From: Catellatospora sp. IY07-71
GTDB taxonomy: Bacteria > Actinomycetota > Actinomycetes > Mycobacteriales > Micromonosporaceae
Assembly (NCBI RefSeq): GCF_018326265.1
Contig: NZ_AP023360.1
Span: forward strand, 4,021,501 to 4,085,500
DNA length: 64,000 nt
Reading direction: 5' to 3'
The notes below the pieces were generated by a model that saw only the letters and a program-made list of their open reading frames with translations, was not told the DNA's origin and made no database searches. The position numbers and the translations under genes are program-made. Positions 1-64,000 of this stretch are shown here, in pieces. Numbering within the stretch: position 1 is the first letter of the stretch; each line of letters begins with the position of its first letter.

Positions 1-331
1 CGAAGCCCGCGAACTTGGTGTTGCCGCCGCTGCACAGCGCGCCGTCCGGGATGAAGCCGCGGGTGCGGCCCGCCCCGTCCGAGCGCAGCACGCCGAACCA
101 GTCGTAGAACGGCTGTGCGCCGCCCACGGACATCGCGTTCTGGCAGGCGCCGTTGGTCGGCCTGATCTCGCCGGTGCTGGACTTGCCGTCCACGTAGCAC
201 AGGTAGGTCCGGCTGCCCGGGGTGAGCATCGCCCCGTGGGCGGCGGCCGGGCCGGCGTTGATCATCGTGAGCGCCACGCCGGCGGCGAGGGTGGCGGCGG
301 CCGCGAGGGCCGCTGCCTTCAGCTTGTTCAT
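1..331 (-). CDS. AA10 lytic polysaccharide monooxygenase, N-terminal part (cut by the window edge)
   Basis: A secreted copper enzyme that oxidatively cleaves chitin or cellulose. The 110 visible codons begin with a signal peptide (MNKLKAAALAAAATLAAG) ending in AAA before His32. In AA10 enzymes this mature N-terminal histidine is half of the copper histidine brace. The following stretch HGAMLTPGSRTYLCYVDG, and cysteines in TNGACQNAM and GALCSGGN, match the family. The start has a good ribosome site (GGAAAGGA, about 7 nt upstream). The C-terminal half, with the second copper histidine and any carbohydrate-binding module, lies outside the window. Whether it prefers chitin or cellulose cannot be told from this part. 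The nearby GH1 beta-glucosidase fits polysaccharide degradation. Confidence 0.9.
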   Translation of the reverse strand, partial: MNKLKAAALAAAATLAAGVALTMINAGPAAAHGAMLTPGSRTYLCYVDGKSSTGEIRPTNGACQNAMSVGGAQPFYDWFGVLRSDGAGRTRGFIPDGALCSGGNTKFAGF

Positions 332-611
332 GCTGCTGTCCTTTCCAGCACGGACACACCCGCCGCCGGGCCGAGCCCCAGGTCGCGAACGGAGATGTGC
401 CGAGCTGCGCATGCGGGATCACCCCTGCCGCGGCCTCGGGGCCGGGGACAGGGGTCAGGGACGGTCCGTCGCGTGCGTGCGGCTCGTGCTGGCCGCGGTC
501 CGCTCCACGGATGCCCTCGCGGCACCACGGCATCGACATTCCACCATGTGATTTACCGGTCAAGCAACCGTTGCGCCGTCCCATCCCGTTTGCGAGCATG
601 TGCCGGTGTCG

Positions 612-1133
612 ATGACCACGCTGCGCCGCAACGCCTGGTGGGTGCTGCCCGAGCTGGCGGCCCTGACCCTGGTGGCGGTGTTAGGCCTGGTCGCGCCGCC
701 CGCCGGGCTCGACGACGCGCTCGCCGCGCGGGTGGCCGCGATCCTCACCGAGTCCTCCCCGGCCGAGCACCATGCGCACGGCCACGACGTGGCCGCCGAG
801 GACACGGTCATGTGCACCGCCGAGACCATGGGCACCGAGCCCGCCGCGGCCACCCGGATCGAGGACGTGCGCGTGGTGTACGCGTACTTCATGTGCGCCG
901 CCGGGGAGCCGGGGCAGCCGTGGGACTTCGCGGCCCGCATCTCCGGCCCGGTGGTCGTCGAGCTGGGCGAGCCGCCCGTGGTCCGCATCGCGCAGGCCGG
1001 GCTCGGCTACCGCGACCGGGTCACCGCGATGCTGCCCGACCGGTACGAGGACTGGGCCTTCAGCGGTTTCCGCGACAAGGAGCTGCCGACCGCGCTGCAG
1101 CGCCGCTACCTCGACGAGGTGGCCGGAGCCTAG
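612..1133 (+). CDS. Small membrane-anchored or secreted protein of unknown function
   Basis: A 173-residue protein I do not recognise. One hydrophobic segment near the N-terminus (WWVLPELAALTLVAVLGLV, about residues 9-27) is a signal anchor or signal peptide. The remainder is polar and probably extracytoplasmic. It has two cysteines (VMCTAE, YFMCAAG) about 29 residues apart that could form a disulfide, and a short histidine-rich patch (EHHAHGHD) that could bind metal; both ideas are inference. The ATG start was chosen over an in-frame GTG 12 nt upstream because the hydrophobic segment then sits at the usual distance; neither has a clear ribosome site. It stands alone, 30 bp before the next gene on the same strand. 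Confidence 0.6.
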   Translation: MTTLRRNAWWVLPELAALTLVAVLGLVAPPAGLDDALAARVAAILTESSPAEHHAHGHDVAAEDTVMCTAETMGTEPAAATRIEDVRVVYAYFMCAAGEPGQPWDFAARISGPVVVELGEPPVVRIAQAGLGYRDRVTAMLPDRYEDWAFSGFRDKELPTALQRRYLDEVAGA

Positions 1134-1163
1134 TCCGCGGGGCGCCCCACTACGCTGATCACC

Positions 1164-2063
1164 ATGCGATTCGGATTATTCGGCACCGGCTACTGGGCGG
1201 AGCAGACACAGGGCGCGGCGCTGGTCGCCCACCCCGAGGCCGAGCTGGTGGGCGTGTGGGGCCGCGACGCGGGCAAGGCCGCCGCGCTGGCCGAGCGCCT
1301 GGGCGCCCGGGCGTACGGCGACCCCGACGCGCTCATCGCCGACGTGGACGCCGTCGCCGTGGCGCTGCCGCCGGACGTGCAGGCCCCGATCGCCGAGCGG
1401 GCCGCCCGCGCCGGCCGCCACCTGCTGCTGGACAAGCCGCTCGCGCTCACCGTCGCCGACGCCGACCGGGTCGTCGCGGCCGTCGACGCCACCGGCGTGG
1501 CCAGCGTGGTCTTCTTCACCGGCCGCTTCGATCCGTTGGTGACCGCGGCGCTGGAGAAGGCGTCGGCCGCGGGCGGCTGGGGTGCTGCCCGGGTCACCAT
1601 GTGCGCCTCGATCTTCGCGCAGGGCGGCCCGTACGCGGGCTCGGCCTGGCGCAAGGTGCACGGCGGGCTGTGGGACCTCGGCCCGCACGCGCTGTCCCGG
1701 CTGCTGCCCGTGCTCGGCCCGGTGACGGAGGTGACCTCGCTGGCCGGGGCGTACGCCACCAGCCATGTGCTGGCCCGGCACGAGACCGGCGCGGTGAGCG
1801 CGCTGACGCTGACCCTGGACGCCCCACCCACCGCGCTGCTGTTCGAGTACCAGCTGCAGGGCGAGGCCGGGATCCTCGACCTGCCCGGCGGCTCGGGCGA
1901 CCCGGTCGCCGCGTTCGGCCGCGCGATCGACGAGCTGCTCACCCAGGTGCGCGCGGGCCGCCCGGAGCACCCCTGCGACGTGCGTTTCGCCCGCGAGGTG
2001 GTCGCGGTGCTGGCCGCCGCGCAACAGTCCCAAGAGGAGGGACGCACGGTCCCGGTGCGCTGA
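1164..2063 (+). CDS. Gfo/Idh/MocA-family NAD(P)-dependent oxidoreductase
   Basis: A 299-residue cytoplasmic oxidoreductase. The N-terminus carries the Rossmann dinucleotide motif (FGLFGTGYWAE, residues 3-13). The family's conserved lysine is in DKPLAL (Lys91), equivalent to the usual EKP. The C-terminal half is the alpha/beta substrate domain. Family members oxidise or reduce sugars, inositols or related compounds at a secondary alcohol, but the substrate cannot be read from the sequence. At 299 residues it is slightly short for the family (about 330-350), yet both domains look complete. It is probably transcribed alone or with the small gene before it. Confidence 0.85.
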   Translation: MRFGLFGTGYWAEQTQGAALVAHPEAELVGVWGRDAGKAAALAERLGARAYGDPDALIADVDAVAVALPPDVQAPIAERAARAGRHLLLDKPLALTVADADRVVAAVDATGVASVVFFTGRFDPLVTAALEKASAAGGWGAARVTMCASIFAQGGPYAGSAWRKVHGGLWDLGPHALSRLLPVLGPVTEVTSLAGAYATSHVLARHETGAVSALTLTLDAPPTALLFEYQLQGEAGILDLPGGSGDPVAAFGRAIDELLTQVRAGRPEHPCDVRFAREVVAVLAAAQQSQEEGRTVPVR

Positions 2064-2161
2064 CCGCCGCCGCTGGTCGCGGCCGAACCGGTCAAGTGAT
2101 CTGGAATCGTTGCCGGGCAAACCGTTGACACCGCGGCTGATCATGCCGCAACGTGCCGTTC

Positions 2162-3529
2162 ATGACCGACTACAGCTACCCGCTGCGCGCCGGCGACCTT
2201 CTGGTCGAGCGGTATCGCCTGATCGACAGGATCGGCGCCGGGGGTATGGCGGTCATCTGGCGGGCCCGGGACGAGACGCTGGACCGGCTGGTCGCGCTGA
2301 AGGTGCTGGACCCGCGGCTGTCCGGCGACGAGCGGCTGCGCGAGCTGGCCCGGCGCGAGGCGTGGGCGGTGGCCCGGCTCAACCACCCCGACGTGGCGGG
2401 CGTGCACGACTTCGTGCGCACCAGCACGCCCGACGGCCGCGAGGTCGCCCTCATCGTGCTCCAGCTCGTCGCGGGCGAGCCGCTGGCCGACCGCATCGCG
2501 CTGGGCGCGCTGCCCTGGCGGGAGGCGGTGCGCATCGGCGTACGCATCGCGACCGTGCTGGAGGTGGCGCACCGCCGCGGCGTGGTGCACCGCGACATCA
2601 CCCCGGACAACGTGATGGTGCACGGCGAGCAGGTCACCGTGCTCGACTTCGGCATCGCCGCGCGTATCGGCGAGCCCGACGACGACAGCACCGGCGCCAG
2701 CTTCGGCACGCCCGCGTACGTCGCCCCGGAGCGGCTGGACGGCATGCCCGCCGAGGCCGCCACCGACGTGTACGCGTTCGGCGTGGTGCTGTACGAGATG
2801 CTGACCGGCCGCCCGCCGTTCCGGGTGCGCGGCTGGGACGACGTGGCCGCCGACCACGGGCCGCCGCCGGTGCCCGAGGTGCCGGAGCTGCCGCGTGCGG
2901 TCGCCCAGCTGGTGACCGCGTGCCTGCAGCGTGATCCGTCGGCCCGGCCGATGGCCGCCGAGGCGGCCCGGGTGCTGCGCGCCGCGCTGGCCCGGCCGCA
3001 GCGCCGCTGGCTGCTGCCCGCGGCGGCCGGCACGGCGGCGGTGGTGGGGCTGGGCGTGCTGGCGTGGGCGCTGCCGCTGCGCGACTCGCCGGACGACCCG
3101 GGCCAGGCCCGGACCAGCCCGCCCGCGAGCACGCCCGGCTTCGGCGCGCAGGCGCCGGGCTCGCCCACGGCTGGCGCGTCCGCGCGCCCGTCCGCAGTGG
3201 CGTCCCCGCCCGCCCGCCCCACGGCGACCGCCGGTGCCTCGGCGAGCGCGTCGGCGGCCGCGCTGACGGTCAAACAGGCGCAGTCGGCCGCGCTGGCCAC
3301 CATCGCGCTGGCCGAGCAGCAGGGGCTGCGCTCCGATGTGGCGCTGGACCTGCGCAATCTGGTGAACAACCTGGCCAACTCGCAGGCCACCGGGCGGCCG
3401 CTGGACGCGGAGATCCAGTCCGTGTATTCGAAGATCGATTCACGGGTGGCGGAGGGCTCGCTCAGCCCCGAGATGGGCGAGCGGCTGCACGGCGACGTGG
3501 CGGCGCTGGCCCGCGCGAAGGCGGCCTGA
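2162..3529 (+). CDS. Membrane-bound Ser/Thr protein kinase, PknB type
   Basis: A 455-residue receptor-like Hanks-type kinase. Kinase domain: glycine loop GAGGMAV (about residues 26-32), ATP lysine in ALKVL (Lys47), catalytic loop HRDITPDN (Asp145), DFG (Asp162), and APE as APERL. A linker leads to one transmembrane helix (about 283-305), a low-complexity Ala/Ser/Pro/Thr stretch, and an extracellular alpha-helical domain of about 85 residues. That outer domain is not a PASTA repeat. The catalytic-loop lysine normally found two residues after the HRD aspartate is a threonine here (Thr147). The ATG was preferred to an in-frame GTG 9 nt upstream; neither shows a strong ribosome site. Substrate unknown. 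Confidence 0.88.
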   Translation: MTDYSYPLRAGDLLVERYRLIDRIGAGGMAVIWRARDETLDRLVALKVLDPRLSGDERLRELARREAWAVARLNHPDVAGVHDFVRTSTPDGREVALIVLQLVAGEPLADRIALGALPWREAVRIGVRIATVLEVAHRRGVVHRDITPDNVMVHGEQVTVLDFGIAARIGEPDDDSTGASFGTPAYVAPERLDGMPAEAATDVYAFGVVLYEMLTGRPPFRVRGWDDVAADHGPPPVPEVPELPRAVAQLVTACLQRDPSARPMAAEAARVLRAALARPQRRWLLPAAAGTAAVVGLGVLAWALPLRDSPDDPGQARTSPPASTPGFGAQAPGSPTAGASARPSAVASPPARPTATAGASASASAAALTVKQAQSAALATIALAEQQGLRSDVALDLRNLVNNLANSQATGRPLDAEIQSVYSKIDSRVAEGSLSPEMGERLHGDVAALARAKAA

Positions 3530-3539
3530 GAACGACGTA

Positions 3540-3570
3540 CGGGCCGGGGACCTTTCGGTCACCCGGCCCG
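3540..3570. terminator. Bidirectional hairpin between convergent genes
   Basis: A GC-rich inverted repeat (cgggccggg-gacc, loop tttc, ggtc-a-cccggcccg) lies 10 bp after the kinase stop and about 50 bp before the end of the convergent beta-glucosidase. No U-tract is present, as is common for actinomycete terminators. Confidence 0.6.
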
Positions 3571-3619
3571 GTCACCCGATGGCGTGGACTCGCGGGTCGC
3601 CCACCACCGAGGAGGTCTG

Positions 3620-4978
3620 TCAGAGGCCGTTGTCGCGGATCACCTGGGAGTACCAGTGCGCGCTGGCCTTGGGAACGCGGCGCTGGTCGGCGTAGTCGAC
3701 GTAGACCAGGCCCCACCGCTGGTCGAAGCCCTGCTCCCACTCGAAGTTGTCCATCAGCGACCACACGTGGTAGCTCTCCAGGTTCACCCCGTCGGTGATG
3801 GCCCGGTGCGCCGCCGAGAAGTGGTCGCGCAGGAAGGCGATGCGCCCGTCGTCCCGCACCGTGCCGTCGGCGCCCAGCGTGTCCGGCGTGGGCAGCCCGT
3901 TCTCGGTGATGGTCAGCGCGATGTCGCCGTAGTCCTTCTTGATGCGGGTGAGGATGTCGTACATGCCCTCGGGGTAGATCTGCTGCCAGAACGCCTCGCT
4001 GGTGCGGTGCTTCTGCACCGTCTCGCCGTCGGCGGTCACGTACAGCGGGCAGTAGTACTGCACGGCCAGCAGCTCCACCGGGGAGCCGATGACGTCCAGG
4101 TCGCCGTCCTTGATGTGCTCCTGCATCGGGGAGAACGTCGCCACGTCGTCGAGCACGTCCTGCGGGTAGGCGCCCTTCAGGATCGGGTCCAGGTAGAGGC
4201 GGTTCTCGTACCCGTCGTGCAGGATGGTGCGCTGCCGGGCCTCGTTGCTGTCGTCGGCCGGGTAGCACGGGTGCAGGTTCAGCGCCGGGCCGATGCGGGT
4301 CGACGCGCTCAGGTGCGGGCGCATCGCCTGCACCGCCAGGCCGTGTCCGAGCAGCTGGTGGTGCGCCACCACGTACGCCGCCGCGGGGTCGCAGTGGCCG
4401 GGGGCGTGGCTGCCGGACAGGTAGCCGTTCTGCACGATGGTCTTCGGCTCGTTGAGGGTGAGCCAGTTGGGCACGGCGTCGCCGAGCGCCTCGGCGAGCA
4501 CGGCCGCGTAATCGGCGAACCGGTAGGCGGTGTCACGGTTCTCCCAGCCGCCGTCCACCTGCAGCTCGTGCGGGGTGTCCCAGTGGTAGAGGGTGACCAT
4601 CGGGGTGACGCCGCGCTCGCGCAGGCCGTCCACCAGGCGACGGTAGAAGTCCAGGCCCTTGGCGTTGACCGGGCCGCGGCCGCCGGGGATGACCCGCGGC
4701 CAGGAGATGGAGAAGCGGTACGAGCGCAGGCCCAGGTCCCGGATCAGGTCCAGGTCGTCGGCCCAGCGGTGGTAGTGGTCGGCGGCGACGTCGCCGGTCT
4801 CCCCGTTGCGCACCTTGCCGGGCTTCCTGGAGAAGGTGTCCCACACTGAAGGACCGCGCCCGTCGATCGCGGTCGCGCCCTCGATCTGATACGCGGAGGT
4901 GGCTGCTCCCCAGATGAAGCCGTCGGGGAACTGCAGACCGAGCGATGTGGGCGCCGGCTGCGGCGTGTTGCCTGGCAT
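3620..4978 (-). CDS. GH1 beta-glucosidase
   Basis: A 452-residue retaining beta-glucosidase that splits cellobiose and related beta-glucosides, probably in the cytoplasm because there is no signal peptide. The acid/base glutamate is in TLNEPK (Glu177) and the nucleophile in ITENGLPT (Glu359). The N-terminal FPDGFIWGAATSAYQIEG and YHWDTP are also classic GH1 signatures. Length is normal. The start has an upstream GAGGAG. A perfect LacI-type palindrome (TGGGAACGCTCCCA) lies 40 bp upstream, and two similar boxes lie further out. In Streptomyces such boxes bind CebR, which represses cellulose and cellobiose genes, so induction by cello-oligosaccharides is likely here (inference). Confidence 0.95.
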   Translation of the reverse strand: MPGNTPQPAPTSLGLQFPDGFIWGAATSAYQIEGATAIDGRGPSVWDTFSRKPGKVRNGETGDVAADHYHRWADDLDLIRDLGLRSYRFSISWPRVIPGGRGPVNAKGLDFYRRLVDGLRERGVTPMVTLYHWDTPHELQVDGGWENRDTAYRFADYAAVLAEALGDAVPNWLTLNEPKTIVQNGYLSGSHAPGHCDPAAAYVVAHHQLLGHGLAVQAMRPHLSASTRIGPALNLHPCYPADDSNEARQRTILHDGYENRLYLDPILKGAYPQDVLDDVATFSPMQEHIKDGDLDVIGSPVELLAVQYYCPLYVTADGETVQKHRTSEAFWQQIYPEGMYDILTRIKKDYGDIALTITENGLPTPDTLGADGTVRDDGRIAFLRDHFSAAHRAITDGVNLESYHVWSLMDNFEWEQGFDQRWGLVYVDYADQRRVPKASAHWYSQVIRDNGL

Positions 4979-5017
4979 TGGTGCTCCTCAAATACTGGGA
5001 AAAGGACTGATCATGGG

Positions 5018-5031
5018 TGGGAACGCTCCCA
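5018..5031. promoter_or_regulatory. CebR/LacI-type operator, proximal box
   Basis: TGGGAACGCTCCCA differs by one base from the Streptomyces CebR box TGGGAGCGCTCCCA. It sits about 40 bp upstream of the beta-glucosidase start, where a repressor would block its promoter or early transcript. Flanking GATCATGGG and CCCATGATC extend the dyad. Confidence 0.75.
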
Positions 5032-5295
5032 TGATCGGGTACAGTCGTCCCTGTCCCGGTGACGGGTGGAGATGTGGTTTCTGACTTTCGCATACTGGCG
5101 CAAGTCTGGTGCTGATGAGCCATGTGGCGGAGAATGCCGATTGGTATGGGGACGGGGAAGGGCAGTCCCCGCCCCCATCGGGTGCTCACGCCCTGTGCCT
5201 GCCGGGCGGCAGGGTCACGAGGCAGCGTGACGCGCGGGAGCCGTTGGCACGCGACGTAGTCGCGAGCTTCACCTCCTCTCCGGCACCCGGAGGGA

Positions 5296-5332
5296 GGTCG
5301 GTCGCCGGTCGTAGGGAGATCGGCGACCGACC
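5296..5332. repeat. 12-bp inverted repeat (hairpin)
   Basis: GGTCGGTCGCCG (5296-5307) and its exact complement (5321-5332) flank a 13-nt loop. It lies between the proximal and middle operators and could be a terminator for a transcript entering the region. Confidence 0.5.
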
Positions 5333-5405
5333 GCCTCGGGAGCGGCCGGCGATGGCGTCCGGGCGGGCCATCGACGGGACGAATTCTTACATTGATGAAC
5401 ATCCG

Positions 5406-5419
5406 TGGAAGCGTTCCCA
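5406..5419. promoter_or_regulatory. CebR/LacI-type operator, middle box
   Basis: TGGAAGCGTTCCCA is a near-palindrome of the same class as the box at 5018, about 430 bp upstream of the beta-glucosidase start. It may act by looping with the proximal box or may serve a lost gene (inference). Confidence 0.55.
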
Positions 5420-5538
5420 TGGACGTTTGATGGAACGATAGCGACAACTGAGCGCGGAGGGAAGACCCTTCACCGCCCCAGAATCTCCGGGCAACCACCA
5501 GGAAATCCTTGCCTGCTAACCGAATCGGCCGCGACCTG

Positions 5539-5552
5539 CGGAAGCGCTCCCA
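5539..5552. promoter_or_regulatory. CebR/LacI-type operator, distal box
   Basis: CGGAAGCGCTCCCA is the third copy of the motif, 120 bp beyond the middle box. It keeps the central AGCGCT found in the Streptomyces CebR box. Confidence 0.55.
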
Positions 5553-5635
5553 TGGCAGGCCGCCGATGTGTCCGGCGTGTTTCCACATTGACACGCCCGG
5601 GGGAACGCGAAGGCCCTGCGCGGGCTCCCGGGCAT

Positions 5636-5696
5636 GATCGCCGTCTCGTGTCGGAACCTACGGTTGGGCCTCAGGTTCCGACACGAGACGGCGATC
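5636..5696. repeat. 24-bp perfect palindrome with 13-nt loop
   Basis: The arms (5636-5659 and 5673-5696) begin GATCGCCGTCTCGTG and are exactly complementary. The element lies just after the 3' end of the minus-strand GNAT gene, so it may act as that gene's terminator. Its GATCG ends recall the palindromes at 13420 and 54823. Confidence 0.8.
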
Positions 5697-5749
5697 TTCC
5701 CGCTGCGGCCACCCGGCAGGGCGCGGTGCGGGGCTTGGCGCCGGTGTCT

Positions 5750-6358
5750 TCAGGGCGCCGGCCGGGGGTCGCGCCACAGCGTCCACTGTGGCGGGCCGGA
5801 GCGCATCGGCGGCTCGCCCGTCACGGTGAACCCATGCCGCCGGTAGAAGCTCAGGTTGCGCTCGTTCGAGGACTCCAGGTAGACGGGCAGCCCCGCGGCG
5901 TCGAAGCGGGTCAGCGCGTCCTCCAGCAGCAGCGAGCCCAGGCCGGTGCCGCGCGCGGCCACGGTGGTGCCGATGAACTCCAGATACCAGTGGTCGGCGG
6001 GCTGGCGCTCGTGCAGCCGGTCGATCTCGCCCATCCGGCCCAGCAGCCGCGGCAGCCGGCGGCCGGTGGCGCGCAGCAGCGGCAGGGCGGCCCGCGCCAC
6101 GGCCGCTGTCGGCAGCTGCCACTCCCGCGGCGGCGCCCACATGGTCACCGCCTGCCGGTCCGGCGTGGTGTAGACGTGGCCGCGCGGGATCGCATACCGC
6201 AGCAGCGCCCCGAAAATCCGCTCCAGCCGCCCGTGGCGACCTTGCGGCGGCACCATCCAGCACCACACCGGGTCGTCCCCGAACGCCTCCGCCAGCGTGC
6301 CCGCCAGCGCTGCCACATCCCCGTCCACCGCAATACGAACATCACTCACATCCCGCAT
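5750..6358 (-). CDS. GNAT-family N-acetyltransferase
   Basis: A 202-residue acetyl-CoA-dependent acyltransferase. The acetyl-CoA loop is in VAARGTGLGSLLLEDAL (R-G-x-G-L-G pattern). It is followed by SSNERNLSFYRRHGF, the typical last strand and helix of the fold. The middle part (about residues 60-120) is an Arg-rich helical insert. The frame stays open upstream to 6508, but that extension is low-complexity Gly/Pro, so the start MRDVSDVRIAVDGD was chosen; the ribosome site is weak. The acceptor is unknown. It is divergent from the SDR gene across a 318-bp gap. Confidence 0.8.
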   Translation of the reverse strand: MRDVSDVRIAVDGDVAALAGTLAEAFGDDPVWCWMVPPQGRHGRLERIFGALLRYAIPRGHVYTTPDRQAVTMWAPPREWQLPTAAVARAALPLLRATGRRLPRLLGRMGEIDRLHERQPADHWYLEFIGTTVAARGTGLGSLLLEDALTRFDAAGLPVYLESSNERNLSFYRRHGFTVTGEPPMRSGPPQWTLWRDPRPAP

Positions 6359-6676
6359 CCTGCCCCACCCACCCATCTCCCGCACCCACCGTTCGGTCCG
6401 CCCACCCCACCCCGCGCCGCCCCCGCCAGGCTCCACGCTGCCCGGTGGCCCTGCGCTGGACTGCGCGGGGCCGGCCGAGGAGGGCCGGGTTCGACAGGGC
6501 AGGTGCACCGGGTAGGCCGGGTTGGCTCGGGTTGATCATGAACTTATGGCAGGGGTCGGCGGCGTGTCGCGACCCTAACTTCATGATCAACGTGGGGTGG
6601 CTCGGTGGTGCGGGGCGGGGCGGGCGGCGGTGGGTGGTGGGCGGTGGGTGGGCGGGGGGAGCGTTAGGGTCAGGAG
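6359..6676. other. Divergent intergenic region, GNAT and SDR genes
   Basis: No gene seen. The stretch contains G-rich and C-rich low-complexity runs and one palindromic element (6531-6591). Promoters for both flanking genes should lie here, but I cannot place -35/-10 boxes. Confidence 0.5.
6531..6591. repeat. Palindromic intergenic element
   Basis: GTTGATCATGAA (6531-6542) pairs with TTCATGATCAAC (6580-6591). Inner GGGTCG and CGACCC blocks extend the stem. It is a separate sequence family from the other palindromes in the window and sits in a divergent gap, so a plain terminator role is unlikely. Confidence 0.65.
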
Positions 6677-7432
6677 ATGAGTGATCATGGGGAGGGAAGG
6701 CCGCTGGCGGTGGTCAGCGGTGCGGGCACCGGGATCGGTGCGGCCACGGCGCTGGCGCTGGCGGAGCGCGGATACGACGTCGTCGGGATCGGACGGCGGG
6801 AGGCGGTGCTGGCCCGCAGTGCCGAGCGGATCCGGGCCGCGACCGGTGCGGAGGTCGGCATCGTCACCGCCGATCTGGCGGAGCCGGAGGCGGTCGCGCG
6901 GGTCGCCGCCGAGCTGGCAGGCCGGACCGTGGACGTACTGGTCAACAACGCGGGCGGGTTCATCGGGCGGGACGGCGACGGGCTGGACGCGGTGGCGCGG
7001 CAGTGGCGGGCGACCTTCGACGCCAACGTGCTCACCGCCGTGCTGCTCACCGAGGCGCTGCTGCCGCTGCTGCGGCGCCCCGGCGGGCGGGTGGTGCTGC
7101 TGAGTTCGATCGCGGCGCAGCGGGGCGGTGGCGGGCCGTACTCGGCGGCCAAGGCGGCGCTGCACGGCTGGGTGCTGGACCTGGCGTCGCGGCTCGGCCC
7201 GGAGGGCGGCACGGCCAACGTGGTCTCGCCGGGCTACGTGGCCGAGACGGAGTTCTTCGGCGACCGGATGACCGCGCAGGGCCACGCCGACCGCGTCGCG
7301 CAGACGCTGGTCGGCCGGGCGGGCAGACCCGGCGACATCGCCGAGGCGGTGTGCTGGCTGGCGGGGGAGTCCGGCGGGTACGTCACCGGCCAGATCATCA
7401 ACGTCAACGGCGGCTCGGTCCTGGGCCGCTGA
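6677..7432 (+). CDS. Short-chain dehydrogenase/reductase
   Basis: A 251-residue classical SDR. Cofactor motif SGAGTGIG (about residues 14-21), structural NNAG (VLVNNAGG), catalytic Ser in LLSSIAAQ and YSAAK with the Tyr-x3-Lys pair. The C-terminus (GYVTGQIINVNGG) is typical of FabG-like enzymes. An Arg after the first strand (GIGRREA) suggests NADPH. Substrate unknown; FabG-like ketoreductases and sugar or secondary-metabolite reductases all look like this. AGGAG stands close to the ATG. A strong hairpin follows the gene, so it is probably monocistronic. Confidence 0.88.
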   Translation: MSDHGEGRPLAVVSGAGTGIGAATALALAERGYDVVGIGRREAVLARSAERIRAATGAEVGIVTADLAEPEAVARVAAELAGRTVDVLVNNAGGFIGRDGDGLDAVARQWRATFDANVLTAVLLTEALLPLLRRPGGRVVLLSSIAAQRGGGGPYSAAKAALHGWVLDLASRLGPEGGTANVVSPGYVAETEFFGDRMTAQGHADRVAQTLVGRAGRPGDIAEAVCWLAGESGGYVTGQIINVNGGSVLGR

Positions 7433-7462
7433 CCGGTTCCGCACGGCTCACGTCGTGATGCG

Positions 7463-7499
7463 GCGAGGGGCGCCCTCCGTGCTGGAGGGCGCCCCTCGC
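7463..7499 (+). terminator. Hairpin terminator after the SDR gene
   Basis: GCGAGGGGCGCCCTCC pairs perfectly with its complement across a 5-nt loop (16-bp stem), 30 bp after the stop codon. Confidence 0.8.
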
Positions 7500-7606
7500 G
7501 TCGCCGGTGGCCGGGCGTGCGGTGCCCCGGACCCGCCCTCGCCGTCGTGGATCTGCACGTGGTGGTGTGCTGTTCGCCGTGCGCGGTCACGTGTGCTCCG
7601 TGGGGG

Positions 7607-7650
7607 CGTACACGATGATCGGGGAATCGAACCCCCGCGCTGCCCTCCGC
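7607..7650 (-). other. tRNA-like 3' fragment (possible remnant)
   Basis: Read on the minus strand, GGGGGTTCGATTCCCC has the TTCGATT loop and a G/C stem of a tRNA T-arm, followed by GATCATCG in the acceptor position. I find no matching 5' acceptor strand, D-arm or anticodon arm upstream. It is therefore not a complete tRNA; it may be a decayed gene end or chance. Confidence 0.25.
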
Positions 7651-7738
7651 GCGCCAGAGAAAGTGGACCGGAACCGCCGGCCCTCGGATGTGCACGCCTC
7701 CATGACGGCTACCTGCTGCACGCTCGGCCACCGGCGGG

Positions 7739-8212
7739 TCATTCCAGGAGGTCGGCCTCCCAGTTGGCGCGCTGGATGTCCACGTCGACCTCGCGGATGT
7801 CGCGGGCCAGCCGGTCGGCTTCGGCGCGCAGGTCTGCCACGGACAGGGCGCTGAGCATCTTCAGTTCGGAGCGCAGCTGGCGTACGGCGATGCCGCGCTG
7901 GTCGCGGCCCGCAGCGGCGTCGGCGGCCGCGGTGACCACGCTGTGGCGCAGCCGGAGCACGTCTCGGCGGGCGAGCGCCTCGGTGAGGGTGAGCCCGTGC
8001 ACGGTGCGCACCGTGGCGTTCGTGCGGTTGATCCGGCTGATCAGCGCCTCCAGCTCGTCCAGCGCCCCTGCCACCTCGGCCAGCAGCGCCTGCGCGTCCT
8101 CGGCGGGCTCCTCACCCTCCTGGTAGCGGGCGCTGCCGACGATGCGGGCGCGTAGCTGATCGGCCCGGCGCACCGCGTCGGCCCGTAGCGCGAGGGCCTC
8201 GGCGAGTTTCAC
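7739..8212 (-). CDS. DIP1984-family protein
   Basis: A 157-residue helical protein. The pattern KLAEALALRADAVRRADQLRARI, then EGEEPAED and ALISRINRTN, is the signature of the DIP1984 family, once called septicolysin-like, whose molecular role is unsettled. It looks like an all-helical coiled-coil protein of the cytoplasm. I chose the GTG at 8212: a strong site (GGGGAGG) lies 7 nt upstream, and the protein then begins MKLAEAL as in relatives. Two upstream ATG codons in frame have no usable ribosome site. It is followed by a terminator-like hairpin element of unrelated origin on its upstream side at 8301. Confidence 0.82.
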   Translation of the reverse strand: MKLAEALALRADAVRRADQLRARIVGSARYQEGEEPAEDAQALLAEVAGALDELEALISRINRTNATVRTVHGLTLTEALARRDVLRLRHSVVTAAADAAAGRDQRGIAVRQLRSELKMLSALSVADLRAEADRLARDIREVDVDIQRANWEADLLE

Positions 8213-8300
8213 CGTCATACCTCCCCGTGTCATGAGGAGGCGAGCCTAGCGGAGCCGTCCTGCGGGGCGCGGTCGTGGTCGCACGGTGCTGCCGTGAGGC

Positions 8301-8353
8301 GTTAAGAAGGGCACCTTCTTATACGCATAGCGTTAAGAAGGTGCCCTTCCTTG
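8301..8353. repeat. Interspersed palindrome, family B copy 1
   Basis: AAGAAGGGCACCTTCTTA is followed 14 nt later by TAAGAAGGTGCCCTTCCT, giving an 18-bp stem with one mismatch. Each arm is itself a small palindrome. It lies between the start of the DIP1984 gene and the end of the ABC permease operon. Other copies: 48982, 52763 and, diverged, 57535. Confidence 0.85.
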
Positions 8354-8361
8354 TGTACGGG

Positions 8362-9321
8362 TCAGCCCTTGACGCTGCCGGCGAGGAGGCCGCGGACGAA
8401 GTAGCGCTGCAGGGAGAGGAAGACGGTCAGCGGGACGATGATGGAGACGAAGGCGGCGGCGGTGAGGCGCTGCCATTCGTTGCCGCGGTTGCCCGCCAGT
8501 TCGGCCAGGCGGACCGTGAGCGGGGCGTTCTTCGGGCCGGGGGCGAAGATCAGGGCCACCAGCAGGTCGTTCCAGACCCAGAGGAACTGGAAGATGCCGA
8601 AGGAGGCCAGCGCGGGCACGATCAGCGGGAGCACGATGCGCCGGAAGATCTTCGCGTGGCTCGCGCCGTCCACCTTGGCCGCCTCGACCAGGTCGCCGGG
8701 CAGCTCGGCCATGAAGTTGTGCAGCAGGAAGACGCCCAGCGGCAGCGCGAAGCAGGTGTGCGCGAACCAGACCGTGATGAACTTGCCCGGCCCCTCCAGG
8801 TCCCACGCGGGCAGCACCTGGACGCCGCCGAGCGAGACGCCCTCGTTGAAGAACGACAGCAGCGGGATCAGCGCCATCTGCAGCGGCACGATCTGCAGCG
8901 CGAAGATGCCGACGTACACCCAGTCGCGACCGCGGAAGCGGGTCCAGGCCAGCGCGTACGCTGCCAGCGAGCAGAACGCCAGTGGGAACAGCACCGACGG
9001 GATCGTGATCACCAGCGAGTTGATGAAGTATCCCGCCAGGCCGCCCGATGCCGAACGGGCCCCGAACAGCACCTGGTGGTAGTTCTCCAGCGTGAACTGC
9101 GGGTTGGTGAAGAAGTTCCACCAGCCGTTGGACTTGATCTCGTTCTCCGGGCGGACCGAGGAGACCAGCACGCCGAACGTGGGCACGGTCCACAGCAGCG
9201 CGATCACCAGCGAGACCGCGCTCGCGGTGCGGCTGGTCAGCTTCTTGCGCACCCGCCCCGCCGCGGTGCGCGGCACCTCGGGCTCGGGAGCCGCGATGAC
9301 CGTTTCCGTACCCGTGCTCAT
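8362..9321 (-). CDS. Sugar ABC transporter permease, MalG/AglG type
   Basis: A 319-residue inner-membrane protein, the second permease of a CUT1-type carbohydrate importer. It has about six transmembrane helices and the EAA loop (EAAKVDGASHAKIFRRIVLP) that docks on the ATPase. The N-terminal tail (about 35 residues) is cytoplasmic. It lies downstream of the MalF-like permease, 70 bp away on the same strand. Similarity in feel to alpha-glucoside systems (AglG) is an impression, not proven. No ATPase gene is nearby; many actinomycetes serve several such transporters with one shared MsiK-type ATPase. Confidence 0.9.
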   Translation of the reverse strand: MSTGTETVIAAPEPEVPRTAAGRVRKKLTSRTASAVSLVIALLWTVPTFGVLVSSVRPENEIKSNGWWNFFTNPQFTLENYHQVLFGARSASGGLAGYFINSLVITIPSVLFPLAFCSLAAYALAWTRFRGRDWVYVGIFALQIVPLQMALIPLLSFFNEGVSLGGVQVLPAWDLEGPGKFITVWFAHTCFALPLGVFLLHNFMAELPGDLVEAAKVDGASHAKIFRRIVLPLIVPALASFGIFQFLWVWNDLLVALIFAPGPKNAPLTVRLAELAGNRGNEWQRLTAAAFVSIIVPLTVFLSLQRYFVRGLLAGSVKG

Positions 9322-9391
9322 CGCTTCTCCTCGCTGCGCTCGTCGGTGCGATGAGCTGACACTGCCTGCTGGATTCGCTCGCGAAGCTCGC

Positions 9392-10411
9392 TCATCGGGC
9401 TCCCTCCAGCCGGCGGCGGCGTACGACCCTGACCTGGTAGATCACGATGGGTATGACGAGCACGAACAGCAGCACCGCGAGCGCGGCGCCCTTGCCGTTC
9501 TCGTCGGCGCGGAACGAGTAGGTGTACATCTCGTTGGCGACGACGCTGGTGCCGAACTGGCCGCCGGTCATGGTGCGCACGATGTCGAAGATCTTCAGGG
9601 TGCCGATCGAGATGGTCACCATGACGACGACCAGCGCGGGGCGGATGCTGGGGATGGTGACCTGCCAGAACATCTGCCACGGGGTGACGCCGTCCAGGCG
9701 GGCCGCCTCGACGATGTCGGCTGGGATGGCCTTGATCGCCGCGGACAGCACCACCATGGCGAAGCCGGCCTGGATCCACACCATCACCGCGATCAGGAAC
9801 AGCGTGTTCCACGGGCCGTCCAGCAGCCACTGCTGCGGGGTGCCGCCGAACGCGACCACGATCTGGTTCAGCAGGCCGATCTGCGGGGCGCCCTCCTGCC
9901 GGTACTCGTACACGAACTTCCAGATGATGCCGGCGCCCACGAACGAGATGGCCATCGGCATGAAGATCAGCGATTTGGCGAAGGACTCGAAGCGGGCCCG
10001 GTCCACCAGCACCGCGTACACCAGGCCGACCGTGGTGGAGACCGTGGGCACCAGCAGCACCCAGAGGAAGGTGCTCAGCAGCACGCCGTACTGCACGGGG
10101 TCGGCGCCGAAGTCGGGGAGCATGCCGGAGTTCTTGTCGGTGAACATCCAGACGAAGTTGTCCAGGCCGACGAACTCGTCGGAGTCCGCGTCCATGAAGG
10201 CCAGGATCAGCGTGCGTACGGCGGGCACGATCAGGCCCACCAGCAGCAGCAGGCCGGCCGGGGCCAGCAGGCCGAGCGCCACCCAGCGGTCCTTGTGGCT
10301 CGGCAGCACGTCCAGCACCAGCAGCAACAAGCCCACCACGGCCGCGAAGGCGACGATGCCGTACACCAGCATCATCAACTTCGGGCCTTCGGCGGTGAAG
10401 TCGAAGCTCAC
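9392..10411 (-). CDS. Sugar ABC transporter permease, MalF/AglF type
   Basis: A 339-residue inner-membrane protein with two N-terminal helices (about residues 13-32 and 43-66), a short extracytoplasmic segment, and six more helices. EAA loop: EAARLDGVTPWQMFWQVTIP. The extra N-terminal helices and DSDEFVGLDNFVWMFTD are typical of MalF/AglF-type first permeases. It forms the channel with the MalG-like protein encoded downstream. A hairpin upstream (10445-10485) separates it from the binding-protein gene and may reduce its expression relative to that protein. Confidence 0.9.
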   Translation of the reverse strand: MSFDFTAEGPKLMMLVYGIVAFAAVVGLLLLVLDVLPSHKDRWVALGLLAPAGLLLLVGLIVPAVRTLILAFMDADSDEFVGLDNFVWMFTDKNSGMLPDFGADPVQYGVLLSTFLWVLLVPTVSTTVGLVYAVLVDRARFESFAKSLIFMPMAISFVGAGIIWKFVYEYRQEGAPQIGLLNQIVVAFGGTPQQWLLDGPWNTLFLIAVMVWIQAGFAMVVLSAAIKAIPADIVEAARLDGVTPWQMFWQVTIPSIRPALVVVMVTISIGTLKIFDIVRTMTGGQFGTSVVANEMYTYSFRADENGKGAALAVLLFVLVIPIVIYQVRVVRRRRLEGAR

Positions 10412-10444
10412 GCGGTTCTCCTCGGGGGCCGGTCGGGAGGAAGA

Positions 10445-10485
10445 CTACGCCGTGTGGGCCCCGGATCGGAGCCCACACGGCGTAG
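10445..10485 (-). terminator. Hairpin between binding-protein and permease genes
   Basis: CTACGCCGTGTGGGC and its exact complement form a 15-bp stem with an 11-nt loop, inside the operon. It probably acts as a partial terminator or a 3' stabiliser, so that binding protein is made in excess over the permeases, as known for other sugar ABC operons (inference here). Confidence 0.75.
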
Positions 10486-10502
10486 GTAGATCAACTACGG
10501 CC

Positions 10503-11849
10503 TCACTTGGGCCAGCTGGCCTCGATGAAGTCGAGGGTCGCCTTGGTGTCCTTGCCGTTGATCCAGTCGGTCATGCCCTTCCAGAAGGAGTTCGCGCCCA
10601 CGGCGGCCGGCATGAGGTCCGAGCCGTCGAAGCGGAACACCGCGCCGGTGTCCTGCAGGATGCCGACCGCCACCTTGTCGATCGGGTTCGCGACGTTCGC
10701 CACGTCCAGACCCTTGTTGGCGGAGATCCAGTTGTTCAGCTTCGCCCGGCTGTTGGCGAAGTCGGCGCTGGCCAGGTAGGTCTGCACCGACTGCACCGCG
10801 TCGCCGTCGGTGAACGCCGCGACGAACTCGCCGCCGCCCAGCACCGGCTTGCCCTTGGCGGGGTCGATCGCCGGCAGGTAGAAGGCGAACGCGTCGCCGT
10901 CCTCGGCCACCTTGGTGCCCTGCGGCCACTGGTTGGCGTAGAAGGACGCCTGGCGGTGCATGCCGCACTTCTTCTGGACGACCGGCAGGCCGCCGTCCTG
11001 GAAGGTGGTGGTGGCGATCGACTTCACGCCGCCGATGCCGCCGTTGACGTACTTCTCGTTCTTCAGGATCGAGCCGACCCGGTCGGTCGCCGACACGATG
11101 CGCTGGTCGTTGAACGGGATCGTGTGCGCGACCCACTGGTCGTACACCTCCGGGCCCTGCTCGCGCAGCAGCACGTCCTCGATCCAGTCGGTGGCCGGCC
11201 AGCCGGTCGCGTCCTGCGAGCCGATGCCCGCGCACCACGGCTTGATGCCCGCGGCGGCCATCGTGTTGCTCAGCGCGATCATCTCGTCCCAGGTCTGCGG
11301 GATCTTCCAGCCCTTCTCCTTGAACAGGGAGGGCGAGTACCACACGAACGACTTCACGTTCGCGCCGAGCGGGGCGCCGTACAGGGTGCCGTCGACCGTG
11401 GCGTACTTGAGCCAGTCGGGCGCGAAGTTCTGGGTGGCCATGGCCTTGGTCTTCTCGCCGGCGGCCTTGAGCTTGCCGCCCTTGGCGAAGAACTCCAGCA
11501 GACCCGGCTGCGGGATGAAGGCGAGGTCCGGGGCGTCGCCGCCCGCCACGCGCACCTTCAGCTGCGCCTCGAACTCGCCGCTGCCCTCGTACTCGATCTT
11601 CACGCCGGTGCAGTCGGCGAACTTCGCCCACGCCTGCTCGAGCAGTCCGGCCTCGGCGTCACGGATGGGGGAGTAGATGGTGACCGTCTCGCCGGCGATG
11701 CCCGTGTAGTCGGCGAACGCCGCGCATTCGGGAGTGTCCAGCTTGCCCTCGGAGGTGCTGCCGGAATCGCCACCGCAGGCCGCGACGGTGAGCGCCAGCG
11801 CCACCGCCCCGGTGAGCGCGAGCAGACGCCGCTGTCTGTTGGATGCCAT
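10503..11849 (-). CDS. Sugar ABC transporter substrate-binding lipoprotein
   Basis: A 448-residue family-1 extracellular binding protein that captures a sugar outside the membrane. Lipoprotein signal: LTVAACGG, with the lipidated Cys about 25 residues from the start. Mature features include APDLAFIPQPGLLEFF and WPATDWIEDVLLREQGPEVY, typical of alpha-glucoside or maltose-type binding proteins. Start: ATG at 11849, with GAGGAGG about 7 nt upstream; the frame extends upstream but without a signal sequence. First gene of a three-gene operon. A LacI-like operator and a tandem of GCAAG repeats lie 55-80 bp upstream, pointing to sugar-responsive control. The substrate is not certain. Confidence 0.9.
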   Translation of the reverse strand: MASNRQRRLLALTGAVALALTVAACGGDSGSTSEGKLDTPECAAFADYTGIAGETVTIYSPIRDAEAGLLEQAWAKFADCTGVKIEYEGSGEFEAQLKVRVAGGDAPDLAFIPQPGLLEFFAKGGKLKAAGEKTKAMATQNFAPDWLKYATVDGTLYGAPLGANVKSFVWYSPSLFKEKGWKIPQTWDEMIALSNTMAAAGIKPWCAGIGSQDATGWPATDWIEDVLLREQGPEVYDQWVAHTIPFNDQRIVSATDRVGSILKNEKYVNGGIGGVKSIATTTFQDGGLPVVQKKCGMHRQASFYANQWPQGTKVAEDGDAFAFYLPAIDPAKGKPVLGGGEFVAAFTDGDAVQSVQTYLASADFANSRAKLNNWISANKGLDVANVANPIDKVAVGILQDTGAVFRFDGSDLMPAAVGANSFWKGMTDWINGKDTKATLDFIEASWPK

Positions 11850-12180
11850 TGGAGTTTCCTCCTCGTAACTGTGTCGGAGCGCAGCCCTCTGGTGCCGGAC
11901 TACCGCAAGGTGACGCAAGTTATGCAAGCGGTTTCGATCTCGAACTGTCCAGCGCTGACAACAGTAAGGTTCGTAACGATTCGGAAACCACCTCGGTACC
12001 GGATGTGACGATCATCCCGCCCCACGGCGGCTTCGCGGTGGGCTACACTGGCGGCGGTTTTTGTGTAAGTGGTCTGCTCGCGTTGCCCTCCCTGAGAGGA
12101 CCGCAGGTGCCGCTGCTCAAGTGGCCAGCCCCCGCACGAGGTGTGCGGAGCGGTTCGTTTTGCGCAAGGAATTGGTGAAA
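11850..12180. other. Divergent control region, sugar transporter and cold-shock gene
   Basis: Left part: operator-like sequences for the minus-strand transporter (11904-11937). Right part: about 130 nt of probable untranslated leader for the cold-shock gene, with a T-rich run (about 12057-12064) and a small CGCAC/GTGCG stem. A TACACT (12044-12049) could be a -10 box for the cold-shock gene. No gene seen. Confidence 0.5.
11904..11937. promoter_or_regulatory. LacI-like operator and GCAAG direct repeats
   Basis: TGCAAGCGGTTTCGA (11923-11937) resembles a LacI-family operator with central CG. Three GCAAG units (11904, 11915, 11924) precede it at 11- and 9-bp spacing, about one helical turn. Located 55-88 bp upstream of the sugar-binding protein start, it is the likely site of regulation. 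Confidence 0.5.
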
Positions 12181-12384
12181 ATGGCTCAGGGAACCGTCAA
12201 GTGGTTCAACGCCGACAAGGGCTTCGGCTTCATCTCCGTCGACGGTGGTGGCGCTGACGTCTTCGTGCACTTCTCCGCGATCCAGGCCAGCGGCTTCCGC
12301 AGCCTCGAGGAGAACCAGCGCGTGGAGTTCGAGATCGTGCAGGGCGCCAAGGGCCCGCAGGCGGACGCGGTTCGCCCGCTCTGA
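12181..12384 (+). CDS. Cold-shock domain protein, CspA family
   Basis: A 67-residue single-strand RNA/DNA-binding protein that acts as an RNA chaperone. RNP1 motif KGFGFISV and RNP2 motif VFVHFSAI are intact, and the protein starts with the family's [14 protein letters not shown]. The length is exactly that of actinobacterial CspA proteins. A long leader of about 130 nt precedes it, which in csp genes often carries post-transcriptional control; the ribosome site is weak (GGAATTGGTG). A clear terminator follows, so it is monocistronic. Confidence 0.96.
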
Positions 12385-12398
12385 TCTCCCCGACACCT

Positions 12399-12427
12399 AC
12401 GGGCCGGTCTTGACCGGCCCGTTTGTC
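12399..12427 (+). terminator. Intrinsic terminator of the cold-shock gene
   Basis: ACGGGCCGGTC and its exact complement with a TT loop (11-bp stem), followed by TTGTCGTT, 15 bp after the stop. Confidence 0.85.
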
Positions 12428-12540
12428 GTTCCGCGCTGCCGTACGGCGCGCTGGAGCGCTCCGAGCCCCGCATCCTGCCCTGTATGCGGGGCTCGTTGCT
12501 GTCCCGGGCTTGTGCGCTGCTCGGTGCGGGGGCTATCTTT

Positions 12541-12563
12541 AAACCAAGACGTACGTACGGTTT
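12541..12563. promoter_or_regulatory. Operator-like palindrome before the Tam-like gene
   Basis: AAACC and GGTTT flank a central ACGTACGT, 22 bp upstream of the methyltransferase start. TTAAAC and TTTACT spaced 16 bp apart overlap it and could be a promoter. No regulator gene is adjacent. Confidence 0.35.
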
Positions 12564-12584
12564 ACTGGATGGCGGAGGCCCGCG

Positions 12585-13379
12585 ATGTGGAACCCCGAGA
12601 CCTACCTGCGCTTCGCCGACGAGCGCGGCCGTCCCTTCGTCGACCTGCTCGCCCGGGTGCGGGCGGACAAGCCGCGGCAGGTCGTGGACCTCGGCTGCGG
12701 CCCCGGCAACCTCACCGCCACGCTCGCCGCGCGCTGGCCCGGCGCGGCCGTGCGGGGCCTCGACTCGTCGGCCGAGATGATCGAGCGCGCGGTCGCCGAC
12801 CAGGGCGCCGACGGCCCGGTGGACTACGCGGTGGGTGATGTGCGCGACTGGCGCCCAGGCCCCGAGACGGACGTGGTCGTCACCAACGCCGTGCTCCAGT
12901 GGGTGCCCGGCCAGGAGGAGCTGGTCAGCGCCTGGGCGCGGGAGCTGCCCGCCGGGGGATGGCTCGGCCTGCAGGTGCCCGGCAACCACGACGCGCCCGC
13001 CCATCAGGCGCTGCGGGACCTGTGCCTGTCGCCGCGCTGGGCAGACCGGCTCGGCGTCGTCGGCGAGCAGGTGCGCGGCGTGCCCGAGCCGGCCGAGTAC
13101 GCCCGGCTGCTGCGCGACGCCGGCTGCGCGGCAGACGTGTGGGAGACCACCTACCTGCACCAGCTGCCGGTGACCGGGGGCCTGCACCCGGTGCTCACCT
13201 GGCTGTCCGGCACCGCCCTGCGCCCCGTGCGGGCGCTGCTGTCCGAAAGCGACTGGGACGCGTTCTGCGCCGAGCTGGAGCCGCAGCTCGCGGCCGCCTA
13301 CCCGGCCCACCGCGACGTGGTCGACTTCCCGTTCCGCCGCGTCTTCGCGGTCGGCCACCGCACCTCCGTGGATCACTGA
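12585..13379 (+). CDS. tam: Trans-aconitate 2-methyltransferase-like SAM enzyme
   Basis: A 264-residue class I methyltransferase. SAM motif I is DLGCGPGNLT (about residues 35-44), followed by GLDSSAEMIERA and the acidic post-motif. The N-terminal MWNPETYLRFADERGRPF and VVTNAVLQWVPGQEEL closely follow Tam, which esterifies trans-aconitate and so removes this inhibitor of aconitase. GGAGG sits 8-9 nt before the ATG. It is cytoplasmic and monocistronic. The family assignment rests on remembered patterns; other small-acid methyltransferases are possible. Confidence 0.82.
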   Translation: MWNPETYLRFADERGRPFVDLLARVRADKPRQVVDLGCGPGNLTATLAARWPGAAVRGLDSSAEMIERAVADQGADGPVDYAVGDVRDWRPGPETDVVVTNAVLQWVPGQEELVSAWARELPAGGWLGLQVPGNHDAPAHQALRDLCLSPRWADRLGVVGEQVRGVPEPAEYARLLRDAGCAADVWETTYLHQLPVTGGLHPVLTWLSGTALRPVRALLSESDWDAFCAELEPQLAAAYPAHRDVVDFPFRRVFAVGHRTSVDH

Positions 13380-13419
13380 CCCCGCCGCGCGGCGACGCAG
13401 GCCCCCGCGCGCGGCGCTT

Positions 13420-13494
13420 GATCGTCTGACTTGCCTGGCACACGGGCGAAAGCGCGCCCAACATACGCCCGTCTGCCAGGCAAGTCGGACGATC
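13420..13494. repeat. Interspersed palindrome, family A copy 1
   Basis: Two 29-nt arms (27 of 29 pairing) start GATCGTC and contain the core GACTTGCCTGGCA and GGGCG. It lies between the methyltransferase and deaminase genes. The same core recurs at 54823-54899. Confidence 0.85.
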
Positions 13495-13561
13495 TTGGCG
13501 CGGCCCGCGGCGGGCGGTGACCGGTAGCGAATGATCGGGTACGGAGAGGTAGGGTGCCGGC

Positions 13562-14590
13562 ATGGCTAGTGACGATCTTGCTGGTTTCATCGCCGGACTG
13601 CCCAAGGCCGAGCTGCACGTGCACCACGTCGGCTCCGCCTCGCCCCGGACCGTGGCCGAGCTGGCCGCGCGGCACGAGGGCCGCAGCCCGGTGCCCGCCG
13701 ACCCCGCCCTGCTGGCCGAGTACTTCACCTTCACCGACTTCGCGCACTTCGTCGAGGTCTACCTGAGCGTGGTCGACCTGATCCGCGACGCCGAGGACGT
13801 GCGCACGCTGACCTACGGCGTGGCCCAGGACCTGGCCGCGCAGCAGGTGCGCTACGCCGAGCTGACCGTCACTCCGTATTCGAGCGTCGCGCGGGGCATC
13901 CCGGCGGAGGCGTTCTGCGAGGCCATCGAGGACGCGCGGCGGGAGGCCGAGAAGGAGTTCGGCCTGGTGCTGCGCTGGTGCTTCGACATCCCGGGTGAGG
14001 CCGGGCTGCCCTCGGCGGAGCAGACCCTGCGCATCGCGCTGGACCAGCGGCCGGACGGGCTGATCAGCTTCGGCCTCGGCGGGCCCGAGATCGGGGTGCC
14101 GCGGCCGCAGTTCAAGCCGTACTTCGACGCCGCCCGCGCGGCGGGGCTGCGCAGCGTGCCGCACGCGGGGGAGACCACCGGCGCGCAGACGGTCTGGGAC
14201 GCGATCCGCGAGCTGGGCGCCGAGCGCATCGGGCACGGCATCTTCGCGGCGCAGGACCCGGCGCTGCTGGACCACCTGGGCGAGCACGGCATCCCGCTGG
14301 AGGTGTGCCCGACGTCGAACCTGCGTACCCGGGCGGTGGCGGACCTGTCCGAGCACCCGCTGGCCAAGCTGGTGGCGGCGGGCGTGCCGGTGAGCGTCAA
14401 CTCCGACGACCCGCCCATGTTCGGCACCACGCTCAACAACGAGTACCTGGTGGCGGCGAAGCTGCTGGACCTGGACGCGGCCGGGGTGGCCGAGCTGGCC
14501 CGGCAGGGCGTGCGCCACTCCTTCGCGAGCGGGCAGGTGAAGTCCGCCCTGCTGGCCGAGATCGACGCCCACGCGGCGACGGCCGCCTGA
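13562..14590 (+). CDS. Adenosine deaminase-family hydrolase
   Basis: A 342-residue amidohydrolase of the adenosine/AMP deaminase fold. The zinc ligands are present: His19 and His21 (ELHVHHVGS), the His in VPHAGET with its catalytic Glu, the His of IGHGI, and the NSDDPPMFG aspartates. The canonical ELHLHLEGS is changed to ELHVHHVGS, which marks a distinct subgroup. Most such proteins are annotated as adenosine deaminase (adenosine to inosine). A related activity, aminodeoxyfutalosine deamination in menaquinone synthesis, is known for actinobacterial members of this superfamily and remains an alternative. A terminator follows directly. Confidence 0.85.
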   Translation: MASDDLAGFIAGLPKAELHVHHVGSASPRTVAELAARHEGRSPVPADPALLAEYFTFTDFAHFVEVYLSVVDLIRDAEDVRTLTYGVAQDLAAQQVRYAELTVTPYSSVARGIPAEAFCEAIEDARREAEKEFGLVLRWCFDIPGEAGLPSAEQTLRIALDQRPDGLISFGLGGPEIGVPRPQFKPYFDAARAAGLRSVPHAGETTGAQTVWDAIRELGAERIGHGIFAAQDPALLDHLGEHGIPLEVCPTSNLRTRAVADLSEHPLAKLVAAGVPVSVNSDDPPMFGTTLNNEYLVAAKLLDLDAAGVAELARQGVRHSFASGQVKSALLAEIDAHAATAA

Positions 14591-14602
14591 CCTGTGCTCG
14601 AA

Positions 14603-14638
14603 GCTCTCGCCCTGCTGTGCTGACGGCAGGGCGAGAGC
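14603..14638. terminator. Hairpin between convergent deaminase and PemK-like genes
   Basis: GCTCTCGCCCTGC and its complement form a 13-bp stem with a 10-nt loop, 12 bp after the deaminase stop and 15 bp from the end of the opposing gene. It can serve both. Confidence 0.8.
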
Positions 14639-14653
14639 CGGTGGAAGCCGGGG

Positions 14654-15124
14654 TCAGACCCCGTGCAGGGTGCGGACCTTGCGCCAGACGACGGTGTCGA
14701 GCGACCCGGCCCGGTTGGAGAAGGCCGGGGTCGAGATCGTGATCGGGTCGCTGAGGTCGAGGAAGCTGTTGTGGTCGGCGTCGGCGTCCCAGGTCGTGGT
14801 GGGGATCTCGATGTGGTCGGTGCGGTGCCGCTGGTCCTGGCTGGTGATCTTCAGGACCTCGTACGCGCCGCGCCGGAACCGCAGCACCACGCAGGGGCGC
14901 ACCTTGGAGCCGGTGCCGTCCTCGTAGGGCACGTCGGCCCACCAGATCTCGCCGGGCTGCGGCCCGGACTTCGGCGTCTTGTCCGCCTTCGGCGCGCGGG
15001 GCACCGGCCGGGCGGGCGGGCGCCTGCCGGCCGGGCCCGCCGTGGGGCGGGTGCGGGCGCGGTACAGCCACCACGCGACGCCGAGCGCGGCGAGGACGGC
15101 CAGGGTCGTCAGGAGCAGCCACAT
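14654..15124 (-). CDS. Membrane-anchored PemK/MazF-like protein
   Basis: A 156-residue protein with one N-terminal transmembrane helix (about residues 2-20), a basic Pro-rich linker (22-53) and a C-terminal domain starting PGEIWWADVPYEDGTGSKVRPCVVL. That is the opening of the PemK/MazF endoribonuclease fold. The MazF-type Arg-Pro pair (VRPCVVL) is present, and a serine follows later (LKITSQD). No antitoxin gene is next to it. A ribosome-independent RNase toxin would be expected in the cytoplasm, so the anchor and lack of antitoxin argue for a non-toxin housekeeping or regulatory role (inference). Confidence 0.75.
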   Translation of the reverse strand: MWLLLTTLAVLAALGVAWWLYRARTRPTAGPAGRRPPARPVPRAPKADKTPKSGPQPGEIWWADVPYEDGTGSKVRPCVVLRFRRGAYEVLKITSQDQRHRTDHIEIPTTTWDADADHNSFLDLSDPITISTPAFSNRAGSLDTVVWRKVRTLHGV

Positions 15125-15134
15125 GATCGGCAGT

Positions 15135-18101
15135 CTAGGCGGCCTCGCCGAGCAAGGTGTACGCCACGTCCGCGCCCACCGGTTTGGAGAACAGGAAGCC
15201 CTGGCCGTAGCCGCAGCCGAGCCGGAGCAGGTGGGCCCGCTGCTGCTCGGTCTCGATGCCCTCGGCGATCAGGTCCAGGCCGAGGTTACGTCCCATCAGC
15301 ACGATGGTGCGCACCAGCTCCCCGCTGCGCCGGTCGGTGTTGATCTGCCAGACGAACGACCGGTCGATCTTCAGCGCGTCGATGGGCAGCCGGTGCAGCG
15401 CCTCCAGGGACGAGTAGCCGGTGCCGAAGTCGTCGACGTGCAGCTGGCAGCCCAGCTCGTGCAGCATGTTGAGGATGTCGCGGGCCGGGGCGACGTTCTC
15501 CATCACCACGCCCTCGGTGATCTCCACGGCGAGGCTGCCGCCGGGCGGCCGGTGCCGGTCGAGCGCCTCGGCGATGTCGTCGATCACGTTGCCGCCCCAG
15601 AACTGCCGGTTGGAGACGTTGACCGCGACGCTCAGCCCGCTCGGCGCGCCCGTGGCGTACCAGGCGGCGAGCTGGCGGCAGCACTCGTCGACGATCCAGC
15701 GGCCGATCGGCACGATGAGCCCGGTCTCCTCCGCGATGGGCAGGAACTCGGCCGGCGAGAGCAGCCCGCGCAGCGGGTGCCGCCAGCGGATCAGCGCCTC
15801 GAAGCCTTTGGTCTGGCCCGAGCGCAGCAGCACGATCGGCTGGTAGTGCACCTCGAACTCGCCGTTGTCCAGGGCCTGGCGCAGCTCGGTCTCGATCTGC
15901 AGCCGGGTGACCGCCTTGGCGTGCATCGCTACGTCGAAGACCGCGTGCCGCCCCTTGTGCCGCGACTTCGCGGAGTACATCGCGATGTCGGCGTCGCGCA
16001 GCAGGTCCTCGGCGTTGCTGTAGCGGCGGCTGGACAGGGTGATGCCGATGCTCGCGGTGACCACCACGTCCTGGCCGTGCAGGTGGAACGGCTGGGCGAG
16101 CACGGCGTGCAGCCGCTCGGCGACCTGTGCCGGGGTGTGCGGTGCGGTGACGTCGTCGAGCAGCACCAGGAACTCGTCGCCGCCGAACCGGGCCACCGTG
16201 TCGGACTCGCGCAGGGTGGACCGGATGCGCTTGGCCACCTGTTTGAGCAGCCGGTCGCCGGCCGAGTGGCCCAGGCTGTCGTTGACCACCTTGAACCCGT
16301 CGAGGTCGAGGAACAGCACGCCGAACGGGCGGCCGGTGCGCCGCCGGGACTGCCGGATGGCCTGGCGCAGCCGGTCCAGGAACAGGGTGCGGTTGGGCAG
16401 GCCGGTCAGCTCGTCGTACAGCGCGGCGATGCGCAGCTGCTCCTTCTGCCGCAGTGACTCCTTCAGCAGCGCCTGCCGGTCCAGCGCCACCGCCAGCAGC
16501 GCGGCCCACTGGTTGAACGGCTCCCGGCCGGTCGCGCCGACCGACGACACCACGTCCACCACCGCGAGGTAGCCCCAGTCGCTGGTCCCGCTCTTGACCG
16601 GCACCACGAAGACGATCAGGTTCGCGGCCGGGTCGGCCTGGTCGCGCAGCAGCTGCGGCGGGAACTCGCTGACCGGCTGCGTCGGCAGCGGGAGGGCGCT
16701 GTGCCCGCCGGGCAGGAACATCCCGGCCGTCTCCAGCGCGGCGTCCGACAGTGCCGGCGGCCGGCCCCCGCTCCACAGGCCGAAGCAGCCCGCCCGCACC
16801 CAGGTGCGGCGCATCCAGCCGAGCCGGGCGGGCTCCTGGTGCCCCCGCAGCAGGTCCATGCCCACCTCGTACTGCGCGGTCAGCGTCTCGCGCAGCCGGA
16901 CGCTGTCCTGGAACAGGGTGCGCCCGCGCATCTCCATGAGCAGGAGCAGCACCCCGTTGGCGGGCCCGCCGTAGTCGTGGATCAGGTGCGCGATCTCGTA
17001 CAGCGCCTCGGGGCGTCCCCCGGACAGGCGCAGCAGCAACTCCAGGGCCAGTCGCACCTCCTCGCAGGAGGGCCGGGCGGCCGACGCCTCGGGGGTGTCC
17101 TCCACCGCCCGCGCGACCACCGTCGCGGAGTGCACGATGTCGGCCGACTCGGCCGCCGACAGGGAGCCGTGCACCGGGGACACCGCGATGGCGATCAGGT
17201 CGGCCAGCCGCCGGTGCGGCTGGGGAGCGGTGTCGGCGTGGAAGGCGACGTCGCCGCTGCAGCCGCAGGACTCGCGGACGATGAGCGAGGTCGGCACGAG
17301 GATGGGCCCGGTGGCCGGTTCGCCGCGCAGCGCCGCCAGCAGCGTCTCGGCGGCGGTCCGGCCGATCATCTCCATCGGCTGGCGCACGGTGGTGAGCCGG
17401 GGGACGAGGTACGAACTGGAGCGCAGGTCGTCGAAGCCGACGAGCGCCTGGTCCTGGGGCAGCCGCAGGCCGGCGGCGGTGAGGGTGTCCATGATGCCGG
17501 TCGCGTTCTCGTCGGTGGCCGCGACGACGGCCGTGGACGGCATGCCGGCGGCCAGCATGCGCCGGGCGGCCTGTTCGCCGCCGTCGACCTGGTTGGTGGT
17601 GGCGGGGAAGAGCAGCCGGTCATCGGGCTCGATGCCGTGCCCGGCCAGCGCCTGGCGGTAGGCGTCGTAGCGTTCGCGGATGTCGGCGGTGGGCAGGTGA
17701 CCCGCGAAGCCGATCCGGCGGTGGCCGTGGGCGACGAGATGGTCGACCGCCTCGGCGATGCCGGTGCGGTTGTCCGGCATGACCACCGGGCAGCCCAGTT
17801 CCGGCATCGGGTGGCTGACGGAGACGAGCGGGCGCCCGGTCGCCTGGATCGCGGCCAGGTAGCGGTGCGTGGCCGCGCGCAGCACCACCACGAAGCCGGA
17901 GACGTGCTCCCAGGCCACCGGGTAGGTCAGGTCCGACGGGTCGGTGACCTCGATGTGCTCGGTGCCGGCGTCCAGCGTCTGGATCGCGACGACGCCCGCG
18001 CCCGCCGTCGCGGCGGCGCGCGCGATCCCCGCCAGCACACCGCCGTAGTACCAGCCGCCGAGGAACGGCGACAGGACCCCGAGCGTGAGGTCTGGTGACA
18101 C
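15135..18101 (-). CDS. LacI-type sensor domain fused to GGDEF and EAL domains (c-di-GMP enzyme)
   Basis: A 988-residue soluble protein. Residues about 5-275 form a LacI/GalR-type ligand-binding fold (VLSPFLGGWYYGGVLAGI; HRRIGFAGHL; ALVGFDDLRSSSYLVPRLTTVRQP) but the usual N-terminal helix-turn-helix is missing. A middle region (about 290-560) of mixed helices and strands, possibly GAF-like, follows. The cyclase domain has an intact GGDEF (640-644). The phosphodiesterase domain has EAL (768-770), DDFGTGYSS and a later AEGIE, all consistent with activity. There is no membrane segment. It probably couples an intracellular sugar-like ligand to c-di-GMP. Start GTG at 18101; divergent from thrS. Confidence 0.9.
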   Translation of the reverse strand: MSPDLTLGVLSPFLGGWYYGGVLAGIARAAATAGAGVVAIQTLDAGTEHIEVTDPSDLTYPVAWEHVSGFVVVLRAATHRYLAAIQATGRPLVSVSHPMPELGCPVVMPDNRTGIAEAVDHLVAHGHRRIGFAGHLPTADIRERYDAYRQALAGHGIEPDDRLLFPATTNQVDGGEQAARRMLAAGMPSTAVVAATDENATGIMDTLTAAGLRLPQDQALVGFDDLRSSSYLVPRLTTVRQPMEMIGRTAAETLLAALRGEPATGPILVPTSLIVRESCGCSGDVAFHADTAPQPHRRLADLIAIAVSPVHGSLSAAESADIVHSATVVARAVEDTPEASAARPSCEEVRLALELLLRLSGGRPEALYEIAHLIHDYGGPANGVLLLLMEMRGRTLFQDSVRLRETLTAQYEVGMDLLRGHQEPARLGWMRRTWVRAGCFGLWSGGRPPALSDAALETAGMFLPGGHSALPLPTQPVSEFPPQLLRDQADPAANLIVFVVPVKSGTSDWGYLAVVDVVSSVGATGREPFNQWAALLAVALDRQALLKESLRQKEQLRIAALYDELTGLPNRTLFLDRLRQAIRQSRRRTGRPFGVLFLDLDGFKVVNDSLGHSAGDRLLKQVAKRIRSTLRESDTVARFGGDEFLVLLDDVTAPHTPAQVAERLHAVLAQPFHLHGQDVVVTASIGITLSSRRYSNAEDLLRDADIAMYSAKSRHKGRHAVFDVAMHAKAVTRLQIETELRQALDNGEFEVHYQPIVLLRSGQTKGFEALIRWRHPLRGLLSPAEFLPIAEETGLIVPIGRWIVDECCRQLAAWYATGAPSGLSVAVNVSNRQFWGGNVIDDIAEALDRHRPPGGSLAVEITEGVVMENVAPARDILNMLHELGCQLHVDDFGTGYSSLEALHRLPIDALKIDRSFVWQINTDRRSGELVRTIVLMGRNLGLDLIAEGIETEQQRAHLLRLGCGYGQGFLFSKPVGADVAYTLLGEAA

Positions 18102-18262
18102 TTATCGACGGTATCTCGCAGACGTCGCGTATCCGGTCGGAACGGGCATTGCGCACGGTGGCACCGCCCGGCGCGGCCGGAACCGGTAACCGGCATGATC
18201 AGCCGGACCGATAGCATGGCCGGAGCCGGACAAACCGCTGCAGAGAGCTTGAGGAGATCATC

Positions 18263-20308
18263 GTGAGCGCACCCACCAGCCCGCCCCAGGTCGACCCCGT
18301 CGTCGTCCGGGCCGGGACGACGGGCGCGGACGCGATCGCCGCGGCCGGCCTGCCGGTGCACGGCGCCAAGGCGATCGTGGTGGTGCGCGACCCCGAGGGC
18401 CGCCTGCGCGACCTGGACTGGGCTCCCGAGGTGGACACCGAGGTCGAGCCGGTCGCCATCGACAGCCCGGACGGGCTCGCCGTGCTGCGCCACTCCACCG
18501 CGCACGTGCTGGCCCAGGCCGTGCAGGACATCTTCCCCGAGGCCAAGCTCGGCATCGGCCCGCCGATCGACAACGGCTTCTACTACGACTTCGGCGTGGC
18601 CAAGCCGTTCCACCCGGACGATCTCGACAAGATCGAGAAGCGCATGCAGGAGATCGTCAAGTCGGGCCAGACCTTCCGCCGCCGCCGCTTCGAGACCCTG
18701 GACGAGGCCAAGGCCGAGCTGAAGGACGAGCCGTTCAAGCTCGAGCTGGTCGACATCAAGGGCGACGCGGGCGACGACGTGATGGAGGTCGGCGGCGGCG
18801 AGCTGACCATCTACGACAACTTCGACGCCAAGAGCGGCAAGCGCTGCTGGGGCGACCTGTGCCGCGGCCCGCACCTGCCGTCCACCCGCCTGATCGGCGC
18901 GTTCAAGCTGATGCGCTCCGCGGCGGCGTACTGGCGCGGTTCGGAGAAGAACCCGCAGCTGCAGCGGGTCTACGGCACCGCGTGGCCGACCCGCGACCAG
19001 CTCAAGGACTACCTGAAGCTGCTGGAGGAGGCGGCCCGCCGCGACCACCGCAAGCTCGGCACCGACCTCGACCTGTTCAGCTTCCCCGACGAGATCGGCT
19101 CCGGCCTGGCCGTGTTCCACCCCAAGGGCGGTGTGATCAAGCGCGAGATGGAGGACTACGTCCGCCTGCGCCACATCGAGGAGGGCTTCCAGTACGTCGG
19201 GACACCGCACATCACCAAGGAAGGCCTCTTCCACACCTCGGGTCACCTGCCCTACTACAAGGAGACCATGTTCCCACCGATGGACATGGAGGGCAGCGAC
19301 TACTACCTCAAGGCCATGAACTGCCCGATGCACAACCTGATCTACCGCGCGCGCGGGCGCTCCTACCGCGAGCTGCCGATCCGGCTGTTCGAGTTCGGCT
19401 CGGTGTACCGGTTCGAGAAGTCGGGCGTGATCCACGGCCTGACCCGGGTGCGCGGCTTCACCCAGGACGACTCGCACTCCTACTGCACCCGGGAGCAGGC
19501 GCCCGCCGAGATCAAGCACCTGCTGGACTTCGTGCTCGGCCTGCTCAAGGACTTCGGCATCACCGACTTCTTCCTGGAGCTGTCCACCCGTGACGACGCC
19601 AAGCCGGAGAAGTTCGTCGGCTCCGAGGACGACTGGGCGACCGCGACCGCGGTGCTGGAGCAGTGCGCCCGGGAGACCGGCCTGACCCTGGTCCCGGACC
19701 CGGGTGGCGCGGCCTTCTACGGCCCGAAGATCTCCGTGCAGGCCAAGGACGCCATCGGCCGCACCTGGCAGATGTCGACCATCCAGTACGACTTCAACCA
19801 GCCGCGCGGCTTCGAGCTGGAGTACCAGGCCGCCGACGGCTCCCGGCAGCAGCCGGTGATGATCCACTGCGCCAAGTTCGGCTCGATCGAGCGCTTCATC
19901 GGCGTGCTGACCGAGCACTACGCCGGCGCGTTCCCGGCGTGGCTGGCGCCGGTGCAGGTGGTGGGCATCCCGATCCGCTCCGACGACGAGGCCGGGCACA
20001 CCGCGTTCCTGCACGACTTCGTCGCGCGGCTGCGCAAGCAGGGCATCCGGGCCGAGGTGGACTCCTCCGACGAGCGGATGCAGAAGAAGATCCGCACCGC
20101 GCAGCAGCAGAAGATCCCGTTCATGGCGATCGTCGGCGACCAGGACCTGGCCGACGGCACGGTGTCCTTCCGCTACCGCGACGGCTCCCAGCGCAACGGC
20201 GTCGGCCTCGACGAGGCCGTCGCGCACGTCGTCGAGGTGGTGCGCTCGCGCGTCAACACCGGCCCGTCGGCCCCGGCAGCCGACGCCCCGCAGGAAGCCG
20301 CCGCGTGA
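18263..20308 (+). CDS. thrS: Threonyl-tRNA synthetase
   Basis: A 681-residue class II synthetase that charges tRNA-Thr. Domains: N-terminal TGS-like region (about 1-75), editing domain ([21 protein letters not shown] and the later [14 protein letters not shown]), catalytic core with the zinc-binding Cys of MNCPMH, motif 2 ([22 protein letters not shown]), and the anticodon-binding domain ([16 protein letters not shown]). Start: GTG with GAGGAG 6 nt upstream. I see no T-box in the 160-bp leader. It shares a GTGA overlap with the HIT gene. The order thrS-HIT-pgsA-acyltransferase-pimA is conserved in Mycobacterium and Streptomyces. Confidence 0.98.
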
Positions 20309-20802
20309 CCGGACCCGACCCCGACGGCCTGGAGCGGCTGTGGACGCCGTGGCGCATGGCGTACGTCGGCGGCGCCCGGTCCGCCGACTGCCCGTTCTGC
20401 GTCGCGCCCGTCGACGACCCGGACGGGCTCGTGGTGGCGCGCGGTGAGGTCGTGTACGCGGTGCTCAACCGGTTCCCGTACAACCCGGGTCACCTGCTGA
20501 TCTGCCCGTACCGGCACATCGACGACTATCCGGAGCTGGACGCGGCCGAGACGGCGGAGCTGGCCGAGTTCACCAAGACGGCGATGCGGGTGGTGCGCAA
20601 GGTGTCCAGCGCGCACGGCTTCAACATCGGGCTCAACCAGGGTCACGCCGCCGGGGCGGGCATCGCCGCGCACCTGCACCAGCACGTGGTGCCGCGGTGG
20701 GGCGGCGACAACAACTTCCTGCCCGTGGTCGCCCGCACCAAGGCCCTGCCGCAGCTGCTAACCGACACCCGGGACCTGCTGCGCGAGGCCTGGCCGGCGT
20801 AA
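20305..20802 (+). CDS. HIT-family protein, Ap4A phosphorylase-like
   Basis: A 165-residue nucleotide-binding enzyme. The histidine triad is [10 protein letters not shown] (His-x-His-x-His). The N-terminal CPFC suggests a metal or structural site, as in the mycobacterial homologue (Rv2613c), described as a diadenosine tetraphosphate phosphorylase. It probably degrades dinucleoside polyphosphates, by-products of aminoacyl-tRNA synthetases, which fits its position: its GTG start overlaps the thrS stop as GTGA. Translation is therefore coupled to thrS. A hairpin follows at 20811. Confidence 0.92.
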
Positions 20803-20810
20803 TCGCCACG

Positions 20811-20845
20811 CCGCAGGGGTACCGGATTACGTCGTACCCCTGCGG
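20811..20845 (+). terminator. Hairpin after thrS-HIT, overlapping the leader of the next gene
   Basis: CCGCAGGGGTAC and its exact complement enclose an 11-nt loop. The right arm ends 13 bp before the start of the VOC gene and abuts its ribosome site (GGAAGG), so the stem could also limit that gene's translation. Confidence 0.65.
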
Positions 20846-20858
20846 AAGGATGGCCGCC

Positions 20859-21566
20859 ATGATTGGCGAACTGCGAACGGTCGTGCTCGACGCGCCCGAC
20901 ATCAAGGGCCTGGCGGGTTTCTACGCCGAGCTGGCCGGGCTCGTCGAGCACTACGCCGACGACGAATGGATCACCCTCAAGACCGCCGACGGGACCCGGA
21001 TCGGGATCCAGCGGGCCGAGGACCACGTCCCGCCGCGCTGGCCCGACCCGGCCTACCCGCAGCAGATGCACCTCGACCTGCGCGTGCCCGACATGGCCGC
21101 GGCGGTCGAGCAGGCGGTCGCGCTCGGCGCGACGCGGCTGCCCGGCGGCGGCGACACCTTCACCGTGCTGGCCGACCCGGCCGGGCACCCGTTCTGCCTG
21201 TGCCAGGCCGACGTGGACAGCGTCGCGCTCGCCGACGTGGCGATCGACTGCGCGCAGGCCGGGCCGCTGGCCCGGTTCTACAGCGAGCTGCTCGGCCTCC
21301 CGATCACCTGGGAGGGCGAGGGCGGCGCCATGATCTCCACCGAGGGCAAGCTCGCGGTGATCTTCCAGGAGATCGCGGAGCACCGCGCGCCGCGCTGGCC
21401 CGACCCGGCATACCCCCAGCAGTTCCATCTCGACGTCGAGGTCACCGACGTCGAGGAGGCGGAGCCGAAGGTGCTGGCGCTCGGCGCGACGCGGCTGCCC
21501 GGCGAGGGCGACAACTGGCGGGTGTACGCCGACCCGGCGGGCCACCCGTTCTGCCTGGTCTGGTGA
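20859..21566 (+). CDS. VOC (glyoxalase-like) protein with two tandem domains
   Basis: A 235-residue protein of two homologous vicinal-oxygen-chelate domains (about 1-115 and 120-235). The internal repeat is obvious: both halves contain PRWPDPAYPQQ followed by H-L-D, and end ADPAGHPFCL. Members bind metal and act on glyoxals, antibiotics or aromatic diols; the function here is unknown. GGAAGG lies 9 nt before the ATG at 20859, so that start is preferred to the ATG 9 nt upstream. It breaks the conserved thrS-HIT-pgsA order along with the next two genes. Confidence 0.85.
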   Translation: MIGELRTVVLDAPDIKGLAGFYAELAGLVEHYADDEWITLKTADGTRIGIQRAEDHVPPRWPDPAYPQQMHLDLRVPDMAAAVEQAVALGATRLPGGGDTFTVLADPAGHPFCLCQADVDSVALADVAIDCAQAGPLARFYSELLGLPITWEGEGGAMISTEGKLAVIFQEIAEHRAPRWPDPAYPQQFHLDVEVTDVEEAEPKVLALGATRLPGEGDNWRVYADPAGHPFCLVW

Positions 21567-21734
21567 GTCCGCGGGTGTCCCGTGCGGACGCGCGGGGCAC
21601 CCGCCACCGTCACCGGCTGTGACGTGATCGGCCGAATGCAACCGCGGGCCCCTCGCCCACGTCATCATTCCGGTAGACGCATCGAACATCGCCCGGCCCC
21701 TCCGGCGCGGTGGATGCGGGGGATGGGGACGGGG

Positions 21735-22532
21735 ATGGTTTCACGGCGGGGGGTCTTCCGCATGCTCGCCGCGGGCGGGGTCGGCGCGACCGCCGCCGTC
21801 GTCGGCATGCGGGCCAAGAGCTGGTTCGGCCCGGACCGGCTGCCCATCGACGGCGGTTACGCCCCCGCCGGCAACGAGCTGGGCTGGCACAACGGCACGG
21901 TGCGCACGATCTGGCACGTCAACACGAGCAAGCCGCTGGTGGCGCTCACCTTCGACGACGGGCCCGAGCCCGACTGGACGCCGCGGGTGCTCGACGCGCT
22001 GGACGAGCTGGGCGCCAAGGCCACGTTCTTCGTCGTCGGCGAGCGCCTGGTCAAGAACGCCGGGCTGGTGCGGGGACGCTACGCCCGGCACGAGGTCGGC
22101 AACCACACCTGGGCGCACAAGGACCTCGCCCAGCGCGACGAGCGGAGGGTGCGCGAGCAGCTGCGCCGCTGCCACGACGCGATCATCGAGCATGTCGGGA
22201 CCCGCCCGACGCTGCTGCGCCCGCCGTGGGGGCACCTCGGGGGCTCCACGCTGACCGTCGCCGAGGAGTTCGGGTACGACGTGATCATGTGGTCGCAGCG
22301 GATGCGGGAGAGCGCGTTCGTGGACGATCCAGGTGGGATCGTGGCCGACACGGCCGAGGCGTCCCGGCCCGGCACCGTGATCCTCGCCCACGATGTCGGC
22401 CCGAAGGACCGGCTGGTCTGCATCGACAACCTGCGGGAGATCATCAAGGCGGTCCGCGCCCGCGGCTTCGAGTTCGCCACGGTCTCCGAGCTGCTCGCCG
22501 CCGCCGACCCGGCCCCCGCCACAGCGACCTGA
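21735..22532 (+). CDS. Polysaccharide deacetylase with Tat signal
   Basis: A 265-residue secreted NodB-homology deacetylase. The N-terminus MVSRRGVFRMLAAGG carries a twin-arginine motif (SRRGVF) and hydrophobic core, so it is probably exported folded. Catalytic motifs: TFDDGPEPDW (Asp-Asp), HEVGNHTWAHKD (two His metal ligands), LRPPWG, and VILAHDVG near the end. It removes acetyl groups from N-acetyl sugars such as chitin oligomers or peptidoglycan. Several ATG codons precede the chosen one in frame; this one puts the Arg pair at the usual distance. It is convergent with the EF-G2-like gene. Confidence 0.88.
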   Translation: MVSRRGVFRMLAAGGVGATAAVVGMRAKSWFGPDRLPIDGGYAPAGNELGWHNGTVRTIWHVNTSKPLVALTFDDGPEPDWTPRVLDALDELGAKATFFVVGERLVKNAGLVRGRYARHEVGNHTWAHKDLAQRDERRVREQLRRCHDAIIEHVGTRPTLLRPPWGHLGGSTLTVAEEFGYDVIMWSQRMRESAFVDDPGGIVADTAEASRPGTVILAHDVGPKDRLVCIDNLREIIKAVRARGFEFATVSELLAAADPAPATAT

Positions 22533-22554
22533 CGCGCCGGCGGGGGAGGGCGGC

Positions 22555-24717
22555 TCAGCGTGACGTGGCGTGGTCCTTGCGGGCCTGGTCGGCGAGGTGG
22601 CCGGGCATGGGCTCGTAGCGGGCGAACTCGCGGGTGAAGGTGCCCGCGCCGGCCGTCATCGAGCGCAGGTCGACCAGGTAGCGCAGCAGCTCCACGGCGG
22701 GGACCTCCGCGCGGACCTGGGTGCGGTCGCCGCCGCCGGGGTCGGATTCGGAGCCGAGCACCCGCCCGCGGCGGCCGGACAGGTCGCTCATCACCGCGCC
22801 CACCGCGCTGTCGGGCACCGTGATGACCACCTCGTCGACCGGCTCCAGCAGCGTGATCTGCGCCTTCTCGGCGGCGTCCTTGAGCGCCATGCTGCCCGCG
22901 GTCTGGAACGCGGCGTCGGAGGAGTCGACGCTGTGCGCCTTGCCGTCGACCAGGGTGACCCGGAAGTCGACGACGGGGTAGCCGGCCGCGATGCCGCGCT
23001 CGGCCTGGGCGCGTACCCCCTTCTCGACGCTGGGGATGTAGTTGTGCGGGATCGCGCCGCCGACGATCTTGTCGACGAACTCGATGCCGGAGCCGCGCGG
23101 CAGCGGCTCCAGCTGGATCGCGCACACGGCGTACTGGCCGTGCCCGCCGGACTGCTTCACGTGGCGGCCCTGCCCGGCGGCGGGCGCGGCGAACGCCTCG
23201 CGCAGCGCGACCTTGGCCGGTTCGGTGCTCAGCTCGACGCCGCCCGCGCGCAGCCGGTCCAGCACCACGTCGGCGTGCGCCTCGCCCATGCACCACAGCA
23301 CGAGCTGGTGGGTCTCCGGGTTGCGCTCCAGGCGCAGCGTCGGGTCGCCCGCGACCAGCTTGGCCAGGTTCTTGGCGAGGGCGTCCTCGTCGGAGCGGGT
23401 CTTGGGCACGACGGCGACGGGCAGCAGCGGCTCGGGCATCTGCCACGGCGCCATCAGCAGCGGCCGGTCCTTGGCCGAGATGGTGTCGCCGGTCTCGGCG
23501 GCGGTGGACTTGGTGACCGCGCAGATGTCGCCGGCGATGCACTTGCCGACCTCGCGCAGGCTCGCGCCGAGCGGGGAGTAGAGGTGGGTGACCCGCTCGT
23601 CGGCGTCGTGGTCGGGGTGGCCGCGCTCGGCCAGGCCGTGGCCGCTGATGTGCACCGGGGTGTCCGGGCGCAGCGTGCCGGAGAAGACGCGGACCAGGCT
23701 GACCCGGCCCACGTACGGGTCGATGGTCGTCTTGACCACCTCGGCGACCAGCGGGCCGTCCGGGTCGCAGGTCAGCGCGTCGCGCGGGGCGCCGTCGACG
23801 CCGGTGACCGCGGGCAGCGGGTGCTCCAGCGGGGTGGGGAAGGCCCGGGTGAGCAGCTCCAGCAGCGCGTCCAGGCCGACGCCGGTCTCCGCGCAGACGG
23901 GCACCACCGGGTGGAAGTGGCCCCGGGCCACCGCCTTCTCCAGGTCGTCGACGAGCACCTGCTGGTCGATCGCCTCGCCCGCGAGGTAGCGGTCCATCAG
24001 GGTCTCGTCCTCGCTCTCGGCGATGATCCCCTCGATCAGCTCGCCGCGGGACTCCTCGATGGCGGGCAGGTGCTCCGGGTCGGGCTCGCGCACCTGGGGC
24101 GGGTAACCGCCGGAGTAGTCGTACACCTGCTGCGAGATGAGCCCGATGAGACCCTCGACGGACTGGCCGTCGTCGCCGTGCATGGGCAGGTAGAGCGGCT
24201 GGATCTCCTCGCCGAAGACCCGCTGGCACAGCGCGAGGGCCTCGTCGAAGTCGGCCCTGGGGTGGTCCAGCCGGGTGATGGCCACGGCGCGCGGCATGCC
24301 GACCGCGGCGCACTCCTCCCAGAGGGTGGCGGTGGCCGCGTCCATCCCGTCCCAGGCGCTCACCACGAACAGGGCGGCGTCGGCGGCGCGCAGCCCGGCC
24401 CGCAGCTCACCGACGAAGTCGGCGTAGCCGGGCGTGTCCAGCAGGTTGACCTTGACGCCGTCGTGGGTCAGCGGCGCGCAGGCCAGGGCGACCGAGCGCT
24501 GCTGCTTGACGGCGGCCGGGTCGTGGTCGGTGACGGTGCTGCCGTCGGCGACCGAGCCCGCCCGGCCGATCGTCCCGGTGGCCGCGAGCAGCGCCTCGAC
24601 CAGCGTGGTCTTGCCGCTGCCGGCGTGCCCGACCACCACGACGTTGCGCACGTCGGAGGGCTGCTCGGCGACCTGCGCCGGAGCCTGTGAGACCTTCTCC
24701 CTGTCGCCGCGCGCCAT
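22555..24717 (-). CDS. EF-G-like translational GTPase (EF-G2)
   Basis: A 720-residue five-domain GTPase. P-loop GHAGSGKTT (about residues 30-38), G3 DTPGYADF, and G4 ITRLD, where canonical EF-G has NKMD. Domains III to V end with LSGRRGRVLG and RSMTAGAGTF, typical of EF-G. The altered G4 and the placement next to pgsA match the actinobacterial EF-G2 subgroup, which is distinct from the essential FusA near the ribosomal genes and whose translocation role is doubtful. No ribosomal genes are nearby. Start ATG preceded by CAGGAGGCGGAC. Confidence 0.92.
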   Translation of the reverse strand: MARGDREKVSQAPAQVAEQPSDVRNVVVVGHAGSGKTTLVEALLAATGTIGRAGSVADGSTVTDHDPAAVKQQRSVALACAPLTHDGVKVNLLDTPGYADFVGELRAGLRAADAALFVVSAWDGMDAATATLWEECAAVGMPRAVAITRLDHPRADFDEALALCQRVFGEEIQPLYLPMHGDDGQSVEGLIGLISQQVYDYSGGYPPQVREPDPEHLPAIEESRGELIEGIIAESEDETLMDRYLAGEAIDQQVLVDDLEKAVARGHFHPVVPVCAETGVGLDALLELLTRAFPTPLEHPLPAVTGVDGAPRDALTCDPDGPLVAEVVKTTIDPYVGRVSLVRVFSGTLRPDTPVHISGHGLAERGHPDHDADERVTHLYSPLGASLREVGKCIAGDICAVTKSTAAETGDTISAKDRPLLMAPWQMPEPLLPVAVVPKTRSDEDALAKNLAKLVAGDPTLRLERNPETHQLVLWCMGEAHADVVLDRLRAGGVELSTEPAKVALREAFAAPAAGQGRHVKQSGGHGQYAVCAIQLEPLPRGSGIEFVDKIVGGAIPHNYIPSVEKGVRAQAERGIAAGYPVVDFRVTLVDGKAHSVDSSDAAFQTAGSMALKDAAEKAQITLLEPVDEVVITVPDSAVGAVMSDLSGRRGRVLGSESDPGGGDRTQVRAEVPAVELLRYLVDLRSMTAGAGTFTREFARYEPMPGHLADQARKDHATSR

Positions 24718-24853
24718 GTCCGCCTCCTGTATCCGTGTCGGTTACTGCATTGTTTCCCGATCCCACACCCATCGGGCGTTCGGACACAAGACCGGCGTGC
24801 GCGTGTCGCCGCCGTCGAGCGCCGTGACGCCCACCGCTATCGTTAGCGCCATC

Positions 24854-25474
24854 ATGGCGAAGATCCTCAGCGTGGTGGGCAAGGCCGGTACGGCCCGGCT
24901 GCTAGATCCTCTCAGCCGGGCGCTGCTCCGCGCGGGTGTCAGCCCGAATGCGGTGACCGTGGTGGGCACCCTGGGCGTGCTGGTGGGGGCCTTCGGCTTC
25001 GCGGCGCGCGGGCAGTTCGTCGCCGCCGTGTTGATCATCCTAGTGTGCGGCCTCACCGACGTGATGGACGGGGCGATGGCGCGGGCCCGCGGCAGCGCCA
25101 GCCGCTACGGCGCGCTGCTGGACTCGACCATGGACCGCATCGCCGACGGCGCGATCTTCGCGGGCATCATCTGGTGGTACGCCGGCACCGGCGACCGCCC
25201 GGCCCTGGCCGCGGCGCTGATCTGCCTGGTCGCCGGGCAGGTCGTGTCCTACGTCAAGGCGCGCGCCGAGGGCCTGGGCATGTCCTGCCACGTGGGCCTC
25301 GTCGAGCGCGCCGAGCGGCTGATCATCGTCGGGGTGGGCGCGCTGCTCACCGGCTTCGGCCTGGCCTGGGGCCTGCCCGCGTCGCTGTGGCTGCTCGCGG
25401 CCGGCTCCATCTTCACCGTCGGCCAGCGCATGTGGCACGTGCGCAGGCACGAGGCCGCCGGGGAGTCGGTGTGA
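24854..25474 (+). CDS. pgsA: Phosphatidylinositol phosphate synthase (CDP-alcohol phosphatidyltransferase)
   Basis: A 206-residue integral membrane enzyme that joins CDP-diacylglycerol and inositol phosphate, giving the lipid anchor of phosphatidylinositol mannosides. The CDP-alcohol motif D-x2-D-G-x2-A-R-x8-G-x3-D-x3-D is complete (LTDVMDGAMARARGSASRYG then ALLDSTMD). About six transmembrane helices follow. The next gene starts inside its stop codon, and pimA follows, so the three form a PIM operon. There is no obvious ribosome site; the frame stays open upstream but is not similar to the family. Confidence 0.93.
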   Translation: MAKILSVVGKAGTARLLDPLSRALLRAGVSPNAVTVVGTLGVLVGAFGFAARGQFVAAVLIILVCGLTDVMDGAMARARGSASRYGALLDSTMDRIADGAIFAGIIWWYAGTGDRPALAAALICLVAGQVVSYVKARAEGLGMSCHVGLVERAERLIIVGVGALLTGFGLAWGLPASLWLLAAGSIFTVGQRMWHVRRHEAAGESV

Positions 25475-26418
25475 ACAAGGAGAGCTTGGTAGAGCTGGGC
25501 TACGCGGCCGGGTGGCGGCTGGTGCGGACCATGCCCGAGTCGGCCGCGGCGGCGCTGTTCCGGGCCGGTGCGGACCGGGCGGCGGCCAAGCGCGGCCCCG
25601 GCGTGCAGCGCCTGGCCCGCAACCTGAGCTGCGTGCTGGGCGAGCCCGCACCCGATTCGCTGGTACGCGACGCGATGCGCTCGTACGCCCGCTACTGGCT
25701 GGAGGCGTTCCGGCTGCCGTCGAAGTCGCGCGAGCAGTTGCGCGACGGCTTCCGGCTGCACGACTACGACAAGCTGGCCGCGGCGCACGCGGCGGGCACC
25801 GGCGCGATCGTGGCGCTGCCGCACGCGGGCAACTGGGACGCGGCCGGGGCCAGGGTGACCGCGAGCGGCCTGCCGCTGACCACGGTCGCCGAGCGGCTCA
25901 AGCCGGAGGGCGTCTACCGGCGCTTCCTCGCCTACCGCGAGCAGCTGGGCATGAACATCATCCCGGCCTCCGGCGGGCAGGGCTCGCCGATCGACATCCT
26001 GGCGGAGCGGCTCGCCCAGGCGCACATCGTGCCGCTGCTGGCCGACCGGGACCTGTCCAAGCGCGGCGTCGAGGTCGACTTCTTCGGTGGGCGCACCCGG
26101 ATGCCGGCCGGCCCGGCGATGCTCGCGCTGCGCACCGGCGCGCCGCTGTTCGTGGTGGACATGTGGTACGAGCCGGACGCGGGCTGCGGCCGGGTGGTCG
26201 GCCCGCTGCCGGTGCCGGACGCCTCGGCGGGCTCCCTGGACACGCGGGTGCGGCTGCTGACCCAGCAGGTCGCCGACGGCCTGGCGCGCGGGATCGCGGC
26301 CCACCCGGCAGACTGGCACATGCTGCAGAAGCTGTGGCTGACCGAGCCGCCGATGAACGGCTCCGGGACGGCCCGCCGCGCGGTCGCCTCCGCCGGCGCC
26401 ACCGACCCGGAGGAGTGA
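25471..26418 (+). CDS. Phosphatidylinositol mannoside acyltransferase, PatA-like
   Basis: A 315-residue membrane-associated acyltransferase of the HtrB/LpxL family. The catalytic motif is in LPHAGNWDAAG (His-x4-Asp), and PLLADRDLSKRGVEVDFFGG is the second conserved block. In mycobacteria the homologue palmitoylates the mannose of PIM1/PIM2. Its GTG start overlaps the pgsA stop (GTGTGA), and pimA begins one base after its own stop region, so the three genes should be translated together. It acts on the cytoplasmic face of the membrane. Confidence 0.92.
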   Translation: MNKESLVELGYAAGWRLVRTMPESAAAALFRAGADRAAAKRGPGVQRLARNLSCVLGEPAPDSLVRDAMRSYARYWLEAFRLPSKSREQLRDGFRLHDYDKLAAAHAAGTGAIVALPHAGNWDAAGARVTASGLPLTTVAERLKPEGVYRRFLAYREQLGMNIIPASGGQGSPIDILAERLAQAHIVPLLADRDLSKRGVEVDFFGGRTRMPAGPAMLALRTGAPLFVVDMWYEPDAGCGRVVGPLPVPDASAGSLDTRVRLLTQQVADGLARGIAAHPADWHMLQKLWLTEPPMNGSGTARRAVASAGATDPEE

Positions 26419-26419
26419 C

Positions 26420-27574
26420 GTGCGGATCGGGATCGTCTGCCCGTACTCGCTGGACGTGCCGGGCGGGGTGCAGTTCCACGTGCGCGACCTCGCCGAGACG
26501 CTGATCGGGATGGGGCACGAGGTGAGCGTGCTGGCCCCCGCCGACGAGGATCAGCCGCTGCCGGACTACGTGGTGGCCGCCGGGCGGGCCGTGCCGGTGC
26601 CGTACAACGGCTCGGTGGCCCGGCTGAACTTCGGGCCGATCTCGGCCGCGCGGGTGCGCCGCTGGCTGCACCAGGGCGACTTCGACGTGCTGCACGTGCA
26701 CGAGCCGCTCACCCCGAGCCTGTCGCTGCTGGCCGTGATGTCGGCGCGCGGCCCGGTGGTGGCCACCTTCCACACCGCGATCACCCGCTCCCGGGCGCTG
26801 GCGGCGGGCGCGCCGGTGGCGCGGGTGGTGCTGGAGCGCATCACCGGCCGCATCGCGGTCAGCGAGCTGGCCCGCCGGGTGCAGGTGGAGCACCTGGACG
26901 GCGGCGCGGTGGAGATCCCCAACGGGGTGTCCGTGGCGCACTTCGCCGACGCCGAGCCGCTGCCCGGCTGGCCGGGGGAGTGCGCGCCGGGCTCCGGCGG
27001 CACCGTCGGCTTCCTCGGCCGGTTCACCGAGCCGCGTAAGGGCTTCGACATCCTGGCCCGTGCGCTGGCCGACGTCATGCCGCAGCGGCCGGGGATGCGG
27101 CTGCTGGTGGCGGGGCCGGGCGACCTCGCCGAGATGGAGCTGCCGGCCGACGTCGCCGCCCGCACCACGTTCCTGGGCAAGGTCTCCGAGGAGGACAAGG
27201 CGCGCATGCTGCGCAGCGTCGACCTCTACATCGCGCCCAACACCGGCGGCGAGTCCTTCGGCATGATCCTCACCGAGGCGATGGCGGCCGGGACCGCGGT
27301 GGTCGCCACCGACCTCGACGCGTTCCGGCGGGTGCTGGACGGCGGCCGGGCCGGGGCGCTGTTCCCCAACGGCGACGCGGGCGTGCTCGGGCAGACCATC
27401 AGCGAGCTGCTCGACGACGCCGAGCGGCGGCAGGCGCTGGCCGCGCACGCGGGCAAGGTGGTCGCGGCGTACGACTGGCCGGTGGTCGCCTCCCGGGTGC
27501 TGGAGGTGTACAACTCGGCGATCGAGGCCTGCGGGGAGACGGTCAGCGGTGCCGAGGAGCCGGCGGAGTGGTAG
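26420..27574 (+). CDS. pimA: GDP-mannose:phosphatidylinositol alpha-mannosyltransferase
   Basis: A 384-residue GT4 (GT-B fold) enzyme that adds the first mannose to phosphatidylinositol. Signatures: N-terminal YSLDVPGGVQFHVRDLAE, HVHEPLTPS, acceptor-side TFHTAI, and the donor-binding LGRFTEPRKGFDIL and APNTGGESFGMILTEAMA (with the E-x7-E motif). Length matches mycobacterial PimA. The GTG start follows the acyltransferase stop by one base. Membrane binding is peripheral; no transmembrane helix is seen. Confidence 0.95.
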   Translation: MRIGIVCPYSLDVPGGVQFHVRDLAETLIGMGHEVSVLAPADEDQPLPDYVVAAGRAVPVPYNGSVARLNFGPISAARVRRWLHQGDFDVLHVHEPLTPSLSLLAVMSARGPVVATFHTAITRSRALAAGAPVARVVLERITGRIAVSELARRVQVEHLDGGAVEIPNGVSVAHFADAEPLPGWPGECAPGSGGTVGFLGRFTEPRKGFDILARALADVMPQRPGMRLLVAGPGDLAEMELPADVAARTTFLGKVSEEDKARMLRSVDLYIAPNTGGESFGMILTEAMAAGTAVVATDLDAFRRVLDGGRAGALFPNGDAGVLGQTISELLDDAERRQALAAHAGKVVAAYDWPVVASRVLEVYNSAIEACGETVSGAEEPAEW

Positions 27575-27615
27575 CCGGAACACGGGATTAACAGCGCCCC
27601 ACTACGATGCCCCGC

Positions 27616-28107
27616 ATGGGTTGGGTGATCGGCGTGGTGGCCTTGGTGGTCGTGATCGCGTCGTACGTCACCTGGACCGCGAGCCGGGTGGACCGGCTGC
27701 ACCTGCGCGCCGCCTCGGCGGGCCGGGCCCTGGACTCGCAGCTGGTGCGCCGTGCCGCCGCCGCGGCGGTGCTGGCCGAGACGGAGCTGGCCGCTGATCC
27801 GGCGGGCGCGGACCTCTACGCGGCGGCCCGTGCCGCGCTGGACGCCCGCGAGGACGACCGCGAGGCCGCCGAGAACGACCTCACCCGGACCCTGCGCAAG
27901 CAGCCCTTCGACCCGCAGGAGCCGAACGGGGCGGCGGTGGTGGCGGCCAGCCGCCGGGTGGCGCTGGCCCGGCAGATGCACACCGACCTGGTCCGCGCCG
28001 CCTTGGCCTCCCGTGAGCGCCCCCTGGTCCGCCTGCTGCGCCTGAACCGCAAGCACACCCGACCGGCATACTTCGACATCGACGACCCCACCCTGATCGC
28101 CGCCTGA
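27616..28107 (+). CDS. Small membrane-anchored protein linked to the PIM operon
   Basis: A 163-residue protein with one N-terminal helix (MGWVIGVVALVVVIASYVTW) and a long helical cytoplasmic part (RVDRLHLRAASAGRALDSQLVRRAA). Genes with this outline follow pimA in several actinomycetes, in my recollection, but the function is unknown. The end (RKHTRPAYFDIDDP) is proline/charge rich and looks conserved. An in-frame ATG 9 nt upstream is an equally possible start; neither has a strong ribosome site. Confidence 0.72.
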   Translation: MGWVIGVVALVVVIASYVTWTASRVDRLHLRAASAGRALDSQLVRRAAAAAVLAETELAADPAGADLYAAARAALDAREDDREAAENDLTRTLRKQPFDPQEPNGAAVVAASRRVALARQMHTDLVRAALASRERPLVRLLRLNRKHTRPAYFDIDDPTLIAA

Positions 28108-28194
28108 CCTGAGCATGATCGGGACTTCGTGTCATGGGACCGCGTGGCTCGGCGCGACGTGGGTCACTCCGGACGCGGGCGCGCAGGTCAGGTG

Positions 28195-28210
28195 TGTGAC
28201 ACGGGTCACA
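28195..28210. promoter_or_regulatory. CRP/GlxR-type box upstream of pdxS
   Basis: TGTGA-N6-TCACA is a perfect match to the CRP-family dyad. Its centre is about 71 bp upstream of the start point expected from the TAGAAT box at 28263, a position typical of activation. Confidence 0.5.
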
Positions 28211-28238
28211 GGCCGGGCCACCGGGTGTTGATTGGCCG

Positions 28239-28268
28239 TGGGGCCGGCGACGTGGCCCCACGTAGAAT
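28239..28268 (+). promoter_or_regulatory. Probable pdxS promoter with adjoining hairpin
   Basis: TAGAAT (28263-28268) is a good -10 box. A CGTGGGGCC...GGCCCCACG dyad fills the -35 side, so a regulator may bind there. No clear -35 box is visible. Confidence 0.4.
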
Positions 28269-28354
28269 CGGGTGCAGCGGAGCCTGTGAACGCCCAGGTA
28301 GGCGCGCCGGCTCGCTGCTTTCGAGATCCCGTTGGTCAGGAGAAGCGCGACATC

Positions 28355-29263
28355 ATGTCTGCAACCGAGTCTGTGAACGTACCGGTGACCGGCACCGCCC
28401 GCGTGAAGCGCGGCATGGCCGAGATGCTCAAGGGCGGCGCGATCATGGACGTCGTCACCCCGGAGCAGGCGAAGATCGCCGAGGACGCGGGCGCCGTCGC
28501 CGTCATGGCGCTGGAGCGCGTGCCGGCCGACATCCGCGCCCAGGGCGGCGTCTCCCGGATGAGCGACCCGGACATGATCGACGGCATCATCAACGCGGTC
28601 TCCATCCCGGTCATGGCCAAGGCCCGCATCGGCCACTTCGTCGAGGCCCAGGTGCTGCAGGCGCTCGGCGTCGACTACGTGGACGAGTCCGAGGTGCTCA
28701 CCCCGGCCGACTACGCCAACCACATCGACAAGTGGCAGTTCACCGTGCCGTTCGTGTGCGGCGCGACCAACCTCGGCGAGGCGCTGCGCCGGATCACCGA
28801 GGGTGCGGCCATGATCCGCTCCAAGGGCGAGGCCGGCACCGGTGACGTGTCCAACGCGACCACCCACATGCGGAAGATCCGCGCCGAGATCAAGAAGCTG
28901 ACCACGCTGCCCGCCGACGAGCTCTACGTCGCCGCCAAGGAGCTGCAGGCGCCGTACGAGCTGGTCAAGGAGGTCGCGGAGACCGGCAAGCTGCCGGTCG
29001 TGCTGTTCACCGCGGGCGGCATCGCCACCCCGGCCGACGCCGCGATGATGATGCAGCTCGGCGCCGAGGGCGTGTTCGTCGGCTCTGGCATCTTCAAGTC
29101 GGGCAACCCGGCACAGCGCGCCGAGGCGATCGTGAAGGCCACCACCTTCTACGACGACCCGGACGTGCTCGCCAAGGTCTCCCGTGGCCTGGGCGAGGCC
29201 ATGGTCGGCATCAACGTCGACGAGATCCCGCAGCCGCACCGCCTGGCCGAGCGCGGCTGGTGA
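28355..29263 (+). CDS. pdxS: Pyridoxal 5'-phosphate synthase, PdxS subunit
   Basis: A 302-residue TIM-barrel enzyme that makes vitamin B6 from ribose 5-phosphate, glyceraldehyde 3-phosphate and ammonia supplied by PdxT. The barrel signature [39 protein letters not shown] and [30 protein letters not shown] are nearly invariant in the family. AGGAG lies 12 nt before the ATG. Its partner pdxT is 18 kb away on the same strand; the two are close in many relatives. A strong terminator follows. Confidence 0.98.
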
Positions 29264-29295
29264 ACGGAGCACCGGCCTGACCGGTGAGAGCGATG

Positions 29296-29328
29296 GACGC
29301 GCACGCGGCACCCCGCCGCGTGCGCGTC
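29296..29328. terminator. Terminator of pdxS and of the opposing glycan operon
   Basis: GACGCGCACGCGGC and its exact complement form a 14-bp stem, 32 bp after pdxS and 13 bp before the end of the minus-strand operon. Confidence 0.8.
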
Positions 29329-29341
29329 TTCCCGTCCGCGG

Positions 29342-30142
29342 TCAGCTTTCGGTGACGAACCGGCACACCAGCACGGTGAGCGGCATGACCACCGCATACG
29401 CGCCGATGACCCCGGCCACCGAGCCGGTGCGCCGCCGGGCCCAGCCGAGCACGAGCGCCACGGCGAGCGCGGCCGAGGCCGTCGGCGTGCCGTACGAGAC
29501 GAACGTGATCGCGTAGATCACCGCCGCGACGACCACGTCCCAGCGGCCGACGACCCCGGCCAGGGCCGGGATGAGCAGGCCGCGGAACAGCACCTCGGCG
29601 GCGAGCCCGACCAGCGCGGCCAGGGCGACGGCCGGCAGGACCGGGAAGCCTTCGGTCACCGCGAGCAGGTCCGGCGCCAGCAGGTGGACGAGCAGCCCCA
29701 GCGGGACGCCGGCCAGCATGACGGCGGCGTGCTCAGCCCAGCCGGCGTCGCCGCGTAGCCGCAGCCAGTCCCGGGGGCAGGCGCGCACGGCCGCCGCGAC
29801 GGCGACGCAGATGGCCAGCGCGGCGACGGCCGCCCGCGCGGGCGACGCCGCGCCCGGCACGGCCTCCGTCACCACCCGGGTGACGGGGACGGCCACCAGC
29901 ACCGGCAGCAGCGCCGCGGCCTGCTCGCCGACGAGGGGGAGCCGGGCGCACAGGGCGAGCGCGAGGAACGCGAAGCCCGCCACCGCACCCGGCACGTACA
30001 CCGTGCGCAGCAGTTCGAGCGCCGCGAGCGCCACCAGGTATTCGGCCAGCAGCACCCGGCCGAGCACCGGGGACACCGCGGGCTCCGGCGGGGCCGGCGG
30101 GGCCGGCGGGGCCAGGACGGACGTCGCGCTACGAGAGGTCAC
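29342..30142 (-). CDS. CPBP-family membrane protein with degenerate protease motifs
   Basis: A 266-residue membrane protein with about eight helices after a Pro/Ala-rich N-terminus. The third-to-last block AAEVLFRGLLIPAL corresponds to the CPBP (Abi/Rce1) motif 1, normally EExxxR, but the first Glu is Ala. The expected second motif (F-x3-H) is FVSYGTP with no His. It may therefore be a non-catalytic relative. It is the last gene of the operon; its start overlaps the preceding gene by 14 nt. A role in glycan or signal handling is guesswork. Confidence 0.65.
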   Translation of the reverse strand: MTSRSATSVLAPPAPPAPPEPAVSPVLGRVLLAEYLVALAALELLRTVYVPGAVAGFAFLALALCARLPLVGEQAAALLPVLVAVPVTRVVTEAVPGAASPARAAVAALAICVAVAAAVRACPRDWLRLRGDAGWAEHAAVMLAGVPLGLLVHLLAPDLLAVTEGFPVLPAVALAALVGLAAEVLFRGLLIPALAGVVGRWDVVVAAVIYAITFVSYGTPTASAALAVALVLGWARRRTGSVAGVIGAYAVVMPLTVLVCRFVTES

Positions 30143-30371
30143 GGAATCGCTCCAGCACGGTGTACGCGAAGATGACGAACAGCGGCGCGATGACGACGTC
30201 GAGCAGGCGGAGCGTCTCCCGGCGAGGCGGTCGGCGCGCGCCCTGCAGCAGCACCTTCGTGACGAGTGCGGCCAGGAGGATCGCGAGCATGGCGAGCGCG
30301 GTCACCGTCGCCGCGGTGGTGCCCACGCCGGCCGCCGTGGCGAGGACCGGTCCCGGCCCGGCCGCGGTCAC
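30129..30371 (-). CDS. Small two-helix membrane protein
   Basis: An 80-residue protein I do not recognise: two hydrophobic segments (about residues 20-42 and 58-72) around a basic loop QGARRPPRRE. Start GTG overlaps the stop of the preceding gene as GTGA, and its end overlaps the next start by 14 nt, so it is almost certainly translated as part of the operon. An in-frame extension upstream is Ala/Gly/Arg low-complexity and was rejected. Confidence 0.6.
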   Translation of the reverse strand: MTAAGPGPVLATAAGVGTTAATVTALAMLAILLAALVTKVLLQGARRPPRRETLRLLDVVIAPLFVIFAYTVLERFRDLS

Positions 30372-30760
30372 GAGGCCCGCCCGGGGGCCGGCCGGACGCT
30401 TCGTAACAGCTCGGCGCAGGCCGCCAGCGACGCGACCGCCACGAGCGCCGCGAGCCCGCGCAGCGGCGACCACAGGCGCAGGTAGACCATCGCCTGGGAC
30501 ACCAGCAGGGCGAGGGCGAGGCTGAGCCCCACCCCGAGGAGCAGGCCCAGCGATCGGTCGGGCAGCCGGACGAGCCGTACGCAGGCCGCACCGGGCACCA
30601 CCGCGAGGTAGGCGAGCACGGGCGCCGCCCGCACCACTCCCGGCACGTCCAGCAGCACGAGCGTCAGCACGACCGGGCCCGCCAGCAGCACGAGCACCGG
30701 CGGCCACGCCTGGCGCGGCAGCCGCCCCCACGGGCGCGGGACGTCATCGATCCTTGTCAT
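30368..30760 (-). CDS. Four-helix membrane protein, DUF1616-like
   Basis: A 130-residue membrane protein: a short N-terminal tail then about four helices. The pattern LAYLAVVPGAACVRLVRLPDRSLGLLLGVGLS resembles the PG-x-A-x-x-R-L-x element of DUF1616-type proteins common in actinobacterial glycan clusters. Function unknown. Its start overlaps the end of the large membrane protein by 17 nt and its stop overlaps the next gene as GTGA. Confidence 0.62.
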   Translation of the reverse strand: MTRIDDVPRPWGRLPRQAWPPVLVLLAGPVVLTLVLLDVPGVVRAAPVLAYLAVVPGAACVRLVRLPDRSLGLLLGVGLSLALALLVSQAMVYLRLWSPLRGLAALVAVASLAACAELLRSVRPAPGRAS

Positions 30761-32594
30761 CTGTCTCCACCTTCGACGCGGGAAGCAGGACATATATGGA
30801 GGCATCGGGGTTGGCGTAGACGAGCCGGAAGCGGCTGGAGCGCCGCACCTGCAGCTCCAGCTGCTCACCCCAGCCCGCGGGCATGCCCAGGTAGGACTCG
30901 GCGAAGACGTACTGGCCGCGCGTCAGGAGGAGGTACGCCCCCTCCGCGTCGCGCCGCATCTCCTGCTCGATGGCGGGCAGGGTGCTCGGCCCCAGGTCGA
31001 GTCCGAGCGGCCGGTACGCGTACCGCTCGATGTGCCGGGACCGCCACGGCACGTTGGACGTCACCGCGACGAGCGTCGCGCCCGGCTGCGCGTGGGCGTA
31101 CAGCCAGTCCACGGCCTGCACGTCGTTCGGCCGGACCTGCTCGAAGCTCTCGTTGCCGTAGCGGGCGACGAAGAACGCGGCGGTGAAGGCGGCACTCACC
31201 GCGACGGCCGTGACGGCGGCGACGGCCCGGCTGCGGGCCTGTCCGGTGGGCACGAACAGCGCGGCCAGCAGCACCACCATGAAGGGGAGGCCGAACGCGT
31301 ACACCCGCAGGATGGCCTCGCCGCCGTAGCTCTGCAGCGCCAGCACGGCGAACGGCGCCCCGGCGAGCGCCAGCAGCGCGAGGTCGCCGTGGCCGGTGCG
31401 CAGCCGCCGCCACGCCCCGGCGGCGGCCAGCACCCAGACGGCCGCGGTGAAGCCGAGCCGCACCAGCACCACGGCCAGGTGCCCGTCGTCGCCCCGCACC
31501 CGCTGCACCGCCCCGGAGCTGATCGTGCCGGTGACGTTGCCGACGGACCCGAACATCGCCTCCAGATGCCCCGACCAGTAGGGCACCGTGAGGTAGCTGA
31601 TGTACGCGACGAGGATGACGCCCAGCAGCACCGGCAGCGAGCGCGCCCTGCAGCGGCCGGCCAGCGCCAGCGCCGCCACGGCCGCCACGATCGCCACCGG
31701 GGTGAGCTGGTGGCTGGCGGCGCTGGCGGTGAAGATCACGAGCACCCCCACCATCAACCCGGCGGTCGCGGCGCGCCCGAGCCGTGGTGACTCGGGTTCG
31801 TGCAGCAGCGGCTCGGCGGGCAGCCGCAGCGCGTGCAGCAGCCCGGCCCTGCGGGACGACGGGTCCGGGCCGCCGGACAGCCGGCGCGGGCGGAACCAGA
31901 CCACCAGCACCGTCAGCACGATCAGGTAGAACGCGTAGTTCAGCGCCTGCGGCCCGAAGTAGTCCTGCCCCACCCAGTTGGCCGGCAGGAACAGCCACAG
32001 CGCGAGCCACGCCGTGCGCGGCTCCGGGGACACGGCCCGGGCGAGCCGGAACACGATCGCGCCGTAGAGCAGGTTGAGCACGACCGGTGTCCAGCCCAGC
32101 AGCGGCATGGCGTCGGGCATCCCGGCCGCGCGGGTCGCCATCGCGGCCAGGGTGAAGAAGCCCGGCCAGTTGAACCTGGCGTCCAGGTACGGCAGCGTCT
32201 CGCCGGTCCGCGCGACGTAGTCGGCGAAGCCCACGTGCAGCCAGCCCGAGATGAACCGCGGCAGCGGCTCGATGATCGTCGCCGCGCCGAACAGCAGCAC
32301 CGCGAGCACGACGACGTGTGCGGCGAGCAGCACCCCCGGTGCGGGCCGGGCCCGCAGGACGCCACTGAGGAAGCTGATCGTGAGCAGGGCCAGCGCGCCG
32401 CAGAACTCCGGGCGCAGCGCGGAGACCAGGCCTAAGGAGCCGATGTCCGTCACATCGGACAGCCGCAGCGCATGCAGTCCGAGCAGGAGCGCCACCCCGG
32501 GCACCGCCCACCATGCCGTGTTGAGCGCGGCCGCGCCCCAGGCCGCGAGGCGCCGTGGCCGGACCGCCGCCCGGTGCGCTGTGCCGGCGCTCAC
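30744..32594 (-). CDS. Large polytopic membrane protein, polymerase or glycosyltransferase-C-like
   Basis: A 616-residue membrane protein with about 12 helices followed by a soluble extracytoplasmic domain of about 120 residues (FEQVRPNDVQAVDWLYAHAQPGA to ASIYVLLPAS). This outline fits GT-C/PMT-type mannosyltransferases or Wzy-like polymerases. An acidic loop (PYLDARFNWPGF) is present, but no textbook DD/DE catalytic pair is obvious. Start GTG, overlapping the flippase stop as GTGA. Likely job in the operon: polymerising or decorating the lipid-linked glycan outside the membrane (inference). Confidence 0.7.
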   Translation of the reverse strand: MSAGTAHRAAVRPRRLAAWGAAALNTAWWAVPGVALLLGLHALRLSDVTDIGSLGLVSALRPEFCGALALLTISFLSGVLRARPAPGVLLAAHVVVLAVLLFGAATIIEPLPRFISGWLHVGFADYVARTGETLPYLDARFNWPGFFTLAAMATRAAGMPDAMPLLGWTPVVLNLLYGAIVFRLARAVSPEPRTAWLALWLFLPANWVGQDYFGPQALNYAFYLIVLTVLVVWFRPRRLSGGPDPSSRRAGLLHALRLPAEPLLHEPESPRLGRAATAGLMVGVLVIFTASAASHQLTPVAIVAAVAALALAGRCRARSLPVLLGVILVAYISYLTVPYWSGHLEAMFGSVGNVTGTISSGAVQRVRGDDGHLAVVLVRLGFTAAVWVLAAAGAWRRLRTGHGDLALLALAGAPFAVLALQSYGGEAILRVYAFGLPFMVVLLAALFVPTGQARSRAVAAVTAVAVSAAFTAAFFVARYGNESFEQVRPNDVQAVDWLYAHAQPGATLVAVTSNVPWRSRHIERYAYRPLGLDLGPSTLPAIEQEMRRDAEGAYLLLTRGQYVFAESYLGMPAGWGEQLELQVRRSSRFRLVYANPDASIYVLLPASKVETDDKDR

Positions 32595-33934
32595 GACGCC
32601 GTCCGCAGCAGGCGCAGCAGCGACGGCAGGACCATGGCCGCGACGGCGAGCTGGCCGGTGAGGTAGGCGACGCCGACGCCCGTGGCTCCGAGTTCGCCCA
32701 TGGTGAGCCACGCCAGCGACACGACCAGGGCGCTCGACGACGCCTGGACGAGCACGATGCGGCCTACCCGGCGCTGCACCCGGCACGCGGCGACGTACAC
32801 GACCACGACCAGCTTCGGCAGCACCGCGATCGCGAACAGCCGCAGCACCGACGAGCCGGCCTCGGCGTACCGCGCGCCGAAGAAGGCCAGCAGCAGCGGC
32901 GCGCAGGCGTACAGCAGCACGGCGGCGGGGGTGAACAGCGCGAACCCGCGGCGCAGCAGCTGCCGGGCGTACCCGGCCAGCCGCGGCTCGTCGCCGGACC
33001 CGGCCACGGTGAGCGACGTGCCGAAGTGGAGCGCGACCAGCTCCAGCGAGGTGCCCAGCAGCCAGCCGACGTAGAAGACGCCGTTGGCCTCCGCGCCCAG
33101 CCGCGCGGTCACGATGACCGGCAGCGCGTTCGTACCCGCCTGCATGAACAGGTAACCGACGTAGTCCAGTGCGACGAATCGGGCCAGCATGCCGCGGCCG
33201 GGCAGCGAGCCCGGCTGCCGCAGCGCGCGCAGCCGCGGCAGCAGCCGCCGGAAGACCAGGATGTTGACCGGCACGAGCGCGACGACGACCGCCACGTTCC
33301 ACGACACGAAGATCCCCAGGCCCGGCAGGGAACCGGCCAGCAGCACCAGCAGCAGGATCTTGGCGACGCCGTACGCCGTGTTCTCCACCGGCACCCAGAT
33401 GGTCCCGCGCAGCGCGGTGAGCACGCTGTCCTGCAGGGTGAACACGCCCCACGCCGCGACGGCCAGGACGAACGCGGCGGCGAGCAGCGGCGTGCGGGCC
33501 AGGAACCCGAGCTCGTCCGAGACGAGCGGGGCGACGAGCAGGAAGCCGCCGCTGACGAGGAGCGCGGCGAGGTAGCTCAGGCCGTAGGCGTACCCGACCA
33601 GCCGGCCGCGATGCGGGCCCGCGGCGGGCAGGAAACGGGCCAGCGCGCCGTTGAGGTTCAGCTGGGACAGGTTGCTGAGGAACATCATCGTCGAGACCAT
33701 CGCCGTCCCGACGCCCACCTCGCGGGGCGAGTACAGCCGTGCCGCGAGCGCCCAGTAGGCGATGCCCAGCACCGAGCTGACCACGGTGTTGAGGGTAAGC
33801 GCGTACACGTTGCCGTTGAGCGGCTCGAGTAGATGTCGGCGCAGCCGCGAGACGAGCGGGACGCCCGGCGCGACGGTCCGCAGGGTGGGTACGCCGCCGG
33901 GCGCGCCCGCGGTCTCCGTGGGGCGCACGCTCAA
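32591..33934 (-). CDS. Polysaccharide flippase, Wzx/MATE-like
   Basis: A 447-residue membrane protein with about 12-14 helices. The N-terminus NVYALTLNTVVSSVLGIAYW and the block SREVGVGTAMVSTMMFLSN are typical of the polysaccharide biosynthesis (oligosaccharide flippase) family, which moves lipid-linked sugar units across the membrane. Start: TTG at 33934 overlapping the deacetylase stop (TTGA), with GGAGGG 5 nt upstream; a GTG 6 nt further on is possible. It lies between the deacetylase and the polymerase-like gene, as expected for an export unit. Confidence 0.85.
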   Translation of the reverse strand: MSVRPTETAGAPGGVPTLRTVAPGVPLVSRLRRHLLEPLNGNVYALTLNTVVSSVLGIAYWALAARLYSPREVGVGTAMVSTMMFLSNLSQLNLNGALARFLPAAGPHRGRLVGYAYGLSYLAALLVSGGFLLVAPLVSDELGFLARTPLLAAAFVLAVAAWGVFTLQDSVLTALRGTIWVPVENTAYGVAKILLLVLLAGSLPGLGIFVSWNVAVVVALVPVNILVFRRLLPRLRALRQPGSLPGRGMLARFVALDYVGYLFMQAGTNALPVIVTARLGAEANGVFYVGWLLGTSLELVALHFGTSLTVAGSGDEPRLAGYARQLLRRGFALFTPAAVLLYACAPLLLAFFGARYAEAGSSVLRLFAIAVLPKLVVVVYVAACRVQRRVGRIVLVQASSSALVVSLAWLTMGELGATGVGVAYLTGQLAVAAMVLPSLLRLLRTAS

Positions 33935-34758
33935 GGCACCCTCCGGGCGTCGGCCTGCGGGGCGGTGTGGGCCGTGCCCGCGAAGTGCCGGGCCTGCCGG
34001 TACACCCGCCAGACCCGCGTGCGCAGGCGCTCGCGGCGCCACGCGGGCGGCCACCCGCGCCCGTCGAGCAGCGTGTCGAGCCCCGCCGCGCCCAGGTCGC
34101 GCTCGATGAGCACCCGCGCGACGGCGTACAGGTCGTCCGCCTCGTGGCTCAGCGCGTTCTTGACCCCGCACGCCGAGCTGTAGCCCGCCGCGCGCACCTC
34201 CCGGCGCACGGCCGGGCTGTGGTAGCCGTACGGGTACGCGAACGACGACACCTGCTCCTGCAGCCCGTCCTCCAGCGCCAGCTTGCTGAGCGACACCTCC
34301 CGGCGCAGCTCGCCGCGCCGCAGGCAGTCCAGCGCCCGGTGGGTGTGGCTGTGCGACCCGATCTCCATCCCGTTCGCGTGCAGCTCCGCGAGCTGCTCCC
34401 AGCTGACGACGGGGCCGGAGCCCCGGGTCCGGGCGGCGCCCACTCGCGCGGTGACCACGTACGCCGTCGCCGGTATGGCGTAGCGGCGCAGCACCGGCAG
34501 GGCGGCGGTCGCCAGGTCGGCGTACCCGTCGTCGAAGGTGACCAGCACCGGCCGCGGCGGCAGCGGCAGGGCCGCGCGCAGCATTGTGGTGTACCCGGTC
34601 ACCGTCAGCGGCGTGCGCCCGCGCTCCCGCAGCAGCGCCATCTGCTCGTCGAAGTCGTTCGGCGACACCGACCAGCGCAGCTCGCCGTCGTGGGCGTCGT
34701 CGCTGACGCTGTGGTAGCAGAGGACGGGCACGGCCGTCCGGATCCGCCCGGCGCTCAT
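33931..34758 (-). CDS. Polysaccharide deacetylase (NodB family) of the glycan operon
   Basis: A 275-residue NodB-homology enzyme without a signal peptide. Motifs: VLCYHSVSDD, catalytic VTFDDGYADL (Asp-Asp), metal-binding EIGSHSHTHRALD (His-x3-His type), and FAYPYGYHSP. The C-terminal tail is basic. It may remove acetyl groups from intermediates before export, or be held at the membrane through its basic tail (inference). Its ATG overlaps the end of the tandem glycosyltransferase gene as ATGA. Confidence 0.85.
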   Translation of the reverse strand: MSAGRIRTAVPVLCYHSVSDDAHDGELRWSVSPNDFDEQMALLRERGRTPLTVTGYTTMLRAALPLPPRPVLVTFDDGYADLATAALPVLRRYAIPATAYVVTARVGAARTRGSGPVVSWEQLAELHANGMEIGSHSHTHRALDCLRRGELRREVSLSKLALEDGLQEQVSSFAYPYGYHSPAVRREVRAAGYSSACGVKNALSHEADDLYAVARVLIERDLGAAGLDTLLDGRGWPPAWRRERLRTRVWRVYRQARHFAGTAHTAPQADARRVP

Positions 34759-37115
34759 CGGCCCTCCCGCCTGGCCGACCACGCCGACGCGGCGTAGTAC
34801 ACCGGGCCCAGCGCCATCCCGGCGAGTTCGAGCAGGGTCAGCGACGCGGGATACCCGCCGCGCTTGTGGCCGTTCTTGCCCGATCGCGGCAGCAGCGCGT
34901 ACGCGATCCCGCGGGGCAGCCGCCGCAGCAGGTCGCGCCGCCCGGCGGTGTCCCGGGCCAGGCACTTGACCATGACGGCGCTCAGGCCGACGCCGTAGTG
35001 GAACAGCGAACGGCGCAGGTCGCGCAGCTCGCGCCGGTGCGCGTGCCAGACGAGCGCGGCGGGCTCGTACGCCAGCGTGTGCCCGCTCAGCACCGTGCGC
35101 AGGAGCACGTCGATGTCCTCGCCCGTGCGGACCGGGCCGCGTGAGCCGAGCCGCGGATCGAACCCGCCGAGCCCGCGCAGGACCTCGGTGCGGAAGGCCA
35201 TGTTCGCCCCGGAGCCGTACGAACCCGGCAGGTACGGGTAGAGCGAGCCGGGCGCGGCGGCCACCCGGGTTACCCCGGCCGGCTCGGCCGTCTCGAACCC
35301 GGCCCGGTCGAACCTCCGGCGGCGGCAGCCCTTGCCGAACCCGCCGTACTGCTCGATCCACACCTGGGCCGGGGTCTCCAGCTCGCTCGCGAGCACGTCC
35401 CCGGTCACCGCGGCGACCCGCGCGTCGGCGAAGCCGCCGGCCAGGGCACGCAGCCAGCCCGGGTCCACGGTCACGTCGTCGTCGACGTACGCGACGATCT
35501 CGCCCCGGGCCTCGGCCAGCCCCCGGTTGCGCGCGTGGGTGACGCCCGCGCGGGGCTCGGCGGCGTAGCGCACCCGGGCGTCGCGCGCGGCGTGCTCCCG
35601 GACGAGCCGCGCCGTCCCCGCCACGTGGGGGGCGTTGTCCACGATGACGATCTCGTAGTTCGGGTAGTCCAGGACGGAGAGCGAGCCGAGCGAGCGCGCC
35701 AGGTGCGGCGTGCGCCCGCAGGTGGGCATGACCACGCTGACGAACGGGTTTGGCCCGGACGGCGCCTGGCGGGCCGGGCAGGCCGCGCCGATCCCGCGGA
35801 GGGCGGCCAGGCCGGGTGTGAGCGCATCGAGCGGCGGCAGGCCGTCCGCCCGCAGGTGCTCGTCGATCGCGGCCCCGAGCCGCTGCCTGATCGCCTCCTC
35901 ATGCAGCCGCGCGGCCAGCCCGCCCGGCGGCAGCTCCAGGTCCAGCAGGCCCAGTGGCTCGCCGTGCAGCCGCACCAGCACCCGCGCGGCGGCGTACCTC
36001 CCGCCCCCCGGACCACGGCCGTCGGGCAGCTCCGGCACGCCGTCGCACAGCTCGACCGCCAGCATGCGCACCGGCTGCGCCGCGCCGAGACCGGGCGCCG
36101 CCGGCGCGGTGCTGCTCGGCTCCGGCGGCGCGGTGCCGGCCCGGCTGGCCCGAAGTGCCCGCCCCGTCGCGTAGCCCCAGGCGGTGACCAGCAGCCCGGC
36201 GACGATCGCGCCCGCCCGCAGCAACCCGCCGCGGTCTCCTGCGCGCGCCTGCCGCACGCCCTGGCGGACCCCGCGCGGCAGGGCCTGGCGGGTGTACGCC
36301 CGCTCCGCCGCGAGTCCCGCCCCGCTGCCGACCAGGCGGGCGACGACGGCCTTCGACCGGCCCTCGGCGAAGCAGCGGCGGCGGAAGTAGCTCCACGTGG
36401 CACGGTCCGCGGTGACCCGGTGGTGCACCAGCGCGCCGGGGTCGTAGAGGATCACGCTGTCGGGGTGCCGCTGCCGGATCCGGATGCACAGCTCGGTCTC
36501 CTCGCAACCGACCGGGACCCGGCCGACCCGGCCGAGCGCCGGGTCGAACCTGTCACCGTCGGCCAGGACGGCCCGCCGGAACGACATGTTGCAGCCGATG
36601 ACGTTGCGGACCGGCGCGACCTCGACCGGCTGGCCGGTGTAGCTGCACCCGATCACCCAGTCGAACTCGGGCGGCAGCCAGCGCGGCCGCGCCCCGTCCC
36701 ACGCCGGCTCGGCCCGGCCGCCCACCGCGACCACGGTGGGCTCCCGGTAGTGCCGCAGCATGCGGGCCAGCCAGTCCGGCTCCGCCGCGGCGTCGTCGTC
36801 GAGGAACGCGACGACGTCCCCGCGCGCGTACGCCACGCCGGTGTTGCGCGCTCCGGACAGCCCGGCCGGCCCGGCGCTCGGCACCACGGTCACCCCGGGG
36901 AAGGCCGCCCGCGCCCGTTCCAGCAGTGGCGCGTTGTGGTCCACGACCACCACGATCTGGTCGGCCGGGGTGTCCTGGACGAGCACCGAGTCGACGGCGC
37001 GCACGATCTGCGGCCACCGCTGCTCGGTGTAGACGCAGATGACGACGGTGGTGGTGGGCGCGGGCTCGTGCTCGGCCAGGACGCCGCCGCCGTACGCGAG
37101 CGCGGTGTCAGACAC
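34755..37115 (-). CDS. Tandem two-domain GT2 glycosyltransferase
   Basis: A 786-residue fusion of two GT-A glycosyltransferases. Domain 1 (about 21-260): TVVICVYTEQRW, AFLDDDAAAEPDW (DDD at 106-108), CEETELCIRIRQR. Then one probable membrane helix (about 298-318) and a Pro/Ala linker. Residues about 350-440 (RMLAVELCDG and LVRLHGEPLGLLDLELP) match the N-terminal region that many actinobacterial GT2s carry. Domain 2 (about 457-700): VSVVMPTCGRTPHL, YVDDDVTVDPGW (545-547), RTGEDIDVLLR. Both catalytic sites look intact, so two different sugar transfers in one chain are possible. Start GTG overlaps the upstream stop by 8 nt. Confidence 0.88.
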   Translation of the reverse strand: MSDTALAYGGGVLAEHEPAPTTTVVICVYTEQRWPQIVRAVDSVLVQDTPADQIVVVVDHNAPLLERARAAFPGVTVVPSAGPAGLSGARNTGVAYARGDVVAFLDDDAAAEPDWLARMLRHYREPTVVAVGGRAEPAWDGARPRWLPPEFDWVIGCSYTGQPVEVAPVRNVIGCNMSFRRAVLADGDRFDPALGRVGRVPVGCEETELCIRIRQRHPDSVILYDPGALVHHRVTADRATWSYFRRRCFAEGRSKAVVARLVGSGAGLAAERAYTRQALPRGVRQGVRQARAGDRGGLLRAGAIVAGLLVTAWGYATGRALRASRAGTAPPEPSSTAPAAPGLGAAQPVRMLAVELCDGVPELPDGRGPGGGRYAAARVLVRLHGEPLGLLDLELPPGGLAARLHEEAIRQRLGAAIDEHLRADGLPPLDALTPGLAALRGIGAACPARQAPSGPNPFVSVVMPTCGRTPHLARSLGSLSVLDYPNYEIVIVDNAPHVAGTARLVREHAARDARVRYAAEPRAGVTHARNRGLAEARGEIVAYVDDDVTVDPGWLRALAGGFADARVAAVTGDVLASELETPAQVWIEQYGGFGKGCRRRRFDRAGFETAEPAGVTRVAAAPGSLYPYLPGSYGSGANMAFRTEVLRGLGGFDPRLGSRGPVRTGEDIDVLLRTVLSGHTLAYEPAALVWHAHRRELRDLRRSLFHYGVGLSAVMVKCLARDTAGRRDLLRRLPRGIAYALLPRSGKNGHKRGGYPASLTLLELAGMALGPVYYAASAWSARREGR

Positions 37116-38148
37116 TGACGAGGACGCGTTCGACGTTGCCGCGAAGCCAGCGCGGGTTGTCATGGTGACCCTCCGAGTCGATGAACAGGCGGATGTGGCG
37201 TAGCCAGTAGAGGAGGACGGCGGGCCGTTGCGGGATGCCGTCCAGCCAGGTGCCGACCCGCTGGGCCGGGACGTCGAGCGCGTCGCTGATGCCGTGGCGC
37301 AGCGCGCGGAGCACCACGTCGCCGAGCTCGGCGCCGTGCGCCAGCCGGTGGGTGAGCACGTGCAGGTGCAGCAGGTCGTGCAGGGGCAGCTGCCGGGCCG
37401 CGGCATGGTCCCAGTCCACGACGCCGGTGACGTCGGCCCCGCTGCCCACGAGCAGGTTGCCGGGCCAGAAGTCGCCGTGGATCAGGGACGTGCGCACGGA
37501 ACGGCCGGACAGGGCTCCCACGATCTCCTCGTGCAGGCGCCGTACGCCGTGCCGGAGGCGGTCGCCGCGGGGCCGGGTGGCCGCGTAGGCGTCGAGCCGC
37601 CGCAGCGGCCGGTCCACCCACGCCTCGATGGTGGCGTCGTCGAGCCGCGTCACCTCGCTGGTCCGGGCGTGCAGGTCGCTGATGAGGCATACCGCCGACT
37701 CGAGCAGCGTCGCGAGCCGGGCGGAGCGCAGCGCGGCCGCGCCGCCCGGCATCCCCGGCAGCGCCTCCTCCACGCAGTAGTACCGGCCGTCGAACTCGCC
37801 CTGCTCGGCGCAGCGCGGGATGAGCGGCCGCAGGCGGTGCAGCCGGGGATCGCGGTGCAGGTCCGCGAGGACCCGGGCCTGGCGGCGCAGGCGCCGGGTG
37901 CCCTCGGCGGTCCAGGGGATCTTCACCACGAACCGCTGCGGCGAGCCCGGGCTGGCGACCATCACGACGGCGACCGAGGTCGCCGTGAACGCGACCGCCT
38001 CGGTGTGCCAGGCCCGGCCGCGGCCGGCCACGCTGCCGCCGACGAGCTGTGCGGCGACGGCCCCGGCCCACGTCCGCTCGGCCCGGTGCAGCCAGCGGGT
38101 GCGCTGCTCGTGCAGCCGCATGCGCGCGGCGCGCCACGACACGGTCAT
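37108..38148 (-). CDS. APH-type small-molecule kinase
   Basis: A 346-residue aminoglycoside-phosphotransferase-fold kinase. ATP lysine in VVKIPW (Lys76), catalytic loop IHGDFWPGNLLV (Asp226, Asn231), metal aspartate in GVVDWDHA (Asp245). Such kinases in glycan clusters phosphorylate sugars or other small molecules. Together with the neighbouring nucleotidyltransferase/thymidylate-kinase-like protein, it could form a route to an activated (NDP-linked) building block (inference). Start ATG overlaps the upstream stop as ATGA. Confidence 0.85.
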   Translation of the reverse strand: MTVSWRAARMRLHEQRTRWLHRAERTWAGAVAAQLVGGSVAGRGRAWHTEAVAFTATSVAVVMVASPGSPQRFVVKIPWTAEGTRRLRRQARVLADLHRDPRLHRLRPLIPRCAEQGEFDGRYYCVEEALPGMPGGAAALRSARLATLLESAVCLISDLHARTSEVTRLDDATIEAWVDRPLRRLDAYAATRPRGDRLRHGVRRLHEEIVGALSGRSVRTSLIHGDFWPGNLLVGSGADVTGVVDWDHAAARQLPLHDLLHLHVLTHRLAHGAELGDVVLRALRHGISDALDVPAQRVGTWLDGIPQRPAVLLYWLRHIRLFIDSEGHHDNPRWLRGNVERVLVSV

Positions 38149-39437
38149 CGGCCGGCCCTCTCCACGTAGTGCCGCCAGATGCGCGACAGCGCGTCGGCGA
38201 GCACGACGTCCGGCGGCCGGTCGGCGTCCACGTGCTCCAGGTCGGGGATGCGCTGCCGCAGCAGCCGGTAGTGCGCCCGCTCCGTCTCCAGGTGCGCCGG
38301 GTCGTACTCGCCGGACCGGACGTGCATCACCCGGCCCGGCACGTCGAGCAGCAGGACCAGGTGCGGGCGCGGGCAGGACCGGCTGATCAGCTGGAAGTAC
38401 GGCCGCTTGAGCCAGCGCAGCGACCCGCGCGGCGGCAGCAGCGCGTCGTACACGTACCGGTCGAAGACCGCCGTGCGCCCGAGCATCCGGTGGCCCAGCC
38501 CGGTGAGGTAGCGGCCCCACGCGACCAGCGGCCGCAGCATGATGCGCAGGGCCTGCGCGACCGAACCGGCGGGCGTGTCGTCGGCCTTCCACAGGCCCAT
38601 GTAGACGCGGCGCACCGGGAAGAAGAACGCCGACTCGATCCCCTTCGCCAGCGTCGACTTGCCCGCCCCGTCGGGTCCGAGCAGCGCGACACTGGCCCCG
38701 CGCCGGCTCCACGCCTGCAACGGCCGCTCCACGAGCCGTAGCGCGGCGCCCGCGGCCGACCTGCGGACGGTGGTGAGCGGCCGGGTCCGGCGCCACGCCC
38801 GGCGCAGCGCGCCGCCCTGCGCCTCCAGCGCCGCCCACTTCCTGGCCCGCGCCTGCCGCAGCAGCAGCGCGGCGCCGACCGCCGCCGGCACCGCTGCCGC
38901 CAGCGGGCTGTGCAGCGACGTCCGTTCGCGCAGCCGGTCCAGGCGGTGCAGGTGGCGGCCGGCGAAGGCGCGCTTGTCGAGCAGGCAGTGCAGCAGCAGC
39001 GCCCAGAACTCGTCCTCGGGCCGCAGCAGCCAGACGCCGTCGCGCCGCACCCGCCGGGCCAGGCACCCGTCCTCCGCGCCCGTCGGCAGCTCGGCGTGCC
39101 GCCCGTAGGCCAGCTCGGTGACCAGGTCGAACTGCACCCAGCTGCTCGTGGCCGGGTCGAGGCCCAGGAAGAAGACGTGCGTGCCCCGCCCGTACGCCGG
39201 GAGGCGGAGCAGCCCGCACGCCCTCAGCACGGCCAGGGCGCGCGGCAGGTCCGCGGCCGCGACGAGGACGTCCAGGTCGTCGCCGTCGCCCGCGCCGCCG
39301 CGCAGGACGCACCAGCGCACCGCCGCCGCGTCGAGATCGGCCAGCACCCTGCGGGCCAGGCTCTCGGGTCCGCGCAGCGCGGGGTGCCGGCTGGGGGCCG
39401 ACAGGGCCGCGGGCATGGGCATGTGGTCGCTCCTCAT
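38145..39437 (-). CDS. Nucleotidyltransferase-like and thymidylate-kinase-like fusion
   Basis: A 430-residue two-part protein. The N-terminal half (about 25-210) has RWCVLRGGAGDGDDLDVLV with Asp54/Asp56 in a D-x-D arrangement, as in nucleotidyltransferase-superfamily proteins. The C-terminal half (about 245-430) is a P-loop kinase with GPDGAGKST (254-262) and FDRYVYD, like thymidylate kinase. Neither activity is certain. Proteins of this layout occur in exopolysaccharide loci. Start ATG overlaps the glycosidase stop (ATGA); an in-frame ATG 15 nt on is possible. Confidence 0.78.
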   Translation of the reverse strand: MRSDHMPMPAALSAPSRHPALRGPESLARRVLADLDAAAVRWCVLRGGAGDGDDLDVLVAAADLPRALAVLRACGLLRLPAYGRGTHVFFLGLDPATSSWVQFDLVTELAYGRHAELPTGAEDGCLARRVRRDGVWLLRPEDEFWALLLHCLLDKRAFAGRHLHRLDRLRERTSLHSPLAAAVPAAVGAALLLRQARARKWAALEAQGGALRRAWRRTRPLTTVRRSAAGAALRLVERPLQAWSRRGASVALLGPDGAGKSTLAKGIESAFFFPVRRVYMGLWKADDTPAGSVAQALRIMLRPLVAWGRYLTGLGHRMLGRTAVFDRYVYDALLPPRGSLRWLKRPYFQLISRSCPRPHLVLLLDVPGRVMHVRSGEYDPAHLETERAHYRLLRQRIPDLEHVDADRPPDVVLADALSRIWRHYVERAGR

Positions 39438-41059
39438 GTCGTCGAAGCCGGGACCGCCGACCGCGTGGGCGCGGGCTTCGGGCTGCGGCACTGGTCGGGC
39501 AGGGTGGTGGGGGAGCCGCTCGGCGCGGCGGGGGCCCCGGCCGGCAGCGGCACGTGCCGGACCTCGTACGGCCCGAGGTGCACGCGCTGCCCGCGTACGT
39601 CGACGGCGCCGCGTTCGCCGCCGGTGTTCACCAGCAGCAGGTCCGTACGGCCGTGCAGGACGCCCACGTCCGGCAGCGGCCAGCTGACCGGGCCGTCCCC
39701 GGCGGTGTCGCCGAGGATCCGCCGCAGCAGCGCCAGCGCCTGCGCGTACGCGAGCGGGCGGCCCCCGCCGGCGCGGTCGGTCGCGGTCCACAGGGCCGGG
39801 GGGAGCGGGCCGGGCGTGCTCGGGGCGCGCTGCGGCTGCCACACCAGCGCCACCGACGCGCCCGCGCCGGCCATGTGCAGCAACGCCGCCAGGGCCCTGG
39901 AGACGAGCTGCGGCTCCGCAGCCGCCTCCGCCCGGCCCACGTGGAACTCGCTCCACCACACCGGCAGCGACGTGCGCTGGCGCACCCAGTGGGTGACGGC
40001 GCCGAACAGCGCGCTGGCGCGGGCGGCGCGCGCGGCCGGGGCCAGCCCCTGGTCGCGGGTGCCCAGGCCGGCGTCGAGCGCGACGAAGTCCGCCCCGCGC
40101 TTGTGCCGCAGCCAGTAGTCGAGGACGTCGAGGCCGCGCTGGTCGACGACCCCCCAGTCGCCGGTCAGGCAGGACGCGTGACCGCCGGCCCGGCCGTCGG
40201 ACCAGGTGTCCAGGACGACGTACGGCCCGCCCACGGCGATCGCCGGGTCGACCGCCTTCAACGCGTCGTACACGGCGTTGTAGAGGTCGGTGTAGGCGGC
40301 GGCGTCCCACCGGTTGTTCTTCTCGTCCCAGAAACCCTTGAGCTCGTTCCACACCTGGTAGTGGGCGACGTCGGGATACCGGCGGGCGACCGCCGCGGCG
40401 AGCTCGGCGAAGTCGCGGTAGTGCCGCCGGTCGGGGGCCGTTTCGAGCCGTTTCCAGTCCGTCTGGCCCGCCTGCCCGCCCTTCATCCAGTCCGGCGCGC
40501 AGCACAGGGTGATGACCGGGGTGCCGCCGGTGGACCGGATGAGCGCCATCCGCTGGTCGAGCGACGACCAGTCGTACACACCCGGCCTGGGCTGCGGATT
40601 GAGCGCACCCCAGCCCATGATGTGCTGGTTCTGGTAGGTCGCCGCCGCCGTGAGGACCGCCTTCGCCGACGCGCGGGCCTCGGCGTCGCTCCAGCCGTCG
40701 ATCGAGTACTGGGCGTGCGTGACACCCACCGACAGCGTGCCGGGGTCGGGCCGGTGCGGCGGGGGAGTGGCCCGGTCGTGGGCGCCGCCACCGGCGGCGG
40801 TCCATTCGGCGGGGCGTGGCCAGGACCAGTTCGGCCAGGCGAACAGGAGCAGGCCGGGCAGCATGAGCAGCACCGCGGTGGCCGCCACGGTCCGGGCACC
40901 GCGCCGCCCGGACGGGCCGGTTCGGGCGGCGCGGTGCCGGCCGGGCCGGATCGCGGCGTGCTCACGGGGCCGGACCTGCCCGGGATCTCCCGGCCGGTCC
41001 GTGGCGTGCCTGGGGCGGTACGCGGCGTGCCTGCCCGCGACTCGGTGTGGTCGGCCCAC
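39434..41059 (-). CDS. Membrane-anchored GH39-like glycosidase
   Basis: A 541-residue protein: an Arg/His-rich N-terminus of about 55 residues, one membrane helix (about 57-77), then an extracytoplasmic clan-A TIM barrel. Likely acid/base Glu239 in QVWNELKGFWDEKN and nucleophile Glu371 in WWSEFHVG, as in GH39 xylosidases and related enzymes. The GTG start has GGAGG 5 nt upstream, which decides it; the long basic tail is therefore probably real. Within a biosynthetic operon it may trim or transfer the exported glycan rather than digest food (inference). Confidence 0.78.
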   Translation of the reverse strand: MGRPHRVAGRHAAYRPRHATDRPGDPGQVRPREHAAIRPGRHRAARTGPSGRRGARTVAATAVLLMLPGLLLFAWPNWSWPRPAEWTAAGGGAHDRATPPPHRPDPGTLSVGVTHAQYSIDGWSDAEARASAKAVLTAAATYQNQHIMGWGALNPQPRPGVYDWSSLDQRMALIRSTGGTPVITLCCAPDWMKGGQAGQTDWKRLETAPDRRHYRDFAELAAAVARRYPDVAHYQVWNELKGFWDEKNNRWDAAAYTDLYNAVYDALKAVDPAIAVGGPYVVLDTWSDGRAGGHASCLTGDWGVVDQRGLDVLDYWLRHKRGADFVALDAGLGTRDQGLAPAARAARASALFGAVTHWVRQRTSLPVWWSEFHVGRAEAAAEPQLVSRALAALLHMAGAGASVALVWQPQRAPSTPGPLPPALWTATDRAGGGRPLAYAQALALLRRILGDTAGDGPVSWPLPDVGVLHGRTDLLLVNTGGERGAVDVRGQRVHLGPYEVRHVPLPAGAPAAPSGSPTTLPDQCRSPKPAPTRSAVPASTT

Positions 41060-41061
41060 CC

Positions 41062-42171
41062 CTACCTCCGCCCGCGCAGCTGCTGGAGGGCGACACCGGC
41101 ACGGCGGCGCGCGCGCTCGGTGAGCGAGGCGACCGGGAGCCGCTCGAGCCAGTAGCTCGCGTAGTGCTGCTCCACCGCGCCGAAGCGGCTCTTGAAGAGC
41201 GCCAGCGGCGATCCGGGCCGCGAGTCCCCCATGTGGTACGACGCGCAGCCGGCCTCGGCCGCGTCCTGGATGGCGGTGCGGTGCAGCAGGTAGTTGGCGT
41301 AGGTCCGGCCGGCCAGGTCCTCGTTCATGGCCCCGCGCCAGTACATGGCCGTGGTGGCCGTGAACAGCACGACGATCGCGGCGGCCGGTTGGCCGTCGAC
41401 GAACCCGGCGTACACCCGGCATCGCGCGCCGAGCCGCTCCGCGACCGTCCGCAGCTTGCTCGCGGGCTCCCGCAGCGAGGCCCGCCACTGGGCCAGCGCC
41501 ACGGGCTGGCCCTCGTGGCGGGCCCACCGCTCGACCGACATGGCATAGAGCCGCTGGAAGACCGGCACGAGCCGGCCGGTGTCGTCGCGTTCGACGACGA
41601 CCCCGGCCCGCTCGGCCCGGTTGACCCGGTTGCGGGTGTCGCGGCGGAAGCGGGTGCGCCACACCTCGTCGAAGCCGCCCGCGAGGGAGAGGCTCTGCGC
41701 CATCGCGGGCCGGCGCACCGTCCAGGGCGGCCTGCCCTCCTCCCACGTCGCCGCGGCGGCGGGCTCCGGGCGGAGCCAGACCCGCAGCGCGCGGTGCGCG
41801 GCGAGGTCCCCGAAGACCATGCGGACGTCTTCAGGGAGCACCACTCCCGATTCGCCGACCAGGCCCGCCGGTCCCCAGCCGAAGGGCATCGAGGCCTCGC
41901 TCAGGATCATCCGGCCGAGCACGGCGCGCCGCGCGAGCGGGAGCACCAGGCGCCTGCCGTCGGCGGTCTCGTAGAGGCGGGTCGCGTCCTCGAACCCGCC
42001 GACGGCGCAGACGCACCGCAGCCACTCTGGTGTCTGGCTCGCCAGCACCTGCGGGGCGGAGGCGAGCACCTCCTGCCAGACCCCGGCGGGCACCGGGCTG
42101 GTCACCGTGTAGGCGCGGCCCTGGCCGCCGAACCGCCCACGGCGCGAGTGCGGCACGGTCGGGGCGGTCAC
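41062..42171 (-). CDS. FemAB/GNAT-like aminoacyl or acyl transferase
   Basis: A 369-residue protein with two GNAT-like halves. The C-terminal half has the acetyltransferase-6 pattern: RFRRDTRNRVNRAERAGV, VYAGFVDGQPAAAIVVLF, MNEDLAGRTYANYLLH and the terminal SPLALFKSRFGAV. FemAB relatives move amino acids from tRNA to peptidoglycan; those in capsule clusters acylate sugars. It is cytoplasmic, with no signal. Start GTG overlaps the upstream stop as GTGA; 2 bp separate its stop from the glycosidase start. Confidence 0.8.
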   Translation of the reverse strand: MTAPTVPHSRRGRFGGQGRAYTVTSPVPAGVWQEVLASAPQVLASQTPEWLRCVCAVGGFEDATRLYETADGRRLVLPLARRAVLGRMILSEASMPFGWGPAGLVGESGVVLPEDVRMVFGDLAAHRALRVWLRPEPAAAATWEEGRPPWTVRRPAMAQSLSLAGGFDEVWRTRFRRDTRNRVNRAERAGVVVERDDTGRLVPVFQRLYAMSVERWARHEGQPVALAQWRASLREPASKLRTVAERLGARCRVYAGFVDGQPAAAIVVLFTATTAMYWRGAMNEDLAGRTYANYLLHRTAIQDAAEAGCASYHMGDSRPGSPLALFKSRFGAVEQHYASYWLERLPVASLTERARRRAGVALQQLRGRR

Positions 42172-43481
42172 GGTGCCACCAGCGGGACGTCGGCGTGCCA
42201 GTAGCGCTGCGTCGCGTCGTTGGAGGCCAGCACGATCAGGCCGGTCGTGCTGTCGACGGTCTGCTTGGTCGAGGTCACGTTGTTGAGATGGAGTGACAGC
42301 GCGTCGCGCATGACCGGCGTGCCCCGCCCGGTCGGGAACGAGATGTCGTCCAGCGGGGAGCTCTTCATGAAGATCGTCCCGTCGGCGCCGGAGAACGGGC
42401 AGCCGCTGTCCGGGGCGGTGGCGAACACGTACACCATCCGGTGCTCCGAGTCGATCATGACGATCGGCCGGGTGTGGCAGTCCCTGACCCGGCCCACCGC
42501 GTGGGCCGACCAGTCGCCGGTGGATGGATCCCGGGCCAGCAGCATGATCTGTGGCGCGGACTGGGACCCGCCTTCGTCGTGGCTGGTCTTCACCACCGCG
42601 ATGACCTGCCCGGACGGGTCGGCCTGGAGCGTCTTGATGCTGACGTGGTCGTCGGCGGACTTCGGCCCCTGGATCGCCGTGCGGCCGACATCCCAGGTGG
42701 ACGGCGCCGCGCCGTCGTCGTGCACCGCGAAGAAGATCGCCGACGCGGGCTGGTTGCTCCACATCACGCCGGTCCGGCCGCCGCCGAACGAGACGATCGC
42801 CGAGATGTCGTCGGCGTCCAGCCCGGTGGCACCGGTGACAGGGAGCACGAACGGCGTGCCCCAGGTCGTGTCGGCGCCGGCCGTGGCGTTCACATAGACC
42901 TTCGCGCCCTGCGTCCAGGTCGCCCACAGCACCCCGGTGGAGTCCTTGTCGATGGTCAGCGTCTCGGTCGAGTGGTTGTTGATCTGCACCGGGAACCCGG
43001 TGTCCCTGGTGTACGCCTGCGTGGCGGGCTCGTAGCTGTAGCGGTAGAGCCGGGCCGGGTTCCCGGAGGCGGCCGCGGTCGACGACGAGGCCCGCACGTG
43101 CGAGGCCACGTAGAGGCGGCTGCCGTCCCACAGCACGTCGGAGCGGGTCTTGGGCCGGTTGTCGACGACCGTGCCGGTGTCGACCCAGCTCTGCGCCGAC
43201 CGGTCCAGCCAGAAGATGCGGTGCGTCTGGCTGCTCGAGTGGAACAGCACCGCCCACCAGCGCCCGTCGTGCCACCACAGCTTGCTCTCCGGCTTCTCGC
43301 CGGTCGCCGCCGAACCGTCACCCGAGGTGGACGGCCCGACGTAGCCGATGTCGCCGGGGGCGGCGCTCGCCGCCGGGGTCAGCCGGTCCGGCGCCGGGAT
43401 GAGGCTGAGCAGCACGCCGAGCAGCACGGCCAGAGCGACCCGGCCGCCGGCTGCGGGCGATCTCCGCTGGTACGCGATCAC
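42168..43481 (-). CDS. Secreted beta-propeller-like protein
   Basis: A 437-residue exported protein. Signal peptide: RVALAVLLGVLLSLIPAP ending near AASAAPGD. The mature part has repeated strand patterns with WWHDGRWWAVLFHSS, VLWDGSRLYVASH, LWATWTQGAKVYVN and SIKTLQADPSGQVIAV, which look like blades of a BNR/sialidase-type propeller without clear Asp-boxes. The end (LNNVTSTKQTVDSTTG, then YWHADVPL) I recall from other actinobacterial surface proteins. Its role may be glycan binding. Start GTG with GGAG upstream, overlapping the GT2 stop (GTGA). Confidence 0.7.
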   Translation of the reverse strand: MIAYQRRSPAAGGRVALAVLLGVLLSLIPAPDRLTPAASAAPGDIGYVGPSTSGDGSAATGEKPESKLWWHDGRWWAVLFHSSSQTHRIFWLDRSAQSWVDTGTVVDNRPKTRSDVLWDGSRLYVASHVRASSSTAAASGNPARLYRYSYEPATQAYTRDTGFPVQINNHSTETLTIDKDSTGVLWATWTQGAKVYVNATAGADTTWGTPFVLPVTGATGLDADDISAIVSFGGGRTGVMWSNQPASAIFFAVHDDGAAPSTWDVGRTAIQGPKSADDHVSIKTLQADPSGQVIAVVKTSHDEGGSQSAPQIMLLARDPSTGDWSAHAVGRVRDCHTRPIVMIDSEHRMVYVFATAPDSGCPFSGADGTIFMKSSPLDDISFPTGRGTPVMRDALSLHLNNVTSTKQTVDSTTGLIVLASNDATQRYWHADVPLVAP

Positions 43482-44449
43482 AGGAGGCTCCTCTCCTCCA
43501 GCGGGTGGCCCGACGCCTGCGCGAGGCACACGTCGCCGGCCACCGTCCGCCACTCCTGCAGCACGCGCTGGTCGATCGGGTCCACGACGGGCCGCGGCTT
43601 GCGGATGATGCGCTCACGCAGCAGCGTGCGGAGCACCCGCTGCCCGTCGCGGAACGTGCGCAGGTTGGAGGTGCCGCGCCGCCGCTGCAGCTCGGTGCTG
43701 GGCACCTCGGCGATGCGCAGGTCGGCCTTCAGCGCGCGCACGATGAGTTCCGTCTCGATCTCGAAGCCGTGCGCGGTGAGGGCCAGCGCCGGCACGCAGT
43801 CCCGGCGGAACGAGCAGAAGCCGTAGCACAGGTCGGTGAAGCGGACGAGGAACATCATGTTCGTCATCCAGACGAGCACCGAGTTGCCCAGCCGCCGCAG
43901 GAGGGTGAGGTCCTCCGATCCGCCGCCGGCCAGGTACCGCGAGCCCTTCACGAGGTCGTAGCCGTTCATCAGCGGGGTCACGAAGCGGTAGATCTCGGAG
44001 GGCTCCATGCTGCCGTCGGCGTCGATCATCACGATGAGGTCGGACGTCGCGGCGGCGAGGGCGACGCGTACGGCGTCGCCCTTGCCGCGGAAGCGCTGAT
44101 TGACCACGACGACGTCCGGGCGGACGGCTCGGGCGACCTTGACGGTGTCGTCGGAGGAATGCCCGTCGACGATGATCACCTCGTCGACGATCGAGGGGAT
44201 GCGCTCGAGCACCCAGGGGATGTTCTCCGCCTCGTTGAGGGTCGGGATGATCAGGCTGACGGTCTGTCGCCGGGGCTGGCCGCCGGCCGCGGCGTCGTCC
44301 CGGCCGGCCCGCCGCTCGCGCGAGCGCATGATGGGCGGCGCGGTCAGGCTTTCGCGCCAGGTGAGCAGTGCGCCGTCGCCGGCCGGTGGATACGGCGGGC
44401 TGACCACGGTGCTCGCGTGGCCGTCGACGTCTTCAGGGCGGGTGAGCAT
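43478..44449 (-). CDS. GT2 glycosyltransferase, polyprenol-phosphate type; first gene of the operon
   Basis: A 323-residue GT-A enzyme similar to dolichyl/undecaprenyl-phosphate mannosyltransferases and glucosyltransferases. VSLIIPTLNEAENI (about 64-77), IIVDGHSSDDT, catalytic MIDADGSMEP (Asp143/Asp145), and GFEIETELIVRALKADLRIAEVP are standard. There is no membrane tail. The start at 44449 was chosen because GGAG lies 6 nt upstream; an ATG 12 nt earlier has none. It probably charges the lipid carrier used by the operon's membrane enzymes. The promoter should lie in the AT-richer stretch just upstream. Confidence 0.85.
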   Translation of the reverse strand: MLTRPEDVDGHASTVVSPPYPPAGDGALLTWRESLTAPPIMRSRERRAGRDDAAAGGQPRRQTVSLIIPTLNEAENIPWVLERIPSIVDEVIIVDGHSSDDTVKVARAVRPDVVVVNQRFRGKGDAVRVALAAATSDLIVMIDADGSMEPSEIYRFVTPLMNGYDLVKGSRYLAGGGSEDLTLLRRLGNSVLVWMTNMMFLVRFTDLCYGFCSFRRDCVPALALTAHGFEIETELIVRALKADLRIAEVPSTELQRRRGTSNLRTFRDGQRVLRTLLRERIIRKPRPVVDPIDQRVLQEWRTVAGDVCLAQASGHPLEERSLL

Positions 44450-44461
44450 TGAGTTCTCCAT

Positions 44462-45255
44462 AGATCGAACGCGGAGTCGGACGCCGTGCCGGCGTCGTGG
44501 CTGATGGCGGGGCTGAATGGTGTGCCTTTCCGGCGGGTGCTCCGGGCGGCGCGCGGTAATCGCGTGGTCGGGGCCGCCCCCGTCTCCGGGGCAGGTTGTC
44601 GTTGCATCTACTACCTTTTCTGGACAAAACGGACACAGTGCAGCAGCGTGTGCCCGTCGCGCGGTTCGTGGATCGGTGGTGAGTTCGCCGGCTGACCGGC
44701 TCACCGGGGTGACATCCCCTGGTACAAGATTCGCCGAGAATTCGTTACTTCATGGGATATTTCTGACAGTTTGCGAAGTTTCGCCCCATTTTTGTTGCCC
44801 CCACACGCGAGCGGTCGGGCGAGGCCGAGGCGACGGCCGAGCCTCAGTCATCTGCGCAAAGTGGACATGATGCGGCTGTCTCTCGTGAGTAGGCAGGTCC
44901 GCACCAGACCTGAGTGGGTCGCCCTCGCGGGCAGGGAGGGCGGTGGGTTCCCGGGGCGGCTCGCGGGCCGCACGGGGTCACCGTCCGTTGTGCACCGGCC
45001 GCCGGGACGCCGTGCCCGGGACCGTCTCCGGATGTCGTCCTGCTGCGGGGCGCTGCCGCGGGTCCTCCGCCGCCGACGCCGCGCACGGCGTCACCGGGCG
45101 GTGATCGGCAATCAAGGCCCCCGCGGTCAAACCAGACCCCCGTCGCTTGCGCTGCGGATCTCGCATCCGCTGGTCGTATGCCTTGGGTAACCGGTGCCGG
45201 CGGCGAATGGCTACGCGCCGTGATCGCTGATCCGAGCCGGACGGCGGACGTCCGG
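44462..45255. other. Promoter-bearing intergenic stretch, about 800 bp
   Basis: I see no believable gene. The part 44700-44800 is markedly AT-rich for this genome (TTCGTTACTTCATGGG, CATTTTTGTTGCC) and probably holds the glycan operon promoter. On the minus strand CTGTCA and TAACGA are 16 bp apart there, a weak -35/-10 candidate. A short direct repeat (GGACAAAACGGACAC) lies at about 44622-44636. The remainder is GC-rich without features. Confidence 0.45.
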
Positions 45256-45726
45256 TCAGATCGGCGATATGTCCCATTTCCGGAGGTGCTGGAAGATCAG
45301 CTGGGTCTCCAGGTGGGCCACCTCGCGGCGGGAGGTGAATCCGTCCAGCAACAGGCGCTGCAGGTGGGCCGCGTCGCGCACGGCGACGTGCACGAGGAAG
45401 TCGTCCGGTCCCGCGATGTGACTCAGCGCCAGCGTCTCGGGCAGGTCCAGCACGAACCGGATGAACGGCTCCACCACGTCCCGGTTGTGCGGCCGCACCC
45501 GCACCGCGATGTACGCCTGCAGCGGCCGCCCCAGCGCAGCCGGGTCGGCCTCGGCGTGGAACCCGGCCAGCACCCCGCGCCGCTGCAGCGCCCGCACCCG
45601 CTCCAGGCACGTCGACGCGGCGACGTTCACCCGCGCCGCCAGGTCCTTGTTCGAGATCCGCGCATCGTTCTGCAACTCCCGCAGGATCGCCGCGTCGATC
45701 GCATCAAGCACGGGGTTTCCGGTCAT
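45256..45726 (-). CDS. Lrp/AsnC-family transcriptional regulator
   Basis: A 156-residue regulator. N-terminal helix-turn-helix: LDAIDAAILRELQNDARISNKDLAARVNVAASTCLERVRALQ. The C-terminal RAM ligand domain (about 70-150) contains FVLDLPETLALSHIAGPDDFLVHVAVRD. It binds amino acids and forms octamers in family members. It is divergent from the trans-sulfuration enzyme gene, with a CCGAA-N5-TTCGG dyad between them, so it probably controls that gene and itself in response to a sulfur or branched amino acid. The ATG start gives the standard length. Confidence 0.92.
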   Translation of the reverse strand: MTGNPVLDAIDAAILRELQNDARISNKDLAARVNVAASTCLERVRALQRRGVLAGFHAEADPAALGRPLQAYIAVRVRPHNRDVVEPFIRFVLDLPETLALSHIAGPDDFLVHVAVRDAAHLQRLLLDGFTSRREVAHLETQLIFQHLRKWDISPI

Positions 45727-45729
45727 GTG

Positions 45730-45744
45730 CCGAAGACTATTCGG
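45730..45744. promoter_or_regulatory. Lrp-type operator in the divergent promoter
   Basis: CCGAA-GACTA-TTCGG is a 15-bp dyad in the 59-bp gap between the divergent lrp-like and PLP-enzyme genes, the expected place for the regulator. Confidence 0.5.
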
Positions 45745-45785
45745 AAGCGGTTCACCCCGGCTGGAGAAGGTACGAAGATCCGCGC

Positions 45786-47105
45786 ATGACCTACGCCGTC
45801 GACACCCGTGCCGTGCACGCGGGCCGCGAAGACCTCGCCGAGCTCGGGGTGCACGCACTCCCGCTGGACTTCTCCACCACGTACCCGATGCACGACCAGG
45901 TCGCCGCGGGCGCGGCCCTGGGCGCCTTCGCCGACGGCGCGGCCACCGCCGCGACCCCGGTGTACCAGCGGCTGTACAACCCCACCACGGCCCGCTTCGA
46001 GCAGGCCCTCGCGCAGCTGGAGGGCACCGAGGCCGCCGTCTCGTTCGCCTCCGGCATGGCCGCGATCACCGCCGTGCTCCAGGCGGCCTGCGTGCTGACC
46101 GGGAAGAAGCACGTGGTGGCGGTGCGCCCGCTCTACGGCGGCACCGACCACCTGCTCTCGATCGGGCTGCTCGGCCTGTCCGTGACCTGGGTGGAGCAGG
46201 ACGAGGTCGGCGGCGCGATCCGCCCCGACACCGGCCTGGTCGTGGTCGAGACGCCGGGCAACCCGACGCTCAGCCTGGTCGACATCGCCACCGTGGCGAT
46301 CCAGGCCGGCGACGTGCCGCTCATGGTCGACAACACCTTCGCCACCCCGGTGCTGCAGAACCCGGCCCGGCTCGGCGCGGCCTACGTCGTGCACTCGGGC
46401 ACCAAGTACCTCGGCGGGCACGGCGACGTGCTGGGCGGCGTGGTCGCCTGCGCCGAGCACCGGGCCGGGGCGCTGCGCCAGGTGCGCATCCTCACCGGCG
46501 CCGTGCTGCACCCGCTGGGCGGCTACCTGCTGCACCGCGGCCTGGCCACGCTGCCGCTGCGGGTACGCGCCGCGCAGGCCACCGCCGCGACGCTGGCCGT
46601 ACGCCTGGCCGTGCACCGCGGGATCACCAAGGTGCACTACCCGGGCCTGCCCGGCAGCGATCCGCGCGGGCTGATCGGCCGCCAGATGCGCGGCCCCGGC
46701 GCGATGATCGCGTTCGAGACGGCCGGGGACGCCGCCGCGGTGGTCGCCGCGCTGCGCCTGATCACCCCCGCGGTCAGCCTGGGCTCGGTGGACACGCTGA
46801 TCGAGCACCCGGCGCTGCTCACCCACCGGCTGGTCGACGCCGCGGGCAAGGAGACCGGCGGCATCACCCCGAACCTGCTGCGCATGTCCGTCGGACTGGA
46901 GGACCCCGAGGACCTGTGGGCCGACCTCGACCAGGCGCTGACCGCCGCCCGTGCCGCCGTCACCGTCGCCGCCCCCGCCGGGTCCGCGGCACTCCCGGCC
47001 GTGACGTCGCCGGAGGTGACCGTGCCCGAGCCGCTGCCGGCCGCCGGGGCGGTGTCCGCCACATCGGCGTACGCCGTGAGCGGGAGCGCGCCGGTCGCGG
47101 CATAG
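45786..47105 (+). CDS. Trans-sulfuration PLP enzyme (cystathionine/methionine gamma-lyase-like)
   Basis: A 439-residue PLP enzyme of the Cys/Met metabolism family. PLP lysine in [14 protein letters not shown], phosphate-binding VYQRLYNPT and SFASGMAAI, and the active-site Tyr in LYGGT. The cysteine that marks methionine gamma-lyase in this loop (YGCT) is a glycine here, favouring a cystathionine-lyase/synthase or homoserine-ester type activity; the exact reaction is open. About 55 residues of Ala/Pro/Thr/Val tail follow the normal end, an unusual extension. Divergent from the Lrp regulator. Confidence 0.82.
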
Positions 47106-47142
47106 ACTCGGCACAGAGTGGATGATCTTCTTGGGAGGACCC

Positions 47143-47751
47143 GTGCCTGACCTCGTCATCGGCGTGCTGGCGCTGCAGGGCGACGTACGCGAGCACCTGG
47201 CCGCGCTGGCCGAGTGCGACGTGATCGGGCGCCCGGTGCGCCGGCCCGAGGAGGTCGCCGAGATCGACGCCCTGGTCATCCCGGGCGGCGAATCCACCAC
47301 CATGAGCAAGCTGGCGCTCGCGTTCGAGGTGTACGAGCCCGTGCGCGAGCGCCTGGCCCAGGGCATGCCGGCGTACGGCTCGTGCGCCGGCATGATCATG
47401 CTGGCCGACGAGGTGCTCGACGGGCGGCCGGACCAGAAGACGTTCGGCGGCATCGCGATGACGGTGCGCCGCAACGCGTTCGGCCGCCAGGTCGACTCCT
47501 TCGAGGCCCCGGTGGACATCGCGGGCGTGGAGGGCGAGCCGGTGCACGCGATCTTCATCCGCGCGCCGTGGGTCGAGTCGGTCACCGCGAATGTCGAGGT
47601 GCTGGGCCGGGTCGCCGCAGGCCCGGCCACCGGTAGGATGGTCGCGGTCCGGCAGGGCAACCTGCTGGCCACCTCGTTCCACCCGGAGCTCACCGGGGAT
47701 CTGCGGGTGCACCGGCTGTTCGTCGACATGGTGCGTGACCAGGCCTCCTGA
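47143..47751 (+). CDS. pdxT: Pyridoxal 5'-phosphate synthase, glutaminase subunit PdxT
   Basis: A 202-residue class I glutamine amidotransferase that supplies ammonia to Pdx[10 protein letters not shown], the nucleophile Cys in [10 protein letters not shown], and the His/Glu pair in [10 protein letters not shown] are present. The start is GTG at 47143 with GGGAGG 5 nt upstream; a longer frame to 47122 has no ribosome site. Followed by yebC, 45 bp away. Its partner pdxS is 18 kb upstream. Confidence 0.97.
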
Positions 47752-47796
47752 GCCGGGTGGGGAAAGCTTCACCACGCGCGCTGACGGAGGATTCTG

Positions 47797-48552
47797 ATGT
47801 CCGGCCACTCAAAGTGGGCGACGACCAAGCACAAGAAGGCGGCGATCGACGCCAAGCGGGGCAAGCTGTTCGCCCGCCTCATCAAGAACATCGAGGTGGC
47901 GGCGCGCACCGGCGGCGGGGACCCGATGGGCAACCCGACCCTCTTCGACGCGATCCAGAAGGCCAAGAAGAGCTCGGTCCCCAACGACAACATCGACCGC
48001 GCGGTCAAGCGCGGCTCCGGCCTGGAGGCCGGCGGCGCCGACTGGCAGACGATCATGTACGAGGGCTACGGCCCGAACGGCGTGGCGATCCTGATCGAGT
48101 GTCTCACCGACAACCGCAACCGTGCGGCGACCGAGGTGCGCACCGCCCTCACCCGTAACGGCGGCACGCTGGCCGACGCGGGCTCGGTGTCGTACATGTT
48201 CTCCCGCAAGGGCCAGGTCATCGTGCCGAAGAACGGCCTGAGCGAGGACGACGTGCTCGGCGCGGTCCTCGACGCGGGCGCCGAGGAGTGCAACGACCTG
48301 GGCGAGTCGTTCGAGGTGATCAGCGAGGCGTCGGACCTGATCGCGGTCCGCTCGGCGCTGCAGGGCGCGGGCATCGAGTACGAGTCGGCCGAGTCGACCT
48401 TCGTGCCCAGCGTGCAGGTGGCGCTGGACGAGGAGGCCGCGCGCAAGGTGCTCAAGCTGATCGACGTGCTCGACGACTGCGACGACGTGCAGGACGTGTT
48501 CGCGAATTTTGACATCTCCGACGAGATCATCGAGAAGATCGAGGCGGCCTGA
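47797..48552 (+). CDS. yebC: YebC/PmpR-family protein
   Basis: A 251-residue protein: [23 protein letters not shown] at the N-terminus and [12 protein letters not shown]-type central block (here [13 protein letters not shown]). The family was long described as a transcription regulator; recent work links it to translation of proline-rich stretches. GGAGG precedes the ATG. In many actinobacteria it stands just before ruvC; here ruvC is 13 kb downstream after an accessory insertion. A terminator follows immediately. Confidence 0.97.
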
Positions 48553-48564
48553 GCCGTACCGCTG

Positions 48565-48605
48565 AAAGATCGCCGTTCCGCACCGCGGGCGGCGATCTTT
48601 CGTGT
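48565..48605 (+). terminator. Intrinsic terminator after yebC
   Basis: AAAGATCGCCG and CGGCGATCTTT form an 11-bp stem with a 14-nt loop, followed by CGTGTTT, 13 bp after the stop. Confidence 0.8.
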
Positions 48606-48654
48606 TTACGGGAAATCAGGGGATATGAGGTCCCGCCTTGGGCATCATGTCCCT

Positions 48655-48969
48655 ATGGTCGAAGTCCTTAACCCCGGTGAGCTGGAGCGCGGCCTGACCG
48701 CACTGGCCGGCTGGACCGGTGACGTGCACGGCATCTCCCGCACCGTGAAGCTGCCCAGCTTCCCCGCCGCGCTGGCGGTGGTCGCCCGGGTCGGGGAGGC
48801 GGCGGAGAGCATGGACCACCATCCGGACATGGACATCCGCTACCGCACGCTCACCTTCACCTGCTGCACGCACGCGGCGGGCGGTCTCACCGAGCTGGAC
48901 CTGCGCCTGGCCCGCCTGATCGACGACATCGTCAGCGATGCCACCAGCGAGCAGAACGCCACCCGCTGA
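48655..48969 (+). CDS. Pterin-4a-carbinolamine dehydratase-like protein
   Basis: A 104-residue protein with the family signature ESMDHHPDMDIRYRTLTF and the later THAAGGLTELD. In other organisms the enzyme dehydrates 4a-hydroxytetrahydropterin; many bacterial members are thought to serve molybdopterin metabolism. The chosen ATG gives the normal length. It is followed by a family-B palindrome, then the convergent VOC gene. Confidence 0.85.
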   Translation: MVEVLNPGELERGLTALAGWTGDVHGISRTVKLPSFPAALAVVARVGEAAESMDHHPDMDIRYRTLTFTCCTHAAGGLTELDLRLARLIDDIVSDATSEQNATR

Positions 48970-48981
48970 GGATGCTGCGTT

Positions 48982-49030
48982 AAGAAGGGCACCTTCTTCT
49001 ACGGAAAACGATAAGAAGGTGCCCTTCCTT
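48982..49030. repeat. Interspersed palindrome, family B copy 2
   Basis: AAGAAGGGCACCTTCTT, a 14-nt spacer, then AAGAAGGTGCCCTTCCTT. It lies exactly between two convergent genes and can serve as a bidirectional terminator. Confidence 0.85.
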
Positions 49031-49801
49031 TCAGAGGCGGTCGGGGGTGACCTTGATGATGCTGAAGAAGGCGCCCTGGGGGTCGGACAGGACCGCGAAG
49101 CGGCCGGGCGGGATGTCGGTGGGCGGGACGGAGACGGTGCCGCCCAGCTCCTGGGCGCGGCGGGCGGCCTCGTCGCAGTCGTCGACGTGGAAGTACACCA
49201 TCCAGTGCGGCGGGAGGTCCTCCGGCCACACGTCGCCCTCCATCGGCATCAGCCCGGCCACCCGCGCGCCGTCGAGCTGGAACTCGGTGTAGACGACCGG
49301 GCCGAACGGCATGTCCTGCGGCTTCCAGCCGAACACCGTGCCGTAGAAGATCTTCGAACCCTCGGGGTCGCGGGTGGTCAGCTCGTTCCAGGCCAGCGTG
49401 CCGGGGCGGCCGAAGATCTCGCCGCCGCCGTGGGTGCCGGGCTGCCACACGGCGAACATCGCCCCGGCCTGGTCCAGGAAGACCGCCATCCGGCCGTAGC
49501 CGAGCACGTCGAACGGCTCCAGCAGCACGTTCCCCCCGGCCGCGACGACCTTGGCGGCGGTCGCCGCGGCATCGGTGGTCTCCACGTAGGTCGTCCACAT
49601 CGGTGGCTGGCTGTCGCCCTGGATGGGGCCGGCCCCGGCGACCTGGCGGCCGTCGATGCGGAAGGTCGTGTAACCGCCGGCCTCCGGCTCCGGGCTGACC
49701 TCGGGGTCCCAGCCGAACAGGTCTGTATAGAACTCGGTGGCGCTCTTCAGATCGGTGGTGCTCAGGTCGACCCAGGTCGGGACGCCGGGTGCGTTGGCCA
49801 T
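49031..49801 (-). CDS. VOC-family protein with two tandem domains
   Basis: A 256-residue protein of two glyoxalase-like domains (about 1-125 and 130-256). Repeats: WVDLSTTDLKSATEFYTDLFGW and WNELTTRDPEGSKIFYGTVFGW mark the two starts, each with FYxxxFGW. This two-domain type is common in actinomycetes and its substrate is unknown. GGGAGGG lies about 6 nt before the ATG. Not closely related to the VOC protein at 20859, which has a different internal repeat. Confidence 0.87.
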   Translation of the reverse strand: MANAPGVPTWVDLSTTDLKSATEFYTDLFGWDPEVSPEPEAGGYTTFRIDGRQVAGAGPIQGDSQPPMWTTYVETTDAAATAAKVVAAGGNVLLEPFDVLGYGRMAVFLDQAGAMFAVWQPGTHGGGEIFGRPGTLAWNELTTRDPEGSKIFYGTVFGWKPQDMPFGPVVYTEFQLDGARVAGLMPMEGDVWPEDLPPHWMVYFHVDDCDEAARRAQELGGTVSVPPTDIPPGRFAVLSDPQGAFFSIIKVTPDRL

Positions 49802-49969
49802 CGATACCCTCCCGCATTCGGATGATCGGACCGGTTTGTCCGCTTCCTTCCGATGGTGGCATGAGCCGTGCCCGGAACCCCGGGAATCGCACATCATCGA
49901 CGTGTCGATTGTGTGGACGGGTTACATGGCTGTTCATCCCTGGTGAGTCATACGTTTCCCGGCATTCGC

Positions 49970-49985
49970 AGTGAGCCGGATCACG
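49970..49985. promoter_or_regulatory. CRP/GlxR-like half-perfect box before the liv operon
   Basis: GTGA-N6-TCAC (AGTGA and TCACG halves) lies 30 bp upstream of the first transporter gene. It is weaker than the pdxS box and too close to the start for classical activation. Confidence 0.3.
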
Positions 49986-50013
49986 TGCCACGAACCACCA
50001 CAAGGAGCAGCAG

Positions 50014-50787
50014 ATGACCGCAGATCCGCCGGCTTTGCATGCCCGCGGCCTGACCAAGGACTTCCGCGGGTTCCGGGCGGTCGACGGGGTCGACCTGGCG
50101 GTGGCGCCCGGCAGCGTGCACGCCCTGGTCGGGCCGAACGGAGCGGGCAAGACCACACTGTTCAACCTGCTCACGGGCTTCCTGCCGGTGACCGCGGGCC
50201 GGATCGAGGTGGCCGGCGCCGATGTCACCGGCCTGGCTCCGGAGGGGTTCGCGCGGCGCGGGGTGGCCCGGTCCTTCCAGATCACCAGCCTGTTCGGACA
50301 GCTCACCGCCCGCGAGCACGTGGCCCTGGCGCTGCAGAGCGGATCGGCCCTGGCCTGGCAGTTCTGGCGGTCGGCGAAGCTGATGCGGCGCTACGACGCG
50401 CGGGCCATGGAGCTGCTGGACATGGTCGGCCTGGCCGACCTCGCGGAGACCACCGCCGACGCGCTGGCGTACGGCCGCAAGCGCGCCCTGGAACTCGCCC
50501 TGGCCCTGGCGCTGGAGCCGAAGGTGCTGCTGCTCGACGAGCCGACGGCCGGCATGGGCCTGGAGGACGTCGACCGCACCGTGGCCCTGATCGGCACCGT
50601 CCGGCAGGGCCGGACCGTGGTCATGGTGGAGCACAACATGTCCGTGGTCGGCGCGCTGGCCGACCGGGTCACCGTGCTGCAGGCGGGCCGGGTGCTGGTC
50701 GAGGGCGGCTACGACGAGGTGCGCGCCGACGAGCGCGTGATCAGCGCCTACCTGGGTGAGGGAGCCGGCCGTGCTGCGCATCGATGA
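50014..50787 (+). CDS. Branched-chain-type ABC transporter ATPase, LivG-like
   Basis: A 257-residue ATP-binding subunit of a HAAT-family importer. Walker A GPNGAGKTT, Q-loop region RSFQITSLF, signature LAYGRKRALELALAL (the LivG form), Walker B VLLLDEPTAGM, H-loop VEHNM. AAGGAG precedes the ATG. First of five genes livG-F-K-H-M on one strand. The substrate could be branched-chain amino acids, another amino acid, urea or an aromatic acid; the sequence does not decide. Confidence 0.93.
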   Translation: MTADPPALHARGLTKDFRGFRAVDGVDLAVAPGSVHALVGPNGAGKTTLFNLLTGFLPVTAGRIEVAGADVTGLAPEGFARRGVARSFQITSLFGQLTAREHVALALQSGSALAWQFWRSAKLMRRYDARAMELLDMVGLADLAETTADALAYGRKRALELALALALEPKVLLLDEPTAGMGLEDVDRTVALIGTVRQGRTVVMVEHNMSVVGALADRVTVLQAGRVLVEGGYDEVRADERVISAYLGEGAGRAAHR

Positions 50788-51463
50788 TCTTTCCGCCTGG
50801 TACGGCGAGGCGCGGGTGCTGCGCGGGGTCGGCCTGGACATCGCCGCGGGCGAGGTGGTGACCCTGTGCGGGCGCAACGGCGCCGGCAAGACCACCCTGC
50901 TGCGCTGCGTGATGGGCCTGCACGCGGGCCAGCAGGGGCTGGTCGAGCTGGACGGCCGCCCGCTGACCGGGCAGCCCGCGTTCCGGCGGGCGCGCGCCGG
51001 GCTCGGCTGGGTGCCCGACGACCGCGGCTGCTACGCCACGCTCACCGTGACCGAGACGCTGACCCTGCCGCCCGTGGTCGGCCCGGACCCGTGGCCGCTG
51101 GAGCGGGTGTACGAGGCGTTCCCGCACCTGCACGCCCGCCGCAACGCGCCGTCGACCACCCTGTCCGGCGGCGAGCAGCAGATGCTCGCGCTGGCCCGGG
51201 TGCTGCGCATGGGTGCCCGGCTGCTGCTGTGCGACGAGCCCACCGAGGGCCTGAGCCCGCTGCTGGTCGCGCAGGTCGGCGACATCCTGCGCCAGGCCAA
51301 GCAGTACGGGGTCGCCGTGCTGCTGGTCGAGCAGAACCTGCACTTCGCCACGACCGTGGCCGACCGCCATCACCTGCTGGCGGAGGGGCGCGTCGTGGAG
51401 TCGCTGGAGAACTCCGAGGTCGCCGCGCGCGAGCAGGACCTGCTGGCCTACCTCGGCATCTGA
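50771..51463 (+). CDS. Branched-chain-type ABC transporter ATPase, LivF-like
   Basis: A 230-residue second ATPase of the same importer. Walker A GRNGAGKTT, signature LSGGEQQMLALAR, Walker B LLLCDEPTEGLSP. The GTG at 50771 was chosen because GGGAG lies 6 nt upstream and the protein then begins LRIDDLSAWYGE as LivF proteins do. It overlaps the previous gene by 17 nt, which couples translation. Confidence 0.93.
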   Translation: MLRIDDLSAWYGEARVLRGVGLDIAAGEVVTLCGRNGAGKTTLLRCVMGLHAGQQGLVELDGRPLTGQPAFRRARAGLGWVPDDRGCYATLTVTETLTLPPVVGPDPWPLERVYEAFPHLHARRNAPSTTLSGGEQQMLALARVLRMGARLLLCDEPTEGLSPLLVAQVGDILRQAKQYGVAVLLVEQNLHFATTVADRHHLLAEGRVVESLENSEVAAREQDLLAYLGI

Positions 51464-51496
51464 AACGCACATCCCCATCCCCCTAGGGAGAGTTTC

Positions 51497-52753
51497 ATGC
51501 GTACCAAAGCATTGTCGGCTGTGTTGTGCTCGACCGCGCTGCTGGCCTCGGCCTGCGGCGGGGGCGGGCCGCAGGGCGCGTCCGGGTCGGGCGGCCTGTC
51601 CGACGGCAAGGTCGTGTTCGGCGTGCTCAACGACCAGTCCGGCGCGTACTCGCAGCTGTCCGGGAAGAACTCGGTCAGCGCGGTCGAGCTGGCCATCGAG
51701 GACTACAAGACCAGGTACGGCGACAAGGCCGTGGTCAAGGAGTTCGGCGTGGAGAGCGTCGACCACCAGAACAAGCCCGACGTGGCCAACGCCAAGGCCG
51801 CCGAGCTGTACGACCGCAAGGCCGTCGACGTGATCCTGGACGTGCCGACCTCGTCGGCCGCGCTCAAGGTCGCCGACGTGGCCAAGGAGAAGAAGAAGCT
51901 CTACTTCAACATCTCCGCGGCGACCACCGACCTGACCGGCAAGTCGTGCAACAAGTACACGTTCCACTACGCGTACGACACGTACATGCTGGCCAACGGC
52001 ACCGGCCGCAACACCACCGAGCAGGGCGCGAAGAACTGGTACATCGTGTACCCGGACTACGCGTTCGGCCAGGACATGGAGAAGAGCTTCTCGGCGGCGG
52101 TCACCGACGCGGGCGGCACGATCGTCAGCCGGGACGCCGCGCCGTTCCCGAACACCAGCGGCGACTTCTCGACGTACCTGCTCAAGGCCCCGACGCTGAG
52201 CCCGAAGCCGGACGTGCTGGGCACCATGCAGGCCGGCGCGGAGCTGGTCGCGCTGGTCAAGCAGTACAACGAGTTCAAGCTGCGGGACAAGGGCGTCGGC
52301 CTGGCCGTGGGCCTGATGTTCCTCACCGACATCCACTCGCTGACGCCGGCGGCGCTGGCCGGCACCACCTACACCGACGCCTGGTACTGGAACTACGACC
52401 TGGTCAACCGCGAGTTCGCGGACCGCTTCAAGAAGGTCACCGGCGCCCGCCCGACCTTCGCGCACGCCGCCAACTACTCCGCCGCCCTGCAGTACCTGGA
52501 GGCGGTCCAGTCCGCCGGCACCGACGGCTCCGACGCCGTGGTCGCCCAGCTGGAGGGCAAGACCGTCTCCGACGTGTTCCTGCGCAACGGCAAGATCCGC
52601 GCCGAGGACCACCGCGTGATCCACGACGCCTACCTCGCCCAGGTCAAGCAGCCCAGCGAGGTCACCGAGGAGTGGGACTACGTCAAGATCCTCCTGACCA
52701 TCCCCGCCGACAAGGCCTTCCGCACCCCCAGCCCCGACTGCAACCTCTCCTGA
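51497..52753 (+). CDS. Amino-acid-type substrate-binding lipoprotein, LivK-like
   Basis: A 418-residue extracellular binding protein. Lipobox LLASACGG with Cys about 20. The mature fold begins KVVFGVLNDQSGAYSQLSG, the Peripla_BP_6 pattern, followed by DHQNKPDVANAKAAELYD. GGGAGAG precedes the ATG. Downstream a family-B palindrome separates it from the permease genes; the extra spacing and hairpin may favour higher binding-protein output (inference). Confidence 0.92.
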   Translation: MRTKALSAVLCSTALLASACGGGGPQGASGSGGLSDGKVVFGVLNDQSGAYSQLSGKNSVSAVELAIEDYKTRYGDKAVVKEFGVESVDHQNKPDVANAKAAELYDRKAVDVILDVPTSSAALKVADVAKEKKKLYFNISAATTDLTGKSCNKYTFHYAYDTYMLANGTGRNTTEQGAKNWYIVYPDYAFGQDMEKSFSAAVTDAGGTIVSRDAAPFPNTSGDFSTYLLKAPTLSPKPDVLGTMQAGAELVALVKQYNEFKLRDKGVGLAVGLMFLTDIHSLTPAALAGTTYTDAWYWNYDLVNREFADRFKKVTGARPTFAHAANYSAALQYLEAVQSAGTDGSDAVVAQLEGKTVSDVFLRNGKIRAEDHRVIHDAYLAQVKQPSEVTEEWDYVKILLTIPADKAFRTPSPDCNLS

Positions 52754-52762
52754 CCCCTTGAA

Positions 52763-52810
52763 AGGAAGGGCACCTTCTTATCGGATTCCGTATAAGAAGG
52801 TGCCCTTCCT
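52763..52810. repeat. Interspersed palindrome, family B copy 3, inside the liv operon
   Basis: AGGAAGGGCACCTTCTTA and its exact complement form an 18-bp stem with a 12-nt loop (CGGATTCCG inside). It lies 10 bp after livK and 25 bp before livH. Confidence 0.85.
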
Positions 52811-52834
52811 AACCTCGGAAGGCCCGCACCGCTC

Positions 52835-53716
52835 ATGGTGAATTTCCTGCAGCACACGTTCAACGGGCTGGTGGGGGGCGCGTTCCTGGCGCTGCTCGCC
52901 CTCGGCCTGGCGGTCATCTTCGGCATGCTCCGGGTCGTCAACTTCGCCCACGGCGCGATCTACATGCTCGGCGCGTTCGGCGCGTACGTCCTGCTCACCG
53001 AGGCCGGGCTGAACTTCTGGTGGGCGCTGCTGCTCATGCCGCTGCTGCTCGCGCTGTTCGGCATCGCGGTGGAGCGGCTGCTGGTGGCGCGCCTGGCCCG
53101 GCTCGATCCGCTCTACAACTTCCTGCTCACCTTCGGCCTCACGCTGATCCTGCAGGACGCGGTGAAGTCCCGCTACGGCGTGCAGTCCAGCCCGTACGAC
53201 GCCCCCGCGCTGCTGTCCGGCACGGTCGACCTGGGCGCCTTCGACTTCCCCGCGTACCGCGTGTTCGTGCTGGTCGTCGCCCTGGCCGTGTGCGGGGCGG
53301 TGTGGTGGCTGCTCACCCGGACCCGGATCGGCATGGTGGTGCGCGCCGCCACCGAGCGCCCGGAGCTGAGCACCGCGCTCGGCATCGACGTCGGCCGGTG
53401 GGTGACCCCGGTGTTCGGGTTCGGCATCGGCCTGGCCGGGCTGGCGGGAGTGCTGGCCGCGCCGATCCGCGCGGTGAACCCGCTGATGGGCGCCGATCTG
53501 ATCATCGTGGTGTTCGCGGTGGTGGTGATCGGCGGGCTGGGCTCGATCTTCGGCTCGGTCGCCGCCGGGTTCGCCATCGGCCTGGTGCAGGCCTGGGTGC
53601 AGGCGCTCGGCGAGCACTGGGCACTGCTGTCCCAGGTGCTGGTCTTCCTGGTCATGGCCGGGGTGCTGCTGTGGCGCCCGGCCGGCCTGTTCGGACGAGA
53701 GGAGGCCCCGGCATGA
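52835..53716 (+). CDS. Branched-chain-type ABC transporter permease, LivH-like
   Basis: A 293-residue permease with about eight helices. N-terminal GLVGGAFLALLALGLAVIFGMLRVVNFAHG is the LivH hallmark, with GGLGSIFGSVAAGFAIG near the end. Its TGA overlaps the ATG of the next gene. It forms the channel with LivM. Confidence 0.94.
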   Translation: MVNFLQHTFNGLVGGAFLALLALGLAVIFGMLRVVNFAHGAIYMLGAFGAYVLLTEAGLNFWWALLLMPLLLALFGIAVERLLVARLARLDPLYNFLLTFGLTLILQDAVKSRYGVQSSPYDAPALLSGTVDLGAFDFPAYRVFVLVVALAVCGAVWWLLTRTRIGMVVRAATERPELSTALGIDVGRWVTPVFGFGIGLAGLAGVLAAPIRAVNPLMGADLIIVVFAVVVIGGLGSIFGSVAAGFAIGLVQAWVQALGEHWALLSQVLVFLVMAGVLLWRPAGLFGREEAPA

Positions 53717-54825
53717 GCGAGACCCTGAACACCGCGGCGGTATCCGCACAGCCCGGCGGACCGTATCGCGCCCCGGCCGCAGAGCCGCCGGATGAGGGCC
53801 AGGGAACCGGGGCCGCCGTCCCGGCTCCGGCGGCGCGGGCTGGCGACAACGGCTCCGCGCACGGCCCGGCCAACGGCTCCGCCCAGGGCGGCACGATCCT
53901 GCCCCGCTGGCTGCGCTGGGCACTCGGCGTCGCCGCGATCGCCGTCGCGCTGGTGCTGCCGTTCAACCTCTACCCGACCGTCGCCGTCGACATCGCCTGC
54001 TGGGCGCTGTTCGCGGTGGCGGTGGACCTGCTGCTCGGGTACACCGGCCTCATGTCCTTCGGGCACGCCGCGTTCTGGGGCACCTCCGCGTACGCCACCG
54101 GCCTGGCCGCGGTCGGCTGGGGCCTGCCGTTCCCGCTCGCGGTGCTGCTCGGCGCACTGGCCGCGACCGTGCTCGCGGTGCCCATCGGGTATCTGGCGGT
54201 CAAGCGGGTCGGCATCTACTTCGCCATGGTCACCCTGGCGTTCGCGCAGATGGTGTACTACATCGCCAACCAGTGGCGCTCGGTGACCGGCGGCGAGAAC
54301 GGCCTGCAGCAGGTGCCGCGCGAGCTGTTCGGGCTGGACCTGTCCGACGAGTTCTACTACTACTACGCGGCGCTGCCGCTGGTGGCGGGCGGCCTGTTCC
54401 TGGTCTGGCGGACGGTGCACTCGCCGTTCGGCCGGGTGCTGGTCGCGATCCGGGACAACCCGGCCCGCGCCCGCGCGCTCGGGTATCCGGTGCACCGGTA
54501 CAAGCTGGCCGCGTTCCTGCTGTCGGCGTTCACCGCCGGGCTGGGCGGCGGGCTGTTCGCGGTCGGGCATCGGTTCGTGTCGCTGGACGTGCTGCACTGG
54601 ACCACCTCCGGCAAGGCGGTTATCGTGGTGGTGCTCGGCGGTATCGGCACGCTCTGGGGCCCCGTCCTCGGCGCGGCCGGCGTGATCCGCCTGGAGGACT
54701 GGCTCTCCTTCGCCGGCTTCGAGCAGATCGGTCTCGTGACCGGCGCGGTCTTCGTCACCGCCGTCCTCGTCTTCCGCCGCGGCCTCTACGGCACTCTCCG
54801 CCACTGGCTCCGCCGCCGCTCGTGA
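53713..54825 (+). CDS. Branched-chain-type ABC transporter permease, LivM-like
   Basis: A 370-residue permease with an unusual hydrophilic N-terminus of about 60 residues (Gly/Ala/Pro/Ser-rich) before the first helix WALGVAAIAVALVLPF. Then LLGYTGLMSFGHAAFWGTSAY and VVVLGGIGTLWGPVLGA are the LivM signatures. The ATGA overlap with livH fixes the start. Last gene of the operon; the palindrome at 54823 begins at its stop codon and probably ends the transcript. Confidence 0.93.
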   Translation: MSETLNTAAVSAQPGGPYRAPAAEPPDEGQGTGAAVPAPAARAGDNGSAHGPANGSAQGGTILPRWLRWALGVAAIAVALVLPFNLYPTVAVDIACWALFAVAVDLLLGYTGLMSFGHAAFWGTSAYATGLAAVGWGLPFPLAVLLGALAATVLAVPIGYLAVKRVGIYFAMVTLAFAQMVYYIANQWRSVTGGENGLQQVPRELFGLDLSDEFYYYYAALPLVAGGLFLVWRTVHSPFGRVLVAIRDNPARARALGYPVHRYKLAAFLLSAFTAGLGGGLFAVGHRFVSLDVLHWTTSGKAVIVVVLGGIGTLWGPVLGAAGVIRLEDWLSFAGFEQIGLVTGAVFVTAVLVFRRGLYGTLRHWLRRRS

Positions 54826-54899
54826 TCGCTCGACTTGCCTGGCACCTGGGCGAATGGGCGGTCAAGACACGCCCGGTCGCCAGGCAAGTCGGATGATCA
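54823..54899. repeat. Interspersed palindrome, family A copy 2
   Basis: Arms of about 30 nt pair through TGATC, CGACTTGCCTGGC and GGGCG. The core matches the copy at 13420. The left arm includes the livM stop codon. Confidence 0.85.
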
Positions 54900-54944
54900 C
54901 GCGGGTATTCCGTGTTGGAAGGAGGAGTGGGGCGGGTCACTTTC

Positions 54945-54965
54945 GATACGGGACGGTTCCGTATC
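54945..54965. promoter_or_regulatory. Operator 1 for the MFS exporter (TetR-type)
   Basis: GATACGG-N7-CCGTATC, a 21-bp dyad. A second copy is 48 bp downstream. A TetR gene follows the exporter, making it the likely binder. Confidence 0.7.
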
Positions 54966-54992
54966 GGAGGCGCCGAGCGTAACGTCGGCTGC

Positions 54993-55013
54993 GATACGGA
55001 ACTGTGCCGTATC
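54993..55013. promoter_or_regulatory. Operator 2 for the MFS exporter (TetR-type)
   Basis: GATACGG-N7-CCGTATC again, with a different 7-bp centre, ending 13 bp before the exporter start. The conserved arms and free centre are what a TetR dimer site would show. Confidence 0.7.
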
Positions 55014-55026
55014 GGAATCCTGGGGG

Positions 55027-56721
55027 ATGGAAGACGTGGACTCTGCGAACACCGGGCACCCGAGACGCTGGGCGATTCTCGGCGTGCTGGTGATCAGCCT
55101 GCTCGTGGTCGTGCTCGACAACACCGTGCTCAACGTGGCGATGCGCACGCTCGCCGACCCCGTCCACGGCCTGGGCGCGACCCAGAGCCAGCTGGAGTGG
55201 GCCATCAACTCGTACACCCTGGTCTTCGCGGGTCTGCTGTTCAGCTTCGGCGTGCTCGGCGACCGGTGGGGCCGCAAGCGCTTCCTGCTCATCGGCCTGG
55301 TGCTGTTCGGCATCGCGTCGCTGCTGTCGGCGTACGCGCAGGACCCGGGCCAGCTCATCGCGGCCCGCGCCTTCATGGGCGTCGGCGGCGCGGCGATCAT
55401 GCCGGTGACCCTGTCGATCATCTCGAACGTGTTCGACCCGCGCGAGCGGGGCAAGGCGATCGGCATCTGGGCCGGCTCGGTCGGCCTGGCCGTGGCGATC
55501 GGCCCGCTGCTGGGCGGCTTCCTGCTGGAGCACTTCTGGTGGGGCTCCGTCTTCATGATCAATGTTCCGATCATCCTGTTCGGCCTGGCGGCGGTGGCGC
55601 TGCTGGTGCCGGAGTCGCGTGACCCCAAGCCGGGCCGTATCGACCTGGTCGGCGTGGTGCTGTCCGTGATCGGCCTGGTCGGGCTGACGTACGGCATCGT
55701 CGACGGCGGCGAGCACGGCTTCGGCCGCGTCTCGGTCTGGGCCGCGATCCTGGGCGGCGCGGCGGTGCTCGCGGCGTTCATCTGGTGGGAGGCCCGCACC
55801 ACGCACCCGTCGCTGGACGTCAAGCTGTTCCGCGACGCGCGCTTCTCGGCCTCGGTGGCCAGCATCGGCCTGCTCTTCTTCGCCTCGATGGGCTCGTTCT
55901 TCTTCGTCGGCTTCTACCTGCAGCTGGTGCGGGACTACTCGCCGATGGAGAGCGGGGCGCTGCTGGTGCCGTTCGCGGTGGGGCAGATGGTGTTCGCGCC
56001 GCTGTCCACGAACCTGGTGAAGAAGTTCGGCATGCGCGCGGTGTCGGCGGCGGGCATCCTGCTGGCCACGGCCACCTTCGGGGTGCTGGCCACGCTGCAG
56101 GTGGACACCCCGGTGTGGGTCATCGTGGTCAACTTCTTCTTCATGGGCGCCGGCATGGCCAACGTGATGCCGCCCGCGACCAACACCATCATGTCGGTGC
56201 TGCCGCGCGAGAAGGCGGGCGTCGGCTCGGCCGTGTCGAACACGGTGCGGCAGGTCGCGGTCGCGATGGGCGTGGCCGTGCTCGGCTCCGTCGTCGCGGG
56301 CGTCTACCGCGGCCAGGTGGAGACCGCGACGGCCGGGCTCCCCGAGCCGGTGCGGGAGGTCGCCGACGAGTCCATCGCCGGGGCGTACGGCGTCGCGGCG
56401 CGGCTCGGCGAGGCCGGGCGCCCGCTGGTGGACGCGGCCAACGACGCGTTCGTGCAGGCCATGCACTGGGCCGCGCTGGGCTCGGTGCTGGTCGGCCTGA
56501 TCGCCGCCGTGGTGGTGCTGCGCTGGATGCCCCGGCGCGCGGACCTACCCGCCGGTCCGGGTGCCGCCGGTGCGGGCGGCCCAGGAGCGGGTGGCCAGGA
56601 TGCGGCCGCGGGCGCGGCGCGCGACGGGGCGGGCCTGCCGATCAACGCCGCTCCGGCGGCCGGGTCGCCGGGCGCCGGGGACGGGACGCAGCGCCCGTCG
56701 CGGCTGTCCACGGTCGGGTAA
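55027..56721 (+). CDS. MFS efflux transporter, DHA2 (EmrB/QacA) type
   Basis: A 564-residue exporter with 14 predicted helices. Motif A between helices 2 and 3 is GDRWGRKRFLLIG, helix-1 VVLDNTVLNVAM is the D-x-T-V-x-N-V-A-L DHA2 motif, and GPLLGGFLL is motif C, found in antiporters. The Gly/Ala-rich C-tail of about 60 residues is cytoplasmic. The ATG was chosen because the frame upstream runs through the operators. It is followed 13 bp later by its probable repressor. Substrates are likely hydrophobic drugs or a self-made compound (inference). Confidence 0.9.
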   Translation: MEDVDSANTGHPRRWAILGVLVISLLVVVLDNTVLNVAMRTLADPVHGLGATQSQLEWAINSYTLVFAGLLFSFGVLGDRWGRKRFLLIGLVLFGIASLLSAYAQDPGQLIAARAFMGVGGAAIMPVTLSIISNVFDPRERGKAIGIWAGSVGLAVAIGPLLGGFLLEHFWWGSVFMINVPIILFGLAAVALLVPESRDPKPGRIDLVGVVLSVIGLVGLTYGIVDGGEHGFGRVSVWAAILGGAAVLAAFIWWEARTTHPSLDVKLFRDARFSASVASIGLLFFASMGSFFFVGFYLQLVRDYSPMESGALLVPFAVGQMVFAPLSTNLVKKFGMRAVSAAGILLATATFGVLATLQVDTPVWVIVVNFFFMGAGMANVMPPATNTIMSVLPREKAGVGSAVSNTVRQVAVAMGVAVLGSVVAGVYRGQVETATAGLPEPVREVADESIAGAYGVAARLGEAGRPLVDAANDAFVQAMHWAALGSVLVGLIAAVVVLRWMPRRADLPAGPGAAGAGGPGAGGQDAAAGAARDGAGLPINAAPAAGSPGAGDGTQRPSRLSTVG

Positions 56722-56734
56722 GGTTCGGCTCGTC

Positions 56735-57352
56735 ATGACTGAGCTTGCCGAGACTCCGGCACAGCCGGGAGCCGCGCGGACGCAGGGGCGTCCGCGCAGT
56801 TCCCGTGCCCACGAGGCGATCCTCGAAGCCGTCCTGGACCTGCTGGCCGACGGCGTGTCCGTCGAGGCGCTGAGCATGGAGGCCATCGCCGCGCGCGCCG
56901 GGGTGGGCAAAGCCACCATCTACCGCCGCTGGCCGGGCAAGGACGAGCTGCTGCTGGAGGCGCTGGTCAAGCTCAAGGGCCCGCCGCCGCAGCCGCTGGG
57001 CGACTCGGTGCGCGGCGACCTGATCCGGCTGCTGACCGTGGTCGGGCCGAAGGACGAGCGCGCCGTGCGGGTCATGCCGTGCCTGTTCCCGGAGGTCCAC
57101 CGCAGCGCGGAGGCATACCGGATCTGGCAGGAGGGCATGGCCGAGCCCCGGCGGGAGGTCATGCGCGAAGTGCTGCGGCGCGGCATCGCCACCGGCGAGC
57201 TGCGGCCGGACACCGACGTCGAGATCACGGTGTCGATGCTGATCAGCCCGATGCTGCTGCACCGCATGGTCCGCTGGAACCCGGCCCTGGACGCCTACGA
57301 CGACCTCGCCGAGCGCGTCGTCGACACCGTCCTGCGCGGCGTCACCGCCTGA
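56735..57352 (+). CDS. TetR-family regulator of the exporter
   Basis: A 205-residue repressor. N-terminal helix-turn-helix: HEAILEAVLDLLADGVSVEAL, then IAARAGVGKATIYRRWPGKDELL. The C-terminal ligand domain is the TetR_C_16-like type (VMPCLFPEVHRSAEAYRIWQ). It is co-directional with the exporter, and two matching dyads in front of the exporter are its probable targets. A perfect hairpin follows. Confidence 0.9.
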   Translation: MTELAETPAQPGAARTQGRPRSSRAHEAILEAVLDLLADGVSVEALSMEAIAARAGVGKATIYRRWPGKDELLLEALVKLKGPPPQPLGDSVRGDLIRLLTVVGPKDERAVRVMPCLFPEVHRSAEAYRIWQEGMAEPRREVMREVLRRGIATGELRPDTDVEITVSMLISPMLLHRMVRWNPALDAYDDLAERVVDTVLRGVTA

Positions 57353-57387
57353 TCCCCGCCGCTCCGGCCTGCCTCCTGTCCACAGCC

Positions 57388-57425
57388 CACAACTTCTGGG
57401 TTGTACCTACAACCCAGAAGTTGTG
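57388..57425. terminator. Perfect 18-bp hairpin after the TetR gene
   Basis: CACAACTTCTGGGTTGTA and its complement with a 2-nt loop, 35 bp after the stop. AT-richer than the neighbouring elements. Confidence 0.7.
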
Positions 57426-57534
57426 AGCCCGTTCGAGGTGTTCTGCCTGGCCGGGATCACGGATCGTCACCGGGGCGGGGCGGGGCGGGGCGGGGCCGCC
57501 CGCGCACCTGGGACCGGTCCCGTGACGTGCGGAC

Positions 57535-57576
57535 AAGGGCACCTCCTGCCACGGAGGTGGGGCAGGAGGTGCCCTT
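57535..57576. repeat. Interspersed palindrome, family B, diverged copy
   Basis: AAGGGCACCTCCTGCC and its complement with a 10-nt loop. It keeps the GGGCACCT core of family B but the outer bases differ. Confidence 0.55.
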
Positions 57577-57673
57577 TCCTGCGGGCATCGCGGCGGGCGC
57601 GTGCGCCCCCACACGCCGCGAGCGGCGATGCCCCTGCCCGCGCGCCTGCCCGGGGCACGCGGGAGATCATGCG

Positions 57674-58426
57674 TCAGGCCGGGGCGTGCATGGCCAGGAA
57701 GGCGGCCACCTTGTCGCGGGCCTTGTCCAGCGCGCTGGAGACGCCGGAGGTGAGCAGGAAGACGCCGTGCCAGTCGGTCGGGACCAGGAACAGCTCGCTG
57801 CCGGTGGACTTCGGGGTGAGTGCGTGCAGCTCGCGGGCGCTGTCGGCGAAGCTGGACTCGAACTCGCCCGCGGCGTAGAGCACGGGCATGGTCAGCTTCG
57901 GGGCGGCGTCGAGCGCGTTGGCGCTGAACACCGACGGGGCGGACAGCGACACCACGGCGAGCGGGGCCGGGGCGATGGCGGGGGCGGCGGCGAGCACGGC
58001 GGTGCCGCCCATCGACGCGCCGATCAGCACGATCGCTGTGGCGCCGTCGTCGCGCAGCGCCTGCGCGGCCATCGCCACCTGCTGCGGGTTGGTGGCCGAG
58101 CCCGAGGTGGACACCCCGAACCCGCCGAAGTCGAAGGCCAGCACGCGGTATCCCTTCGCGGCCAGCTCGGTCGCGTACGGCACCCACTGGCACACGTTGC
58201 CGCCGTTCTGGTGGGCCAGCACGATCCCGGTGCCGCCGGTGCCGAGGATGACGCCGCCGAGGTCGGCTCCGTCGGTGCCGAACCGGGCCTGCCGGGTGCC
58301 CGCGGGCAGCTCGCACTCGCCGCCCGCGCCGAGGCCGGTCGGGCTGGGCGCGGGCGCCGGATCACCGCCGCCGCACCCGGCCAGGCCGAGCGCCAGCACG
58401 GCGGCGAGCAGCGCGATTCTTCTCAT
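57674..58426 (-). CDS. Alpha/beta-hydrolase lipoprotein
   Basis: A 250-residue exported hydrolase. Lipobox LGLAGCGG with Cys about 18. The fold has LAHQNGGNVCQW, the nucleophile elbow GASMGG, and DWHGVFLL for the catalytic His; the acidic residue may be in YAAGEFESSF. It lies on the cell surface. The substrate (ester or peptide) is unknown. No partner gene is linked: it is convergent with TetR and starts 85 bp from the regulator's end. Confidence 0.83.
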   Translation of the reverse strand: MRRIALLAAVLALGLAGCGGGDPAPAPSPTGLGAGGECELPAGTRQARFGTDGADLGGVILGTGGTGIVLAHQNGGNVCQWVPYATELAAKGYRVLAFDFGGFGVSTSGSATNPQQVAMAAQALRDDGATAIVLIGASMGGTAVLAAAPAIAPAPLAVVSLSAPSVFSANALDAAPKLTMPVLYAAGEFESSFADSARELHALTPKSTGSELFLVPTDWHGVFLLTSGVSSALDKARDKVAAFLAMHAPA

Positions 58427-58511
58427 CGAGTCTCCTCAGCGGACGGACGCGGCGCGGCGGTGATACGCCGTCGTCTGTCAGTACCGCCGAGGAGCGGCCC
58501 GGGGTGGGGTC

Positions 58512-60548
58512 CTAGGCTTCGCCGGTTTGCGCTCCGGCGCCCAGCCGGTGCAGGCGCAGCGCGAGCTGCACCTCCAGGGCCCGATCGGGGCGCTGCCAGT
58601 CCGCGCCGAGCAGCTGGGCGACCCGGTCCAGCCGCTGGGTGACCGTGTTGACGTGCACGTGCAGCTGCTCGGCGGCGCGGGCCAGGCTGCCGCCGGTGCC
58701 GAAGTAGCACTCCAGCGTCTTCACCAGCGCGGTGCCGCGCCGTACGTCGTAGTCGACCACCGAGCCGATGGTGTCGCGCAGGAAGCGGTCGACGTCCGGG
58801 TCGCCGCCCTCGCGTACCGCGCCCAGCAGCAGGCCGACGAAGCCCAGCTCGGCCGTTGACGCGCCGTCGCCGGTGCGGCCCAGCGCGGCCAGCGCGGTGG
58901 CGCAGTGGTCGGCCTCCTTGAACGCAGCGGCCAGCCCGGCGGGGTCGGCGGCGGGCCCGGCCGCGCCCGCGGTGACCGGGCGGCCCAGCACCCGGCCCAG
59001 CTCACGGGCCACGGCGCGGGCCAGCGATCCGGCCTCGGTGCCGGGCAGCATCAGCACCACCCGGCCGTCGCGGGTGGCGGCCAGCCCGGCATGCGTGCCG
59101 GCGTACGTGTGCGCCCAGGACACCGCCCGCTGCCGGGCCGGGCCGGAGGTGGCCGCCGCGTCGTCCACGACGACCAGCACGTGCGGCCGGGACAGGTCCA
59201 CCTGAAGCCGCCGGGCGCGAGCGCGCAGCGACTCCGGGTCGCGCACCGGCCGGGCGATCAGGTCGTCGAGCAGCTCGCCGCGCACCCGGCCCTCGGCCTC
59301 GGCCACGGTGCGCCGGAACAGCAGCAGCAGTGCGGTGACCAGCGCCGCCCGTTCCAGAATCTGCTGGTCGGCGTGGCCGGAATCGTCCCCGGGGGCCCAG
59401 ACGAGCGCGCCCAGGTTCTCCGCGCCCGCGACGACGGCGGCATACCAGAATTCGCCCCGGCGGACGGCACGGCCGTCGGTGCGGGAGGCGGCGAGCGCCT
59501 CGGCCACCACTGCGGGGTCCGGCAGGGTCAGGCTGCCTCCGTCGGGTCCACCGGCCAGGGCGTCGGCCCGTTCGGTGGTCCCGGAGAGCTGCGTGGCTGC
59601 GGGACCGCGGGTGCCGCCGGACGGCCGGGCGCCCTCGGTCCCCACCGCGGCCAGGATCCGGCCGTCGGCATCCAGCACGACCAAGCGGCCGCCGAGCACG
59701 TCGGTGACGGCGGCGGCGACCTCCTCGACCCCGCCGCCGCGCAGCACCAGCGCGGTCATCCGGTCGTGGGCGGCGGCGGCGCGCTCGACGGCGGCGCTGT
59801 GCGCCGAGATCTTGGTATGCGCCGAGGACAGCTCGGTCAGCGCCGCCTGGGTCTCGCCGAGCAGGCGCGCGGTGTCGATGGCGACCGCGGCGTGCGCGGC
59901 GAGCGACACCAGCAGCGACACCTCCTCGCGGGCGAACGGGCGCTCGGAGCGGTTGGCCGCGTACAGCACGCCGATGACGCGCGAGCCCAGCCGCAGCGGC
60001 ACGCCGAGGATGGCGACCAGCCCCTCCTCGCCCACGCCCGCGTCGATCTCGCCGGTGTGCCGGAAGCGGGTGTCGGCCGGGTAGTTCGCGGTGGCGTACG
60101 GCGTCCCGGTCTGCGCGACCAGGCCGCCCAGCCCGGCGCCGAGCGGCAGCCGCAGCCGCTGGAAGGCGGCGGACACCGAGCCGTCGGTGACGCGCATGTA
60201 CACGTCGCCCGCCGCGTCGTCGCTCATGGTCAGGTACGCGATGTCGGTGCCGAGCAGGTTGCGGGCCCGGTGCACGATCGCGTGCAGCACGGCGTCCAGG
60301 TCGCGCAGCCCGGCCAGGTCGCCCGCGGTGTCGTAGAGGCCGGACAGCTCGGCCTCGCGGCGGCGTCGGCGCTCCAGCAGCGCGCGCACCCGCAGCGCGG
60401 CGAGCTTCGCCTCCTCCAGTTCGGCGATCTCGTCCGGCCCGGCGCCGCGCGAGCGCGCCTGCACCAGCGGCCCCTCGAACTCGACCGGGGCCGCCTCGCG
60501 TTCGAGCAGTTCCAGGAACCGCAGGGTCGAGGAGGGCATGGCTCGCAT
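58512..60548 (-). CDS. PucR-family regulator with GAF domain
   Basis: A 678-residue regulator. A coiled-coil N-terminus (about 25-75) precedes a GAF domain (about 80-230; LLGTDIAYLTMSDD and VAILGVPLRLGSRVIGVLYAANR), a PucR-type middle, and the C-terminal helix-turn-helix (LECYFGTGGSLARAAEQLHVHVNTVTQRLDRV). GGAGG 5 nt before the ATG fixes the start. It is on the same strand and 14 bp after the dehydrogenase gene, so it probably senses a related metabolite and regulates that gene. Confidence 0.9.
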   Translation of the reverse strand: MRAMPSSTLRFLELLEREAAPVEFEGPLVQARSRGAGPDEIAELEEAKLAALRVRALLERRRRREAELSGLYDTAGDLAGLRDLDAVLHAIVHRARNLLGTDIAYLTMSDDAAGDVYMRVTDGSVSAAFQRLRLPLGAGLGGLVAQTGTPYATANYPADTRFRHTGEIDAGVGEEGLVAILGVPLRLGSRVIGVLYAANRSERPFAREEVSLLVSLAAHAAVAIDTARLLGETQAALTELSSAHTKISAHSAAVERAAAAHDRMTALVLRGGGVEEVAAAVTDVLGGRLVVLDADGRILAAVGTEGARPSGGTRGPAATQLSGTTERADALAGGPDGGSLTLPDPAVVAEALAASRTDGRAVRRGEFWYAAVVAGAENLGALVWAPGDDSGHADQQILERAALVTALLLLFRRTVAEAEGRVRGELLDDLIARPVRDPESLRARARRLQVDLSRPHVLVVVDDAAATSGPARQRAVSWAHTYAGTHAGLAATRDGRVVLMLPGTEAGSLARAVARELGRVLGRPVTAGAAGPAADPAGLAAAFKEADHCATALAALGRTGDGASTAELGFVGLLLGAVREGGDPDVDRFLRDTIGSVVDYDVRRGTALVKTLECYFGTGGSLARAAEQLHVHVNTVTQRLDRVAQLLGADWQRPDRALEVQLALRLHRLGAGAQTGEA

Positions 60549-60562
60549 TCCTACCTCCCCGA

Positions 60563-61336
60563 TCACTGGGCTGTCCAGCCGCCGTCCATGGCGATCGAGG
60601 TGCCGGTGATGAACGAGGCCGCGTCGGTGCACAGGTACGCGGCCAGTTCGGCGACCTCGCCGGGCTCGATCAGCCGCTTGATCGCCGCCTTGGCCAGCAT
60701 GATCCGCTCGATCACCTCGGACTCGGCGATGCCGTGGGTGCGCGCCTGGTCCGCGATCTGCCCCTCGACCAGCGGCGTGCGCACGTACGCGGGGTTGATG
60801 CAGTTGGCGGTGACGCCGTACGGGGCCGCCTCGACGGCGATCACCTTCGACAGGCCCTCCAGCCCGTGCTTGGCCGACACGTACGCCGACTTGTACGCCG
60901 AGGCGCGCAGCCCGTGCACCGAGGAGATGTTCACGATCCGGCCCCAGCCCTGCGCGTACATGTGCGGCAGCGCCCGGCGCACCAGCCGGAACGGCGCCAC
61001 CAGCATGACCTGGTGCAGGTAGGTGAAGCGGTCCGGGGCGAAGTCCTGCAGCGGCGCTACGTGCTGCAGCCCGGCGTTGTTGACCACCACGTCGATGGCG
61101 GGGTCGAGGTCGTCGAGCGCGTCGGCGTCGGCGAGGTCGGCGACCACCGCGGTGCCGCCGACCTGCTCCGCGACCCGGTGCGCCGCCGCCTCGTCCCGGT
61201 CCACCACCAGCACCTTCGCGCCCGCCTGGGCCAGCCGGGCCGCGCAGGCCAGGCCGATGCCGCTGCCGGCCCCGGTCACCAGTGCGGTGCGGCCGGTGAG
61301 GTCGAGTCGTACCAGTGGCGGCGTCGCGGTCGTCAT
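60563..61336 (-). CDS. 3-Hydroxybutyrate dehydrogenase (SDR)
   Basis: A 257-residue SDR. Cofactor motif TGAGSGIG, NNAG, ISSVHG and the Y-x3-K of YVSAKHGLEG. SSVHGLRASAYKSAYVSAKHG and YVRTPLVEGQI are typical of D-3-hydroxybutyrate dehydrogenases, which oxidise hydroxybutyrate to acetoacetate in poly-hydroxybutyrate or ketone metabolism. The chosen ATG gives normal length but has no clear ribosome site; the long frame upstream was rejected. First gene of a two-gene operon with the PucR regulator. Confidence 0.87.
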   Translation of the reverse strand: MTTATPPLVRLDLTGRTALVTGAGSGIGLACAARLAQAGAKVLVVDRDEAAAHRVAEQVGGTAVVADLADADALDDLDPAIDVVVNNAGLQHVAPLQDFAPDRFTYLHQVMLVAPFRLVRRALPHMYAQGWGRIVNISSVHGLRASAYKSAYVSAKHGLEGLSKVIAVEAAPYGVTANCINPAYVRTPLVEGQIADQARTHGIAESEVIERIMLAKAAIKRLIEPGEVAELAAYLCTDAASFITGTSIAMDGGWTAQ

Positions 61337-61476
61337 GGTGCAGGAAACTACGAGCACGGTGGGAGCGGGCACATGGGCGCGGCCCACACAGTGTGCGGGA
61401 GGGCCATGTGGCGCGCGCCCGCCCGGACGGCCCTGCCGTGGCGTCGATCGTGATGACGGAGGCGTCCCTTAGAGTG

Positions 61477-61492
61477 TCGTACACACGTACGG
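61477..61492. promoter_or_regulatory. Possible LexA (SOS) box upstream of ruvC
   Basis: TCGTACACACGTACGG resembles the actinobacterial SOS box TCGAAC-N4-GTTCGA with the fourth base pair of each half changed symmetrically (A/T swapped) and one outer mismatch. It is 20 bp before the ruvC start, where LexA would act. Confidence 0.35.
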
Positions 61493-61511
61493 CGAGCGGA
61501 CGGAGCGGCGG

Positions 61512-62051
61512 GTGCAGGTGCGGCAGCAGCGACGGGTGCTCGGCGTCGACCCGGGCCTGACCCGGTGCGGCGTGGGCGTGGTCGAGGGCGTGCCCGGCCG
61601 GCCCTGCGTGATGGTCGACTACACCGTGGTCACCTCCGATCCGGACGAGGACCTGGCCGACCGCCTGCTGAACCTGGACAACCACCTCACCGAGCTGATC
61701 GCCCGGCACCAGCCGGACAGCGTCGCCGTGGAGCGGGTGTTCAGCCAGCACAACGTGCGCACCGTGATGGGCACCGCGCAGGCCGCGGCGGTGGCCGTGC
61801 TGGCGGCCGCGCGTGCCGGGCTGCCCGTGCGCACCTACACTCCCAGCGAGGTGAAGGCGGCGGTCACCGGCTCCGGCCAGGCCGACAAGAAGCAGGTCAC
61901 CACGATGGTCACCCGGTTGCTGCGGCTGGACGCGCCGCCCCGCCCGGCGGACGCGGCCGACGCGCTCGCGCTGGCGATCTGCCACATCTGGCGCGGGGGC
62001 ACGCGCGACCGGCTCAGCGAGGCGATCCGTACGGCGAAGGGCAGGCAGTGA
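61512..62051 (+). CDS. ruvC: Holliday junction resolvase RuvC
   Basis: A 179-residue endonuclease that cuts Holliday junctions. Acidic catalytic residues: Asp in [14 protein letters not shown], Glu in [10 protein letters not shown], and the pair in [16 protein letters not shown] lies 6 nt before the GTG; a second GTG 6 nt on is possible. It overlaps ruvA by one base (TGATG), and ruvA and ruvB follow in the same operon. Confidence 0.97.
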
Positions 62052-62647
62052 TGATCGCGAGTGTGGCGGGGACCGTCGCCTCGATCGGCGCAGACGCGGC
62101 CGTGGTCGAGGTGGGTGGGGTGGGCCTGCGCCTGCTTTGCGCGCCCGGCACGCTGGCCGCGCTGCGGGTGGGCCAGCAGGCCAGGCTGTCCGCGACGCTG
62201 ATCGTGCGCGAGGACTCGCTGACCCTGTTCGGCTTCGCCGACGACGACGAGAAGCAGCTGTTCGAGCTGCTGCTCACGGCCAGCGGGGTGGGCCCGAAGC
62301 TGGCCCAGGCCGCGCTGTCCGTGCACACCCCGGACGCGCTGCGCGCCGCCCTGGCCCACGGCGACGTGTCGACGCTGACCCAGGTGCCCGGCATCGGCAA
62401 GAAGGGCGCCGAGCGCATGGTGCTGGAGCTGCGCGACAAGGTCGGCCCGGTGGCCGCGGTGCCCGCCCAGGGCGGCCGCGTGCAGGCGTGGACCGAGCAG
62501 GTGCGCCAGGGCCTGATCGGGCTCGGCTGGAGCCAGGCCCAGGCCGACCAGGCGGTGACCGCGGTGGCCGAGACGATCGACGGCCCGACCCCGCCCGTGC
62601 CCGTGCTGCTCAAGCAGGCGATCCGGCTGCTCGGTAAGACGCGATGA
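62051..62647 (+). CDS. ruvA: Holliday junction helicase subunit RuvA
   Basis: A 198-residue DNA-binding subunit. OB domain [21 protein letters not shown], two helix-hairpin-helix motifs ([32 protein letters not shown]) and the RuvB-binding C-domain after a short linker. The start overlaps the ruvC stop, and its own stop overlaps ruvB as ATGA. Confidence 0.97.
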
Positions 62648-63708
62648 GCGACTCGCTGGTCAGCCCGCTGGCCTCGCCGGAGGAGCGCGACGCCGAGGCG
62701 TCGGTGCGGCCCAAGCGGCTGGCCGAGTTCGTGGCCCAGGAGCGGGTGCGCGAGCAGCTGGAGGTGCTGCTGCACAGCGCGCTCAAGCGGGGCTCCCCGC
62801 CCGACCATATTCTCTTCTCCGGCTCGCCGGGGCTGGGCAAGACCACCCTGGCGATGATCGTCGCGGCCGAGCTGGGTGGCGCGCTGCGGATGACCTCGGG
62901 CCCGGCGATCGAGCGCTCGGGCGACCTGGCCGCGGTGCTGACCAGCCTGCAGGCCGGCGACGTGCTGTTCATCGACGAGATCCACCGCATCGCCAAGCCC
63001 GCCGAGGAGCTGCTCTACAGCGCGATGGAGGACTTCCGGGTCGACGTCATGGTCGGCAAGGGCCCCGGTGCGACCGCGATCCCGCTGGACGTGGAGCCGT
63101 TCACGCTGGTCGGCGCGACCACCCGGGCGGGCCTGCTGACCGGGCCGATGCGCGACCGGTTCGGCTTCGTCGGGCACCTGGAGTTCTACACCGCACCGGA
63201 GCTGGCCGCGCTGCTGGCCCGCTCGGCCCGCATCCTCGGGGTGGCTGCGACGCAAGAGGGCATCGCGGAGATCGCCGGGCGCTCTCGCGGCACACCGCGT
63301 ATCGCCAACCGCCTGCTGCGCCGCGTACGCGACTACGCCGAGCTGCGCGCGGACGGGGTGGTGAACGTGTCCACGGCGCGCGCCGCGCTGAAGGTGTACG
63401 ACGTCGACGACGCGGGCCTGGACCGGCTGGACAAGGCGGTGCTGGTCTCGCTCGTCGAGCTGTTCGGCGGCGGCCCGGTGGGCCTGTCTACGCTGGCGGT
63501 GGCGGTGGGGGAGCAGCCGGACACGGTCGAAGAGGTCGTGGAGCCGTTCCTGGTGCGGGCGGGCCTGCTGGCGCGCACGCCCCGGGGCCGGGTGGCGACC
63601 CCCGCCGCGTGGCGGCACCTCGGCAAAAAACCGCCAAATGGTACTTTTGGTGCAGGTACCGCGGTGGTACCCGACCTGTTCACCGTCGACGGCCAGCCGG
63701 ACACATAA
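62644..63708 (+). CDS. ruvB: Holliday junction helicase ATPase RuvB
   Basis: A 354-residue AAA+ motor for branch migration. Walker [10 protein letters not shown], Walker B LFIDEIHR, sensor [18 protein letters not shown] and the C-terminal winged helix ([16 protein letters not shown]). Length and motifs are complete. A GC-poor patch in the last 25 codons (CCAAATGGTACTTTTGG) is notable for this genome. Confidence 0.98.
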
Positions 63709-63806
63709 GCGGACCTCGCGTTCGAGATCTTAACGTGACCTACACCGCAAGTGTGCGATCGCTCGCGTACCGACTAGACTTCGCGCGGTCCGAACGGACG
63801 ACAGAT

Positions 63807-63838
63807 GCCGTGCAGGCGCGCATATGGCGCGGCACGGC
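63807..63838 (+). promoter_or_regulatory. Leader hairpin and possible promoter of yajC
   Basis: GCCGTGC...GCACGGC with inner GCGCG pairing forms a hairpin 20 bp before the start. TAGACT (63775-63780) could be the -10 box. A smaller stem (GTCCG-AA-CGGAC) lies between them. Confidence 0.4.
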
Positions 63839-63857
63839 CATGTGGAAAGGTCTCAAC

Positions 63858-64000
63858 GTGGGTGGTAATTCCGGCAGCGCGTTTCCGACGATCATCATGT
63901 TCGCGCTGCTCTTCGGCCTGATGTACTTCATGTTCATCCGGCCGCAGGCCAAGCGTCGCAAGGAGGCCGAGTCGATGCAGAAGTCGCTCGGCGCCGGCGA
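63858..64000 (+). CDS. yajC: Sec translocon accessory protein YajC, N-terminal part
   Basis: The first 47 codons of a small inner-membrane protein that joins SecDF in the protein export machinery. One helix (FPTIIMFALLFGLMYFMFI) followed by RPQAKRRKE, the family's hallmark. GTG with GGAAAGG 7 nt upstream was chosen; an in-frame ATG at 63840 is possible. Truncated by the window edge; secD and secF are expected next. Confidence 0.93.
   Translation, partial: MGGNSGSAFPTIIMFALLFGLMYFMFIRPQAKRRKEAESMQKSLGAG

Follow-up and report, generated by a model that had tools for sequence, protein, structure and literature searches.

A run of 13 closely packed genes on the minus strand of the Catellatospora sp. 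IY07-71 genome probably builds, exports and trims a surface sugar chain. The run lies at 29342-44449 of the 64,000-nucleotide stretch that was analysed (hereafter the window), and its genes are called A to M from the 5' end. With a probability of about 0.6, we read it as a horizontally spread glycan assembly cassette that, judged from sequence comparison and a structural model, would start on polyprenyl monophosphate with the glycosyltransferase A and end with the GT-C enzyme J. Gene content, overlaps, insert boundaries and the other neighbourhoods in Micromonospora can be read directly from the genomes.

The run is a tightly packed unit

The first ATG of the run is at 44449 and its last stop at 29342. 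A sequence-only reading of this DNA had described a coupled run of 13 genes here, and its coordinates were exact. A coding scan favoured successive minus-strand frames from ~29360 to 44300, with dips at gene ends. Eight of the 12 stop/start junctions are exact 4-base overlaps (GTGA, ATGA or TTGA), and the others comprise three longer overlaps (8, 17 and 14 bases) and one gap of 2 bases. In counts across genomes that took the start nearest to a 4-base overlap, and are thus biased toward overlap, 4-base overlaps were found at 8/12 junctions of the sister species and at 8/11, 8/10, 9/10 and 7/10 junctions of four Micromonospora loci. The pattern is thus kept in five relatives, and the better evidence is that starts allowing such an overlap are present in them too.

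Together with the Pfam content, these overlaps support the earlier proposal of a single coupled glycan operon. Promoters inside the run, which would have spoken against that proposal, were looked for by a simple consensus scan of 29000-45800, which as weak evidence found no sigma-70-type promoter (0.3 in shuffles) and no intrinsic terminator (1.5 in shuffles). Rfam had no match at gathering score in the whole window. Within the insert, ~0.8 kb without coding signal lies 5' of A (44450..45255, minus strand) and is a candidate leader or promoter region. It aligned mostly in the sister species and not in other members of the genus, and inspection by eye gave no clear conserved regulatory motif 5' of A.

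The cassette is inserted between pdxS and lrp

The insert sits in the short spacer between the convergent genes pdxS (longest frame 28232..29263, plus strand; PF01680, 2.6e-106) and lrp. By comparison with sites that have no insert, it extends approximately from the pdxS stop to the lrp stop (29264..45255). The lrp gene encodes an Lrp/AsnC regulator (45256..45726, minus strand; PF13404 and PF01037) and is followed by a gene for a methionine-gamma-lyase-like Cys/Met PLP enzyme (45786..47105, plus strand; PF01053, 4.5e-96), whose best NCBIfam model, TIGR01328, scored below cut-off. DNA over these two genes aligns in 10/10 other genus members compared, and we rejected both as cassette members because they are found in genus members without the cassette. 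The run had been placed between pdxS and pdxT (47122..47751, plus strand; PF01174, 9.9e-58), splitting two genes whose products form one complex. The split is real, but the immediate flanks are pdxS and lrp, and the native lrp/methionine-gamma-lyase-like pair separates the cassette from pdxT. No integrase or transposase Pfam match was found among the 13 proteins, and no junction repeats were seen by eye.

Among 11 Catellatospora genomes, two sister species carry the run, seven have no insert, and two have a different glycan operon at the same spacer. We infer one insertion in the ancestor of the two sister species. The alternative operon encodes GT2, PMT-like and GlxA-like proteins, the last scoring 382.5, below the cut-off of 800. 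It appears to share a GlxA-like oxidase and a GT2 with the Streptomyces CslA-GlxA glucan locus; this likeness belongs to the alternative insert, not to the 13-gene cassette. The second insert was also considered as a sign that a single ancestral glycan locus had been exchanged over time, but G109 and G129 do not group in the local tree, which fits gain and loss alike. Within one genus the pdxS-lrp spacer has taken up two unrelated glycan operons and thus resembles a landing site for genes of surface glycans, and the sharp boundaries, with related species that lack the cassette, offer a clean comparison of strains with and without it.

The same cassette occurs in Micromonospora

A synteny search, as the earlier reading had proposed, recovered the cassette, lacking M, from seven species of Micromonospora, where it occupies at least five further neighbourhoods. 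The carriers are M. yasonensis, M. veneta, M. sicca, M. pattaloongensis, M. globispora and Micromonospora spp. CB01531 and MP36. Their loci are clusters of 8-12 of the genes, those of M. yasonensis and M. globispora being truncated by contig ends. They resemble the Catellatospora run in gene order, A-B-C-(D)-E-F-G-H-I-J-K-L, in the protein identity of A-J (58-74%, with exceptions) and in the stop/start overlaps, which are kept in the four checked. They differ in their neighbourhoods, in M, which is absent from the six loci extending beyond J, in D, which was not found in 4/7, and in K and L, which are at 40-63%. M. sicca has a divergent J and K and one D piece at 49%. A close donor was not found.

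Farther away, eight distant family loci chosen by J have A and G beside J in 8/8 and I in 7/8. A locus outside the family (L119) holds A-B-E-G-J together, and a Chloroflexi MAG holds B-E-F together. A search of plasmids with E gave no match. Literature searches gave nothing on a Micromonospora exopolysaccharide gene cluster with a flippase and little on lipid-linked oligosaccharides in actinomycetes; no Catellatospora polysaccharide paper, judged by title, addresses the cassette.

A and G resemble enzymes that act on lipid monophosphates

A (43478..44449, minus strand) is a GT2 protein of the polyprenyl-monophosphate type (AglJ/DPMS/ArnC-like; PF00535, 2.3e-22) and the probable carrier-loading first enzyme. 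Its best NCBIfam model is AglJ (7.2e-45; 153.6 bits, below the cut-off of 325), and its family profile matched in the PDB dolichol monophosphate mannose synthase (5mlz, 2.3e-30) and then undecaprenyl-phosphate Ara4FN transferase. G (34755..37115, minus strand) has two tandem GT2 domains (PF00535, 3.2e-53, in two stretches), the first AglG-like (1.2e-78; 264.5 bits, cut-off 440) and the second MftF-like (6.7e-62), both below the NCBIfam cut-offs. PF00535 is above the Pfam cut-offs in both proteins, which bears out the GT2 and tandem GT2 reported before. That account had also remarked that a phosphoglycosyltransferase and a tyrosine kinase are missing; neither is among the run's Pfam matches, with 5/13 proteins having no match. 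The phosphoglycosyltransferase family PF02397 has three matches elsewhere in the genome, and a diphosphate-linked start therefore keeps some probability.

J has a predicted GT-C fold

J (30744..32594, minus strand), which had been called polymerase-like, is instead predicted to be a GT-C fold glycosyltransferase, a transferase or polymerase outside the membrane. Its AlphaFold2 model (pLDDT 81.6, pTM 0.85) had 14 matches in the PDB at E<=1e-3, each of them an entry for a GT-C enzyme or an oligosaccharyltransferase complex. The neighbours include DPY19, AftA, STT3-containing oligosaccharyltransferase, ArnT and PglB, at moderate TM-scores of 0.39-0.49; in the oligosaccharyltransferase entries the matched chains were assumed to be STT3. 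In GT-C enzymes the first large loop on the outer side carries an acidic residue used in catalysis. Position 125 of J is D or E in 18/18 aligned sequences and, judging from the helix list of the model, may lie in that loop.

At the sequence level J matched no GT-C family. The STT3 family (PF02516) matches this genome once and weakly, under its cut-off at 17.7 bits, and not at J. None of 18 J proteins matched a fitting Pfam family or a Wzy family, and profiles of J and B gave weak matches alone to PDB sequences (E 0.079 and above). With a predicted GT-C fold and no name in the family libraries searched, J may represent a new class of transferases for lipid-linked sugars.

K (30368..30760, minus strand) is a four-helix membrane protein that looks like a detached N-terminal part of J. 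In 6/10 distant relatives, one open frame holds J and, immediately N-terminal to it, a match to the K profile; all six fused frames have further K matches within J itself, which indicates that membrane segments match by composition. The K match is absent in three of the ten (L074, L081 and L119). In M. sicca, divergence is shared by J and K (29.6% and 43%), whereas the A-I matches remain at 49-72%.

I (32591..33934, minus strand) is labelled a flippase-like membrane protein of Wzx/MATE type. Support for the label, already given in the sequence-only reading, comes from relatives, 3/17 aligned proteins matching PF01943 (best 4.5e-07), but I itself has no Pfam match; its profile reached MurJ at only 0.043. 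L (30129..30371, minus strand; hydropathy) is an 80-residue membrane protein with two helices, found by tblastn in all six Micromonospora loci reaching past J. M (29342..30142, minus strand; PF02517, 2.5e-09, above cut-off) is a CPBP/Rce1-like membrane protein; it had no tblastn match in those six loci and was seen only in the two Catellatospora copies.

The remaining proteins would modify and trim the glycan

H (33931..34758, minus strand) is a polysaccharide deacetylase (PF01522, 7.5e-26), PgaB/IcaB-like under the NCBIfam cut-offs. C (41062..42171, minus strand) is a FemAB/GNAT-like acyl or aminoacyl transferase (PF13480, 5.6e-15; PF02388, 7.6e-08) and F (37108..38148, minus strand) an APH-fold small-molecule kinase (PF01636, 1.5e-14). 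D (39434..41059, minus strand; PF01229) is a membrane-anchored GH39-like glycosidase with a hydrophobic segment near residue 54; its profile matched beta-xylosidases (3.6e-13) and PslG (4e-05), and the WNE and WSE glutamates are present in 4/4 aligned sequences. All four had been named before and exceed the Pfam cut-offs.

E (38145..39437, minus strand) had been taken for a fusion of a nucleotidyltransferase and a thymidylate-kinase-like protein. The P-loop kinase is supported by the profile match to thymidylate kinase (1.4e-9), but the nucleotidyltransferase-like domain is weak (PF14907, 2.4e-4, below cut-off). D54-x-D56 and PDGxGKxT are invariant in 13 sequences. B (42168..43481, minus strand) has no Pfam match at 0.1 and no NCBIfam match at 0.01. 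Its AlphaFold2 model (pLDDT 86.4) and fold neighbours (L-rhamnose-glucuronate lyase, GH BT3686, lectins, ulvan lyase and sialidase) predict a beta-propeller, in agreement with the secreted propeller suggested earlier, and point to a probable glycan lyase or hydrolase, or a lectin.

Proposed assembly and alternatives

Little is known so far about the glycans on the surface of filamentous actinomycetes. The family and profile matches, the J model, the K-J frames and the joint divergence of J and K in M. sicca favour the assembly line proposed here. A would load the first sugar onto polyprenyl monophosphate at the inner membrane side, and the two GT2 domains of G would lengthen the chain. H may take off acetyl groups, and C, E and F may activate or attach non-sugar groups. 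I would flip the lipid-linked oligosaccharide, which K and the GT-C enzyme J would, outside the membrane, move to an acceptor or polymerise. Secreted B and anchored D could trim the product, as PslG does in the Psl exopolysaccharide locus of Pseudomonas (PMC6813494), the one part of that locus compared with the cassette.

An unlikely alternative is a Wzx/Wzy-type exopolysaccharide operon with a borrowed genomic phosphoglycosyltransferase, J polymerising repeats on a diphosphate carrier. The flippase-like I and the PF02397 matches elsewhere in the genome would suit it, as would the deacetylase and glycosidases that exopolysaccharide loci also have (PslG; PMC6813494), but the nearest structures of A are monophosphate GT2 enzymes, and an initiating phosphoglycosyltransferase and a chain-length kinase are absent among the run's Pfam matches. 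We rejected J as a Wzy polymerase on the GT-C and oligosaccharyltransferase fold matches of its model, and the run is, as had been proposed, not a standard Wzy locus.

We give less credence again to glycosylation of protein or another acceptor in parallel to the haloarchaeal AglJ-AglG-AglB system, with J-K as a new oligosaccharyltransferase, a reading that overlaps with the favoured one. In that pathway, AglJ and AglG work one after the other on a shared dolichol phosphate (PMC3871713). Among NCBIfam models, A comes closest to AglJ and G, in its first half, to AglG; A, G, a flippase-like protein and J with its predicted GT-C fold co-occur, and oligosaccharyltransferase complexes and PglB are among the fold neighbours of J. 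However, A and G score below the model cut-offs, the cassette is bacterial, has no STT3-family match in the run, and adds a deacetylase, kinases and glycosidases, and DPY19, AftA and ArnT are equally near to J, none of whose 18 family members has a fitting Pfam family. Homology of this kind is a limited guide to substrate (PMC4335974). Just as doubtful is the wider proposal that Actinobacteria have their own counterpart of the haloarchaeal pathway, building oligosaccharides on a lipid monophosphate, with J-K as a new oligosaccharyltransferase family and interchangeable cassettes that swap the surface glycan; if true, J-K would have a GT-C fold without detectable sequence kinship to STT3, PMT or Wzy.

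Least probable is a reading, again overlapping with the favoured one, in which A makes a polyprenyl-phosphate sugar, an ArnT/AftA-like J passes sugars one at a time to a wall glycan already in place, and G and the remaining genes build another part; A is closest in structure to dolichol monophosphate mannose synthase and Ara4FN transferase, and the fold matches of J include ArnT and AftA besides oligosaccharyltransferase, but the flippase-like protein and the tandem GT2 would point to an oligosaccharide.

The pdxS-pdxT interval in other genomes

Comparison of the pdxS-pdxT interval, also proposed with the sequence-only reading, showed that wide gaps are not rare. Among 141 pairs on one contig, 104 are no more than 1 kb apart and 37 are more widely separated (11 in Catellatospora and 15 in one other genus), which rules out the split as exceptional. 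Outside Catellatospora, 26/130 pairs are more than 1 kb apart, 15 of the 26 from one genus; gaps above 7 kb occur in eight pairs, four of them in Catellatospora. The pairs come from 150 genomes, from which six whose two genes fell on separate contigs or that had no pdxT among the matches listed, one (G140) with pdxS cut by the record end, and two without a pdxS match were left out. Inspection by eye showed transporter-like genes between pdxS and pdxT in two genomes from a different genus.

The gene run and its packing

Codon statistics, starts and family searches resolve the glycan cassette on the minus strand into 13 genes, A to M (44449 to 29342); the genome around it is a single contig of 8.6 Mb. 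Under a start rule that takes the candidate nearest a 4-base overlap, and is thereby biased toward overlaps, the 12 junctions of the run comprise 8 exact 4-base overlaps, 3 longer overlaps and one 2-base gap, and the same rule gave exact 4-base overlaps at 8/12 junctions in the sister species and at 8/11, 8/10, 9/10 and 7/10 junctions in four Micromonospora. In these four, the start of the tandem glycosyltransferase gene G would overlap the APH kinase gene F by 56 bases under the nearest-overlap rule, and gaps of ~40 bases lie upstream of the flippase-like gene I in two of them. The G+C content of the run (0.71-0.78) resembles that of its surroundings (0.67-0.77), so composition gives no mark of foreign origin. 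No integrase was found in the run, and no direct repeats were visible by eye at the junctions of the insert.

The spacer between pdxS and lrp as a possible insertion site

Within the family, pdxS is present in 148/150 genomes and pdxT in 149/150 (148 above the family's cut-off). Among the 147 genomes with an uncut pdxS, both genes share a contig in 141, lying within 1 kb of each other in 104 and farther apart in 37, of which 11 belong to Catellatospora, 15 to one other genus (g12) and 11 to others. With 37/141 pairs more than 1 kb apart, the split is by itself unremarkable. Two other arrangements were seen: pdxT adjoins pdxS on the opposite strand in 7/14 genomes of the genus g29 (G029, G076, G126, G136, G139, G142 and G145), and in G004 and G083 of another genus (loci L130 and L131) gaps of 12.1 and 17.4 kb hold peptide-transporter-like genes and others, judged by eye from predicted proteins.

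The window's own genus was sampled with 11 genomes, and the window was compared with the other ten. DNA of pdxS, and of lrp (45256-45726, minus strand), the lyase gene (45786-47105, plus strand) and pdxT, could be aligned in 10/10. By alignment edges, the pdxS-side and lrp-side blocks are 82-167 bases apart in 7/10, and the pdxS-lrp spacer is ~16 kb long in the window and in G051, with 94% identity between the two. The remaining two, G109 and G129 (loci L070 and L071), carry ~6 kb of different genes in this spacer, annotated in G129 as a GT2, a PMT-like membrane protein and a GlxA-like radical copper oxidase. The PMT-like protein scored 19.2 bits with PF02366, under the cut-off of 22.7; across the 11 genus genomes it was found at the pdxS-lrp spacer of G129 and G109, with a 37% relative in G133, and was absent from the other 8 searched. 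A tree of lrp, the lyase gene and pdxS grouped the window with G051 (support 1.0) and did not group G109 with G129. The alternative insert in G109 and G129 suggests that the pdxS-lrp spacer is an insertion site for surface-glycan genes.

The pair of lrp and the PLP-dependent, methionine-gamma-lyase-like gene (45256-47105) adjoins pdxT in 11/11 genus genomes, placing a PLP enzyme amid PLP synthase genes. By eye, the convergent spacer in four insert-free loci (L064, L065, L066 and L068) is filled by long imperfect inverted repeats with arms like ATCGCCGTTTCGTGTC, and those of L067 and L069 hold an inverted repeat of another kind; these repeats are possibly two-way terminators.

The cassette in other genomes

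Relatives of J, the predicted GT-C protein, occur in 23/150 family genomes including its own, with at least 62% identity in four (own, G051, G149 and G008). In G149 and G008, pdxS and pdxT adjoin each other on a contig other than that of J. A scan of genome contigs for the nucleotidyltransferase/kinase E with two peptide patterns returned 46 stretches, 9 of them confirmed, so that the carriers number at least nine: one Chloroflexi MAG and, besides C. bangladeshensis, seven species of Micromonospora. Gene order is conserved in the seven Micromonospora loci, that of M. yasonensis being cut after I and that of M. globispora before D. The GH39-like gene D is present in three of the seven (as two matching pieces in M. 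sicca) and was not found in four, and M was found in 0/6 loci extending beyond J. The upstream flank was available for 6/7, and blastn showed kilobase-scale sharing only between CB01531 and MP36, which implies at least five neighbourhoods among these loci.

In another family of the same class, A, B, E, G and J are clustered (L119); other loci picked by the propeller B mostly hold B alone or with one or two partners. Counting the window's own genome, B occurs in 11/296 class genomes and E in 15/292 at E<=1e-3, 9 of these 15 being short weak matches. No match to E was found among 72,556 plasmid records, and a narrow literature search, judged from titles, found no publication on the cassette. The contig of the Chloroflexi MAG (L090, bin as labelled) holds homologues of E, F and B together (40%, 31% and 49% identity), the B homologue with an extra repeat-rich C-terminal part.

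Glycosyltransferases and a possible pathway

The best PDB match of the family profile of A (GT2) was dolichol monophosphate mannose synthase (2.3e-30), followed by undecaprenyl-phosphate Ara4FN transferase; its best NCBIfam model was AglJ, at about half of the cut-off score. G consists of two GT2 domains, AglG-like and MftF-like, each below cut-off. In Haloferax, AglJ and then AglG add sugars to one dolichol phosphate (PMC3871713).

J was named by none of the family libraries searched, and an STT3 family search gave no match to it. Its AlphaFold2 model (pLDDT 81.6, pTM 0.85) matched 14 PDB chains at E<=1e-3; each of the 14 belongs to the entry of a GT-C enzyme or of an oligosaccharyltransferase complex (DPY19, AftA, OST, ArnT or PglB). 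Across the J alignment, D/E is kept at 125, and W143-P144, Y212, H295-Q296, P299 and YGGE (423-426) are identical in 18/18.

In six loci (L075 to L080), a profile of the small membrane protein K matched immediately ahead of J within one shared open frame, and in L124 it matched directly behind J in a separate frame; there was no K match among those listed for L074, L081 and L119. Further K matches fall inside J itself in 6/6 fused frames, so part of the K score reflects shared membrane composition. The constant position before J, together with an independent tblastn match of K in L077 (2.4e-05), supports a real K-like segment. J and K have diverged together in M. sicca (29.6% and 43%, respectively). 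From these sequence relations, K and J most likely function as a single unit.

Judged by their families, the proteins would act in an order such as A, G, I and then K with J. The end product may be a glycan of the wall or of proteins, or else a polymer; its carrier may be a mono- or diphosphate, and three PF02397 phosphoglycosyltransferases encoded elsewhere in the genome leave room for the latter.

Other cassette proteins

H is a deacetylase, C a FemAB/GNAT protein, F an APH kinase and E a nucleotidyltransferase-like protein with a thymidylate-kinase-like part; I is flippase-like by its relatives. M is CPBP-like, and its catalytic positions may be altered relative to the CPBP motifs. B is a predicted propeller whose nearest folds are rhamnose-glucuronate lyase, the glycoside hydrolase BT3686, a lectin, ulvan lyase and sialidase, at query TM-scores of ~0.4-0.55; its columns identical in 22/22 include R, E, D, H and K. 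The profile of the GH39-like D also matches PslG, whose hydrolytic activity is required for Psl synthesis and whose location is mainly the inner membrane (PMC6813494). In the J-type clusters L074, L075 and L078, a small secreted, glycosidase-looking protein lies near J, by eye, where the cassette has B and D.
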